64,000 bases of DNA from assembly GCA_001972305.1 (NCBI GenBank), contig BDDD01006352.1, positions 27,338 to 91,337 of the forward strand, in the 5' to 3' direction. Origin of the DNA: Cephalotus follicularis (taxonomy: Eukaryota > Streptophyta > Magnoliopsida > Oxalidales > Cephalotaceae). Below are positions 1 through 64,000 of this stretch, piece by piece. Each line of letters opens with the position of its first letter. The first letter of the stretch is position 1. The translations under genes were made by a program, and so were the position numbers. The notes beneath the pieces are model-generated. The model was not told the DNA's origin and made no database searches. It saw nothing but the letters and a program-made list of their open reading frames with translations.

Positions 1-85
1 ACAACTGATTACTGGAAGAAAAAAAATGCCTACTTTTTTGCTTTATAAATAGTTTCTTCCTTGACGTAAATAGATAGATATTCTA

Positions 86-639
86 TTAAATAATATAAGA
101 GAACAGAATTTTCCTAATCATTAAGGGCAGCATAATATTATGTACAACATTGTAATGTAATTTACCAAGTCGTGGCTGCCCAAAACAACATAAATTGCCA
201 GTATGTAACAATACCATCCATGCAGGAGGGACTTGATACGGATTCAGAGAGTTACAACAAACGATTCTACAATGGCTGCCATCCTGTAGAGTAAGGTCGA
301 AACTTAGCATGCATACATTTCTGATAATCAGGCTTTGTATCGAATTGTGCTTTTCTAATAATTCATACAAATTCATACAAATGTATAAATCTAGGTTAGT
401 AGTTACAAGAAAAATCAAAAAGGACTTTTTACTAGTAATTTATGCTCACAACAAGTAAATGCAGAAAAAAAAATAAAGGTGCTTTTTTTGTAAAATATTT
501 GAACTTGTGCAGCCCATACCTTGCTACTCATAATGGGAAAAGCCCCCCATTTTAAGGGTTTTAATGGCCAATTGTTAAAGGGAGGGCTTCTTTTAAAACA
601 CCTAGAAGCCAAACTGTATTGACGATCCCTGTCCTGCAA
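86..639 (-). other. Possible exon pair of an unidentified captured gene
   Basis: Two adjacent open stretches lie on the minus strand. The upstream one (639 to about 500) reads like coding sequence rich in Pro and Trp and ends at AAG before GTATGGG, a possible splice donor. A pyrimidine-rich stretch and an AG near 388-400 could be the acceptor for the second stretch (to about 110), which encodes a mixed hydrophobic sequence. I do not recognise the protein. Being on the same strand as the RPN2 and NDUFA9 fragments, it may be a third captured gene, but it may also be chance open frame. Confidence 0.22.
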
Positions 640-950
640 AGAGGTCTGTTTAACGATTAATAATTAATATTAGGTCATCATGCGATTTGAAGAACTACTC
701 ACGAGAGATTTATAAGCATAATTCATATACGTAAACTCATACCACATTCTCTTACAAACAACAGTAGATCATTCAGCAAAGCATACAACATTCTTTTATA
801 GATACCAGTGAAAATGTAAAATCATATGTATGCCTGGAACTGGCAGGTAATTAAAAGTGTTTCGAATCAGCAGGACTAACACAAGCTACAATAAAATAAT
901 TAACGGTATGGTTAAGCAAAGTCAAGCAAGCAGAAATATCAACTCAAATA
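640..950. other. AT-rich stretch without recognisable features
   Basis: I see no coding sequence, repeat or RNA gene here. It lies inside the presumed CACTA interior. Confidence 0.4.
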
Positions 951-1455
951 AATTCTAACTCTTAAATTCTCCCAAAAATCGGGCATGATGTATTCGTATA
1001 TCGGACTATGCCCCCTGTAAAATAAAACACAGTTGGTATATTTGGGCTCAGCCCTCAGCAGACCGCACCTAAATCTAGATCAAATCATTCTAATCACCTG
1101 TCAAGAAACATCATCTACAATATTATTTGTCTGCACAAGTGAAACTTGAATTTCTATACTAGGCAAAAAACAAGAGATATAGGATAGCAATAATACAACA
1201 CAACATCTTCTCTTTGCATAGAAAAAAGTTAATGAAATACATAAGGAAAAAAAACACGTGCAAACAATGTAATCACTCGGTAAGATTCTCCCAAAAATTC
1301 AAACTCTTAAATTCTCCCAAAAATCGGGCATGATGTATTCGTTTATCGGACTATGTCCCCTGCAAAGAAAAACACAGTTCATATATTTGGGCTCAGCCCT
1401 CAGCAGACCACACCTAAATCTAAATCATATCATTCTAATCACCTGTCAAGAAGTA
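951..1455 (-). repeat. Direct duplication of an LTR-derived module
   Basis: A segment of about 160 bp occurs twice in the same direction (951-1110 and 1296-1455) with scattered differences. Read on the minus strand it matches the conserved module found in the TE-B LTRs (near 30360-30510) and the TE-C interior (near 49310-49450): GGGCTGAGCCC, then a CAGGGGGCATAGTCCGATA-like stretch, then TTTTTGGGAGAAT. The CACTA interior therefore also holds old LTR fragments, or shares this module by capture. Confidence 0.6.
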
Positions 1456-1654
1456 TCTACTATTTTTTCTCTACTATATTATGATAAAATGATGCAAAGT
1501 ATCATCATAAAAACTCAACGTGAACTATAAAAAAAAGTGTAAACGAAAACGAAACTTTCAATGCTATAGATACCATTGCAAGTTGTTGAGCCATTCCATA
1601 GTGTATAAATATTATATTATAAACAAATAGGTATCTATAGATCTATATATCAAC

Positions 1655-1740
1655 CTGTCCCAAATCGCCCATCAACTTGAGATGACGAGTGGAACCCTCA
1701 CAACCTCGGAAGGGAACCAAAACTTGAGTTCCCATTTTGG
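1655..1740 (-). pseudogene. NDUFA9: Isolated exon of mitochondrial complex I 39-kDa subunit (NDUFA9-like)
   Basis: On the minus strand an 86-bp exon lies between an acceptor (TTTATTTAG) and a donor (CAG before GTTGAT). It encodes A-K-M-G-T-Q-V-L-V-P-F-R-G-C and on to H-L-K-L-M-G-D-L-G-Q, matching the stretch after the N-terminal Rossmann glycine motif of plant NDUFA9 (NADH dehydrogenase alpha subcomplex subunit 9), an accessory matrix-arm subunit of the short-chain dehydrogenase fold. No neighbouring NDUFA9 exon is visible in either direction. The exon is open and both splice sites look usable, but alone it cannot make the protein. It is on the same strand as the RPN2 fragment and about 180 bp downstream of it, which fits DNA-level capture by a transposon. 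Confidence 0.75.
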
Positions 1741-1920
1741 CTAAATAAATAAATAAATTGATGGTTAAAATGAAATCGAAGCTAAAAGAAGAAAAGCTCA
1801 AATTTACAAAGACAAGCTCAAGTAGGCATGAAGTGAGGTTTTCTCATGCAAATATCCATATAATTGATCGCACAATCAATGCTTCTTTAAAGCAGAAAGA
1901 AACAACAAAGTGAATATTAC

Positions 1921-3499
1921 CTGCATAGAGTCCCCATCCTTCTCAGTAGATGATTTTCCTTTTCCGGTATGTGCACCAGCAGCTAATGACTCGGTCCCAG
2001 ATGTCTTTTCAGCAATAGCCTTCTGGTCTGCTTCTTTCTTGGCCCTAGCTTTAGCCTTAGCTGACGTTGACAGAACAGCAGTAGGAAGTTTCACAGCTGA
2101 TGTAGTGGTGGGCACAGTTGTTGGCTTTGGATACTCAAACAATGAAGGCTTTGCATGTGATAAGAATTCAAACTTTGGAACTTTCAAGTCATAGTTCAGT
2201 CCAATAAAAGCTGTAGGTGAAAATGCCAAGCTAACAAAGTAGATAAGGGGATACCAATACTAAAATTGACTGAAAACAGCAAGACCAACAACAGCAGTGA
2301 TTTTATCATCTTTTGTCTTTGAAAGAAGTCTTATGGTCACATTCCTTCAATCGGCATCAAGGATTCTAGAGGCCAAGATTGCCCCCATCTTGCTCATGGT
2401 GTCCTCATGCTTATCGAGAACTATCTTTTCCAGTTGCCGCCTAAAAGCCAAGAATTTAGACAAGAATAACATTTAAAAAAATACGGGAAAATAATAATAA
2501 AAATGGTAATAATATTTAACTAGCACAATACCTAAATATTCCAACACAAGAATCACTGGCTTCATTAATTTGGACCATGACCATAGCCATAGCAATGAGG
2601 GCACCGTGACGAACAAAATCAACATCCGATGTTAGAGGCTCCCGCAATGATATAGCCTCACTCAGACCAGTGCCTGCACAGGAAATGCCTACTGGGAGTG
2701 CTGCACCATATCGAACATGCGGGTTGTAAGACTCTGATAGCAGGGAGACTATCCGTGGAGTCTGTAAATAACCAATGTAGTGAGATATTCCGCAACCCAT
2801 ATCACTCACACAGGAAGAATAAATCAATATCACTTAAAGAACACACACATAGCAAAAGCCTGATATAAAACAATCAAGAAAGACTGAGAAGATAGATAAA
2901 GAATGAGAATAAGGAGCAAGCCACATCACCAACCTGCTCTGGCTCAGAGTACAGAACAAACCCAAGTGCTAGAACAGCAGTCCTCCTGACATCATCACTC
3001 ACATCTGATACAGCAAAGTGCAACAGCTGGTGAATAGCCTTGTTGTTTGCGGTTCCACTGTAGGCCAATGCCAATGCGTACATACCACCATAGCGTAGTA
3101 TAGGGTCCTGATCCCGAGTCATCTGCTCAATCAATGTGTCCGCTTCTTCTTCTCTTCCATATACCGTAAGAGCTATACCCAATGTTAATCCCCTGAAACA
3201 TATAACAATGACAAACAATGAGGGAATGGGAAAAAAAAGACAGAGTCCGTTAATCCAGATTGCACAACACAACTTCAGCTAATAATCTTCTCATGCTGAG
3301 TCTCATGTGCATAAAAAAGCATTTCGCTTGCCTTTTCACTTGCAGTTCCAACCATAAGTAAACCCATACTAATACCAGCAGCCTCCCCAGCAACGGCACT
3401 ATCAGTATAAAGCGCACTTTTTATGTCTTCATAAATTTCTTCATTTGCAGTTCCTAGGGCTGCCAAACCAAGACCTAAGCAAGCTCCATGTTGAATAAC
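1921..3499 (-). pseudogene. RPN2: Decayed 4-exon fragment of 26S proteasome subunit RPN2 (PSMD1)
   Basis: Four minus-strand exons (3279-3499, 2934-3192, 2532-2761, 1921-2440) match the middle and C-terminal part of plant RPN2, the large non-ATPase scaffold of the 19S proteasome base. They encode the toroid of proteasome/cyclosome repeats (from V-I-Q-H-G-A-C-L through L-Y-T-D-S-A-V-A-G-E-A-A-G and the [12 protein letters not shown] repeat), the [11 protein letters not shown] segment and the K-A-K-A-R-A-K-K-E acidic/basic tail. Introns are retained and mostly have GT/AG borders. Signs of decay: two in-frame stops in the 1921-2440 exon (TGA at the usual G-G of L-D-A-G-G-R, TAG at the W of F-W-Y-W-Y), a lost donor after 3279 (CT in place of GT), and one residue missing in T-S-D-V-V-D. 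The N-terminal half and the last exons are absent. It is a gene fragment, not a working gene. Confidence 0.9.
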
Positions 3500-3559
3500 C
3501 TACATTGAATAAATGAATAAACAAATATAAAAACCCGATATTAGTTTCCAAAATACTTA

Positions 3560-3748
3560 CTACCTCTTGGAACAACAAGGCCACCATAAATAAGTGAATA
3601 CATATAGCGTACTTATTAAAACAACCACACACAATACAAGAGCAGGTGTTTCAGGTAAGAGAACAAAGAACAAACCATCAATAACTTGGTTAGTGGAATC
3701 ATCTAGGTGAGCAGCCTTCCAATAGCTCCTCCAAAGTACCATACCCAC
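3560..3748 (-). other. Possible captured exon, unidentified
   Basis: After a good acceptor (TTATAGTTTCAG) the minus strand is open for about 60 codons, beginning G-M-V-L-W-R-S-Y-W-K-A-A-H-L and continuing to N-Q-V-I-D-G-L-F-F-V. It does not match the RPN2 sequence expected upstream of the exon at 3499, and I do not recognise it. It could be an exon of another captured gene or an open stretch of intron. Confidence 0.2.
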
Positions 3749-3751
3749 CTG

Positions 3752-4429
3752 AAACTATAAAATATTAGATAGAGATCCAAACCCATTTATATTTTTTGGG
3801 ACAAAAGGGGTAAAAGTGTGGATTCTGTTTACAATATTGATTCATGTAGAGTGAGATGGGACCTGGCAAAGCAATAAAACAATCAGAGTGGCGGGCCATT
3901 TCTGCCTTTCTTTGATGCACGTCTGGTAGTGCCTTACCACTCCAACAGTTTCACCAGTTATCTTTGGCTCCACATAGTACACATAAGAATTATTAAAGAT
4001 TTAAAACAAAAGCCCTAATGTTTAGAGCACAAAACTGATCAACAACCTGCAATCAGAATCTAAAGTTATTTGGCTCTATAACAGTAACAGTGTAGTAAAT
4101 ACAAACTGGTGGTGAGTCAATAACTCTTTGCTATTCTAAAAATTGAAGGTGAACCCTCATCATGGGATTGCTACCACAGCCCACAACATATCAATAGGAT
4201 TGGAATCTTATAGCCCCTGAGGCTTTTGGATATCCAACAGGCACTAATATCCTCAAGAGCAGCAGCCCACATAAATAAAAAAAATTCATTATCTAAAAAA
4301 GAACAAATAATTTCGTTATCTAAAATTATTACCAGTTGACTACATTAAAATCCATCTGTTCATAGAGCAATAGTTAAAATGTAAATGTAGCAAGTAAATA
4401 CCCTAATTCAAGCTGTGACGAACCGGCAG
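3752..4429. other. Non-coding interior, nothing recognised
   Basis: AT-rich sequence without convincing coding potential. The expected upstream RPN2 exons are not found here. Confidence 0.4.
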
Positions 4430-5335
4430 CAAAGAGTTGGAGCTACGAGCTGTGACGAACCGGCAGCAATAATTTCTGTTTGCCGACCGCAGTAAATACC
4501 CTAATTAAAATGTTAATGTAGCAAGTAAATACCCTAAAATCTTATGTAAACATATTCTACAATTTTGTGTGTTTCCTTAATTCAAGCTGTAAAAATATAA
4601 TTATATATGTATAAATACAGAGACGAACCGACAGATTTGGAGCTTCGAGTTGCACCCAGACGATTTGGAGCTGCGAGCTTGGACCGATCGGAGTTGACAG
4701 CAAAGAGTTGAAGAAAGAGAGCGCTTTCACGGCTAAAATGGCGATGCAGATGGGAGAGATAACAATGGCGAGATGCAGATGAAAGAGAGACAAGGATGAA
4801 GATGTAAAACAAAAAAGCGAACTCTGTAAAAGGAACAAATCAAAAATATTATAAATTCGAAATAAATTAAATCCCGACCGCCATAGCGGTCGGTAACGAA
4901 TAAGAGCAGTCGGCAAATAGAAATAAATATTAATTTCGTTAAATTTGGAATTGCAGATCGCCTGGGCGGTCGGCAAATATAAAGCGGTCGGCAATTCAAA
5001 ATTGAAATAAATAATAATAATAGTAAAATTGTAATCGCCGACCGCAAAAGCGGTCTGCAATTCCAAAAATGCTGTTGCCGATGGGAAATCAACACAATTT
5101 CAATTTAGGACATTTACCGACCGCTATAGCGGTCGATAAAACAAAAATGCGGTTGCCAAAATGAAAGGAATAATAATATTGTTAATTTTAGAATTGCCGA
5201 CCGCTAAAGCGGTCGGCAATTCCTAAATATTGCGGTTGCCAATGGGAAAGTAGCACGATTTTGCTTGGGTACATTAGCCGACCGTATAGGCGGTCGGTAA
5301 GGCGGTCGGCAAAAAAGGCGGTCGGGAAATCCCCT
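4430..5335. repeat. CACTA subterminal repeat array
   Basis: At least a dozen copies of CGACCGC or its complement GCGGTCGG occur, many as paired inverted copies separated by a few bases (for example GACCGCTATAGCGGTC, and the pairs near 4873, 5038, 5193 and 5275). Copy density rises toward the terminus. Such subterminal arrays are the known transposase-binding regions of plant CACTA elements. Confidence 0.8.
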
Positions 5336-5348
5336 GTTTCTAGTAGTG
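5336..5348 (-). repeat. CACTA terminal inverted repeat
   Basis: The 13 bases read CACTACTAGAAAC on the minus strand. The element's edge is confirmed by the switch to TE-A LTR sequence, which is continuous in the second LTR copy near 22280. Confidence 0.85.
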
Positions 5349-6511
5349 TAATTCACCATCCATAAAAAGAATATTACATTATCCACCAAGATATTCATAC
5401 ATAACTTGTTCATAAGAGATACACAAGAACCGCACAAAAGATGCCTCCAATGCATGAAGGAAGAAACTGGCCAAGCAGGCCAGGGGAGATGAACGCTACA
5501 CGGTCTACCTAGCAAAAAGGTTCATAAAGTGGTCCGACGAAAGGAAGAACTTCACATGCTTCCTCAACTGCAAAACAACCTAGAGGGGATTAGTCCAAAC
5601 GACTAGTGAGAGGAAAAGAAAGCATTCCTTAAGTGCCCGACGAGCACCGGACGCTAAGCAAAAGGCTATGCTCAACTGGCCAACAAATAACCACAGCTCA
5701 TCACCCGAGGATACTCAAGAAGAATCAAACAGGCTACTTGGAGTATAATATAGCAAAAGATATGTAAAATCAATAATGCTAATGAACAAGAGCAAGAGAG
5801 ACAAAATAAAGCAAGTGTGCAAACCAACATCCCGAGGACCAAAAAAAAGGATCTCAGACTCCAAGGATCAAGTAGATCAGAGGAACATTGGTACCTGTCA
5901 CATTACCCAAACCACCACGGCCGAAACCACCTCGGCCATACACGTAAATCTACCGGCGCCGGATTTCACGGAAATAATCTCACACAGTCCACCAAACTGG
6001 AGATGAAGATAATAGGCTTAAAGGAAGTGCACCACCTATCATATACTGGTACAGAGAGCCACATGTCTTTGTCTTCAATCAGAGGTAGAGCCCAGCCCCT
6101 GAGAGATAGAGCAGATCGTGAACATTAACTGAGGGCCGGTGAATCACAGCTCACGCACCACCCTCATTAGCTAATCGTATATAAGTACATCGATAGAGAG
6201 GTCGGAAAATCACCGCACGAGCCACCCATCGTCGGAGATCTCAGAGTTGAGCATCCTACAAGGCCTGTTGGGAAGAGGAGCAGATCCTCGGTGCACTGAC
6301 ACTCGCATCCCATCATAGACAACGGGAATGTGCAGATCCAGGTTGAGGAACCTGGGGGGAGTCACACTTAAGCGCATCATAGACCAATGGCACTGCAGTT
6401 ACGAGAGGGGAATCCACGCTTACTCGCCCTCACAAAGTCTTGCTCGATCATCACAGTTTCCTGGCACCCAGTATCCAGAACCAACAACACATGGTATCAA
6501 AAGAGTTATGA

Positions 6512-6579
<68 letters not shown>

Positions 6580-7422
6580 CAGGATAAAACAAGGGAAAAT
6601 ATCACCTAGAACATCAAGCATACCAGCTCAGAAATCAATATCAACTGATATATGTCAAAACAAGAAAAGGAACAACTCCCAGAAATGATACACCATGGGA
6701 AGGAAATCCATGACACAAAATAAGCTTAAGACTCTCAACTATTCAAGATAAAAGAAAGGAATGTCCCACTCACCACTTAACCGCACAGCTTCCTATAGCT
6801 CTGGATCAACAGTCAGCTCCTCGGCTACAATAACAACAAACACAGACTTAGCACGATCTGTAACTAAGACAGAGCAAAACATGCATGAAGCCTACGTGCA
6901 TGATCAACACCTCGGATAGTCATCCTGACCATCCACATTGCTTAACACTCCACCACAGATCATCCCACGATCATCACCGTTATCTCTGACTCCACCACGA
7001 ATGGGAGGTTTAGCACGCATATTGCAAAACTAACAGGGGAAAGAAGACGAAGAAAGAAGAGCTCACCTCGACAAACACAAGGTCCTAGATCTTCACAGCA
7101 AAAACTCACCTTCGCTAAAGAAAACTTCAGAAGAAGAAGAAGCACTAAGAACCCTCACTTCTGACAAGTAAACACTTCCTCTAGCACAACAACTGGTACA
7201 ACGGCTTCTTCACCTGCTATACTAACTTGACATGAAAGGGTAGTGTCCTTGAAAAGATGGGGCATTGAAATCTCTTACACAAGCCTGCAACCCACACTTG
7301 CACACAACCCCAAATGGCCATCACACCCAAATCAGCCAAGGCAAGGAGATAACCAAACCAGCCCAAACTACTTAAGGCCCAACACAAAAAGTCCAATACA
7401 AAAATGGACCTGGGTCGTTACA
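5349..7422 (-). repeat. TE-A 3' LTR, partial
   Basis: On the minus strand it begins TGTAACGACCC at 7422, directly after a purine-rich tract. It matches the right-hand LTR (22283-23411) with substitutions and length differences. Its outer part is displaced by the CACTA insertion. Confidence 0.8.
6511..6579. repeat. (CA)n-(TA)n microsatellite in the TE-A LTR
   Basis: About 58 bases of CA dinucleotide repeat followed by a short TA run. The open frames across it are repeat artefacts. Confidence 0.95.
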
Positions 7423-7439
7423 TCCTCCCCATCTTAGGA
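7423..7439 (-). other. TE-A polypurine tract
   Basis: The minus strand reads CCTAAGATGGGGAGGA immediately before the LTR start TGTAACGACCC. This is the normal plus-strand priming site of LTR elements. Confidence 0.7.
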
Positions 7440-9484
7440 AATTCCATCCTCAGGATTTCCCGTTGAAACACAAAAGAGGGCGGTGTAACGACTCCTCATC
7501 TCCTCTTCACACTCCCAGGTACCTTCCTCCATTACTTGGTTTCTCCATAGGACCTTCACCAACGGGATGGTCTTGCTCCTCAAGACCTGATCTCGACGAT
7601 CCAAAAATCTTCACTGGAGCTTCTTCATAAGCTAAGGTCGGTAACTCTTCATCTGGAAACTCTACCAAGGATTCCAAAACATGAGAGGGGTCGTCTACAT
7701 ACTTCCTCAGCATAGAAACATGAAAGACGTCGTGAACATGAGCCAACTATTGAGGTAAAACCAGACGATAAGCCACTGGTCCAATGCTCTTCAAAATCTC
7801 AAAAGGACCTATATGCCATTGACTAAGCTTGCCGCGCTTACCAAAACGAATCACTCCTGTATATGTCGATACATGGAGGAAAACCTTATCACCAACAGAG
7901 AACTCCAAATCCTTGCGACCCTGATCGGCATAACTCTTATGCCTGCTCTGCGTTGCTCGCAAACGTCATCGGATAAGTTTCACCTTCTCTGTCGTGTCTT
8001 GAACCATCTCAGGACCTAACAACTTACGATCATTGACTTCATCCCAACACAACGGAGTCCTATAATGCCTGCCATACAGAGCTTCATACGGTGCCATAAC
8101 AAGGCTGGTTTGGTAGCTGTTGTTGTAGGTGAATTCGATCAAGGTCAGCCGAGAATCCCAACTCTCTTTAAAATCCATCACACAAGCTCTCAACATATCT
8201 TCAAGAATCTGGATCGTGCGCTCGGACTGTCCATCAGTCTAGGGATGATACGCTGTACTGAGTCGCAACTCTGTACCCAGCTCTGCTTGCAACCTCTGCC
8301 AAAATCTCGAAGTGAACCTGGGATCTCTGTGCAATACAATACTATCGGGGACTCCGTGCAACCTAACGATCTCGTCCATGTACAACAATGCCAACCTTTC
8401 CAAACTATACACCATCTGTATCGATGAGAAGGGGGCCGACTTGGTCAGTCGATCCACTATGACGCATATAGCATCGTGCTTCCTCCGTGTCAAGGGAAAA
8501 CCCGAGACGAAGTCCATAGAAATATGATCCCAGTTCCATTCAGGAATAGGAAGAGACAGAAGAAGACCCGACGGCTTCTGCCTTTTCGCCTTCACTCGCT
8601 GGCAGGTCAGGCATCTTGCCACGAACCTGGCGATCTCTCTCTTCACTCCACACCATCAATAGTGGAGCTTAAGGCCGCGATACATCTTGGTACTCCCAGG
8701 ATGCATCGACCAAGCAGAACAATGCGCTTCCTCCAAATTCTCTTTCTTAAGCTATACTACATGCGGCACGCATATCCTCGGCCCAAACATCAGAGCACCA
8801 TCCTCTCTGATGTAGAAGATAGTCCGAGCTCCTTCTCGGACTTGCCTCAAGAGCTTAACCAATCTCCAATCTCTCTCTTGAGCCTCACAGATATGGTCTA
8901 CCAAAACTGACCTCACCCGAAGAGAAGCTACCACTGCACCGTTGTCCTCGGCAAACAACTCCACACCCAAAGATCTTAGCTGTTCCAACAACAGCAGATA
9001 GATCGTCTGAACATGCGCAAGGGGAAGGGAAGACTTCCTGCTTAGTGCATCAGCTATCACTTTAGCCTTGCCTGGGTGATACTCAATGGTGCAATCATAA
9101 TCCTTGATCAACTCAATCCATCTCCTTTGCCTCATGTTAAGGTGCTGCTGGGAAAATAGATACTTCAAGCTCTGATGGTCGGTAAAGATCTGACAGACCT
9201 CTCCATACAGGTAGTGCCGCCAAATCTTCAACGCAAAGACCACTGCCGCTAACTCCAGATCATGAGTCGGATAATTATGCTCGTGGGTCTTTAACCGTCG
9301 TGATGCATAAGCTATCACCATGCCTTCTTGCGTCAGTACGCAACCTAGACCTTGCATAGAAGCGTCACAGAAAACCACAAAATCAACCCCGGGAGAAGGA
9401 AGAACCAATACTGGGGCCGATGTCAATTAGTGCTTCAACTCCAGGAAACTCTTCTCACAGGCCTCCGACCAGACGAACTTCACT
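7440..9484 (-). mobile_element. TE-A pol, RNase H to chromodomain-like end (broken)
   Basis: From high to low coordinates the minus strand encodes RNase H (9030-9484; F-C-D-A-S-M-Q-G-L and A-D-A-L-S-R-K-S), the integrase zinc-binding region (about 8590-8700), the integrase core (about 8030-8560; M-D-F-V-S-G-F and [10 protein letters not shown]), the GPF/Y region (about 7760-7850; G-P-F-E-I-L) and a chromodomain-like tail (about 7487-7560; V-K-V-L-W-R-N and T-W-E-C-E-E-E-M). The tail places it with chromoviruses. Several breaks are present. The upstream edge is the TE-C2 insertion. Confidence 0.85.
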
Positions 9485-12400
9485 TGTAACACCCTTAGTT
9501 CGGGATCGGGATGTCACCCCCGATTCGGGATCGGTGTGTCACGCAAAACGTAACTAACTATAGAATCATATTAGAAGATCATAACCTATCCTTCACTTAA
9601 GTCATCAAAACCATAAATCCGTAACGTTACGAAACCTTAAGTAGTAATCGAATTTGAGACTAAACTTCTGTCTCAAAATCCTCTGGAGGGTCAAAATATC
9701 TTAATCTTTATTCAAATCATCAATACGTGGTGGTTCTAAAATTTGAACTACATATATAAACCTTAACAAAATTTCAAAATGTTGTCATAACACTGGTCAA
9801 CATATGATCATAAAACAACTATTATTCAGTTGACATAATCAAACTCCTAAGTGTTTAAATAAACTAAAACTCCAAGTTTCATAACCATAACATTACTAAA
9901 AGAAACAAAATCCAAAAATGTCCTCGAGCCAATGGTGTTTCTCTCATCACACTTGCCCCAGATGCTCCCGAATACCTGTCACATGGAAAACAAAAACGTG
10001 GCTGAGCAAACCTCAGTACGGATATAGAATCATAAAACAGTTTGCGAACAAAACAGTTTATGAAACAAACCAGTTGTGAAACAAAACAGAACAGTTTACA
10101 AAACAAAACAGTTACAAATCAAAACAGTACGAAACAGAACAGTTACGAAACAAAACGGTTTATGAAACAGAACATAACACTTAACGAAACAAAACAGTAC
10201 GAATTTTTATGAAAACAGAACAATTCATTATAAACTAAATTTATGCAATTCAAATTATGCTCATGTCAAACAAATTTTCAGAAAACATAAATACGTATCC
10301 GTTCATATCCGATTTCAAACTTTTTCCAAACCAATGTTTTATACTGAGATATGCAATAATGATTTAAATACATATATATATATATATATGTTAGGGGTTT
10401 GCAAAGCCCACATGATCCGACGGAGCGACGTGTACGGCATTGCACAATCAATTCCCAGAATCTGAATCCGATAACAAATTTCCTAGGGTTGACCCATACG
10501 CCTTTATTCTGAAGTGGGATCCAAATCCTATTCACAGGATATCAAAAACATAGAGAGAGGCCGTAGACTAATCACACCACTACGGATAGTGTCATGTCCC
10601 CATGCGAGGCCTACGACATGCCTATGGTACCCCCATAGGCGGTTCATATATATTCTCAGTATTTCAAAAATAATGACTTTGTCAAAAATCATTTCAAAAA
10701 ACATACATATATTAACATACTTTCGAAATTGAAAGTCATACTCATTTAAAATATCAACATACTTTCGAAATTGAAAGTCATGCTCATTTAAAAAATATTA
10801 ACATACTCTCGAAATTGAAAGTCATGCTTAAAAATATCAACATACTTTCGAAATTGAAAGTCATGCTCATTTAAAACAATTCAAACAAAAAACGGTTTTT
10901 CCAAACATTTTCCGAGCATATCCGAAATCATTATCATATCCGAATTATAGAATGTCAGTATACTTTCATAATTGAAAATCATACTGGTTTAATTCTATAA
11001 TAATAAAATATGCATTTTATTCATCAAAACTAAATTAATAAAATCAAAAATATTCAATGTAATAAAACTGAATTTATTCAATTAAAACCGAAAGAGATAT
11101 CCAAGAACGAAAAATCCATACTAAAAGCAAAATAGAATTCATTTCAATAAAAACCGATTGAAAAGTCCAAGAACGAAGAACAATTTCGTACTGAAAGCAA
11201 AACTGATTTCATTTAAACAAAACCGAAGAAGAAGTCCAAAAACGAAGAATAATTCCGTACGTTATTCATTAAAAACATAGATGTGATTTCTTTCAGAAAA
11301 ATAAGGAATAAAAGCCATACTTTATTCACTAAAAGTAAAACCAAATTTATTTCAATAAAACCGATGGAAAAATCCAAGAAGGAAAAATCCGTACTCTTGT
11401 TCATAAAAGCATAAATAGGATTTATTACAATAAAAACAAAGGGAGTTTATCAAGGAAAGAATAATCTGTACAATATCCATTTAAATAAAACTGAATTTAT
11501 TTCAATAAAAATCGAATGTCCAATAAGAGAATTATCCGTACCTTAGCCACTCGAATCTAAACAATCCCAAAACGAATCAAAACCACACTACTGAATGACC
11601 TTAACTTCCACCATAGGTTTGATCGAAACCTAGACAGATCAATCCAACCATATCACATCACCAAAAGACAGACACATAAAAGACGACACACACAAACTGT
11701 AGAGGAAATAAGCATCGACATTTACGCTTAAAGCGCCAAAGTTTACAATGAAAGCGTCAACGCCTTAAGAACAAAACGTTGATAAAACATGACTATGAAA
11801 GCGTCGACACCCAAAGAAAAGCGTCAACGGTTAAGCCCTAAACTTCAACAAAAATGAAATACAGACGACGCTTAGCAACATGCAAGACGCAAAAATAGTT
11901 GCAAAAATTCAGTTTTTTCTTAAACATAAATCCAGAAAACAGCAACATCCAAGCTCTAGAACATGTTTACTATGATTGCAACACCAGTAAAACAGTTGAA
12001 ACACCTCAATCATGAATTTACAGGTTACGCATGGAAACGAAAACCTTTGAAAACATGGTTTCTCAAACATGAGTTATAAACACTAGTATACCAGTAACAA
12101 GACATGGGTTATCTGATTGAAAACATCAACAAAACAATTTAAATGCATGTACATATGGATTTGCAAGTGTTTTAACAATATACTCATTAAAATATGGTTT
12201 CTAACATTTCATGATTTAAAACAGATTTTCATGGATCAACAGCCAAGTTTTAAGAAATATAAACTTAGTATATAAGATTAAAACAAAACTATTTTCGAAG
12301 CCATACCTTCCAATGATGTAGAAGCATTAGGGAGATCAATTGCAAAAAGAATGGCTATTTCTGGTTTTTTTTTTCAAAAATGCAATGATCAGTTTTAAAA

Positions 12401-12831
12401 ACAATGAAAACATGTAAGACTAATGGCAAAATTGTGTGACTTTAAGACCTTCCTTTCATGCAAATGCGTCCAAACACAGATGGAAAATCGGATAAACAAA
12501 AATGGCAAGAATCCTCATTTTCAAAAACAAGCCACCATCCAAAACAAATAAGGAAGGCGACTAAAGCGTCGACGGTAACGCCAAAGCATCGGCGCTTAAG
12601 TCCTTTTTGTGTAAAAGCGTCGATGTCAATTGCATAGGCGTCAACGTCTTACACTTCAAAAGAATAATGAAATTACAACTCTAAAGCATCGATGGTCAAA
12701 TCCATGGCGTCGACGCTTAACGCCCTGGGCAAAAAATATATTTTCAAAAACAATTTCAAATGGGCCAAAAAAATATACATAACATATGACATATAACGAT
12801 AGGCATAAATGCAAAGAAACGGGATATTACA
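9485..12831 (-). mobile_element. TE-C2: solo LTR inserted in TE-A
   Basis: A 3.35-kb LTR in minus orientation. The plus strand starts TGTAACACCC and ends GGGATATTACA. The flanking 5 bp are TCACT and TCATT, a nearly perfect target duplication. TE-A pol sequence continues on both sides. It is related to TE-C: it shares the CCCGAATCGGG-rich end, the block around the GGTACC-ATAGG site (near 10380-10640), and the CTCAGCC-GTTTTTGTTTTCCATG stretch. No internal region is present, so LTR-LTR recombination removed it. Confidence 0.85.
11700..12725. repeat. GCGTCGACGCTT-type motif cluster in TE-C2
   Basis: More than ten degenerate copies of GCGTCGACGC(TTAA), with variants GCATCGAC, GCGTCAAC and GCGTCGAT, are scattered at intervals of 20 to 60 bp in two groups (about 11700-11880 and 12550-12725). 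Confidence 0.7.
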
Positions 12832-12867
12832 TCATTGCCTTCTTTGTCAAATTTGACAGAGGAGCAG
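12832..12867 (-). mobile_element. TE-A pol sliver between two solo LTRs
   Basis: These 36 bases encode A-P-L-S-N-L-T-K-K-A-M on the minus strand, the linker between RT and RNase H. They show that TE-C2 and TE-D inserted independently only 36 bp apart. Confidence 0.85.
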
Positions 12868-13009
12868 TGTAACGCCCGGGATTTTCGTTAAGGTGTAATA
12901 TTGCATTTTTCATGTAATTTTACACGTTGAATTAATGAGAATTGTGTTTTCCCCTTTGGTGTGGTTAAAGCTGCAAGAAAAAGTGTGTTAGTGTGCTTTT
13001 GGTGCAGGG

Positions 13010-14110
13010 GGCAGCCGACTGCCACAGGGAGGTAGCCGACTGGACTCCCCTGGTGAAAGTGGCAGCCAGCTGCGGTGAGGAAGCAGCCGGCTGTTTTGAG
13101 TGTCAGCAGAAACAGTCGACTGCCAAGCCATGGCAGCCGACTTCCATGCGTCAGACAGCCACGTGCTGTCAGCCTTTAAGTGGTGAAAAGTGGGTGTTTT
13201 GGCATTTGTGGACATATGGCAGAGAGAGGGGTCGGGTCTCCTTGATAAAAACACAACTTCCTCTCCTCAATCTCCATCTCCTCTGTGATTCAAGTGTGTT
13301 TGAAGGTGAGTTTGAGAGTGAAAGTGTGTGTGTGTGTGTTCTGGACATAAGGAGTTGTGTTGAACCGTGAGCTTGGAGGCCGGACCAGTGGAGGAGCCGG
13401 ACCCGTGGAAGGCTGCTGGACGCGTTTGGAGGTGCAAGGACCTCGGATCTAGGACTTAAAGAGGTGGATTGTAACTCCTAAGTTGGAGTTCTAAGGTAGG
13501 GGAAAGCTATATTTGTAATTCAAAGTCATTTATAATGATGTTATGAGTGAAATGCATATGTGATATTGTGATAAAAGCCTGGATATGTATTGTGGTGATA
13601 GTGATTGTGGCTTTGAATGGTTTAATGCGGATCGAAGTGTGTGTTTTGTTGCTGTTTTTGGGCACTGCCCGTAGGGGCAGTCGACTGTCCAGGGAGGACA
13701 ACCGAATGGGCATTGGAGCCAGTCGACTGTTTGTGCCTGGAATTGCAGGTTTCTCCCTATTGTTTGTGTAGCCAACTGCCAAGGAAGGCAGCCAACTGTG
13801 TGGTGGTGCAGCCGACTGTTTTGGGTAACAGCCGACTGTCCACGTGTCACCCTACCAGGCCTGCTGGGGCAGGTGGCAGCAAGGAATGTGTATTGTATTG
13901 AACCAGCCGACTGCCTGGAGAGGGCAGCCGACTGCTAAGGGAGGGACAGCCGACTTCCAAGGAGGGCAGCCGACTGTTGGCATGGGACAGCCGACTGCCA
14001 AGGAGGGCAGTCAACTGGTGGTTAAGGGCAGCCGACTACCAAGTGTGGGACAGCCGACTGTTGAAGGAGAACAACCGACTGTCAATGAGAAACAGCTGAC
14101 TGTTTGAGAT
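13010..14110. repeat. CAGCCGACTG / CAGTCGACTG motif array in TE-D
   Basis: About 25 degenerate copies of CAGYCGACTG occur in two blocks (13010-13165 and 13675-14105), about 20-30 bp apart in the second block. By eye about twelve contain exact GCCGAC. The spacers are G-rich (GGCA, AAGGAGGG). The block can be read as a Gln-Pro-Thr-rich open frame, but no coding role is supported. Confidence 0.85.
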
Positions 14111-14279
14111 CGTTTTGCATTGTGAGCATATGTGTGCATATTGTACTGTGTTAGACTGTATTTCGAGTTGGTAATTGATGATTGTGAAACGTTTTACCCC
14201 TTTTGGGAAGTGCAAATGTGATTTACATGAATCAGTACTTTATGTGAAATGTATGTTTTGAGATATATATATATATTCT

Positions 14280-14513
14280 CAAAAGGATTGTGAAAATGTG
14301 TTTGGTTAATGGTTTGTTGAAATCATTAGTTGTTTGGAAAATGGTTTTCAAAAGGATTGTGAAAATGTGTTTGGTTAATGGTTTATTGAAATCATTAGTT
14401 GTTTGGAAAATGGTTTCCAAAAGGATTGTGAAAATGTGTTTGGTTAATGGTTTATTAAAATCATTAGTTGTTTTGAAAATGGTTTCCAAAAGGATTGCGA
14501 AAATGGCTTTCAA
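14280..14513 (+). repeat. 69-bp tandem repeat in TE-D
   Basis: Just over three copies of a 69-bp unit starting AAAAGGATTGTGAAAATGTG. The period is a multiple of three, so an open frame runs through it by construction. The split of the reversed TE-D copy elsewhere in the window falls in this same repeat. Confidence 0.9.
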
Positions 14514-15893
14514 GAGATTGCGAAACTAATATACAAATATGTATTTTTGAGGTATTTGAATGTAGTTCAAATAACCGGGTTTTACTAAAGTGTATTGTTA
14601 CAAGTATTTTGATACTTGAGTTTGGGAAAATGATCGTTATATATATTTTGACAAATATATATGTTGCAAGTATTTATATCTATAAATTACTTGAAATGTT
14701 TAAAGAGAAATGTATTGTTGCAAGTATTTTATGAATCATAACTTACTTGGGAAATGAAGTGTTATATATATGTTTTGACAAATATATATATGTCGGAAGT
14801 ATTTATACTTTAAACGTTTTGGAAACGGATTGCAATGTTTTGAACGAGATATTTTGATCAAGTATTTATTTTATAAACTACTTGAGTGGTATTGTGGGTG
14901 CTGTGTTTGCACCGTTATTGTGATTGTGTTGAGTGTTGGTACTTAGACGTCGTGCTAGTATCGTTATCGTGTACCGACTGATTGATTGTTGTTACTTAGC
15001 CATCGTGCTAGTAACGTGGATGTTATTGTATTGATTGTGATTGAGTGTTGCCGCTAGCGGGGTAATGTTGGTACTTAGCCGCCGTGCTAGTATCGTGAGT
15101 GTTGCCGTTAGCGGGGAAGTGTTGGTACTCGCCGCCGTGCTTGTATCGTAGTGAGTTTCGAGTGTTGTCCACGCCATCGTGCCTGTGACGGGAACAATTG
15201 TTTGCATTGAGTGTATTGATTGTTTGCCTTGACTTTCCTGATTGAGTATAGTGTTGTCCTTTGGGATGTGGCTGATCGTGATTGTGTAGTGATGGGTCCT
15301 TAGAGACCTGAGGTATTATCGGCTGTCGTGCCATAGAGATATTGTGAGTGTTGATGTGTCGTGACATTGTGGCCTGTGACCGTGTGGTCGTGGTATATAT
15401 ATATATGCATCGAGATATAGCGTGTACTGCATCATTGTGCATTCATGTCATGACATGTTTTATCCTTGACCCTGGATCGCTTTTATGGTTTTGCCGAGTG
15501 AGGACAAAGGCTAACCCCCTACAACTTCAGTGTGTTTCAGGTTGATGCAGCCGTTGGTTGCTGTTGGGCTCCGAGGAGCAATGTGAAGCTTTATGTTGTT
15601 TACTTTTGAGGAAATGTTTATGGAATATTGTAATAATGAATGGTTGTAATAAATGAATCGAGGTATTGATGGATTTTGTTCACGGTCCGTTTGAGGGCAG
15701 TTATCTGTGATGATGTTTTCTGTTGTAGCATGTAGTATGGAATGCATGCTATGTTATGTTTCGGCTTATTTTATGTGCTTCCGCAGGTTGTTAATGGATA
15801 TGGAAAGTTTTAATTTTATGGTATTTTTCATAAGCCGGATTTATATGTTAATTGCCACCACTTTATATGTTGTTTGTGAAACGGGGTGTGACA

Positions 15894-16567
15894 AGAGGCT
15901 ATCGAGGAAAACCCTTCGATAAACCTCCTCTAGTAGCCAGCCAGACCAAGGAAACTGTGAACCTCAGACACTTTCCTCGGTCGTTCCCAAGCCAAAACAG
16001 ACTCCACCTTCCTCGGATCAACTTCTATCCCCTGGCCCGAGATGACATGGCCCAAAAAGCCTACCTTGTCCAACCAAAACTCACACTTGCTGAGCTTGGC
16101 ATACAACCTATGGTCCCTCAACGTCTGCAGCACAATCCTCAAGTGCTCTCCATGCTCGGTCACATCCCGAGAATACACCATAACGTCATCTATGAACACC
16201 ACCACAAAGGTGTCAAGGTAAGGCTGGAACACTTGATTCATCAACTCCATGAAAACTGTTGGCGCGTTGGTCAGACCAAACAGCATGACTGAGAACTCAA
16301 AATGACCATAACGGGATCTAAAAGCTGTCTTGGGAATATCCAGCTCCCTTATCCTCAACTGGTGATAACCCGAGCAAAGGTCAATCTTCGAAAACACACT
16401 GGCATCCTTCAACTAGTCAAACTAGTCATCAATCCAAGGCAATGGATATTTTTTTCTCACAGTGACCTTGTTGAGCTATCTATAATTAATGCACAACTGT
16501 AAGGCACTGTCCTTCTTCTTCACAAACAACACTGGAGCACCCCAAAGGGAACTACTGGGACTAACGA
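15894..16567 (-). mobile_element. TE-A reverse transcriptase segment (broken)
   Basis: The minus strand encodes the RT fingers and palm: [21 protein letters not shown] and the catalytic F-I-D-D-V-M-V-Y-S box, then F-L-G-H-V-I and F-L-G-L-A-G-Y. It is bounded by TE-D and TE-E. Confidence 0.9.
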
Positions 16568-19346
16568 TGTAACACCCCCCGAACGGCGAGAGTCGTTACG
16601 GTTCCTAATCCAAGACTAAACATAACCTATCATGAAACATGGCTCAATTTTATTCTTTTTATCAAAATATTAACTCATCTTTTATTCAATTTGCGTGATG
16701 GTCATAACATAACATTTATAATCTAAGACATAGTCTGAAAACTTTATTCATAAACTGAAAAACTTAAACATAAACCAAAACTTAAAAATAATCCAAAGTA
16801 ATAAACTGAAAGGCATAATATTATTCAAATAGGGGTCCTAACATGACCATAAAATAACTAAGCATAAACGGTTCCATCTCCTAAGTGATCCTTATCATAG
16901 GTGACATCTCGCTCATCACACATTGCCCGGATGCTGTCCCAGAATCCTGTCGCATGGAAATAAAAACGCGGCTGAGCAAACCTCAGTACGAATATAGAAT
17001 CATAAAACATTAAACGATAATTTAAAAGATAGAAAATACCTGAACCTTTAAATATCATATACCTTATACATAAAATAATTTAACATTATTTTCAAAAGCG
17101 AAGGTAAGTAGTCATACAATCAATTCAAAACGAATATCTAATTTTCAAAGCGTTATTCAATTTCAAAACATAATCCAAGTTCAAAATCCCAAAATATATT
17201 CAAAACAAAAAACAAACAGAGACTTATCTGATTCCATAATCTCATCTCAGAGATCCAAAGCGCATACACACATGCGCAATTGCAAGGGGTTTGCAAGGCC
17301 CACATGCCAAACGGAAGGACGTGTACGGCACTACACAATAAATCCCCAGAATTCATATCATATCACATATCATATAACTAGAGTCGACCCATACGCCTCT
17401 ATCACACATATCGGATCCATAAGTCCACCTCATGGGACTTATTCATAACATAGAGAGACGCCGTAGTCAAATCACACTGCTACGAAAGTTTCATGTCCCC
17501 GTTCTAGGCCTACGTCATGCCTATGGTACCTCCATAGGTAGGAAATATCTCTGTGTATATCCTTATTTCAAAAACGTTGCTTTATTTCTAAAAACAATTT
17601 AAAAATGTAAACACATTTCTAAACATTTTATGGACATAGCAAAGTTATTACATAGCATCAACTCATTTATTTTCCACTGTAAAGAGATGATCGTATCATA
17701 TTTATTAACATGTCATAGCATAAAGTCAAGAACATTAAATTCGCAAAATGTCAACTGACTTTTATTTTCAAAATCGTACGAATCATAAAACATAGCCAAG
17801 TTCATAAAACAGAAGGAATCACATTTGAATTCATTTCAGTAAAACCGTAGGAAGAGACCAAGAACGAAGAATCGGTACGTTATCCATAAAGTAAAACTAT
17901 CTTTTATTTACTACAGTAAAACTGATAAGAGGGTATCAAGGAACGAAAATCCGTACCTTAAGCGACCACAACAAGATAGACAAATTGATCAAAAATTTTA
18001 AAAGTCCCTCGAAGCACAACAATCTAAAAGATACAATATCATTCATATAAGGATTCAAAAATCACTTCCAAACATCAAACAACAATTTAACAGTGTCTAA
18101 AACATATCCCAAATCATTAGAAAACCAAACGGATAACAAAACTTGAAACCAGAAAATTTACTAGACAAAACCAGCCGACTGTATCAAAATCCAGTCGACT
18201 GTATCACATAGCCAGCCGACTACACAAACAAAGCTGCAGCCAATCAACTGTGACAGGGGTCCAGTCGACTGTACAAAGCAAAATAGCTGACTGTTTTACA
18301 AGGCAGTCGACTACTCAAAGCGAAACAGCCGACTGTTTAAATGGACAGCCGACTGTTCTGCTCGACAGAACAGCAAAACACAGCAGTTTCAATGTAATTT
18401 TTCTGTCAAAACTCCAATATTACAATACCAGATGATCATAGCCATATACATAGGACTTATGCGATATATCCACTTCATTTAAACCCAAAGAATCATGCAA
18501 GGGTGATCTTACTTTAAGGAGAAGCAAAACTATTGATCAATTTCTATCATATACCAATTGCTAGTTTCAAAATCTGTTTATAACCATTACTAGTCACCTC
18601 AGGACTTGCTCACAATCTTAGAATTAATAACAGAACATACATAGCAGGAATCAAAACTAAAACTCACTAGCAGCCTATATACAAACGATTTTGATATCAT
18701 TAAAACCAAAGTTCAATGCTAATCCTTAACAGTAGAGGATATCAAACCTGATTCAATGAAGCAAAGAAGAACAAAACAGGCTCCTAATCCTTGCAAGTTT
18801 GGCTACCAGACTCAAGAAAACAATGATGGCATATAACAATGGCAATAGGCATACATACCAGAAAATATAATAGGCAAAATCGGCTGGATATGGAAAGAAG
18901 AAATCACAATCTTATTGGATAAGGAAATAGGGCAGAGATTTAGTAGAGATAGGGAGAAAGAGAGAAAGAAACGTGATGAGAAGAGAAGAGGAAAAGGGAC
19001 ATACGGGTGAGGGAGAGAAGAAGTAGAAAACAATTAGGATTTAAAATAGTAAAAGGGATTTATTTCCCAAAATACTCTAATTTACCATAATACATTAATT
19101 CATTTCCAATTTAAAACACTTTTGCCATATTAATAATTTAAAAACTGATTTTAAAATACAAAACAATTAATTTTTATTTTTCCCATGATCCTTATTCCAT
19201 TAATTTATCGAAAGCCCAAAGATGGTATTAGTTAGCCTAAAACATAAAAGCCCAAAAATTATAAAATAGCCCAAAATAATATAACACACCAACATAAAAT
19301 CAAACAAAAATCCGAAAATATGCATATGAACAAACGGGTTATTACA
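16568..19346 (-). mobile_element. TE-E: solo LTR inserted in TE-A
   Basis: A 2.78-kb LTR in minus orientation. The plus strand starts TGTAACACCCCCC and ends GGGTTATTACA. The flanks AACGA and ATCGA match at four of five positions. It shares with TE-C and TE-C2 the block around 17280-17550 and the CTCAGCCGCGTTTTTATTTCCATGC-like stretch near 16960 (minus strand), so it is a sister family. A pyrimidine-rich tract (minus strand, about 18950-19020) lies roughly 330 bp from its 5' end. Confidence 0.85.
18165..18372. repeat. CAGYCGACTG motif cluster in TE-E
   Basis: About ten copies of the motif seen in TE-D occur here, including exact CAGCCGACTG and CAGTCGACTG, spaced 15-30 bp. Confidence 0.8.
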
Positions 19347-21362
19347 ATCGAACCCTTTCTCTAACAATTCCTTTAACTGCACCTTCAACTCCTTCAACTC
19401 TACTGGTGCCATCCGATACGAATCAAGGGATACTGGCGATGCACTAGGGATCAACTCAATGATAAAATCTGTTGGTCTCACTGGCGAAAACCCCAGTAAC
19501 TCAACCGAAAAAATGGCCAGGAAATCGCAGACCACTGGAATGCCTTCAGCCTCTTGCTCGGACACCCTCTTGTCAACCACATGTACGAAGAACCCTTGTC
19601 CGCCTTTCTGCAAGATCTTTCTTGCGGACATGGTTGAGATAATCTTGATCGGCACCAAGCGCTGTTCACATGCGAACTCCATAAAAGATCCATCGGACAA
19701 AAGGAAAGAAACAACACCCTGAGAGCAATCCAGCACTGCCTTGTGAGGTGTAAGCCAATCCATACCCAGGATAACATCAAAATCCTTGATGGGGAAAGGA
19801 ATAAGGTTGGCTGGGAAGCTCTGCTCACCAATCAAGGCATCACAAGCCTTGAGCACCCAACCTACCCGATAGGTTTGCCCCGTTGGAACTGACCACTACC
19901 TCCGCTTCCAACGGACGCAACTCCTTATCCGCATGAATGCAAAATGCATGTGCAATAAAAGACAAAGTGGCTCCGGTGTCAAAAAGAATTGTGGCATCTC
20001 TGCCAAGGATAACAACCATACCTATAGCCATGTCTGGAGCTGCAAGGGCATCATCTATGTTCATGGCGTAAACTCTCGTGGTTGTGGCAGGTCTACCTGG
20101 CGGCCTGTTGCTACCCGCTTTGGAGGTAACTGCTTACGAAGTGGTTGACCCTACCCTAGGTCCTGTCGATTGCTGTCCTGGCTGTCCTGATACTCTTCCT
20201 ACCCGTTGCCTAGGTGAAGTAACTGGTCTAGGCACTCCTGACAACTGCAGAACTTGGGGATAACTCCTCTCGAAGTGTCCAGGTTGACCACACAAGAAGC
20301 ATCCTCGGGACTCATACTTACAATTCCAAAAATGGAACTGCCCACACCGCTGGCATCTCGGTGGGTGCGAGGAAGCTGTTGTGCCCTGGTGCGTACCACT
20401 GGCTGTTGGAGAGGACGCAGGCTATGGGGAAAACATCCCATAACTATCCGACCTATTCTGCGAACGGTATCCTCTACCACCGGACCTTCAAGAGGATCTA
20501 TTCCTTCGCCTTCCATGACTCTTTGAAGCACTTTCACCTTGCTCGGCCTGAGAAGTAGCTCGCTTCTAAGCTTTGTCTTGCCTAGCTCTCTGGTCCGCAA
20601 GACTCTGCTCGACACGCTTGGCGGCCACCACCAAGTTGTCAAAGATTGTCCACGTGATGAGAGCAGCTGAATGTCTCACCGCGGGTCTTAAACCTTCCAG
20701 GAACTTCTGACATCGCTCTTCCTGGTCTGCAACAAGTGCGAGAGTGATATGAGATAACTCCATGAAAGGGTACTCATACTCCTCCACCAACATGTTGCCT
20801 TGTCGCAAATAGAGGAACTCCCTTCGTTTCTCCTGCACATATGTCGGAGGATAGAAATACTGTTGGAATTCCCATCGAAAGATATCCCAAGAGATCGCTG
20901 CTACGTCGGCATGCCTCGCCTTGAAAGCATCCCACAAACAATGAGCATTCCTCTGCATCAAGAAAGACGCAAGTCGGATGCAGGAATCATCCGTGATCCC
21001 GATCTAGTCAAAAATCTCCTCAACTCAGCTCAACCATGCCTCTTCATCTACCGAATCAGCCGTTCCTTCAAAGGTCGTACCGGCAAGGCCTGAGGCCTAG
21101 CAACTCCCAAAACTTGAGCCATTATCAGAAAACTATGCATCATATCCGACTTACTATCCACACCAGCTAGAGGAGGAACATAAGCAGCAGACTGCACTGC
21201 CGGAGCATCAGTTGCCACTGCCGGCTAAGCTTCCTGCCCTTCCACTCGAGGGTCGGCATGAACTTCAGGCTCTACGCGTGGTGGAGAAGCCACTCTACCT
21301 CTACCCCGACCATGACTTCTAGCAAGACCATGTCCACTGGGTTGACCACGAGGCACTACCAT
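19347..21362 (-). mobile_element. TE-A gag, protease and start of RT (broken)
   Basis: From about 21362 downward the minus strand encodes an Arg/Gly-rich gag N-terminus, the gag capsid-like region (about 20566-20961; F-L-E-G-L-R-P and L-Y-L-R-Q-G-N-M), a double-cysteine nucleocapsid region (about 20260-20340), the aspartic protease (about 19990-20010; L-F-D-T-G-A-T-L-S-F-I) and the protease-RT linker with V-I-L-G-M-D-W-L and the start of RT (E-L-L-E-K-G-F). It ends at the TE-E insertion. Several breaks are present. Confidence 0.85.
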
Positions 21363-21540
21363 ATCCTTCACATGCACAGTTAGGGGATTACGAAGCAATA
21401 TACTCTATATGAGATGCATGCAATGCACAACTCAAGAAACCCAAGAATACCAAGGAATCACACTCTTCCCAGAATTCTCGCAAATAACAAAACCATCATC
21501 TAAGCCTGGGCTTCATCCCACCGCTTATTCACCACTAAAT

Positions 21541-21560
21541 CATGCTCTCTGATACAAAGC
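21541..21560 (-). other. TE-A primer-binding site (initiator tRNA-Met type)
   Basis: The minus strand reads TTTGTATCAGAGAGCATG just inside the 5' LTR, close to the usual TGGTATCAGAGC of plant LTR elements. It fixes the inner edge of the LTR at about 21561. Confidence 0.7.
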
Positions 21561-23411
21561 TAACAGGACCCTTTCCTGTTCCACAAGGGAGAGGAGCCCT
21601 GTCGGGGAAGACACACCTGCCAACAACCCTCGAAACCCCAAACTACCTGACCACGTTAACAAGGATATCTCCAGGGGTCTATTACACAAGGGCCCAACTA
21701 GGAAGTCAAGGCGGGGACGCGTAATGCAATGCGGGATAAAAAGAAAAGGGCAGAGGCCTTATAAGAATTACCTAGGAGCCTAAACTCCCCGTTTCACCTA
21801 AGCCCAAGGCACCCCGCCCGTGCTCCGCACGTGATCACTTAAACACCAAAGGTCGGTTTTACCCCGAGGAACCAAACATTGCATTCCTCACCTCAGCAAC
21901 AAAACACTCAAGCACTCAGGCTTCAACACGAACTATACATCCATGGAACCGAAGGACTCCAAAATGTCCGAGGACTCACAAAAGTTCAAGGACACACTAC
22001 AACAAGGTTCTGAGCACTCCGCACATCCGAGGACTGCCTACTAACCTAGTGGTCTTACTTCTATTTCTCTAGGACCAGGAACATGCTCTAACAACGACCA
22101 TCATGGTCTGGCTTCCGCCGAGGAAGCCTGCCGCGCATCACAGGTATATACCCAGGGTCAACCAACGCCCGCCCACCAACACAACACCGTCCTTATCTCA
22201 TCTCGGGAGCTCGACACTAAGGTCTACACAATCTAGAGCTTAAAAACATCATCAAAGATAAAAGATTTTTGAGGAAGATAAATCACCATCCATAAAAAGA
22301 ATATTACATTATCCACCAAGATATTCATACATAACTTGTTCATACGAGATACAAATAAAACCCCACAAAACATGTCTCCCATGCATTAAGGAAGAAACTA
22401 GCCACGCAGGCCAGGGGAGATGCATGCTACACGGTCTACCTTGCAAAAGGTCTTTAAAGTGGTCTGACGAAAGGAATAACTTCACCTGCTTTCTCAACTG
22501 CAAAACAACCTGGGAGGGGATTAGTCCAAACGACTAGTGAGGCGAAAAGAAACCATTCCTCAAGCACCCGACGAGCAATGGATGCTTAGCAATAGGCTAT
22601 GCCCAACTGGCCAACAAATAACCATAGCTCATCACCTGAGGATACTCCACAAGAATCAAATAGGCTACTTGGAGTGTAATATAGCAAAAGATATGTGAAA
22701 TCAATAATGCTAATGAACAAGAGCAAGAGAGACAAAATAAAACAAGTGTCCAAACCAACATCCTGAGGACCCAACAAAAACGATCTCAGACTCCAAGGAT
22801 CAAGTAGATCAGAGGAACACGGGTACCTATCACATTACCCAAACCACCACTGCCGAAACCATCTCGGCCATACCCATACATCTGCTGCCGTCGGATTTCA
22901 TAGCAATAATCTCACACAGTCCACCAAACTGGAGATGAAGATCATAAGCTTACAGGAAGTGCACCACCTGTCATATACCGATATACAGAGCCACATGTTT
23001 TGGTCTTCCATCAGACGTGCGGACGGATCAGTGTAGAACCTATCCCCTCGGAGATAGAGCAGATCGCGAACATCGACTGAGTGCCAGTGAATCACAGCTA
23101 AGGCACCACCCTCGTCGACAAATCACATATAAGTACATCAACAGAGAGGTCAGCGAATCACCACACAAGCCACCCATCGTCAGAGATCTCATAGTACAGC
23201 ATCCTACAAGGCCTGTTGGGAAGAGGAGCAAAAACTCACCTTCGTTAAAGAAAACTTCTGAAGAAGAAGAAGCATTGAGAACTCTCAATTCTCACAAGTA
23301 AACACTTCTTCTTGCACAACAAGTGGCACAACGACTTCTTCACTTGCTATGCTGACTTGACGTGAAAGTGTCCTTGAAAAGATAGGGCACTGAACTCTCT
23401 TTCACGAGCCT
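21561..23411 (-). repeat. TE-A 5' LTR, partial
   Basis: It lies directly next to the primer site. From 22283 onward it matches the 3' LTR at 5349-7288, and 21561-22282 is the part missing from the other copy. It stops at 23411 where TE-B' begins, so the first bases of the LTR (TGTAACGACCC side) are not seen. Confidence 0.75.
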
Positions 23412-24409
23412 TGTCACGCCCTGAACCGCGAGAGTGAAACCCCCACGATCCAACGCGTGAGATACCTTCCATTCAGTGATTCAATCATATAAATCATATA
23501 CCCCAAAAGTGCTATAATTTAAAACTTAAATCAATCAAATGAAACATAGGAAAATCCAATATCACATCAGCGAAAACATCAATTAATATATCAATTCAGT
23601 GTGGATACCCATTAAAATCATACTCTTAAGATTTCCCGAAAATCGAGAATGAAGTATTCGTTTATCAGACTATATCCCCCTGTAAAGAAAATCACATTTT
23701 ATATCCACACCCCCGAAGGAGGAATCAGCATTTTATACGTTCTAATATCTCAAATGATCTGCCTATATCCAATACATCAACACACATGTATAACTTATGC
23801 TCTGCCACAAACCGGCAGGTCAAATAATAATCAATAGCAAATCTTATATAGTATTTCTTCATTTACATTGACTTCATTTGTACAAGGGTAGGTCAGATGA
23901 GATAAATCCTTACTCTACGATTAACCTAGCTGGCCACTGCTGCGCGGTACCTAGATCCGAACTTTACTTATTACATTACCATGCAATGAGTCAGCAGCCT
24001 ATGGTTGTGCACAATATACATATGTAGTGAAATGTACAGAGTGAAACAGGTATATATGTATGTGTCATGAGGATGCATGATAAACATGAATGTCAATAAT
24101 ATTAACATAACTTATCAATGTTCAACAGTTCATAATTATAGTTATGTCATTCCATGCTCTTAGGCATTCTACTAGGAATCTAGAGGTTGACTACATATAT
24201 ATATTGTCCCATACCAGCATATGTATATAGTTAACAAATATTCATCTCAGTTCGATTTTAACAGTATACTCCAAGACATATATAAGGGCTGTCATCATCC
24301 TCATCTGTCATAGCAACAGAATACAGATGCCCCAACTCTTCTTAAATTCAATACAGGCTCTTGCGGCCTTCACTGCATCATTTCAATAGGCCACCAATGT
24401 TCCAAGTCA

Positions 24410-25260
24410 TCTCAGAACATAGAGGCTCTTCTTATCCTTCTCTACTCAAGAGGGTATGAGAAGATCGAGGACTTTAAACCTTCTATTTATTCTTAAGGAC
24501 ATTAAACCTTTGCTCTATTGAGGACCTTAAACCTCTAAGGCATGAGCAAGTGGAGGACATTTAACCTTCTATATTCTATTGAGGACATTTACCCTCTTAA
24601 GGCACGAGCAGGCAGAGGACATTTAACCATCTATGCTCTACTATACCTCCTAAGGACTTTTAACCTTCTATAGTCTATTGAGGACATTTAACCTCTTAAG
24701 GCATGAGCAGGTAGATGACATTTAACCATCTATGCTCTACTCAGCAGGTATAAGTAGGCACTGGACATTAAACCATCTACGCTCTACTATACCTCCTAAA
24801 ATAAGAGCAGGCAGAGGACTTTCAACCTTCTATGCACTACCCTATCAGTATGAGTAGGCAGAGGGTTTTCAACGTTCTATGCTCTACTATATCGTCCTAA
24901 AATAAGAGTAGCATAGGACATTGAACCTTCTTGCAGGCAGAGGACTTTTAACCATCTACATCACTATTGTCAGTATGAGTAGGGAGAGGACATTTAACCT
25001 TCTTGCTCTACTATACCCTCCTAAGGCATGAGCAGGCAGAGGACATTTAAACATCTATGCTCCACTCAGCTGGTATAAGTAGGCAGTGGACATTAAACCA
25101 TCTATGCTCCACCATACCTCCTAAGGACCTTTAACCTTCTATGATAATCTATGACATTTAACCTTCTATATACTATTGAGGACATTTAACCTTCTATATA
25201 TAATCCAGGTCGTTTAACCTTGTATTATATTCCAGGTCGTTTAACCTAGCCTTAAAGGCT
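24410..25260. repeat. Degenerate GAGGACATTTAACCTTCTA tandem array
   Basis: More than fifteen copies of a core GAGGACNTTNAACCTTCTATGC, alternating with CTACTATACCTCCTAAGG and AAGAGCAGGCA blocks, form an irregular higher-order array with units of about 60-130 bp. It is absent from the better-preserved TE-B LTRs. No reading frame persists through it. Confidence 0.85.
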
Positions 25261-25429
25261 TCCAAATTTGGTATAGACTATGAGCTTGAAGCTCTGACCT
25301 TCAGCACGAGGTATACCTCTAGTGCGAGGTGTGTTCGGGAGCCTTAAGGACAGGTCTGCTTGGCCATTGATAGCATTGGTCAGCTCGACAGCCTTAAGGA
25401 CTGGTCTGCTCGGCCGTTGATAGTATTGA

Positions 25430-26050
25430 ACCTAAATGTTTATGCGTGGACATGTGTGCGTCAATGGTTCGTGTCAACGTGGGGTGCTACTTAGCGCACC
25501 AAGGCAAGGAAACACTTACGCGTTGACATATTCTAAACTCACATCAACACATTGCAGTGATTAGTGCATAAATGCAAGGAAACACATTGCGCATCAATAG
25601 CTTACCGTCAAGGCATCGACAGAATATTGTCAAGGCATCGACAGCTCATTCTAGCCAGGGTATGGACATCTAGGCTTAGCCAGAGCGTCAACAGCTAAGC
25701 TTAGGCATTGACAGGATACTCTTAAAGCGTGGACTGAGCCTTAGGCATCGACAGAGCACTCTCAAAGTGTCCCCTGCATTTTCAAGGCTTTGACTGCCAC
25801 CACAGAGCATCGGTTGGTAGAAGAGAACGTGACTGTCAACACAAGGTGTTGATAGCTTGTGTGGGGCGTCAATAGACCAACGCAAAGCGTTGACTGTGAT
25901 CATTGCTCCCCTCAAAACGTCAATTGCACGGTCAAGCAACAATGACGGTAATGCTTACCATGCCATTAAGCATCAACAGCCCGTTTTAGGCGTCAACAGA
26001 TGGCTCTCAAGGCGTCAACGCATTAACAAAAGCATCGACGGCTTGGCCAT
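25430..26050. repeat. GCRTCGACAG-type motif cluster in TE-B'
   Basis: About twenty degenerate copies of GCGTCAAC, GCATCGACAG and related forms are spaced 20-40 bp. The position is comparable with the GTCGACGC cluster of the TE-B LTR. Confidence 0.65.
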
Positions 26051-26240
26051 GGCAGGGGGATTCGTTGAACGGCTCAAAGCCAAACAAAATCCATTTCAAA
26101 GCATGTGTAATCGTATATTGTACCTAGAATTTCGATGGCTGAGTTACGGATTTGGTGGTCTTGCGGCAGATAGGAATTCCTGCTGTAATCGACGAACTAT
26201 CAGCTGTTCACGTAAAAAGAATGGTTTAAAATTTATAGCC

Positions 26241-26828
26241 GCAAGTGCACGGATCATGCAATAATGGGTTGAACATAGGGAAATGTTAAACTAGTTATAA
26301 TTTATCCAACCTAGGTGAAGTATTCAAAATTCAGGCAAAACCATTAAATCTACTTCTAAATATTCAAAAAAAAATTAAACAATTGAAAACAGAGACTTAA
26401 GGCTGCGAGAATTAAGAACACTGAATTGGAAACACCAAGAAATAAAGTATGCAATTTTAAGACTAATCAAAGCAATGAATAAAAGTGACGAGAATATATA
26501 ATTAAAAAGTGGTTTTAGGGTGTACAAACTCACCATATATTGTATTGACCAATTCCATGTAATTGAACGATCATACCTTGATAACCAACGACATCTAGGT
26601 CTATACGGAGTGCGACAATGATGACAAGATGTATGAGTAGTCATGCTAGGTCTATACGAAGTACGACATCGGCTGCAAGATGTATGAGTAGACATGCTAG
26701 GTCTATACGAAGCGTGTTCATTGTGACAAACCGTATGAGTAGACTCCGTTGATTGAATTCAACACCATTTATTCACCAACTTTCAACTTCACCGACAAGA
26801 TGTTTGTGGATTTTAATCAGACAGACAA
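26241..26828 (-). mobile_element. TE-F: old LTR fragment, left part (possibly Tat/Athila gypsy)
   Basis: It contains the phrase CCGCAAGTGCACGGATCATG, reminiscent of Tat/Athila-type LTR regions, then AT-rich sequence and a 52-bp tandem repeat. It ends at the TE-B insertion and resumes at 37728. The family call is from memory of similar phrases and is tentative. Confidence 0.4.
26594..26748. repeat. 52-bp tandem repeat, three copies
   Basis: Three diverged copies of a unit beginning CTAGGTCTATACGRAGTRCG and containing ATGTATGAGTAG, with a spacing of 51-52 bp. Confidence 0.85.
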
Positions 26829-29800
26829 TGTAGTACCCGAATATATATACATATATATAATATTATATATACAGATATATAAAATAAAAATAAATAAATA
26901 AATAACGGGGGCCAACAGGCGCATAACACAAGTGTGTTATGCGTCGGGCGCATTTAAATTTCGCCAAAGAGAGAGGACACGAGAGAGACATAGGAGAGAG
27001 GGAACCAGAGAGCAGGAGAGAGAGAGACACCGGTGAGATGATGACGTCGGTGAGGGAACGACGCAGGTCCTCCACTGTCAACGGTAAGCTCCTTCCTTCT
27101 CCTCTCTTTTCTTTTCTTTACTCTATCACCCTAAACCTTGCCACTGTTGTGCGTTTCGCTGCCGGAAACTGTCATGGGTGGAGCGGTTTTTGGTCGTGAC
27201 AACTAGCTCTTCCCATTTTGGTGGCAGTTGAGGTGTTTTTTAGCCGAAATTGGTCGAAATATGAAGGCTGAGTCAACCCAGTGAGTTTGCTCACTACCTG
27301 CTGTGACCACCGTTTCCTTGGCTAGTCTCGACAAGTCTTGGCTATTGTGGAGGTTCGTTTGTGAGGTGGTCGGAATTATGGATGACTTGCGAGTTGACTC
27401 AGTGAGTCAAACTCACTGTCGGCTGTGACTGTGTGATTCACGGTGTGTCACGGCTACCAGTGCATAGATTGGCAAATTTGGAGCCTGTTTATGGCATGGT
27501 CGGAGTTTCGATGTGTTGGCAGGGATATGGCCGGAACTCCAATGACAACAATGTGTATTTGCTACATGTCTGTAAGTCATAACGGAATGTGTGATGGTTA
27601 TTGCAGTGATACAAGGAGAGAAAGAGAACTTTGTTTACACATGATAGAGTTGTGCTCATAAAGACGAGTGAAGCTTAGAGGAGGTAGCAGTTCGTGGATT
27701 CTGCTGCAAGCCCTCCCAACTCGCAAACTCAATTGGTAACAGGTAGGTATACATATGTTCTGATAGTACGTGCTCCATATGAATATAGACTTGATCCCAT
27801 TTGTATACGCCGGTATGGGAAGGTAGTATACGAATGGTAGATCTCTAAAGTACGGTTACACTATTTTACTTGCATTCATGCATTTGCACGTATTGTATGG
27901 ATTAATATGCTGTGTATTGATGATTGTATGGTTATGATTATGCATGTTTGCTGATTACATGCCTTACGATACTGTATACGGGTATAATGGACTAAATGGA
28001 GAATTGAGAAGAGTGTATCTTCTACTCTGTCTCAATTCAAGGGTTATGGAAATGGATCTTATAGTTTTAATACTGGTTTTGAGTTTCAACCTATGTTTGG
28101 AGATTTTATCTTCTTTTGAACCGAAGTGTAAATTCGTTTATAAATGGTCTCTTTTACATGGACTTCAAATGGGTTGGATCTGGTTTTCTAACAGTTTGAC
28201 GAACCGCTTATATGGCCAAACCGTTGGCGCCAAGTATAGAGGAGTCGATGCTTTGGAATGAGTAGTCGATGCTTTATTTTCTACAATGGTGTATCCGTCG
28301 ACGCTTAAGGCAAATTGCCTTAGTCGTCGATGCCTAGTCCAAAGAGTAGACGCTTAAGGTATAACACCTTAACCGTCGGCTCCTAGCACATATGTGTCAA
28401 CTCTTAGTGCTCTGTTCAGCCCGCACACACTGTTTTACACGGTTTTCAATCCAAAATGGTTTTATCTACAAAAGGATTCCATAGGAAGCTTCCTTAATGC
28501 TTTGTAGCCTATGGAAATCCTCTTTTAATACTTTTAATCTCCAAACCGGTTTTCAAATAGATATCAAAAAGGTTTTTGAATAGATATCGAATTGGTTCTC
28601 AAATGGATATTGAAATGGTTCTCAAATGGATATCGAAATAGTTTTCAATAGTTTTCAAAATGGTTTCCAATGGATGGTTAGGATGGCTCGATTGGGATGT
28701 CTGGACATGGAAATCCTAGTTGGACTTCCTCTCCATTGTTTTTCAACTCCGATAGGGACCAATGAATGGAAAATGGTTTATGGCTATGGAAATGGTTTTT
28801 GGAAATGGCAAATGGTTTATGGAAAATGGTTATGGTTATGGAAATGGTTATAAATGGTTTTGATGGATGTGGATCCTATGTGATCCTTTATGGTAGGTCC
28901 CTATCTTTTAAATGGAGTACGGTTACAGGTACGGCTATGGTTATGGATATTATTGTTTGAGACCTATGAGATAACCCATTCATAATCTTTGTTTCTGTCG
29001 CGAGGATTACGGGTGTTAAATCACATCATCACTGGAGGGTATGGTGCCTATGGGTTATGACAATTTTTACGGCATAACATTATTCTATGGGTTATGTCCG
29101 TTTTTACGGCTTAACAATTATACTTATGGGTTATTTCCGTTTTTACGGCTTAATATTATTCTATGGGCTATGCCTGTTTTTACGGCTCAGCAATGATGTG
29201 ATCAGCGTTATCTCTCCCCCACTCGGCTACGACCCAAAAAGGGTAGGTAGTCGGTGGGAGTACTATCTCCGGCCAGAGAGGTAGAGAAGTACTTGACCTT
29301 ATGGATTGTTTGACACATGGTATGTTTATGGATTGTTATGGATTGTCTGTAGGCCTGTGGCCTTTGGTGCGATTAGCACTAGCTAAGTATACCCCCGCTT
29401 ATGACGGTTGGTATATTGAAGCTGTTCGCAATTGTCATTCATATACATAACATTACATGTCATATGGATATATTGTTCATTACATGGCATATTATTTGAT
29501 GGGTATATTGGTTACATGCAAAGCATACTGCTACCCTGTTGCATGCACGACATATCGTTACATTGTTGCATCGCATGGCATATAGTATAGCCTTCCACCA
29601 TACCGATACGGTACGATTAAGGAACATAGATGGAATGGTTATGGAATGTACGACTATGGATCGTGCGGTGATGGACCGAATGGTCATGGATCGAAGGTTT
29701 ATGGATAGTATGGTTACGGATCGAAGGGTTATGGATCGTAAGGTTACGGATCGAAGGGATATGGATTTGCAAGATTGTGGTTAAGGGTTTGTATAGTTAC

Positions 29801-30669
29801 GGAATTGATATTGTATGGTTATTGTTATGGTAGGGAATGCTAATGGAATTGTGTTGGAGTCGTATGGGTATGGTTAGTGAATGGTGCAAACGGAAATGGC
29901 ATGGTTCTAAGTGCTAGTTCTCGTAGCATGGTTTATATCGATTATCATGCGTACATCTCTCATATGTCATACTTATCTGATGCACTCCTATATGTACCTT
30001 GCATATGTGTATCCTACACAACTTTCTGGTTGCTGACCCATTGCATTGTATTGTAATGTAATGGGTCAGGTTCAGGTCCAAGTATCGCGCAGCAGTGATC
30101 CACCGGGATAAATCGCAGGGTAAGGATCTACATCTCCTCTAACCTACTCTGTGTAAATATGGTAATTGTAAATGTGCAAATATTGAATATGGATGTATAA
30201 GACTTGTTATGTATAAGGGACAAATCCAAGATGTATAAAAGATGTTTTATTTCTGTATTTGACCTGTCGACTTGTGGCAGTGCTAGATTTATATGTGTGT
30301 TGATGTAAAGCATATGGATGGGTCCTACTATTGTGATTATTGATGAGATGAGTTGTGGTTGTTGAGGGCTGAGCCCATATATATATATAAACTGTTGATT
30401 CCTCCTTCGGGAGTGTGGAAATATAAACTATGTTTTCTTTACAGGGGGATATAGTTTGATAAATGAATACCTTATGCCAAAATTTCGGGAGATTTTAAGA
30501 GTTAGAATATGTTCAATATGATTCTTCCGCTTGTATGACTTCGATTTAAAGCTTTATATATATATATATCACTTTGGAGGTTGACATATGATATGAATGG
30601 ATGGTTTGAACGGAAAATATCTGACGCGTCGAGTCATGGGGGTTTACCCTTGCGGTTCGGGGTGTGACA
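26829..30669 (+). repeat. TE-B 5' LTR
   Basis: It starts TGTAGTACCCG and ends GGGGTGTGACA. In order: a TA-rich start, a GAGA-rich tract (about 26965-27030), a GC-richer block ending near ACGGTAAGCTCC, a GTCGACGC-type cluster (about 28230-28400), ATGG-rich simple sequence (about 28550-28960), a repeated GGTTATGTCCGTTTTTACGGC block (about 29045-29190), GGATCGAAGGGTTAT repeats (about 29640-29770) and the hairpin module (about 30350-30510). Confidence 0.9.
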
Positions 30670-30690
30670 GCTTGGTATCAGAGATGGTCC
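30670..30690 (+). other. TE-B primer-binding site (initiator tRNA-Met type)
   Basis: GCTTGGTATCAGAGATGG follows directly after the LTR end TGACA. TGGTATCAGAG is the standard complement of the initiator tRNA-Met 3' end. Confidence 0.9.
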
Positions 30691-31206
30691 TATGCTGGAT
30701 ACGCCAGGTTAGGGTCCTCGGCTAGTGGAATTGAGATTGATGGATTGAGTTAAAGTGCTATATTTGGAGTTACTTGGAGTAGCGGAATGATAAGTGTTAT
30801 ATGAAGTATCTTGGAATTATGGTTATGAAAGTTGATAGTTGAATGTTGTCTCTTACACAAGGTAGAAATATGGAAGGTCGATGTGGAAGAACCGCAAGAG
30901 GAGATAGAGTCGGGCCGACGACCGAAAGGACCCGAGTTAATGGAATTGTGGAAAAAAAAAAAGAAAGTGTGGCCAAGAGGCATAACATGTTACTTCGACT
31001 CAAGAAGAGCCTAGTGATTATTTAAGAGAGATGCATGGCATGATGACCAAATGGATGGAATGATGCAGTGACAAGTGGCTGCAAGTTGATGGTAGGCAAT
31101 GTGAGGCTAAGTTATTGAGGATGGCACTTCCTATGGAAGGTAAAGAAGATGGATGACATTGTAACCTCACATGTTTTAACCTAGGGAATCTCAGGACGGG
31201 ATTTCT
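30691..31206 (+). mobile_element. TE-B short interior with a gag-start relic
   Basis: About 0.5 kb with no enzyme domains. Near 30870 an ATG opens a short Arg/Gly-rich stretch (M-E-G-R-C-G-R-T-A-R-G), reminiscent of the start of gag in related elements, followed soon by non-coding sequence. It probably retains leader and packaging information only. Confidence 0.55.
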
Positions 31207-31221
31207 CTAAGGAGGGGAGGA
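31207..31221 (+). other. TE-B polypurine tract
   Basis: AAGGAGGGGAGGA directly precedes the right LTR start TGTAATGCCCGG. Confidence 0.8.
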
Positions 31222-33865
31222 TGTAATGCCCGGATATATATACATATATATAATATTATATGTATACGTAAATATATATAAAAGGGGGCCAATAGGCACA
31301 TAACACAAGTGTGTTATGCGCTGGGCGCTTTTAACTTGCGCCAAAGAGAGAAGACACGAGAGAGACACGGGAGAGAGGGAACCAGAGAGCAGTAGATAGA
31401 GAGAGAGACGTCGGAGAGATGATGACGTCGACGAGGGAACGACGCAGGTCCTCCACTGCCAACGGTAAGCTTCTTCCTTCTCCTCTCTTTTCTTTTCTTT
31501 CCTCTATCGGCCAACGACTTGCCACTGTCGTGCATTCCGCTGCCAGAAACTGTCACGGGTAGAGCGGGTTTTGGTCGTGATGACTAGCTCTTCCCCTTTT
31601 TGTGGCTGTTGAGGCATTGTTCGACTGAAATCGGTCAAAATGTGAAGGCTGAGTCAACCCAGCGAGTTTAACTCACTTCCTGCTGTGACCGCCGATTCCT
31701 TGGTGAGTCTCGGCAGGAGATGTGTAGAACGGGTCTTGTGGAGGTTTGTTTCTGAGGTGGCCGGAATTATGGATGACTGGCGAGTTGACTGAGTGAGTCA
31801 AACTCACTCTCGACTGTGACTGTGCGATTCATGGCGAGTCACGACTACCAGTGCATAGATTGGCCAATTTAGAGCCTATTTATGGCGTGGTCGGAGTTTC
31901 AATGTGTTGGCTGGGAGATGGCCGGAACTCCAGTGACGAAAATGTGTATTTGCTACATGTGTGTAAGTCGTTACGGAATGTGTGATGGTTATTGCAGTGA
32001 TACAAGGAGAGAAAGAGAACTCTGTTGACACATGATGGAGCTGTGCTCGTAACGATGAGTGAAGCTTAGAGGAGGTAGCAATTCGTGGATTCTGCTGCAA
32101 GCCCTCCCAACTCACAAGCTATATTGGTAACAGGTAGGTATACATATGTTCCAATGGTACGTGCTCCAAATGAATATAGACTTGATCCCATTCGTATACG
32201 CTATTATGGGACGGTTGTATACGAATGGTAGATCTCTAGAGTATGGTTACACTATTTTACTTGCATTCATGCTTTTGAACGTATTGTATGGACTGATATG
32301 TTGTGCATTGATGATTGTATTGTTATGATTATGCATGATTGTTGATTACATGACTTATTATACTGTATACGGGTATAATGGACTGAATGGAGTATTGAGA
32401 AGAGTGCATCTTCTACTCTATCTCAATTCGAGGGTTATGGAAATGGATCTTATAGTTTTAAAACTGGTTTTGAGTTTCAACCTATGTTTGGAGATTTTAT
32501 CTTCTTTTGAACCGAAGTGTCAACTGGTTTATAAATGGTTTCTTTTACATGGACTTGAAATTGTTTTGATCTGGTTTTCTAACTGTTTGATGAACCGCTT
32601 ATATGGCCAAATCGTTGACGCCTAGTATAGAGGAGTCGACGCTTTGGAATGAGTAGTCGACGCTTTATGTTTTACAATGGTGTATGCGTTGACGCTTAAG
32701 GCAAATTGCCTTAACCGTCGATGCCTAGTGCAAAGAGTAGACGCTTAAGGTATAACACCTTAACTGTCGACTCCTAGCATATATGCGTCGACGCTTAGTG
32801 CACTGTTTAGCCCAAACACACTGTTTTACATGGTTTTCAATCCAAAATGGTTTTATCTACAAAAGGATTTCATAAGAAGCTTCCCTAAGGCTTTGTAGCC
32901 TATGGAAATCCTCTTTTAATACTTTTAATCTCCAAACCGGTTTTCAAATAGATATCGAAAAGGTTTTCGAATAGATATTGAACTGGTTCTCGAATGGATA
33001 TTGAAATGGTTCTCAAATGGATATCGAAATAGTTTTCGATGGTTTTCGAAATGGTTTCCAATGGATGGTTAGGATGGCTCGATTGGGATGTTTGGACACG
33101 GATATCCTAGTTCGACTTCTTCTCCATTGTTTTTAAACTCCGATAGGGACCAATGAATGGAAAACGGTTTATGGCTATGGAAATGGTTTATGGAAATGGC
33201 AAATGGTTTATGGAAAATGGTTATGGTTATGGAAAAGGTTATAAAGGGTTTTGACGGATGTGGATCCTATGTGATCCTTTATGGTAGGTCCCTATCTTTT
33301 AAATGGAAGATGGTTATGGGTACGGTTATGGTTATGGATATTATTGTTTGAGACCTATGAAATAACCCATTCATAATCTTCGTTTCTGTCGCGAGGATTA
33401 CGGGTGTCAGATCACATCATCACTAGAGGGTATGGCGACTATGGGTTATGACCGTTTTTACGGCATAACATTATTCTATGGGTTATGTTCGTTCTTACAG
33501 CTTAAAAATTATACTTATGGGTTATGTCCATTTTTACGACTTAACATTATTCTATGGGCTATGACCGTTTTTACGGCTTAGCAATGATGTGACCAGCGTT
33601 ATCACTTCCCCACTCTGGTACAACCCCAAAAGGGTAGGTAGTCGATGGGAGTACTATCTCGGGCCGGAGAGGTAGAGAAGTACTTGACCTTATGGATTGT
33701 TTGACGCATGGTATGGTTATGGATTGTTATGGATTATCTGTAGGCCTATGGCCTTTGATGTGATTAGGACTAGCTAAGTATACCCCCTCTTAGGGACGGT
33801 TGGTATATTGATGCTGTCCGCAATTATCATTCATATACATGACATTAAATGGCATATAGGTATAT

Positions 33866-36499
33866 TGTCACACCCCGTTTATAGAAACGCGACAATTAAG
33901 GCGGTAAAGGCAATTAACATATAATACAGCTCATGCGAAAACCATGAAATTTAAAACTTTCCAAGAACAACAGTTGCGGAAGCATCTCAAAACATAAGCC
34001 GTAAACTTGTAACGTGCGTCCCATACCACACGCTACACAAATACAAGTTATCACAGTGTTAATCGCCCGTAAAATGAAGCGTGAATATTACAGTACAGTA
34101 TGAGGTTCTCTCAGAAACAGAACCATAACAATAGTATATCCCGAAACCACATCCACATGGGTTTATTACAAAACAAGGTGATAAACAAAACAGGAATACG
34201 ACGGCTTGATCTTCGTCCTTGCCGACCCAACAGTCTACTGCATAAATCTGTAAAGCAGAGGGTTAGCCTTTGTCCTCACTCGGCTAAGTCATAACAGTAA
34301 ATCGGGGTCAACATAATGCATGTCATGATATGAATGCATAAATGATGCAGTGCAGTGGAGACCCAGTTTATACATATGTGAAAATACGTATATCGGTACA
34401 GTAAAATATCAGTGTTACATATATAAGTAGTATATGTGTACAGTAATAGTGCAGTAGTAACCCGGCCAGGGCTACGTCAACAATCACAGTGATGTTCGCA
34501 AAGGACCAGTAAACAGTACAGTACAGTATGTCCACATAGGACCACAACAGGCAGTATATCCACATAGGACCACAATAACAGTTATAGCGCCGCCAACTCC
34601 TGGCCCCACGCTACACTCCCACTACGGTCCCCACTTCGGGGAACCAAGCGAGGCAACAGTACAGTGAGTCACCCAGCCACGCTCCAGGCCCCTAGGTACA
34701 ACCCTGCCACTAGTCATCGCTGGCAACCTCCGCCATGCAATTAGCAGCTCAAACATAATCACAAGCAATTCACAGAGCAAACAGTGAATTTAAACAGTAA
34801 CAGTACAGTAAACAATAATGATCGATTTGATCAAGAACTGGCAGTCATTTCCCAAAATGTTTCCAAAATTGACAACATTTGAAATTAGGTATTTACAGTA
34901 TAAAATATCAGTAAACTGTTTCAGTAGTGTAACGTGTTTATCCGTTCGGTTGAAAATATGTTATTTGATCAATACATATTTTCATACTCAAAATATCTCA
35001 TTCCGAGTTCATATATGCATTTCTAAAGTATTAACACATTAGAAATTATAAACAATACAAAAACAGTACACAATCAGGCAGTAAACAGTACATATGCAAT
35101 GCATACATATGCTCAAATGCACCCAAATAGGAATTGGGATCATTTCGTATCATTGGATGGAGAACTCTCCAAACAGCAACAAAGACGTCGACGTCTTTCC
35201 CAAAGGCGTCGATGTCTTCCAAGTCGGGCGTCGATGTCTTCCAAGTCAGGCGTCGATGTTCAAGCCTCGGTGTCAACGTGTTCTTTCCACAGAAGACGTC
35301 GATGTCCATTTCTCACACGTCGACGTTCAAGGTCTGGAACCTCAAAACGACAGTGTATCATTTGATGGCGTCGATGTCTTCCTAAAAGGCGTCGATGCCT
35401 TTTCAACAGTGGTCGTCTTCTACCTCACGACTTATCACACAGTGGTTTCAACAATCCACAATCATGCATGACAATAGGTTTTCATGGCAAGAAACCAACA
35501 TGTAGATACTATGAGCATATCTAGCATATCATGGCATCAATCCAGTAACAGTATCAATCCAAGAATTATGCATTTTTATACATTCAGAATTCATAAACCA
35601 TGCATGAATATCAAGCTCGAATTTACAGTATGGCTTTCCCCTACCTTGCTGTTCCAAGTTAGGAACTGGAAAGTTCACCTCTTTTAGTAATCCACGAAGT
35701 CACTTGAGTCCCCAGGTATGGCTTAGAAGCTCCCTAGTTCATCCTAGCAGTTGGTGTGCAAGCTCCAAGCTTCTTTGCTCAACAATGGTGGCACCCACAC
35801 ACTCACTGTTTTATTCTCTCTCTTTCTTCTGGTGTTTTAAAACGAGAGAGATAAGTGGGGAGGGTCATCTTTATGCAGAAGGCTCCCCCCCCGACATTCA
35901 TCTCCTGGCATGTAATGGCCATGTTCATAATCTCTCCCATTTTCCTTCATTCTGCATTTCTTTTGTATTCTTTAACTATTCTTTGCTTTGCAGGTAGTAG
36001 GTGAGGATTCCTTTGCATGTTCCATGTGAGGAGCATGCTCGGAGCATTCCTGGCAACACACCCATATGCACAACACGTCACAAGGCACTTGAAAAGGCGT
36101 CTGGTAAAGCCTCCAAACAAACCCCCCTCGCATGTTACTCTGCCGACGAAGAACGTGATGGCCATTCTTACAAAGGCATCGACGTCATTTCTTAGACGTC
36201 GATGTCTTTTGTCCTTTCGTAAGAAGGTGTCGATGCCTTCTCTCAAAGTCGACGTGTATGCCCATGCAATCACGTGTACTTCAAACCCAAAAGGCATCGA
36301 CGTCTTTTCAAAAGGCGTCGATGTCTTTGTCCCAAAACAACGCCGTTTCCAGCCTTAACATACTCATTCCATTCCCAAGTCCATAAATAGGGTTTGCAAG
36401 CATCCTTTTAATCCAAAAGCTCAACATTCTCATTAACTCAAGTTTAATGGTTACATCATAAATTGAATTATTACATATAGGAAAATACCGGGTGTTACA
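33866..36499 (-). mobile_element. TE-I: solo LTR inserted in the TE-B 3' LTR
   Basis: A 2.63-kb LTR in minus orientation. The plus strand starts TGTCACACCCCG and ends CCGGGTGTTACA, with TATAT on both sides. Its terminal 150 bases resemble the reversed TE-D LTR (GCAATTAACATATAA, TTTAAAACTTTCCA, GCGGAAGCA), so TE-I is a distant relative of TE-D. It carries two clusters of GACGTCGACGTC-type motifs (35170-35400 and 36170-36330). The perfect target duplication and the clean ends make this a younger layer than TE-B. Confidence 0.9.
35170..36330. repeat. GGCGTCGAYGTCTT motif clusters in TE-I
   Basis: About twelve copies at 35180-35400 and six or more at 36170-36325 of GGCGTCGATGTCTT or ACGTCGACGTC, typically 15-30 bp apart. 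Confidence 0.8.
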
Positions 36500-37727
36500 T
36501 ATATTGTTCACTACATGGCATAGTATTTGATGGTTATATTTGTTACATGCATAGCATATTGCTACCCTGTTGCATGCACGACATATCGTTACATTGTTGC
36601 ATTGCATGGCATATAGTATAGCCTTCTGCCATATGGATACAGTACAATTAAGGAACGTATATGGAATGGTCGTGGAATGGTTATGGAACGTACGACTATG
36701 GATCGTGCAGTGATGGACTGAATGGTCGTGGATTGTATGGTTACGGATCGAAGGGTTATGGATCGTAAGGTTACGGATCGAAGGGTTATGGATTTGCAAG
36801 ATTGTGGTTAAGGGTTTGTATAGTTACGGAATGGATATTGTATGGTTATTGTTATGGTAGGGGATGATAATGGAATTGTGTTGGAGTCGTATGGATGCGG
36901 TTAGTGAATGGTGCCAATAGTCGTATGGATGCGGTTAGTGAATGGTGCCAACGAAAATGGCATGGTTCTAGGTTCTAGTTCTCATAGCATGGTTTATATC
37001 GATTGTCATACATGCATCTCTCATATGTCATACTTATCTGATGCACTCCTACATGTACCTTGCATATGTGTATCCTACACAACCTTCGGGTTGCTGACCC
37101 ATTGCATTGTATTGTAATATAATGGGTCAGGTTCAGGTCCAAGTATCGCGCAGCAGTGATCAGCCGGGATAAATCGCAGGGTAAGGATCTGCATCTCCTC
37201 TGACCTACTTTGTATAAATATGCTAATTGTAAATGGGCTGATATTGAATATGGATGTATAAGACTTGTTATGTATAAGAGACAAATCTAAGATGTGTAAA
37301 ACATGTTTTATTTCTGTATTTGACCAGTCGGTTTATGGCAGTGCTAGATTTATATGTGCATTGATGTAAAGGATATGGATGGGTCTTGTTATTGTGATTA
37401 TTGATGAGATGAGTTGTGGTTGTTGAGGGCTGAGCCCATATATATATAAATTGCTGATTCCTCCTTCGGGAGTGTGGAAATATAAACTATGTTTTCTTTA
37501 CCGGGGGATATAGTCCGATAAACGAATACTTCATGCCAAAATTTTAGGAGATTTTAAGAGTTAGAATATATTCAATATGATTCTTCCGCTTGTATGACTT
37601 TGATTTAAAGCTTTATATATATATAGTACTTTTGGAGGTTGACATATGATATGAATGGATGGTTTGAATGGAAGATATTTCACGCGTCGAGTCGTGGGGT
37701 TTTACCCTCGCGGTTCGGGGCGTGACA

Positions 37728-37981
37728 GACAAAGTGTGTGTGAAGGCATAGAAATTGAAGAACAAATCAAATATTCAAGGATATTTTTTTATGGAATTGA
37801 AACAATAACAATCTAGGCTTTTATCTTACCTAAAACCTTGAAGAGTTTAGCTACTAAACATTGTAAAACAAACTAGAATTGATAAAGAAGAAAATAGGGT
37901 TTCTACCAGCCTCTCCTTGGTTTTGGCCGACCTTTTTGTATTTATACCTGTAAGATTGATTAAAAATGGAAATAACACAAC
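37728..37981 (-). mobile_element. TE-F continuation
   Basis: Sequence continuing TE-F after TE-B, up to the insertion of the TE-C-type composite. It is repeated at 44794-45050, which reveals the small tandem duplication described in the findings. Confidence 0.6.
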
Positions 37982-38419
37982 TGTAATATCCCGTTTTTCC
38001 GTATAGAATTTTTGGACCTTTTCGATTTGTTTCGTGTGGGCTGTCGATTTTTTTTTCGGTTTGTGGACTGCCCATTTTTCGGTTTGTTTTGCTTTTGGCT
38101 AGGCTAAGCGGGTTTTGGCCTTAGCCTAGTGGGTTTTGATATTAATTCCATGAATAAATAAAATAATTTTTGGCTTTTTACTTATGTGTTAAAAACCATT
38201 TCTGCATTTTAATAATCAAAAACCCTATTTTACATTAAATTTCTCTTTCTCTCTCCCACTCTCTCCCTCTCTCCCGCCACCCTCTCTCCCTCTCTCTCTC
38301 CTTCTGCCGCTGTCACCGGCGTCGGTAGCGATATGGCACCGACGAAGGCACCGGTCGAACCCCCATGATCTCCTGAGTCCACCGGACCCAACCCCTGCAC
38401 CGGCCAACGGCTCCATCGG
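37982..38419 (+). repeat. TE-C-type LTR, first 438 bp (diverged copy)
   Basis: It starts TGTAATATCCCG and follows the TE-C LTR with many substitutions through the TCTC-rich tract. It breaks off where the TE-D half begins. Confidence 0.8.
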
Positions 38420-39943
38420 CCAAACACATTTTCACAATCCTTTTGGAAACCATTTTCGAAACACTAATGATTTTAATAAACCATTCACATTTTCACAAGG
38501 TTTTGGAAGCCATTTTTACAATCCTTGAGAATACGTATATATCTCAAAACATACATTTCACACAAAGTAATGATTTATATAAATCACATTTGCACTTCCA
38601 AAAAGGGGTAAAACGTTTCACAATCATCAATAACCAACTCGAAACACAGTCTAACACAGTACAATATGCATATATATGCTCACAATGCAAAACGGTCCCA
38701 ACCAGTCAGCTGTTTCTCACTGACAGTCGGCTGTTCTCCTTCAACAGTCGGTTGTCCCACACTTGGCAGTCTGCTGCCCTTTACCAACAGTCGGCTGTCC
38801 CATGCCAACAGTCGGCTGCCCTCCTTGGTAGTCGGCTGTCCCTCTCTTAGCAGTCGACTACCCTCTCCAGGCAGTTGGCTGGTCCAAAACAATACACATT
38901 CCTTGTTGCCACCTGTCCCAGCAGGCCTGGTAGGGTGACACGTGGACAGTCGGCTGTACCCAAAACAGTCGGCTGTACCACCACATAGTCGGTTGCCTTC
39001 CTTGGCAGTCGGCTACACAATCAACTGGAAGAAACCTGCAATTCCAGGCACAATCAGTCAACTGGCTCCAATGCCCAGTCGGCTGTTCTCCTTGGACAGT
39101 CGACTGCTAGCCTTGGACAGTCGGCTGTCCTCCCTGGACAGTCGACTGCCCCTACGGGCAGTGCCCAAAAACAGCAGCAAAACACACACTTAAATCCACA
39201 TTTAAACCATTCCAAACCACAATCACTATCACCACAACACATATTCATGCTTCTATCACAATATCACATATGCATTTCACTCATAACATCATTATAAATG
39301 ACTTTGAATCACAAATATAGCTTTCCCCTACCTTAGAACTCCAAGTTAGGAGTTGCAATCCACCTCTTTAAGTCCTAGATCCGAGGTCCTTGCACCTCCA
39401 AACGCGTCCAGTAGCCTTCCACGGGTTCGGTTCCTCCACTGGTCCGATCTCCAAGCTAACGGTTCAACACCAATCTCCGTATGTCCACAACACACACACA
39501 CACACTTTCACTCTCAAACTCACCTCCAAACACACTTGAATCACATAGGAAGATGGAGATTGAGGAGAGGAAGTTGTGTTTTTATCAAGGAGACCCGGCC
39601 CCTCCCTCTGCCTTATGTCCACAAATGCCAAAACACCCACTTTTCACCACTTCAAGGCTGACAGCACGTGGCTGTCTGGCGCATGGCAGTCGAATGTTTC
39701 TGCCGACACTACCACCAGCTGGCTGCCTCCTCACAGCAGCTGGCTGCCACCTTCACCAGGGGAGTCCAGTCAGCTGCCTCCATATGGCAGTCGGCTGCCC
39801 CCTGTACCAAAAACACACTAACACACTTTTTCTTGCAACTTTTACCACACCAAAGGGGAAAACACAATTCTCATTAATTCCACGTATAAAATTACATTAA
39901 AAAAATGCAATATTACACCGTAATGAAAATCCCGGGCGTTACA
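38420..39943 (-). mobile_element. Reversed TE-D LTR, LTR-start half
   Basis: It runs from within the 69-bp tandem repeat of TE-D to the LTR start (GGGCGTTACA on the plus strand) and includes CAGTCGGCTG arrays (38700-39150 and 39680-39800). Its other half is at 49796-51238. Confidence 0.85.
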
Positions 39944-40021
39944 GATATGGCGCGTTCCGTCTGGATAATCTGTTTGCTTGTTTAGATTTCGGGACGAAAT
40001 CTTTTTTAAGGGGGGTGAAAA
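39944..40021 (+). mobile_element. TE-C interior tail with polypurine tract
   Basis: It matches the last 80 bases of the TE-C interior at 53660-53751 (GATATGGCGCGTTCCGTC, then TTTCGGGACGAAATC, then AAGGGGGGTGAAAA). Confidence 0.85.
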
Positions 40022-42890
40022 TGTAATATCCCATTTTTCCGTATAAAATTTTTGGGCTTTTCGATTTGTTTCGTGTGGGCTGTCGATTTTGTTTCGGTTT
40101 GTGGACTGCCCATTTTTCGGTTTGTTTTGCTTTTGGCTAGGCTAAGCGGGTTTTGGCCTTAGCCTAGTGGGTTTTGATATTGAGTCCATGATTAAATAAA
40201 ATAATTTTGGCTTTTTATTTTTGTGTTAAAACCATTTCAGCATTGTAAAAACAAAAGAAAACCCTATTTTGTATTAAAAAATTATTTCTCTCCCACTCTC
40301 TCTCTTTCTCTCTCCCGGCCACCCACCCTCTCTCTCCCATTCTCTCTCTCACCTCCACTGATGTCACCGGCGTTGGTACCGATATGGCACTGACGAAGGC
40401 ACCGGTCGAACCCCCATGAGGTCCTGAGTCCACCGCACCCAACCCCTGCACCGGCCGACGTCCCCACCGGCATGCGCGACGTCTTCTCTTCCCGCATCTG
40501 TCGAGCGCCATAGCTCCGTCTCCGGTGATCGTCATGACAAGCCAAGGTCATATTCGGCATCCTGGCGACGAGAGGAAGCGAACCCGACCAGCCCCGACCC
40601 TTGGCGATGCCGGAAAAGCAGATCGGCGCAAAGTCCAGCCGTGGTCAAAGGCGTTCCTTCCGGCCAAACGCGGCGTATTCATTGCAAACACGCCTTGGAT
40701 ATGGAATTACCGGCCTCAAACGCTCCAGATCAGCCCCTTTTGCATCTGAGCGGTGACGCGTGACAGACACGCGCCGGCCAGCGCTGGCGGGTGAGCCCAC
40801 GCGCGGCTGTCTCCAGCGACATGTTTTCGGACAGTTTTCCGACTCCGTTCTCTGCATACGTGTGATCCGCTCTGTTTCTGCGATGTGATTATGGCTCTGT
40901 GCTTCGTTTCGACTGCTTTCGGTAAACTCTGAACCTTACTCCGTTAAATTCTGTTTTCGATTGAATTATGTATTTATGTAATCGTTTTAAGATATTATGA
41001 GCTGAACTAGTATTATGATTCGTAATTGGATGAATTGGACAAATTGGACTTGCCTTAGTGAATTCAAAATTATGTTTAGATGAGACTTCTGCGAATTGGA
41101 CGTATTAAACCTATTGTTAGGTTATATGGTCAAGAACAGTGTACAATGACCCATGAGTTGAGGTTTGATTTTATTTTAAGTCCTTACGAGAACAATTGTA
41201 TTTTTGTTAGATGTTTGCAACAACCGAGGAGTGGTCTAGAGAAGTCTCAATACATATTCTTGAGGTTGTTTTGGTGACTGAATGAGGTACGAACTTCTAT
41301 CGTTCCTTGGCTATCTGGTTATCAAACTAAAAATCCGTTTTATTCTATGATCTCATTTTATAGACTTGGTTATGTTTTAACGTACGGATGTTTTCGTTCT
41401 TTGGCTATCTTTCTGATTTGATCGTAATAAATTCAGTTTCTGTTTTGGAAGTACGGATTTTATCGTTCTTGGGCTATCCAATTTATTTGAAATAAACCCA
41501 GTTTTATAAGCATGTTCCTTTGGATTTTATGAACTTTGTTATGTTTCGGGTTTTGACACGTTCTGGAACTAAAGTCAGTTTTGACATTTTTACGAAATTA
41601 AATGTTCTGACTTTATATATGCTCAGTTATGCTTTGTTTATGAAATGCTATGCGATCATCTCTTTTATGGTGAATTAAAATGAGTTGATTTCTGATTGTG
41701 AAAACGTTCGGATTTCTTCATTTTTGGGTCATTATCCTCCGATTTTATTGAATTGAATTCAGATATGTTTTCGTACGGATTCTCCTTTCTTTGGGTTCTC
41801 TATCGGTTTATTTAAAATAAACTCGGATTATGTTTTAGTACGGATGTTCTGTTCTTTGGCTATCTGATTTTATTGGAACTGTTCCGTTTTACTTTTATGA
41901 TTAAATTACGGATTCTTCGTTCCTTGACATATTCTTACTAGTTGAGTTCTGTTTGAGCTTAAACACAGAATCTGGTTTTGTTATCACTCGGTTTTATGAA
42001 TATGCTTCCGTTTGGTTTATGAATTCTGTATATTTGGGTTTTTGGAAGTAAAGTCATTTGATATTTTATGAAGTAAATATTCTGACTTTATGAAATCAAT
42101 TGTGATGTGTTTACGAAATGATATGCAATCACCTCTTTACTGTGAAATTAAATGAGTTGATTTTTTTCTGATTATGAAAGTATGTGAAACTATATCGTTT
42201 GAGTACAATTTATGGTAATGGTTTGGGAAACGTTTTTCTTTTAGAATGATTTGATGAAATCATGTTTTTGGAAATGGTGAAATACTGAGCTTTTTCTATA
42301 ACCACCTATGGGGGTACCATAGGCATGCTGTGAGCCTGGCACGGGGGCATGACACTTTCCGTAACGGTGTGATTCGTTTATGGCGTCTCTCAGGGATATC
42401 CGTAGATCAGATTTGGGATAAAGGCGTATGGATCGATTCTATTTATATGTTTTGGGATATGGGAATTGTATGTATAGTGCCGTACACTACAATTCTATTT
42501 GGCAATGTGGAATTAGCTACTCCCTTGCAACTATGTGTTTCTGATATGTTATGGGTTTTGGTGCTCAGTTATGGAACCTATGTTTGGGAAAGATATGCTT
42601 TATATTTTCAAAGTATGGAACTTATGTTTTGAAAGGTTTCGTGTATGTTTTGAAAGTTATGGAACCTACGTTTTGGAAAGGTATGCTTTATGTTTTCAAA
42701 GCTATGAACTTGGTTATATGTTTTACTATGGACGTTTACAAAGCATGTTTTAAACTATTTTTCTTGCTTAAGATTTATGCTTTTAAAGTACTTTTGAAAT
42801 CTTACTGCTTTTAAATTATCGTTTAACGTTTACTGCTTTGTTTTGTTCTGTAATCTGTTTGTTTTATACTATTCAGAAACTGTTTGATGT
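40022..42890 (+). repeat. TE-C 3' LTR, first 2.87 kb
   Basis: It starts TGTAATATCCC after a polypurine tract. It matches 53752-56615, including a TCTC-rich tract followed by a GC-rich block (40330-40860), and seven TACGG...TTCTTGG units (41290-41950). From about 40200 to 42026 I see no differences from 53918-55744. Confidence 0.85.
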
Positions 42891-44603
42891 CCTTCTTTCT
42901 TTGCTATCTTTCTGATTTTATTTGAGATAATTTCAGATTCTGTATCTGGTATGGATCCCCTTTCTTGGTTATCATCGATCGGTTTTGATTGAATAAACCT
43001 GTTTTATTGCCTAATGGATATGTATGAACACTATCACTCTTGGGCTATCTGATTTTATCGAACGAAAATCAGCTTTGTTTTTATGCTATGTTCTTTCGGT
43101 TTATGAACTCGGTCATGTTTTATGGTTTCGATATGTTTCGAAAATAAAGTCGTTTTTTGACATTTTATGAAATTTGAATGTTCTCGACTTTATTATTCTT
43201 ATGCTATGATATGTTATGAAATATGTTATGATCATCTCTTTTATGGTGGAAATAAATGAGTTGATTTACGATTATGAAATGCACGTTATGATATCGTTTG
43301 TTAACGATTTTTGAACATGTTTCGAAAAAGCATGTTTATATGTGTTTTTAAATTGATTTTGATAAATCAATATTTTCGAAATGACTGAGTATTGTACCCA
43401 CCTATGGGGCGTACCATAGGAATGTCGTAGGCCTGGCACGGGGACATGACACTTCTGTAGCAGTGTGATTAGTCTACGGCGTCTCTGAATGTTATGAATA
43501 AATCTCATGAGGTGGATTTATGGATCCGCTTTGTGATAGAGGCGTATGAATCGATTCTAGTATATGATATGTGATATGATATGATATGTTATGAGAATTG
43601 ATATGTGTAGTGCCGTACACTTCAATTCTAGTTGGCATGTGGAATTAGCTACTCCCTTGCTATATGTGTTCCGATATGTGATATGTGGCTCAGTATGGAA
43701 CTTATGTTTTGAAAAGTTTGACATACGTTTTCAAAGTTATGGATTTGGTTTTTATGAAAGTTCATATGCGATTTCAAAGAATGTTTAAACTAATTTATTG
43801 CTTAAGATTTCTGTTTTGAGTTAACTTTGAAATCTTACTGCTTTAAAATTATCGTTATCGTTTCCTGTTTGTTTTGTTTTATTCCGTAATCTGGTTATTT
43901 CGTACTGTTCAGAAACTGTTTTCTTTTGTTCCGTAAATTGTTCTATTCTGTTTCGTAGAGTGTTTCGTTTCGTAAAATGTCTTGTATTGCATCGTGTTTG
44001 TTTCAGATAATGTATTGAGCATGATATTGTTTTGTTTCGGATACCGTTTCGTTTTGGTAAACTGCTTTTTTCGGATACAGTTTTATTTCGTTTTGTTATG
44101 ATTCGTAACTATTCTGTTTTGTTTCATAACTATTCTGTTTTGATTCGTATCTGTTTTGATTCGTAATTATGTTGTTTCGTAATTGATTTGTTTCATAAAC
44201 TGTTCGTAAATTGTTTTATGATTCTATATCTGTACTGAGGTTTTCTCAGCCGCGTTTTTGTTTTCCATGCGGTAGGTTTTCAGGGACAGCATGGGCAAGT
44301 GTGATGAGAGAGTTACCCTATGTTAGAGGATCATCTAGGAGTTTGATATGGTTATGTTTTTAGTAGTGTTATGGTCGTGTATAGGCCAGTTATCTAAACA
44401 GTATTGTGATTTTGGTTTATGACAAAGTTTTCAGATTATGTTTCAGATTCAGTTTATGTTCCATGATGATACATGTTTTCAGATTTTTAGAACCACCACG
44501 TATTGATTAAGATTAAGATCTTTGATATATTTTTAGTTCAGCTTTGTGTGACACACCGATCCCGAATCGGGAGTGATCCCGGTTCCGAATCGGGGGTGTT
44601 ACA
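42891..44603 (+). repeat. Diverged TE-C-type LTR, last 1.7 kb
   Basis: The sequence jumps back to an earlier position of the LTR and repeats the later modules in a more diverged form (TTCTTGG units, the GGCGTACCATAGG block near 43400, CTCAGCCGCG near 44245), ending CGGGGGTGTTACA at the TE-F junction. Confidence 0.75.
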
Positions 44604-46170
44604 ACAACCCTATTTACAAAAATCCAAAAAAAATCTAACTTTATATTTCTGCTGCAGAAGAAGACATAGACGCTTTTGCTTGAAGACATCGACGCATTTT
44701 GGAGGTTGACATATGATATGAATGGATGGTTTGAACGGAAGATATCTCACGCGTCGAGTCGTGGGGGTTTACCCTCACGGTTCGGGGCGTGACAGACAAA
44801 GTGTGAGTGAAGGCAGAGAAATTGAAGAACAAATCATATATTCAAGGATTTTTATTGATGGAATTTAAACGATAATGATCTAGGCTTTGTTCTTCCCTAA
44901 AACCTTGAAGAGTTTAGCTACTAAACATTGTAAAACAAACTAGAATTGATAAAGACGAAAATTGGGTTTCTACCAGCCTCTCCTTGATTTTGCCTGGCCT
45001 TTTTGTATTTATACATGTAAGATTGATTCAAAACAGAAATAACACAACCCTATTTACAAAAATCCAAAAGAAATCTAACTTTATATTTCTGCTGCAGAAG
45101 AAGACGTCGACGCTTTTGTTTGAAGACATCGACGCGTTTTGGTCCCAAAATCTACAGGTCGAATTTGCCCAAAGACATCGATGCGTTTAGCGAAAGACAT
45201 CGATGTCTTTCTTATAGCATTTGAAGGTAAGCTGCAATCTTAGAAAGGACATCGATCCGTACCAAAAGACGTCGATGTGTTTACTATAAACCTTGAAAAG
45301 ACATCGACCCTTATGAAAGACATCAACGCTTTTCACTCTGTTTCTGTAGAATTTGTCAATTCTTCTCTCTTTACTCTTTCAAACTCCAATTTGCACAACT
45401 TTTTGTAATATTCATGCATTCTGGCTCTTTTGCTTTTGTACCTGAAAATCAATATAACACAACCAAAGTAGTCTATTCCAAACATAAAAATACCACAAAT
45501 ATACCATTAAAAATAACATATTTTTATGCTAAACAAATACCCCCACACTTAAACGTTGCTTGTCCTCAAGCAAACCAAATAGAAAGCTAAAACAAGAAAA
45601 CACACACAAACACCAAAAATAAAAACTGAAAACACAAACAAGAACATAAACAAAAACCTAACTCACTTTCGTAGGAATCACGATTGCATTTAGCTTATGC
45701 AACAGGCCGTTAAACCCCTAGGTCGCCCTAGTGGACGAGTTTTGTCTCGTGAGTGTTTTCCAAACGAATAAACACACAAAATTCAGTTCATCAAAACTTT
45801 CAAAACAAGCAAAATGTATCTATACTCAAAAGTTCATAGAACACCCCCGTACTTGAATTTTATTATCTCGTTCCAAGTTCTAGAATCAAAACACATCTCA
45901 ATTAAAGAGGTTTTAGCAAATTATTTTATTAGTCCACCATTAATGACCAATCAAGTTATGCATTCGTAGCAACACAAAACCCCATTTCAGAGTTAGACAA
46001 AAGAACTTTAGCATTCACATATATACATATATATTTTTTTCTTTCTTTTTGCTGTCTTTTCATTGAACATATTCTTCCACTCTTTTCCATATAAAATGTC
46101 ATGGATGGAGAAAACACCAGACACTCAAAGTACTAAGTAGCTTCAGATTTAGCAATTCGCACATAATAAT
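44604..46170 (-). mobile_element. TE-F continuation with a duplicated TE-B LTR end
   Basis: 44604-44699 continues TE-F. 44700-44793 is the last 94 bases of a TE-B LTR ending GGGGCGTGACA. From 44794 TE-F restarts at the same base as at 37728 and runs to 46170. Minus-strand reading near 45540-45600 gives CTTGAGGACAAGCAACG-TTTAAGTGTGGGGG, a phrase known from the region near the 3' end of Tat/Athila-type gypsy elements. A GACGTCGACGC cluster lies at 45105-45335. Confidence 0.55.
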
Positions 46171-48029
46171 TTTCGTACGGATTCTCCTTTCTTTGGGTTC
46201 TCTATCGGTTTATTTAAAATAAACTCGGATTATGTTTTAGTACGGATTTTCTGTTCTTTGGCTATCTGATTTTATTGGAACTGTTCCGTTTTAATTTTAT
46301 GATTAAAGTACGGATTCTTCGTTCCTTGACATATTCTTACTGGTTGAATTCTGTTTGAGCTTAAACACAGAATCTGGTTTTGTTATCACTCGGTTTTATG
46401 AATATGCTTCCGTTTGGTTTATGAATTCCGTATATTTGGGTTTTTGGAAATAAAGTCATTTGATATTTTATGAAGTAAATATTATGACTTTATGAAATCA
46501 ATTATGATGTGTTTACGAAATGATATGCAATAACCTCTTTATTGTGAAATTAAACGAGTTTATTTTTTTCTGATTATGAAAGTATGTGAAACTATATCGT
46601 TTGAGTACAATTTATGGTAATGGTTTGGGAAACGTTTTTCTTTTAAAATGATTTGATGAAATCATGTTTTTGGAAATGGTGAAATACTGAGCTTTTTCTA
46701 TAACCACCTATGGGGGTACCATAGGCATGCTGTGAGCCTGGCACGGGGGCATGACACTTTCCGTAACGGTGTGATTCGTTTATGGCGTCTCTCAGGGATA
46801 TCCGTAGATCAGATTTGGGATAGAGGCGTATGGATCGATTCTAGTTATATGTTTTGGGATATGGGAATTGTATGTGTAGTGCCATACACTGCAATTCTAT
46901 TTGGCAATGCGGAATTAGCTACTCCCTTGCTACTATGTGTTTCTGATATGTTATGGGTTTTGGTGCTCAGTTATGGAACCTATGTTTTGGGAAAGATATG
47001 CTTTATGTTTTCAAAGTTATGGAACCTATGTTTTGGGAAAGATATGCTTTATGTTTTCAAAGTATGGAACTTATGTTTTGAAAGGTTTCGTGTACATTTT
47101 GAAAGTTATGGAACCTACGTTTCGGAAAGGTATGCTTTATGTTTTCAAAGATATGAACTTGGTTATATGTTTTACTATGGACGTTTACAAAGCATGTTTT
47201 AAACTATTTTTCTTGCTTAAGATTTATGCTTTTAAAGTACTTTTGAAATCTTACTGCTTTTAAATTATCGTTTAACGTTTACTGCTTTGTTTTGTTCTGT
47301 AATCTGTTTGTTTTATACTATTCAGAAACTGTTTGCTTTTGTTCCGTAAACTGTTCTTTCCTGTTTCGTAAAGTGTTTTGTTTCGTAAAATGTTTTGTAT
47401 CGTAACGTGTTTGCTTCAGATACCGTATTGAGCATGATATTGTTTTGTTTCGGATACAGTTTTGTTTTGGTAAACTGTTTTATTTCGGATACAGTTTTGT
47501 TTCGTTCTGTTATTATTCGTAACTGATCTGTTATGATTCGTAACTGATCTGTTTTGTTTCGTAACCTTTCTGTTTTGATTCGTATTTATGTTATTTAGTA
47601 ATTTGATTTGTTTCATAAACTGTTCGTAAACTGTTTTATGATTCTATATCCGTACTGAGGTTAGCTCAGCCGCGCTTTTGTTTTCAATGTGGCAGGTTTT
47701 CAGGGACAGCATGGGCAAGTGTGATGAGAGAGTTACCCTATGTCAGAGGATCATCTAGGAGTTTGATCTGGTTATGTTTTTAGCAGTGTTATGCTCGTGT
47801 ATAGGCCAGTAATCTGAACAGTATTGTGATTTTTGATTTATGACAAAGTTTTCAGATTATGTTTCAGATTCAGTTTATGTTTCATGATTATACATGTTTT
47901 TAGACTTTTAGAACCACAGCGTATTGATGATGATCAAGATTAAGATCTTTGATATGTTTTAGTTCAGTTTTGTGTGACACACCGATCCCGAATCGGGAGT
48001 GATCCCGGTTCCAAATCCGGGGTGTTACA

Positions 48030-49795
48030 GTTATGGTATCAGAGAATATGTTTTTCTTTCCTGAGAAGACCTATCTAGGTTTGACCTGTGAGATGAGTAG
48101 ACATTTGGGTTAGGGATATTCCTTAAGAGTCGTTTCGATATGTCCTTTGTATTCCAGTTTTCTGTCTCTCTTTGTTTTACTCCGTTTCGGTTTTGTTTCT
48201 TTGATGGCACGAAGAGTCGGACGACTAAGGAATGTTAATCCGGAAGCTGAGTCAGCTATTTCACAAGAGGATGCACGGTATGAGCCGACTGTATAGCGAT
48301 TAAAAGACCGACCGAACGAGCAGTAAAGCTAAGCGATCGATCGAATGGACCGAAAGGCATAAGTGTTGTCTGAATAGCTTCCGTATCAAATAGTGGTTGA
48401 TTGAGATAGAATATGAATGGTCTTTGTGAATGGATAGTATATGGATGACTAGTGTATCGTTATTGATCGCATAGTATCGTTAAGGACCGTTATTGAACAG
48501 ATCGTGATCGTAAGGACTATTGTTGAACGGATAGTGATCGTGTGACCCGTTATAGAACGGATAGTAATCGAATGGATCGTTATTGATCAGACAGTGATTG
48601 TATGGGTCGTTATTGAACGGTTAGGGATCGGATGGACTGTTATTGAATGGATGGGCATTGCATGGATGATCAAAATAGTTTGTGAATGAACCGATGTGAC
48701 AGTTAACTATTTATATATGCTGGTATGGGACAGTATATGTATTTAGTCATTAGTCAGCCTCTCGATGTCAACTACATATGGAGTTTACTTCTAGATTCCT
48801 AGTGGAGTGCTAAATGACTATGAATCATAAACAGATATGGATTGTAAATGGATAAGGACCGTAAATGGAGAAGAAATGTAATAGATATAGCACGGTCATG
48901 GATTGATATGGGATAAAAGGCTTTGGATGATGACATATGTGGAGTTACTGATGATAGATTGTGTTATGGCTTATATGGATATGATATGACATGGTTCACA
49001 TTTTTTATGACAGATATGCATCTCACATGATCGATATTATATATATCTGCTACACCTCTGCACACATTTATTGCTTAAGATAATGGATATGGATTTGTTT
49101 ATATGATTTGTAAAGAGTGCCTTTTGTTCATAAACTAAACTGTGTGGATTTATGAGACTTGTTATGTATAAGAGGTAACTTAAGAGATATGTTTATTCAG
49201 TTATCGACCTGCCGACATGTGGCAGTGCTTATGAGATGTATGTTGATGTATTGGATATGCATGAGTTCAAATTTGAGAGATTGGAATGATGATTCGGATT
49301 TAAATTGTGGTTTACTGAGGGCTGAGCCCATTTATAATTGATTGTTCCTCCTTCGGGAGTGTGGATATAAATTATGTTTTCTTTACAGGGGGCATAAATC
49401 CGATAAACGAATACTACATGCCCAATTTTCGGGAGATTATAAGAGTTAGAATGTACACAATTGATTATTTATTTGACATGATTATCTTTTGCATGCGTAT
49501 GATATTATTAGATATGATTAAGCTCATCTTTGAGAATATTGAAAGGACTGCCTTTCGCTTACAAATGGTATATTTGATTTAGTTGTGATATAGTTTGGTG
49601 CGGGTGGAGCCTAGCATATAGATTGTGATAAGATATGAGATTTGATCTCCAAACATATAAATTGTGGTTTATCAGGTGGCATGGAGTTCGATAAACGAAT
49701 ACATCATGCCCGATTTTTGAGAAATCCTAAGGGTATGGTTGTAATGGTTATCCATACTGTTTTTAGATATGATTTGAGGTTTCCGTTGATATGAT
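48030..49795 (+). mobile_element. TE-C interior (non-autonomous), copy 1
   Basis: It opens with a primer site (GTTATGGTATCAGAGAAT), then a leader resembling that of TE-G (AAGACCTA, CTAGGTTTGACCTGTGAG). An ATG near 48205 starts a short basic gag-like stretch (M-A-R-R-V-G-R-L-R). Then come 35-40-bp repeats of TTATTGAACGGATAGTGATCG type (48460-48660), then about 1 kb similar to the end of the TE-B LTR, including the hairpin module (49305-49450). No enzymes are present. Confidence 0.8.
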
Positions 49796-51238
49796 TCTCA
49801 CACCCCGTTTCACAAACAACATATAAAGTGGTGGCAATTAACATATAAATCTGGCTTATGCAATTTACCATAAATTTAAAACTTTCCATATTCATTAACA
49901 ACCTGCGGAAGCACATAAAATAAGCCGAATCATAACGTAGCATGCATCCCATACTACATGCAACAACAGTAAATACTATCACAGTTAACTGCCCTCAAAC
50001 GGAGCATGAACAATATTCATTATTACAACCATTCATTTATTACAATATTCCGTAAACATTTCCTCAAAAGTAAACTACATAAAACTCCAAATTGCTCCTC
50101 GGAGCCCAACAGTAGCCAACAGTTGCATCAACCTGAAACACACTGAAGTTGTAGGGGGTTAGCCTTTGTCCTCACTCGGCAAAACCATAAAAGCGATCCA
50201 GGGTCAGGGATAAAACATGTCATGACATGAATGCACAATGATGCAGTACATACTATATCTCGATGCATATATATATATATATGTATATATATGCCACGAC
50301 CACACGGGCACAGGCCACAATGTCACAACACATCATCACACTACACGGTTCACAATATCACAACGGCACAAAAGCCAACAATATCTCAGGTCTCCAAGGA
50401 CCCATCACTACCCAATAACGATCAGCCACGTCCCAAGGGACAACACTATACTCAATCAGGCATGTCAAGGAAGACATTCAATACACTCAATAGCAAACAA
50501 TTGTTCCCGTCACAGGCACGACGGCGTGGACAACACTCGGAACTCACTACGATACAAGCACGGCGGCGAGTACCAACACTTCCCCGCTAACGGCAACACT
50601 CACGATACTAGCACGTCGGCTAAGTACCAACATTACCCCGCTAGCGGCAACACTCAAACACAATCAACACAATAACATCCACGTTACTAGCACGACGGCT
50701 AAGTAACAACAATCAATCAGTCAATCAATACACGATAACGATACTAGCACAGCGGCTAAGTACCAACACTCAACATAGTCACAATGACAGTACAAACACA
50801 GCACCCACAATACCACTCAAGTAGTTTATAAAATAAATACTTGATCGAAACATCTCGTTCCCAAAATGGTTAAAGTATAAATACTTTCGACATATATATA
50901 TTTGTCAAAACATATATATAACACTTCATTTCCCAAGTAAGTTATGATTCATAAAATACTTGCAACAATACATTTCTCTTTAAACATTTCAAGTAATTTA
51001 TAGATATAAATACTTGCAACATATATATTTGTCAAAATATATATAACGATCATTTTCCTAAACTCAAGTATCAAAATACTCGTAACAATATACTTTCAGT
51101 AAAACCCGGTTATTTGAACTACATTCAAATACCACAAAATACATATTTTGTATAACAGTTTCGTAATCTCTCGAAAGCCATTTTCACAATCCTTTTGGAA
51201 ACCACTTTCCAAACACTAATGATTTTAATAAACCATTA
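49796..51238 (-). mobile_element. Reversed TE-D LTR, LTR-end half
   Basis: It starts with the reversed TE-D LTR end (CACACCCCGTTTCACAAAC) and stops inside the 69-bp repeat, where TE-C LTR sequence takes over. It inserted at a GATAT site of the TE-C interior. The matching right flank GATAT is at 39944, next to the other half. Confidence 0.85.
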
Positions 51239-51906
51239 AATTTCGTAAAGTGTTTTGTTTCGTAAAATGTTTTGTATCGTATCGTGTTTGTTTCAGATAC
51301 TGTATTGAGCATGATATTGTTTTGTTTCGGATACTATTTCGTTTTGGTAAACTGTTTTATTTCGGATACAGTTTTGTTTCGTTCTATTATGATTCGTAAC
51401 TGATCTGTTATGATTCGTAAATGTTCTGTTTTGTTTCATAACCTTTCTGTTTTGATTCGTATTTATGTTATTTCGTAATTTGATTTGTTTCATAAACTGT
51501 TCGTAAACTGTTTTATGATTCTATATCCGTACTGAGGTTAGCTCAGCCGCGTTTTTGTTTTCCATGCGGCAGGTTTTCAGGGACAGCATGGGCAAGTGTG
51601 ATGAGAGAGTTACCCTATGTCAGAGGATCATCTAGGAGTTTGATCTGGTTATGTTTTTAGCAGTGTTATGCTCGTGTATAGGCCAGTAATCTGAACAGTA
51701 TTGTGATTTTTGATTTATGACAAAGTTTTCAGATTATATTTTAGATTCAGTTTATGTTTCATGATTATACATGTTTTCAGACTTTTAGAACCACCGCGTA
51801 TTGATGATGATCAAGATTAAGATCTTTGATATGTTTTAGTTCAGTTTTGTGTGACACACCGATCTCGAATCGGGAGTGATCCCGGTTCCAAATCGGGGGT
51901 GTTACA

Positions 51907-53751
51907 GTTATGGTATCAGAGAATATGTTTTTCTTTCCTGAGAAGACCTATCTAGGTTTGACCTGTGAGATGAGTAGACATTTGGGTTAGGGATATTCCT
52001 TAAGAGTCATTTCGATATGTCCTTTGTATTCCAGTTTTCTGTCTCTCTTTGTTTTACTCCATCTCGGTTTTGTTTCTTTGATGGCACGAAGAGTCGGACG
52101 ACTAAGGAAGGTTAATCCGGAAGCTGAGTCAGCTGTTTCACAAGAGGATGCACGGTATGAGCCAACTGTATAGCGATTAAAAGACCGACCGAACGAGCCG
52201 TAAAGCTAAACGATCGATCGAATGGACCGAAAGGCAGTGTTGTCTGAATAGCTTCCGTATCAAATAGTGGTTGATTGAGATAGAATATGAATGGTCTTTG
52301 TGAATGGATAGTATATGGATGACTAGTGTATCGTTATTGATCGCATAGTATCGTTAAGGACCGTTATTGAACAGATCGTGATCCTAAGGACCATTGTTGA
52401 ACGGATAGTGATCGTGTGGCCCGTTATAGAACGGATAGTAATCGAATGGATCGTTATTGATCAGATAGTGATTGTATGGGTCGTTATTGAACGGTTAGTG
52501 ATTGGATGGACTTTTATTGAATGGATGGGAATTACATGGATCATCAAAATAGTTTGTGAATGAACCGATGTGACAGTTAACTATTTATATATACTGGTAT
52601 GGGACATTATATGTATTTAGTCAGCCTCTCGATGTCAACTACATATGGAGTTTACTTCTAGATTCCTATTGGAGTGCTAAATGACTATGAATCATAAACA
52701 GATATGGATTGTAAATGGATAAGGACCGTAAATGGAGATGAAATGTAATAGATATAGCACGGTCATGGATTGATATGGGATAAAAGGCTTTGGACGATGA
52801 CATATGGTGGAGTTACTGATGATAGATTGTGTTATGGCTTATATGGATATGATATGACATGGTTCACATTTTTTATGACAGATATGCATCTCACATGATC
52901 TATATTATATATATCTGCTACACCTCTGCACACATTTATTGCTTAAGATAATGGATATGGATTTGTTTATATGATTTGTAAAGAGTGCCTTTTGTTCATA
53001 AACTAAAGTGTGTGGATTTATAAGACTTGTTATGTATAAGAGGTAACTTAAGAGATATGTTTATTCAGTTATCGACCTGCCGACATGTGGCAGTGCTTAT
53101 GAGATGTATGTTGATGTATTGGATATGCATGAGTTCAAATTTGAGAGATTGGAATGATGATTCGGATTTAAATTGTGGTTTACTGAGGGCTGAGCCCATT
53201 TATAATTGATTGTTCCTCCTTCGGGAGTGTGGATATAAATTGTGTTTTCTTTACAGGGGGCATAAGTCCGATAAACGAATACTACATGCACAATTTTTGG
53301 GAGATTATAAGAGTTAGAATGTACACAATTGATTATTTATTTGACATGATTATCTTTTGCATGCGTATGATATTATTAGATATGATTAAGCTCATCTTTG
53401 AGAATATTGAAAGGACTGCCCTTCGCTTACAAATGGTATATTTGATTTAGTTGTGATATAGTCTGGTGCGGGTTGAGCCCAGCATATAGATTGTGATGAG
53501 ATATGAGAGTTGATCTCCAAACATATAAATTGTGGTTTATCAGGTGGCATGGAGTCCGATAAACGAATAAATCATGCCCGATTTTTGGGAAATCCTAAGG
53601 GTATGGTTGTAATGGTTATCCATACTGTTTTTAGATATGATTTCAGGTTTCCGTTGATATGATATGGCGCGTTCCGTCTGGATAATATGTTTGCTTTAGG
53701 TTAGTAGTTGTTTTGATTTCGGGACGAAATCTTTTTTAAGGGGGGTGGAAA
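51907..53751 (+). mobile_element. TE-C interior (non-autonomous), copy 2
   Basis: The 1.85-kb interior runs from GTTATGGTATCAGAG to the polypurine tract AAGGGGGGTGGAAA. It has the same order as copy 1: leader, short basic gag-like start, TTATTGAACGG repeats (52350-52545), TE-B-LTR-like kilobase with hairpin module (53170-53320), then TTTCGGGACGAAATC. Confidence 0.85.
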
Positions 53752-56700
53752 TGTAATATCCCGTTTTTCCGTATAGAATTTTCGGGCTTTTCGATTTGTT
53801 TCGTGTGGGCTGTCGATTTTGTTTCGGTTTGTGGACTGCCCATTTTTCGGGTTGTTTTGCTTTTGCCTAGGCTAAGCGGGTTTTGGCCTTAGCCTAGTGG
53901 GTTTTGATATTGAGTCCATGAATTTTGGCTTTTTATTTTTGTGTTAAAACCATTTCAGCATTGTAAAAACAAAAGAAAACCCTATTTTGTATTAAAAAAT
54001 TATTTCTCTCCCACTCTCTCTCTTTCTCTCTCCCGGCCACCCACCCTCTCTCTCCCATTCTCTCTCTCACCTCCACTGATGTCACCGGCGTTGGTACCGA
54101 TATGGCACTGACGAAGGCACCGGTCGAACCCCCATGAGGTCCTGAGTCCACCGCACCCAACCCCTGCACCGGCCGACGTCCCCACCGGCATGCGCGACGT
54201 CTTCTCTTCCCGCATCTGTCGAGCGCCATAGCTCCGTCTCCGGTGATCGTCATGACAAGCCAAGGTCATATTCGGCATCCTGGCGACGAGAGGAAGCGAA
54301 CCCGACCAGCCCCGACCCTTGGCGATGCCGGAAAAGCAGATCGGCGCAAAGTCCAGCCGTGGTCAAAGGCGTTCCTTCCGGCCAAACGCGGCGTATTCAT
54401 TGCAAACACGCCTTGGATATGGAATTACCGGCCTCAAACGCTCCAGATCAGCCCCTTTTGCATCTGAGCGGTGACGCGTGACAGACACGCGCCGGCCAGC
54501 GCTGGCGGGTGAGCCCACGCGCGGCTGTCTCCAGCGACATGTTTTCGGACAGTTTTCCGACTCCGTTCTCTGCATACGTGTGATCCGCTCTGTTTCTGCG
54601 ATGTGATTATGGCTCTGTGCTTCGTTTCGACTGCTTTCGGTAAACTCTGAACCTTACTCCGTTAAATTCTGTTTTCGATTGAATTATGTATTTATGTAAT
54701 CGTTTTAAGATATTATGAGCTGAACTAGTATTATGATTCGTAATTGGATGAATTGGACAAATTGGACTTGCCTTAGTGAATTCAAAATTATGTTTAGATG
54801 AGACTTCTGCGAATTGGACGTATTAAACCTATTGTTAGGTTATATGGTCAAGAACAGTGTACAATGACCCATGAGTTGAGGTTTGATTTTATTTTAAGTC
54901 CTTACGAGAACAATTGTATTTTTGTTAGATGTTTGCAACAACCGAGGAGTGGTCTAGAGAAGTCTCAATACATATTCTTGAGGTTGTTTTGGTGACTGAA
55001 TGAGGTACGAACTTCTATCGTTCCTTGGCTATCTGGTTATCAAACTAAAAATCCGTTTTATTCTATGATCTCATTTTATAGACTTGGTTATGTTTTAACG
55101 TACGGATGTTTTCGTTCTTTGGCTATCTTTCTGATTTGATCGTAATAAATTCAGTTTCTGTTTTGGAAGTACGGATTTTATCGTTCTTGGGCTATCCAAT
55201 TTATTTGAAATAAACCCAGTTTTATAAGCATGTTCCTTTGGATTTTATGAACTTTGTTATGTTTCGGGTTTTGACACGTTCTGGAACTAAAGTCAGTTTT
55301 GACATTTTTACGAAATTAAATGTTCTGACTTTATATATGCTCAGTTATGCTTTGTTTATGAAATGCTATGCGATCATCTCTTTTATGGTGAATTAAAATG
55401 AGTTGATTTCTGATTGTGAAAACGTTCGGATTTCTTCATTTTTGGGTCATTATCCTCCGATTTTATTGAATTGAATTCAGATATGTTTTCGTACGGATTC
55501 TCCTTTCTTTGGGTTCTCTATCGGTTTATTTAAAATAAACTCGGATTATGTTTTAGTACGGATGTTCTGTTCTTTGGCTATCTGATTTTATTGGAACTGT
55601 TCCGTTTTACTTTTATGATTAAATTACGGATTCTTCGTTCCTTGACATATTCTTACTAGTTGAGTTCTGTTTGAGCTTAAACACAGAATCTGGTTTTGTT
55701 ATCACTCGGTTTTATGAATATGCTTCCGTTTGGTTTATGAATTCCGTATATTTGGGTTTTTGGAAATAAAGTCATTTGATATTTTATGAAGTAAATATAA
55801 AGACTTTATGAAATCAATTATGATGTGTTTACGAAATGATATGCAATCACCTCTTTATTGTGAAATTAAACGAGTTGATTTTTTTCTGATTATGAAAGTA
55901 TGTGAAACTATATCGTTTGAGTACAATTTATGGTAATGGTTTGGGAAACGTTTTTCTTTTGAAATGATTTGATGAAATCATGTTTTTGGAAATGGTGAAA
56001 TACTGAGCTTTTTCTATAACCACCTATGGGGGTACCATAGGCATGCTGTGAGCCTGGCACGGGGGCATGACACTTTCCGTAACGGTGTGATTCGTTTACG
56101 GCGTCTCTCAGGGATATCCGTAGATCGGATTTGGGATAGAGGCGTATGGATCGATTCTAGTTATATGTTTTGGGATATGGGAATTGTATGTGTAGTGCCG
56201 TACACTGCAATTCTATTTGGCAATGTGGAATTAGCTACTCCCTTGCTACTATGTGTTTCTGATATGTTATGGGTTTTGGTGCTCAGTTATAGAACCTATG
56301 TTTTGGGAAAGATATGCTTTATGTTTTCAAAGTATGGAACTTATGTTTTAAAAGGTTTTGTGTATGTTTTGAAAGTTATGGAACCTACGTTTTGGAAAGG
56401 TATGCTTTATGTTTTCAAAGCAATGAACATGGTTATATGTTTTACTATGGACGTTTACAAAGCTTGTTTTAAACTATTTTTCTTGCTTAAGATTTCTGCT
56501 TTTAAAGTACTTTTGAAATCTTACTGCTTTTAAATTATCGTTTAACGTTTACTGCTTTGTTTTGTTCCGTAATCTGTTTGTTTTATACTATTCAGAAACT
56601 GTTTTCTTTTGTTCCGTAAACTGTTCTTTCCTGTTTCGTAAAGTGTTTTGTTTCGTAAAATGTTTTGTATCGTATCGTGTTTGTTTCAGATACTGTATTG

Positions 56701-57315
56701 AGCATGATATTGTTTTGTTTCGGATACTGTTTCGTTTTGGTAAACTGTTTTATTTCGGATACAGTTTTGTTTCGTTCTGTTACGATTCGTAACTGATCTG
56801 TTATGATTCATAACTGTTATGTTTTGTTTCGTAACCTTTCTGTTTTGATTCGTATCTGTTTTGATTCGTATTTATGTTATTTCATAATTTGATTTGTTTC
56901 ATAAACTGTTTGTAAACTGTTTTATGATTCTATATCCGTACTGAGGTTTGCTCAGCCTCGTTTTTGTTTTCCATGCGGTAGGTTTTCAGGGACAGCATGG
57001 GCAAGTGTGATGAGAGAGTTACCCTATGCCAGAGGATCATCTAGGAGTTTGATATGGTTATGTTTTTAGCAGTGTTATGCTCGTGTATAGGCCAGTAATC
57101 TGAACAGTATTATAATTTTTGATTTATGACAAAGTTTTCAGATTATGTTTTAGATTCAGTTTATGTTTCATGATTATACATGTTTTCAGACTTTTAGAAC
57201 CACCACGTATTGATGATGATCAAGATTAAGATCTTTGATATGTTTTAGTTCAGTTTTGTGTGACACACCGATCCCGAATCGGGAGTGATCCCGGTTCTGA
57301 ATCGGGGGTGTTACA
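53752..57315 (+). repeat. TE-C 3' LTR, the most complete copy
   Basis: 3564 bp, starting TGTAATATCCCG and ending CGGGGGTGTTACA. Modules: TCTC-rich tract at about +250, GC-rich block (54060-54600), TACGG...TTCTTGG units (about 55000-55680), conserved block around the GGGGTACCATAGG site (56025-56260), TTATGGAACCTA repeats (56280-56400), TTCGTAA-rich repeats (56620-56900), CTCAGCC-TTTTTGTTTTCCATGC stretch (56945), and the palindromic CCCGAATCGGG end. Confidence 0.9.
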
Positions 57316-57409
57316 CTTTTAATAAAGAGGAACGTTCATAATATGATATGTTATGTTAAGTTTCCATTATATGCACCTGTGGCGAGTCCCATAGATCGGG
57401 GGTGTTACA
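57316..57409 (+). repeat. End of the TE-G 5' LTR
   Basis: 94 bp ending GGGGGTGTTACA immediately before the TE-G primer site. The rest of the 5' LTR is not found in this window. Confidence 0.7.
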
Positions 57410-57430
57410 GTTTATGGTATCAGAGAATAG
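57410..57430 (+). other. TE-G primer-binding site (initiator tRNA-Met type)
   Basis: GTTTATGGTATCAGAGAATA follows the LTR end directly. The same arrangement is seen in TE-C at 48030 and 51907. Confidence 0.9.
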
Positions 57431-57579
57431 GCTTTGTTCCTTAGAAGACCTAACTAGGTTTGACCTGTAAGCTTGGGTAGACTTGGGTTAGGACTGTTAT
57501 GTTTCAGCCTTGCTGATATGCTTTCTGTTTTGATTTTTGTGTTTCGGTTTGATATCACGTGTTTCGGTTTCTTTCGTAG

Positions 57580-58720
57580 ATGGTACGCACAAGAAACACT
57601 CCTCAGAGAACTGCACCAGCTAGGGCTCGAAATGAAGTCAGAAACGAGCCTTCTGTGGAAGAGTTGGTTCGACAAGCGGTTGCTCAGGAAGTGAATCGTG
57701 TTATGCAACAACAGAATTTGGAACAAGTTGTTGAAGAGAATGCTCCGGCAGAGGTTCAGGCGGGTATGGAAACTGGGGATAGGCATGGCAAACCTACTCA
57801 TGTTTGGCTTGAGCGATTTCAGAAACAGAGGCCGCAGTCTTTCAGTTCGGCTGTGACTCCTATGGAAGCTTAACACTGGGTAGCACACATGGAGAAGATA
57901 TTTAATGTTCTGAGGTGTGATGATCAGCAGAAGATAAGGTTAGCGGCTTACAAACTAGAAGAGGATGCTCAGAAATGGTGGAACACTCTGAATTCGGCTA
58001 AGGGTGAAGGTTATGCAGATGCTCTATTGTGGTCTGACTTCCGGGATGTCTTCTATCTGCAGTATTTCCCCGCTGCTGATAAGGAGGCCTATGCTAGAGA
58101 GTTCGTCAACACCAGGCAGAAAGACGGAGAAACGGTTTCGGAGTTCTTGGCCCGTTTCACCAGATTGGCTGGGTTTGCTGGATCCGCGGTTGGGTCAGCA
58201 TCAGAGCAAGCTGAAAAATTCAAGTGGAAGCTGCATTACCAGTTTAGGGGAAATCTAATAAACTCCAGGTTCGTGGATGTAGCTGAAGTTACAGATGCAG
58301 TGAAAAACATTGAGCTGGAGAGATTGGACTTCCAGGCAGCACGTCAGGAAGGGGATAAGAAGCGGTATAGGAGTGAACAAGATTCTGGACAGCAGAACAA
58401 GGGTCATGGCAGTTCATGGAACAGGGGCAGAGGAGGTAAGCAGCATAAGGAGAATCACAAGCAGAACAAAGATGGTAATCAACAACGTCAGCAAGGAAAT
58501 GATCAAAAGAATGCACACGGAGCTGATGGGGGTAACCCCGACGTTCAGATTGCTAGATGTGATGCTTGTGGTAGGTATCATCCAGTGGGTACCTGTTATA
58601 AAGTCAGTGGGGCCTGTTTTGTGTGTGGACAGATGGGACACTTTGCGAAGGATTATCAGGATCCTCGTGCTAAGGAAAGGAAGGGTAATAATGGTGCGAA
58701 TGCTGGACAACGCAACGTGG
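57580..58720 (+). mobile_element. TE-G gag region (broken)
   Basis: It starts M-V-R-T-R-N-T-P-Q-R, followed by a helical capsid-like region with [24 protein letters not shown] and F-T-R-L, as in Retrotrans_gag. A basic Gln/Asn/Lys-rich stretch (about 58330-58530) and a nucleocapsid zinc-knuckle region (about 58555-58670) follow. Confidence 0.9.
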
Positions 58721-59330
58721 GAGGCCGAGTCTTTGCAATCACGACTCATCAGGCAGCTAATGCTCCAGGTACGGTTTCGGGTTTTATTTCTGTTGGTAAC
58801 CGTAGAGCTTATGTGTTATATGATACTGGATCGAGGCACTCGGTTGTAGAGAGATCTTTTGTTCAGCATCTTGGAATGCCTTCGCAGTTGTTTGATCCTG
58901 CTTTGGTTCTTTCTACCCCTATGAGGACATCTGTTGTGATATCTGAGTGTTTTTATGGTTGTCCTATTGTTTTTGATGATCGGATTCGTGACGCGAATCT
59001 TTTTCCTATGGATATGAATGATTTCGATGTGATTCTGGGAATGGATTGGTTGGATCGCCATCAGGCTATGATTGATTGTCATGCTCGGAGGATTCTGTTC
59101 GGGGAAGTGGATCGACCTGATTTTGTTTATCAGGGTACGCAGCTTATGAAAGATGTCAAGATCATATCAGTTATGAAAGCTCAGAAGTTAGTAGCTAAGG
59201 GCGCCGAAGGGTTTCTGGCTATTATGAAGGATATCTCAAAGGTCGAGCCTCGCCTTGAAGATTATCCTGTGGTTAGGGAGTTTTCTGATGTGTTTCCGGA
59301 GGAGTTACCGGGTTTGCCACCGCAACGGGA
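58721..59330 (+). mobile_element. TE-G protease region
   Basis: Retropepsin-type aspartic protease: the active site L-Y-D-T-G-S lies near 58820 and the flap and I-L-G-M-D-W-L region near 59030-59050. It would cut the gag-pol polyprotein. Confidence 0.9.
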
Positions 59331-60110
59331 AGTGGAGTTTACCATTGAGCTCATTCCTGGGGCGGCACCTATATCTAAGGCACCGTATAGGATGGCACCG
59401 CTTGAGTTGCAAGATCTGAAAGAACAGTTGCAAGAGTTGTTAGATCGGGGTTTTATCCGGCCAAGTGTTTCGCCGTGGGGAGCTCCGGTTTTGTTTGTGA
59501 AGAAGAAGGATGGATCTATGGAACTGTGTATTGACTACATAGAACTGAATTGGATCACTGTTCGTAATAAATACCCTTTGCCTAGGATTGATGACCTGTT
59601 TGATCAACTCCAAGGTGCACGGTATTTTTCTAAGATCGATTTGAGGTCTGGATATCATCAGTTGCGGATAAAAGATGAAGATGTACCTAAGACCGCTTTC
59701 CGTACGCGGTATGGGCATTATGAATTTCTGGTGATGCCGTTTGGGCTTACGAATGCACCGGCAGTTTTCATGGACCTAATGAATCGGGGTTTTCATGAGT
59801 TTTTGGATCGGTTTGTGATTGTGTTCATCGATGATATTCTTGTGTATTCGAAATTGAAGGAAGAACATGAAGATCAACTTCGTATAGTGCTTGGTATTCT
59901 GAGGAAGAATCAGCTATACGCAAAGTTCTCGGAATGTGAGTTCTGGTTGGAACAGGTGGCATTTTTGGGCCATGTGATTACAGCGGAAGGGATTACTGTG
60001 GATCCTGCTAAGGTTGAAGCTATTACTAAATGGCCGAGACCTACTACGGTATCGGAAGTTAGGAGCTTTTTGGGTTTGGCTGGTTACTATAGGAGGTTCG
60101 TGGAAGGCTT
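59331..60110 (+). mobile_element. TE-G reverse transcriptase region
   Basis: It contains [46 protein letters not shown] and the catalytic F-I-D-D-I-L-V-Y-S box (about 59825), then F-L-G-H-V-I and [11 protein letters not shown]. Confidence 0.95.
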
Positions 60111-60815
60111 CTCCTCCATAGCCTTGCCACTGACTCAGCTTATGAGGAAGGGATCGAAGTTTGTGTGGAATGATGAACAGGAAGCAAGCTTCGAGAAACT
60201 GAAGAACGGTCTTGTGTCTGCACCGATTCTCCGTTTGCCATCTAGGTCGGGAGGATACCATATTTATAGTGATGCTTCTAAAAAGGGTTTGAGTTGTGTT
60301 CTGATGCAGCATGGTCATGTGATAGCATATGCTTCGAGACAGTTGAAGCCTTACGAGTTGAATTACCCTACACATGATCTCGAGTTGGCGGCAGTTGTGT
60401 TGGCATTAAAGATTTGGAGGCACTACTTGTATGGAGAAACTTGTGACATCTTTACTGATCACAAGAGTCTCAAGTACATCTTCACGCAAAAGGAGTTGAA
60501 TATGCGTCAGAGACGTTGGTTAGAGCTTTTGAAGGATTACGATTTGAATATTCAGTACCACCCTGGTAAAGCAAACGTGGTAGCCGATGCTCTGAGTAGG
60601 AAGAGTTCTTGGAGTGTGGCGGCTCTTGTTACTCAGTCACATTTGATAGCAGATATGGAGCGATTTGATTTGAATCTGTTTGTGCGAGGTTCAGATGGAT
60701 ATATGGCTGGCATGTGTATGGAGCCTACCCTTATATCTCGAATTAAGGCAGCTCAGGGTGATGACGGTGAGCTTTGGGCCTTGGTTCAGAATGTTGAGAA
60801 GGGTAAACAGTCTTA
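60111..60815 (+). mobile_element. TE-G RNase H region
   Basis: Gypsy-type RNase [10 protein letters not shown] (about 60265), [25 protein letters not shown] and A-D-A-L-S-R-K-S (about 60585). Confidence 0.95.
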
Positions 60816-62157
60816 GTTCTGTATGGATGAGCATGGAGTGATCTGGTTGGGTAGTCGGTTATGTGTTCCAGCAGATACTTCTATCAGAGATGCTGTCTTG
60901 TCTGAAGCGCATAGCTCTCCGTTCTCTATTCATCCGGGTTCTACCAAAATGTACAGAGACTTAAAGGAAAATTTCTGGTGGAGCGGAATGAAGAGGGATG
61001 TAGTAGAGTTTGTTGGGAAGTGTTTGGTCTGTCAGCAGGTCAAGATCGAACACCAACGTGCTAGTGGTTTGTTACAGCCCTTGGAAGTTCCGGTATGGAA
61101 ATGGGAGAGTATTGCGATGGATTTTGTTACAGGCTTGCCGAGAACTTACAGGAGAAACGATGCTATTTGGGTTGTTGTGGATCGGTTGACCAAATCAGCT
61201 CACTTCTTGGCAATCCGAGAGGATTTTTCTGTGGACCACTTGGCGGAAGTTTTCCAGTGGGAGATTATGAGACTTCATGGGACTCCTGTATCCATTGTTT
61301 CGGATAGGGATCCTCGTTTCACTTCACGGTTTTGGAAGGGATTTCAGAAAGCTTGGGGTACTAGGCTAAATTTCAGCACAGCTTTCCATCCACAGACAGA
61401 TGGGCAGACCGAGAGGACCATGCAGACCTTAGAAGATATGTTGAGGTCTTGTGCTTTGGAGTGGACTGGAAGCTGGGATGAGTATTTGAGTCTAGTGGAG
61501 TTTGCCTACAATAATAGTTGGCATGCTAGTATTCGTATGGCTCCATTTGAAGCTCTTTATGGGAGGAAATGTTGAGCTCCGACATGCTGAGATGAAGTCA
61601 GAGAAAGAGTTATTGAGGGGCCAGAGTTAGTACGAATCACTACTGAGAAGGTGGCTATAGCAAGGGAGAGGTTGAAGACAGCTCAATCTCGACAGAAAAG
61701 TTATGCAAACAAACATCGAAAGGATTTGGAGTTCAAGGTGGGTGAACATGTGTTCTTAAAAGTTTCACCTTGGAAAGGCATCCGACGATTTGGACTGAAG
61801 GGAAAGTTGAGTCCTCGGTTTACAGGACCGTTTGAGGTTCTGGAGAGGGTTGGCGCAGTTGCGTATCGGTTAGCTTTGCCTCCACAGTTAGCACATGTTC
61901 ATAATGTGTTCCATGTGTCCTTATTGAGGGGTTATCAGTATCACCCCCTACACGTGGTCCACTATCCTCTAGACAACATTTGGGAGGATTTATCTTATGA
62001 TGAGTAGGCGGAGGCTATTCTGGATCGACAGGAACGGGTTACGCGTGGCAAGACCGTTTCGTTTGTGAAGGTGTTATGGAGGAAACATCCCAAACGTGAG
62101 GCTACTTGGGAGATGGAGGAGCACATTCGGGAACGATACCCTCGTTTGTTCGTTTAA
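60816..62157 (+). mobile_element. TE-G integrase with chromodomain-like tail (broken)
   Basis: An H-H-C-C zinc-binding region (about 60905-61050; H-P-G-S-T-K-M and C-L-V-C-Q-Q-V-K) is followed by the DDE core (M-D-F-V-T-G-L near 61120, S-D-R-D-P-R-F near 61300, Q-T-E-R-T-M-Q-T-L-E near 61405), the GPF/Y region ([10 protein letters not shown] near 61830), H-V-H-N-V-F-H-V-S, and a C-terminal V-K-V-L-W-R-K-H and A-T-W-E-M-E-E (about 62065-62120), which is chromodomain-like. Confidence 0.9.
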
Positions 62158-62189
62158 GGTATGTGTATGTTAAGATTTCGGGACGAAAT

Positions 62190-62210
62190 CTTCTTTTTAG
62201 GGGGGGTGGA
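62190..62210 (+). other. TE-G polypurine tract
   Basis: TTTTTAGGGGGGTGGA before the LTR start TGTAATACCC. The upstream phrase TTTCGGGACGAAATC is shared with TE-C. Confidence 0.85.
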
Positions 62211-63511
62211 TGTAATACCCTGCTTGCCTGTACGTATTTTTCTTACGGGTTTTATTTGTTTTCATTTAAGTAATTGTATGTTTTTCGTTGCGTTTATGTT
62301 TTGGGCTGACTGATACCAGCCTTAGTTTTGGGCTTGTTTGTATGGACTTTGTTCTTGGGTAAATTAGTCATATTATTATTATTATATATATTCCACAAAT
62401 CAAATATTTTAAAAACCTTTTTAAAATACCACCTTTTATTTTATTCTTTTCCTTTTCTTTCTTTTCCTTTTTCTTTTATTTCCTCTCAAACTCCCTCTCT
62501 CTCTCACGACATCTCTCTCCCGAATTCTCTCTTTCCCTCATAACTTTCACACGGCAACAATCTTCTCCTTCCTTATCAACATGATTTTGTCTCAATTGTT
62601 TCCTTATCCTTCCCTCAATCCCCTCTTCTTTCCCGTTTTGGTTTATTTTGCTATAAATGTATGTCAAGCCATTGTGTCAGCCATCTCTTTTCCTTGTGGT
62701 TGCTGTCAAGCCTGTCATTGTGAGTGTGCTGCGTTTCTGTGTCTCTGGTTTCAACAATAAGGTTTGTCTCTCCATGGATTAATTGTAGGAATCATGCTTA
62801 CATTGTTTTGTATGGTGGGCAGGCTTTGAGTTCATTTTTTTCTTTCCTTTTCTTTCGTTTTGAGCAGCTACTGTGACTTCTGATTTGGTGTTTCTCCAAC
62901 TGGTTTTGCCATAATCAGGTTGGTTTTCATGTTGTTATGTCATGGTGATTGGCTTTATATTGCTGTCTATTGAATTTGAATGTTATAGGTTGCTAGAGAA
63001 GAAATTGTCCTACATTATGCCTTCTTGCTTTCCTGTCAAATAAGTTCTGTGTTTATAGCAATCTGTAGACACCTAGGAAGTGTCATATAATTTGGTATTA
63101 GGAATTGACAATGGTAATTTGACAGAAAATTTAATTGAAATTAGCATCCCATGGTTTGCTTCTCTTACTCACAACTCAATAATCGCTGTAAATGTACTTA
63201 ATTCAAATTCAGTATTATGTTGCTATTTTTAATACCCTATGGAGTCCTTGTAAGTGTTGGTAGCTTCCTGGTATTGAATGAATTGAGTATGGGCAGCAAG
63301 ATTTCACCAAACTGTCATATTTCTGTTTTCTGTCGCCTAGAACAGTAGACTGTCCATATGAACAGTCGACTGTCTAGTTTGAGTAGTCGACTGCATTGTG
63401 CAAATAGTCGACTGTCTTGTGTTGAGTAGTCGGCTGGACCCCTGATTCAGTCGACTGCTTGCATGTCCAGGTTGAGTAGTCGACTGGCCCTGTTGTGTAG
63501 TCGACTGCCAC
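62211..63511 (+). repeat. TE-G 3' LTR, interrupted by TE-H
   Basis: It starts TGTAATACCCTGC. It contains a TCTC-rich tract at about +260 (62480-62540) and a CAGTCGACTG cluster (63340-63511). TE-H begins inside that cluster and the rest of the LTR is beyond the window. Confidence 0.8.
63340..63511. repeat. CAGTCGACTG motif cluster in the TE-G LTR
   Basis: Eight copies of RGTCGACTG or AGTCGGCTG are spaced about 18-30 bp, nearly all with an intact GTCGAC core. Confidence 0.85.
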
Positions 63512-64000
63512 TGTAATACCCTGTTCGTTCGTAAATGTATTTTTACGGGTTCGTAAATATATTTACGGATTTTATATGTGTTTTCGGGCTTTTAATTTTG
63601 TTTAATTTTAAAAGTCCGGTTGCCCAATGATCGGGTTTATGTGAATTGTGCGGAATGATACCGGTCCGATATTTGGGTATGTTATGCTATGTTGGGTTTT
63701 ATAAATTCTTATTTTAATCCAAAATTATTTTATTAAAAAACAAATTATTATTCTTTTATTTTAATATTCCTTATTTTTCCTTTTCTTTATTAATTCATTT
63801 TGTTATTATTTCTTTTTCTTTTCTTTTTCCTATTTTATCATTTTCTACCATTTTCACCTACTTCCTTCCACCACCCTCCTCCTTTCCAGCAGATTTCTCC
63901 TTCCCACCATCTGAAAAGCCATGTTAGAATCTCTCTTTTTCATTTCATAATCCAGAAAAGTCTCATTCCATTTCCCTTTGTCAAATCTTGTCTCCCCCTT
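63512..64000 (+). mobile_element. TE-H: start of another LTR, runs off the window
   Basis: TGTAATACCCTGTTCG opens a new LTR in the middle of the TE-G motif cluster. Its first 60 bases resemble the TE-G LTR start but the rest differs. A pyrimidine-rich stretch begins near 63750. The other end and its flanking repeat are not in the window. Confidence 0.65.

Follow-up and report, generated by a model that had tools for sequence, protein, structure and literature searches.

Introduction

Repeated regulatory boxes in the long terminal repeats (LTRs) of plant retrotransposons, such as the BII boxes of Tnt1, act as transcription signals. In plasmid iterons and in the EBNA1 dyad element, dimer sites lie about 21-22 bp apart and are bound side by side; these are replication and maintenance systems of unrelated genomes and serve here as an analogy only.

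The closest described system is found in Sireviruses (Ty1/copia), whose LTRs carry palindromic repeated motifs (RM) that vary in sequence by element, lie upstream of a conserved TATA box and are described as absent from classic retrotransposons. The Vitis Sirevirus motif, CGGTCGACCG, has a GTCGAC core, and the LTR regulatory-box arrays mentioned in the consulted parts of the same account comprise two or three boxes (PMC2829016). Among the papers listed by literature searches for such a motif or array, none besides that paper looked like a match. VANDAL elements are DNA transposons that encode a binding protein, VANC, whose target arrays are dense, uniformly oriented, situated in non-coding DNA and grown by tandem duplication, with motif types specific to subfamilies (PMC5735166; PMC10398659). 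For VANC21 these are C and T types (PMC5735166). VANC motifs (YAGTATTAY; AGTTGTCC/AGTTGTAC) are unlike those reported below, and are not described as palindromes in the consulted sections (PMC5735166; PMC10398659).

Here we describe LTR arrays of GTCGAC-centred sites in Cephalotus follicularis, starting from a window, that is, the whole analysed stretch of 64,000 nucleotides of contig BDDD01006352.1, and extending to the 1.58-Gb genome.

Results and discussion

Two motif words of high copy number

The sites fall into two classes centred on GTCGAC, CAGYCGACTG (M) and RCGTCGACGY (R). M has 285,949 forward and 286,197 reverse matches in the genome, against 1,745 and 1,680 for the flank-swapped control CTGYCGACAG. 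R occurs 167,609 times and its control CGGTCGACCG 50 times, the R pattern comprising four words and the control one. Together, the exact copies of these two related sites exceed 450,000 in one genome, and the clusters of GTCGAC in LTRs claimed in the first-pass annotation are real and larger than it stated. Hybrid sites (CAGTCGACGY) are rare genome-wide (7,083 + 7,231), and the two flanks of one site therefore agree.

The window contains 31 GTCGAC. We also sampled 18 further stretches, taken from one position each on spread contigs without regard to the motif, four of which contain runs of N. The 51 exact M sites in the window and these stretches comprise 16 CAGTCGACTG and 35 CAGCCGACTG or its complement. 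Unlike the palindrome described earlier, many exact M sites are thus imperfect, and the asymmetry at one base in 35 of the 51 counts against reading them as dimer sites. CAGCCGACTG also contains GCCGAC, the DREB/CBF core, and GTCGAC has reportedly been found for a cereal CBF; we do not claim DREB/CBF as the reader. In viral contigs, no stretch had two CAGTCGACTG 19-23 bp apart.

Position of the arrays in the LTRs

The LTRs and arrays of the window are as follows, with sites counted at one mismatch or less.

12868..15894, + strand: LTR E1, family E, starting TGTAACGCCC; class M, 20 M sites
13012..13143, + strand: E1 M array, cluster 1, 5 sites
13678..14102, + strand: E1 M array, cluster 2, 15 sites
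38400-39943, - strand: LTR region E2, family E, LTR start at 39943; 20 M sites
38703..39148, - strand: E2 M array, cluster 2, 17 sites
39687..39797, - strand: E2 M array, cluster 1, 3 sites
16568..19346, - strand: LTR of lineage G, class M
18172..18355, - strand: M array of the G LTR at 16568-19346, 7 sites; sense strand CAGTCGGCTG
62211..63511, + strand: start of the 3' LTR of the 57-63-kb element, lineage G; polypurine tract at 62202, TGTAATACCC
63343..63507, + strand: M array of the G LTR at 62211-63511, 8 sites
34000-36499, - strand: LTR F region, LTR start at 36499; 13 R sites and one lone M site
35185..35398, - strand: F R array, cluster 2, 8 sites
36176..36324, - strand: F R array, cluster 1, 5 sites
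9485..12831, - strand: LTR W, class R, 6 R sites; 3' part related to lineage G
12566..12716, strand not assigned: W R array, 4 sites; further R sites at 11754 and 11801
32633..32794, strand not assigned: R array of the LTR at 31222-33868, 3 sites; further R site at 31425, total 4
44686..45278, strand not assigned: four scattered R sites, at 44686, 45104, 45126 and 45269; region scanned 44600-45300

The ends of E1 were set by pattern and by alignment with 38420-39943 (86% identity) and L014, and the G LTR at 62211-63511 is interrupted by another LTR that begins at 63512. These window regions held 4-20 sites each, against means of at most 0.15 and maxima of at most 2 in 60 Markov resamplings of each region. 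Three further LTR regions (26829-29476, 39944-42885 and 46170-49795) have only 0-1 sites of each class; the first is a 90% identical copy of the LTR at 31222-33868 in which one R site is kept.

Array-carrying LTRs measure about 2.3-3.3 kb, with the arrays in the upstream part. In E, F, W, L013, L016, L017 and L018, some 115-205 bp separate the LTR start from the array; in G the distance is about 1.0-1.2 kb. E1 and E3 (M), as well as F and L016 (R), have a CACGTG that follows a site at a distance of 16-17 bp, and units of 15-46 bp frequently occur in tandem in these LTRs. It had been stated that no described system matches, which is wrong: the consulted parts of the Sirevirus account show agreement in place, symmetry and copy number, a palindromic motif being repeated many times within the upper half of the LTR (PMC2829016). 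The Sirevirus RM precede a conserved TATA box; in E1 and E3 the arrays likewise precede a TATA-like box, which lies some 500 bp from the end of the LTR, but none is common to the three G copies compared. The CGG-CCG signature of the RM, as given in those parts, is missing here, where the flanks are CAG..CTG or RCG..CGY and CGGTCGACCG has only 50 copies. The repetition within the LTR resembles that of boxes of the Tnt1 type and of the arrays of two or three boxes cited above, but reaches up to about 20 sites per LTR with a genome-wide register.

The self-complementary sites could instead work at the RNA level, as hairpins, as dimerisation or packaging signals, or as small-RNA precursors with a 21-nt phase. 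Two G array sense strands (z -4.4, -3.7) and one F cluster (z -7.9) do fold better than shuffles. Family E, however, bears the non-pairing form CAGCCGACTG on the sense strand, a C-A form for which we set a wobble reading aside; three E stretches show no folding advantage over shuffles (z -1.3, +0.1, -1.4), the single antisense E stretch examined shows one (z -4.8), and another F stretch gave z -1.8. Because the E arrays precede the TATA-like box, their transcription may be confined to the 3' end. We give an RNA-level signal very little credence.

The host elements

The 57-63-kb element of the window provides two further features.

57415..57426, + strand: primer-binding site (pattern match, 1 mismatch)
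57874..62004, + strand: gag-pol open pieces (Pfam: gag, protease, RT, RNase H, integrase, SH3_Tf2-1)

The gag-pol pieces are separated by stops, which were not mended; the primer-binding site presumably fits initiator tRNA-Met. Pieces adjoining arrays match RVP_2, Retrotrans_gag, RVT_1, RT_RNaseH, Integrase_H2C2 and SH3_Tf2-1 in Pfam, with the RT, RNase H, integrase order of Ty3/gypsy. The array hosts that we read are Ty3/gypsy elements, unlike the Ty1/copia Sireviruses in the consulted account (PMC2829016). They are probably chromoviruses. In L013, a chromodomain match (PF00385) beside SH3_Tf2-1 scored 23.9 bits, below the cut-off of 25.1. We assume a Tekay/Del-like lineage.

Pfam recognised no extra gene beyond gag-pol in the element pieces read, most elements being covered in part. 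Nine other open frames of the window (five antisense in the 57-62-kb element, four in LTRs) had no Pfam match. This bears on the idea that a transposon-encoded protein counters silencing in trans, as VANC does for VANDAL, in two co-evolved protein-target pairs whose gain would be lost silencing. The arrays here have one orientation each, tandem growth and two classes, all of which recall the VANC21 targets as described in the consulted sections (PMC5735166). Unlike in VANDAL, the elements read contain no recognisable gene for such a protein, and another element would have to supply it; this absence rests on part of most internal regions, and fast-evolving proteins may escape Pfam. We consider this explanation unlikely, though the most serious of the rivals.

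A 21-bp register

The sites had been described as loosely spaced at 15-40 bp, which the distances do not bear out: 82 of 127 neighbouring spacings fall at 19-22 bp, and the genome has 105,145 GTCGAC pairs with a distance of exactly 21 bp, but just 582 with one of 26 bp. Minor groups occur at 27-30, 42 and 48-53 bp. Spacings of 27-30 and 48-53 bp fall off the two-turn register, and none of the 127 lies at 31-32 bp (three turns); helical phase therefore does not by itself account for the spacing, and we rejected it as the sole rule. A coding reading, in which 21 bp would equal seven codons, was also rejected: the frame does not survive the one-base jitter (20, 21, 22), and no Pfam match was obtained for three open frames that lie over arrays.

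The register persists although the median likeness between spacers is no higher than expected by chance. This observation, together with the restriction to two flank types of one core, each more than 100-fold above its flank control, speaks against the possibility that a unit of about 21 bp was multiplied passively and without function, whether in the chromosome or while the element was reverse-transcribed, through slippage or unequal exchange. Amplification of this kind, which the first-pass annotation had offered as an alternative, nevertheless contributes: the identity of adjacent M spacers is 46% against a null of 28% (n=18), in LTRs where tandem units of the lengths given above are frequent. 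As the entire explanation we think it improbable, in view also of M cores that stay while spacers turn over between families.

Core and spacer conservation

Between M families, cores diverge by 10.6% and spacers by 24.9%, in hand-chosen pairs that reuse sequences and in which a position was scored as core when either sequence had a site; two of the 11 pairs (L080/L081 and L017/L082) show the opposite trend. In close copies the values are 8.2% and 9.9%. M cores thus change less than their spacers between families, though not in close copies, the pattern predicted by selection on active elements. R cores are no better conserved than spacers over all substitutions (19.5% vs 20.8%), and are so in transversions only (8.2% vs 12.2%). 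The outcome named in the first-pass annotation as a refutation, spacers changing no faster than cores, is accordingly seen within families and, over all substitutions, for R, but not between M families. The earlier suggestion of selected sites for a dimeric protein is supported for M by rare hybrids, conserved cores between families and the register; for R, the cores stand out in transversions only.

It is also conceivable, although to us highly improbable, that the host uses the arrays as recognition sites to silence the elements. In maize Sireviruses, a link between palindromic LTR regions and targeting by small RNAs has reportedly been found. Sites that do nothing but harm would be expected to vanish, however, and M cores instead outlast their spacers between lineages.

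Two classes on related elements

All 24 arrays, 14 in the 18 stretches and 10 in the window, are purely M or purely R, and 37 of 40 stretches carry a single class. Among 20 pattern-picked 3' LTRs (20 taken from the first 23 listed of 5,715 + 5,735 places, by a pattern that excludes lineage G), 16 have arrays, 6 M and 10 R; labels were set by hand from site counts, the least clear being L085 (R: 1 site at up to one mismatch, 5 at up to two), L078 (2 and 5) and L072 (R 6, M 1).

Contrary to the earlier description, the LTR types are not all unrelated. E1 and E2 are 86% alike, E, F, L013 and L016 have common LTR starts, and G and W have common 3' parts. Simple shared descent of the arrays was rejected as well, as E and F differ in class despite their common start; they also have in common a block between clusters and a CACGTG. 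Closely related bodies can bear different classes. On a pol tree, the best topology requires five changes between M and R (21 of 26 rows, the five array-less rows left out), while its starred branches alone force only two for M or for R, and 12 of 23 inner branches have support under 80. A change of class resembles a swap of the array segment from one related body to another, and the two classes are exclusive and apparently exchangeable between elements. Independent growth of arrays in several families, proposed earlier, holds in part only, since many LTRs are related and class change is apparent segment replacement.

Proposed function

Judging from these sequence patterns, we favour the view that the arrays are putative sites for dimeric DNA-binding proteins, probably host factors, that act on LTR transcription. 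They would be cis-regulatory arrays in the upstream LTR part of Ty3/gypsy, probably chromovirus, elements, in which each two-fold symmetrical site of about 10 bp centred on GTCGAC would be bound by a protein dimer. Dimers would mostly sit 21 bp apart, which is two helical turns, so that neighbouring dimers would be able to touch. At least two reader specificities may exist, one for M (CAG..CTG flanks) and one for R (RCG..CGY flanks), with one per LTR, and related elements would switch class through array-segment replacement. The reader protein would most likely be supplied in trans by the host, and its binding would most likely raise LTR transcription or keep the LTR open against silencing.

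A bolder version, which we offer tentatively and think rather less likely to hold, is that the retrotransposon population comprises two regulatory cliques, each with its own dimeric reader acting through arrays of 21-bp-spaced palindromes, and that elements change clique by swapping the array module. The arrays would then form an exchangeable address code in an arms race over LTR activation or protection.

Conclusion

What is new here is that the hosts are Ty3/gypsy elements, that the sites keep a 21-bp register and that they form two classes, exclusive and apparently open to exchange; the register and the exclusive classes on related bodies do not appear in the consulted parts of the Sirevirus account (PMC2829016). 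If our reading is correct, very abundant elements would present one or two DNA-binding proteins with an enormous number of places to land. With the sites, their spacing, the two alternative specificities and the natural swaps all defined, one oligonucleotide design and its flank-swapped control suffice to search for the reader protein. The Sirevirus motif idea would then extend to Ty3/gypsy elements, and palindromic LTR arrays would appear as a strategy reached more than once by different retrotransposons.

Two GTCGAC-centred motif classes in LTRs

The window contains 31 GTCGAC sequences; 29 fall within one or other of eleven tested LTR regions, and the remaining two lie outside them. Allowing up to one mismatch, M sites (CAGYCGACTG) number 20 at 12.9-15.9 kb, 20 at 38.4-39.9 kb, 7 at 16.6-19.3 kb and 8 at 62.2-63.5 kb, and these four regions contain no R sites (RCGTCGACGY). 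R sites number 13 at 34.0-36.5 kb, alongside a single lone M site, 6 at 9.5-12.8 kb, 4 at 31.2-33.9 kb and 4 at 44.6-45.3 kb. Three further LTR regions of the window each held 0-1 sites of either class. Markov resampling of the tested regions gave mean site counts of at most 0.15 and a maximum of at most 2. Across the genome (1,577,397,061 bases in 9,746 contigs), M has 285,949 forward matches vs 1,745 for a flank-swapped version with identical letters, and R has 167,609 vs 50 for CGGTCGACCG, a control with the same core and an equal number of CpGs, which is one word where R comprises four. The first-pass annotation had reported clusters of GTCGAC motifs in LTRs, and the window counts, far above resampling, and the genome counts, above the flank controls, bear this out. 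Hybrid sites, which pair an M flank with an R flank, occur 7,083 and 7,231 times genome-wide. Core and flanks both count, and the two flanks of a site are concordant, which fits the expectation for a dimer. Among exact M sites in the window and sample, 35 of 51 are asymmetric at one base, and symmetry at R sites extends outward (AAAR..YTTT).

The classes are largely exclusive. All 24 arrays with at least three sites are pure, 11 being M (six in the window, five in 18 stretches spread across the genome) and 13 R (four and nine, respectively). Only one class was present in 37 of 40 short stretches surrounding M or R sites of a single contig (up to one mismatch), the exceptions (L028, L054 and L055) each having one site of the opposite class. 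Among 20 3′ LTRs picked by polypurine-tract pattern regardless of motif, six carry M, ten carry R, one of which (L072) also has one M site, and four carry neither.

Spacing and conservation

Genome-wide, 105,145 GTCGAC pairs are exactly 21 bp apart vs 582 at 26 bp. Of 127 neighbour spacings measured in arrays from the window and the 18 stretches, 82 are 19-22 bp, with minor groups at 27-30, 42 and 48-53 bp; among pairs 10-35 bp apart, the 19-22 bp range accounts for 63/68 (M) and 20/23 (R). M distances peak close to multiples of 21, out to about 126 bp. For 55 distinct M pairs from one contig, median spacer likeness equals that of random letters; 3.2% of comparisons reach at least 80% identity (null 0.02%), because some arrays are related. 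Identity between adjacent M spacers is 46% (n = 18) vs a null of 28%, so tandem growth contributes to the arrays.

The prediction that cores would be better conserved than spacers held between M families and failed for R overall. In 11 pairs between M families, cores differ at 220/2,083 positions (10.6%), spacers at 498/2,002 (24.9%) and the rest of the LTR start at 1,495/7,946 (18.8%), with transversions at 3.1%, 11.7% and 10.5%, respectively; two of these pairs run the opposite way, and an earlier set of M pairs gave a similar core-spacer contrast. Pure amplification does not explain cores that are kept while spacers turn over. In four pairs of close copies, the values are 8.2%, 9.9% and 8.8%, and the M contrast matches what selection on active lineages, together with free decay of dead copies, would produce. 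In 13 R pairs, cores are no better kept over all substitutions (19.5% vs 20.8%) and modestly better kept for transversions (8.2% vs 12.2%). The R core holds three CpGs, and methylated CpGs decay fast; such decay would account for poor R core conservation, as an explanation rather than a test.

Class changes between related elements

LTR starts are shared between family E (M) and family F, L013 and L016 (R), at approximately 77% over 76-86 bp against the E1 copy, and 3′ LTR parts are shared between lineage G (M) and the W LTR (R). Across the pol end and LTR start, L017 (M) and L018 (R) align for 1,173 bp at 75% identity. A pol-end tree, on which many branches are weak, needs five M/R changes, and one clade with 100/100 support is made up of two M and three R elements. 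In that clade, L082 (M) and L068 (R) share 90% identity until 67 bp into the LTR, after which the first array is unalignable and pieces at 62-71% follow, whereas the M pair L017/L082 is 92% alike across the first array. From these alignments, elements seem to change class by having the array segment replaced and not base by base.

Host elements

Open pieces adjoining arrays match Retrotrans_gag, RVP_2, RVT_1, RT_RNaseH, Integrase_H2C2 and SH3_Tf2-1 in Pfam, and one element has a sub-threshold chromodomain match. The matched elements jointly span M (window 57.9-62.0 kb, L014, L017, L022) and R (L013, L016). The hosts are Ty3/gypsy elements, probably Tekay/Del-like chromoviruses. One 175-aa integrase C-terminal stretch has 57,384 first-look candidates genome-wide (150 scored), so the element group is very abundant. 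A gag-protease stretch in L022 is doubled in tandem (6005-7675 and 7983-9653) with 100% identical copies; the doubling is either very recent or an artefact of assembly.

The final pol frame ends about 45-55 bp ahead of the LTR in L013 and the window element. Nine other open window frames lack a Pfam match, five antisense inside the 57.9-62.0-kb element and four in LTRs, three of which overlie arrays. Together these observations, from internal regions mostly seen in part, argue against a site-binding protein encoded by the same element. A serious rival to the host-factor account given below is an anti-silencing protein of VANC type, encoded by a transposon and acting in trans; VANC targets resemble the arrays in their density and orientation, in growing in tandem and in differing by class (PMC5735166).

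Position and neighbouring sequences

Arrays begin about 115-205 bp into LTRs of roughly 2.3-3.3 kb in E, F, W, L013, L016, L017 and L018, and about 1.0-1.2 kb in for G. In two family E copies (E1, E3), the arrays are followed downstream by a TATA-like box about 500 bp ahead of the LTR end; none common to three G copies was found. Of 25 LTRs with arrays, 14 have CACGTG at 190-310 bp (15 within the first 450 bp; expectation 5.0 over the full 32.5 kb), these LTRs being partly related. It starts 16-17 bp past an M site in E1 and E3 and 17 bp past an R site in F and L016; in L013 the closest site ends 37 bp ahead of it. The 25 LTR starts also contain CATGCA (40; 8.4 expected), GCATGC (19; 6.7) and ACGCGT (13; 2.5), possible further regulatory boxes. 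Other features of the window are as follows:

12831-12868: W (minus) and E1 (plus) LTR starts, head to head, 36 bp between
63498-63530: nested insertion of an LTR (TGTAATACCC...) starting at 63512, five bases past the last M-array site, directly at the array edge
44094-44177, 47506-47584, 51381-51461, 56774-56860: different 21-bp tandem repeat around GTTATGATTCGTAAC, in other LTR stretches
5033-5329: 78-bp tandem repeat with inverted GCGGTCGGCAATT

The GTTATGATTCGTAAC repeat is roughly symmetrical, lacks GTCGAC and is possibly a further array type of this kind. A 16-bp repeat of GCGGTCGGCAATT lies close to the 78-bp repeat, and these GCGGTCGGCAATT repeats resemble CACTA transposon subterminal repeats.

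Relation to known systems and possible function

The suggestion that no described system matches does not stand, since Sirevirus LTRs carry motifs of the same kind: palindromic, repeated (at least eight copies per element), in a similar LTR part and varying in sequence by element, with CGGTCGACCG as the Vitis motif (PMC2829016). Compared with that description, the present arrays occupy a different host superfamily, lack the CGG-CCG signature, and have a 21-bp register and two exclusive classes at genome scale. No report of such arrays in Ty3/gypsy elements came up among the open-licence papers searched.

Action at the RNA level is the less probable reading. Folding exceeds that of shuffles in G arrays and in one F cluster; in family E, however, the sense strand carries the non-pairing form and folds no better than shuffles. 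The GTCGAC arrays are real and pronounced at genome scale and represent a new form of palindromic LTR motif array. As the simplest account we infer that their sites would be bound by dimeric proteins, most likely supplied by the host and of two specificities, through which the arrays may affect LTR transcription or openness.
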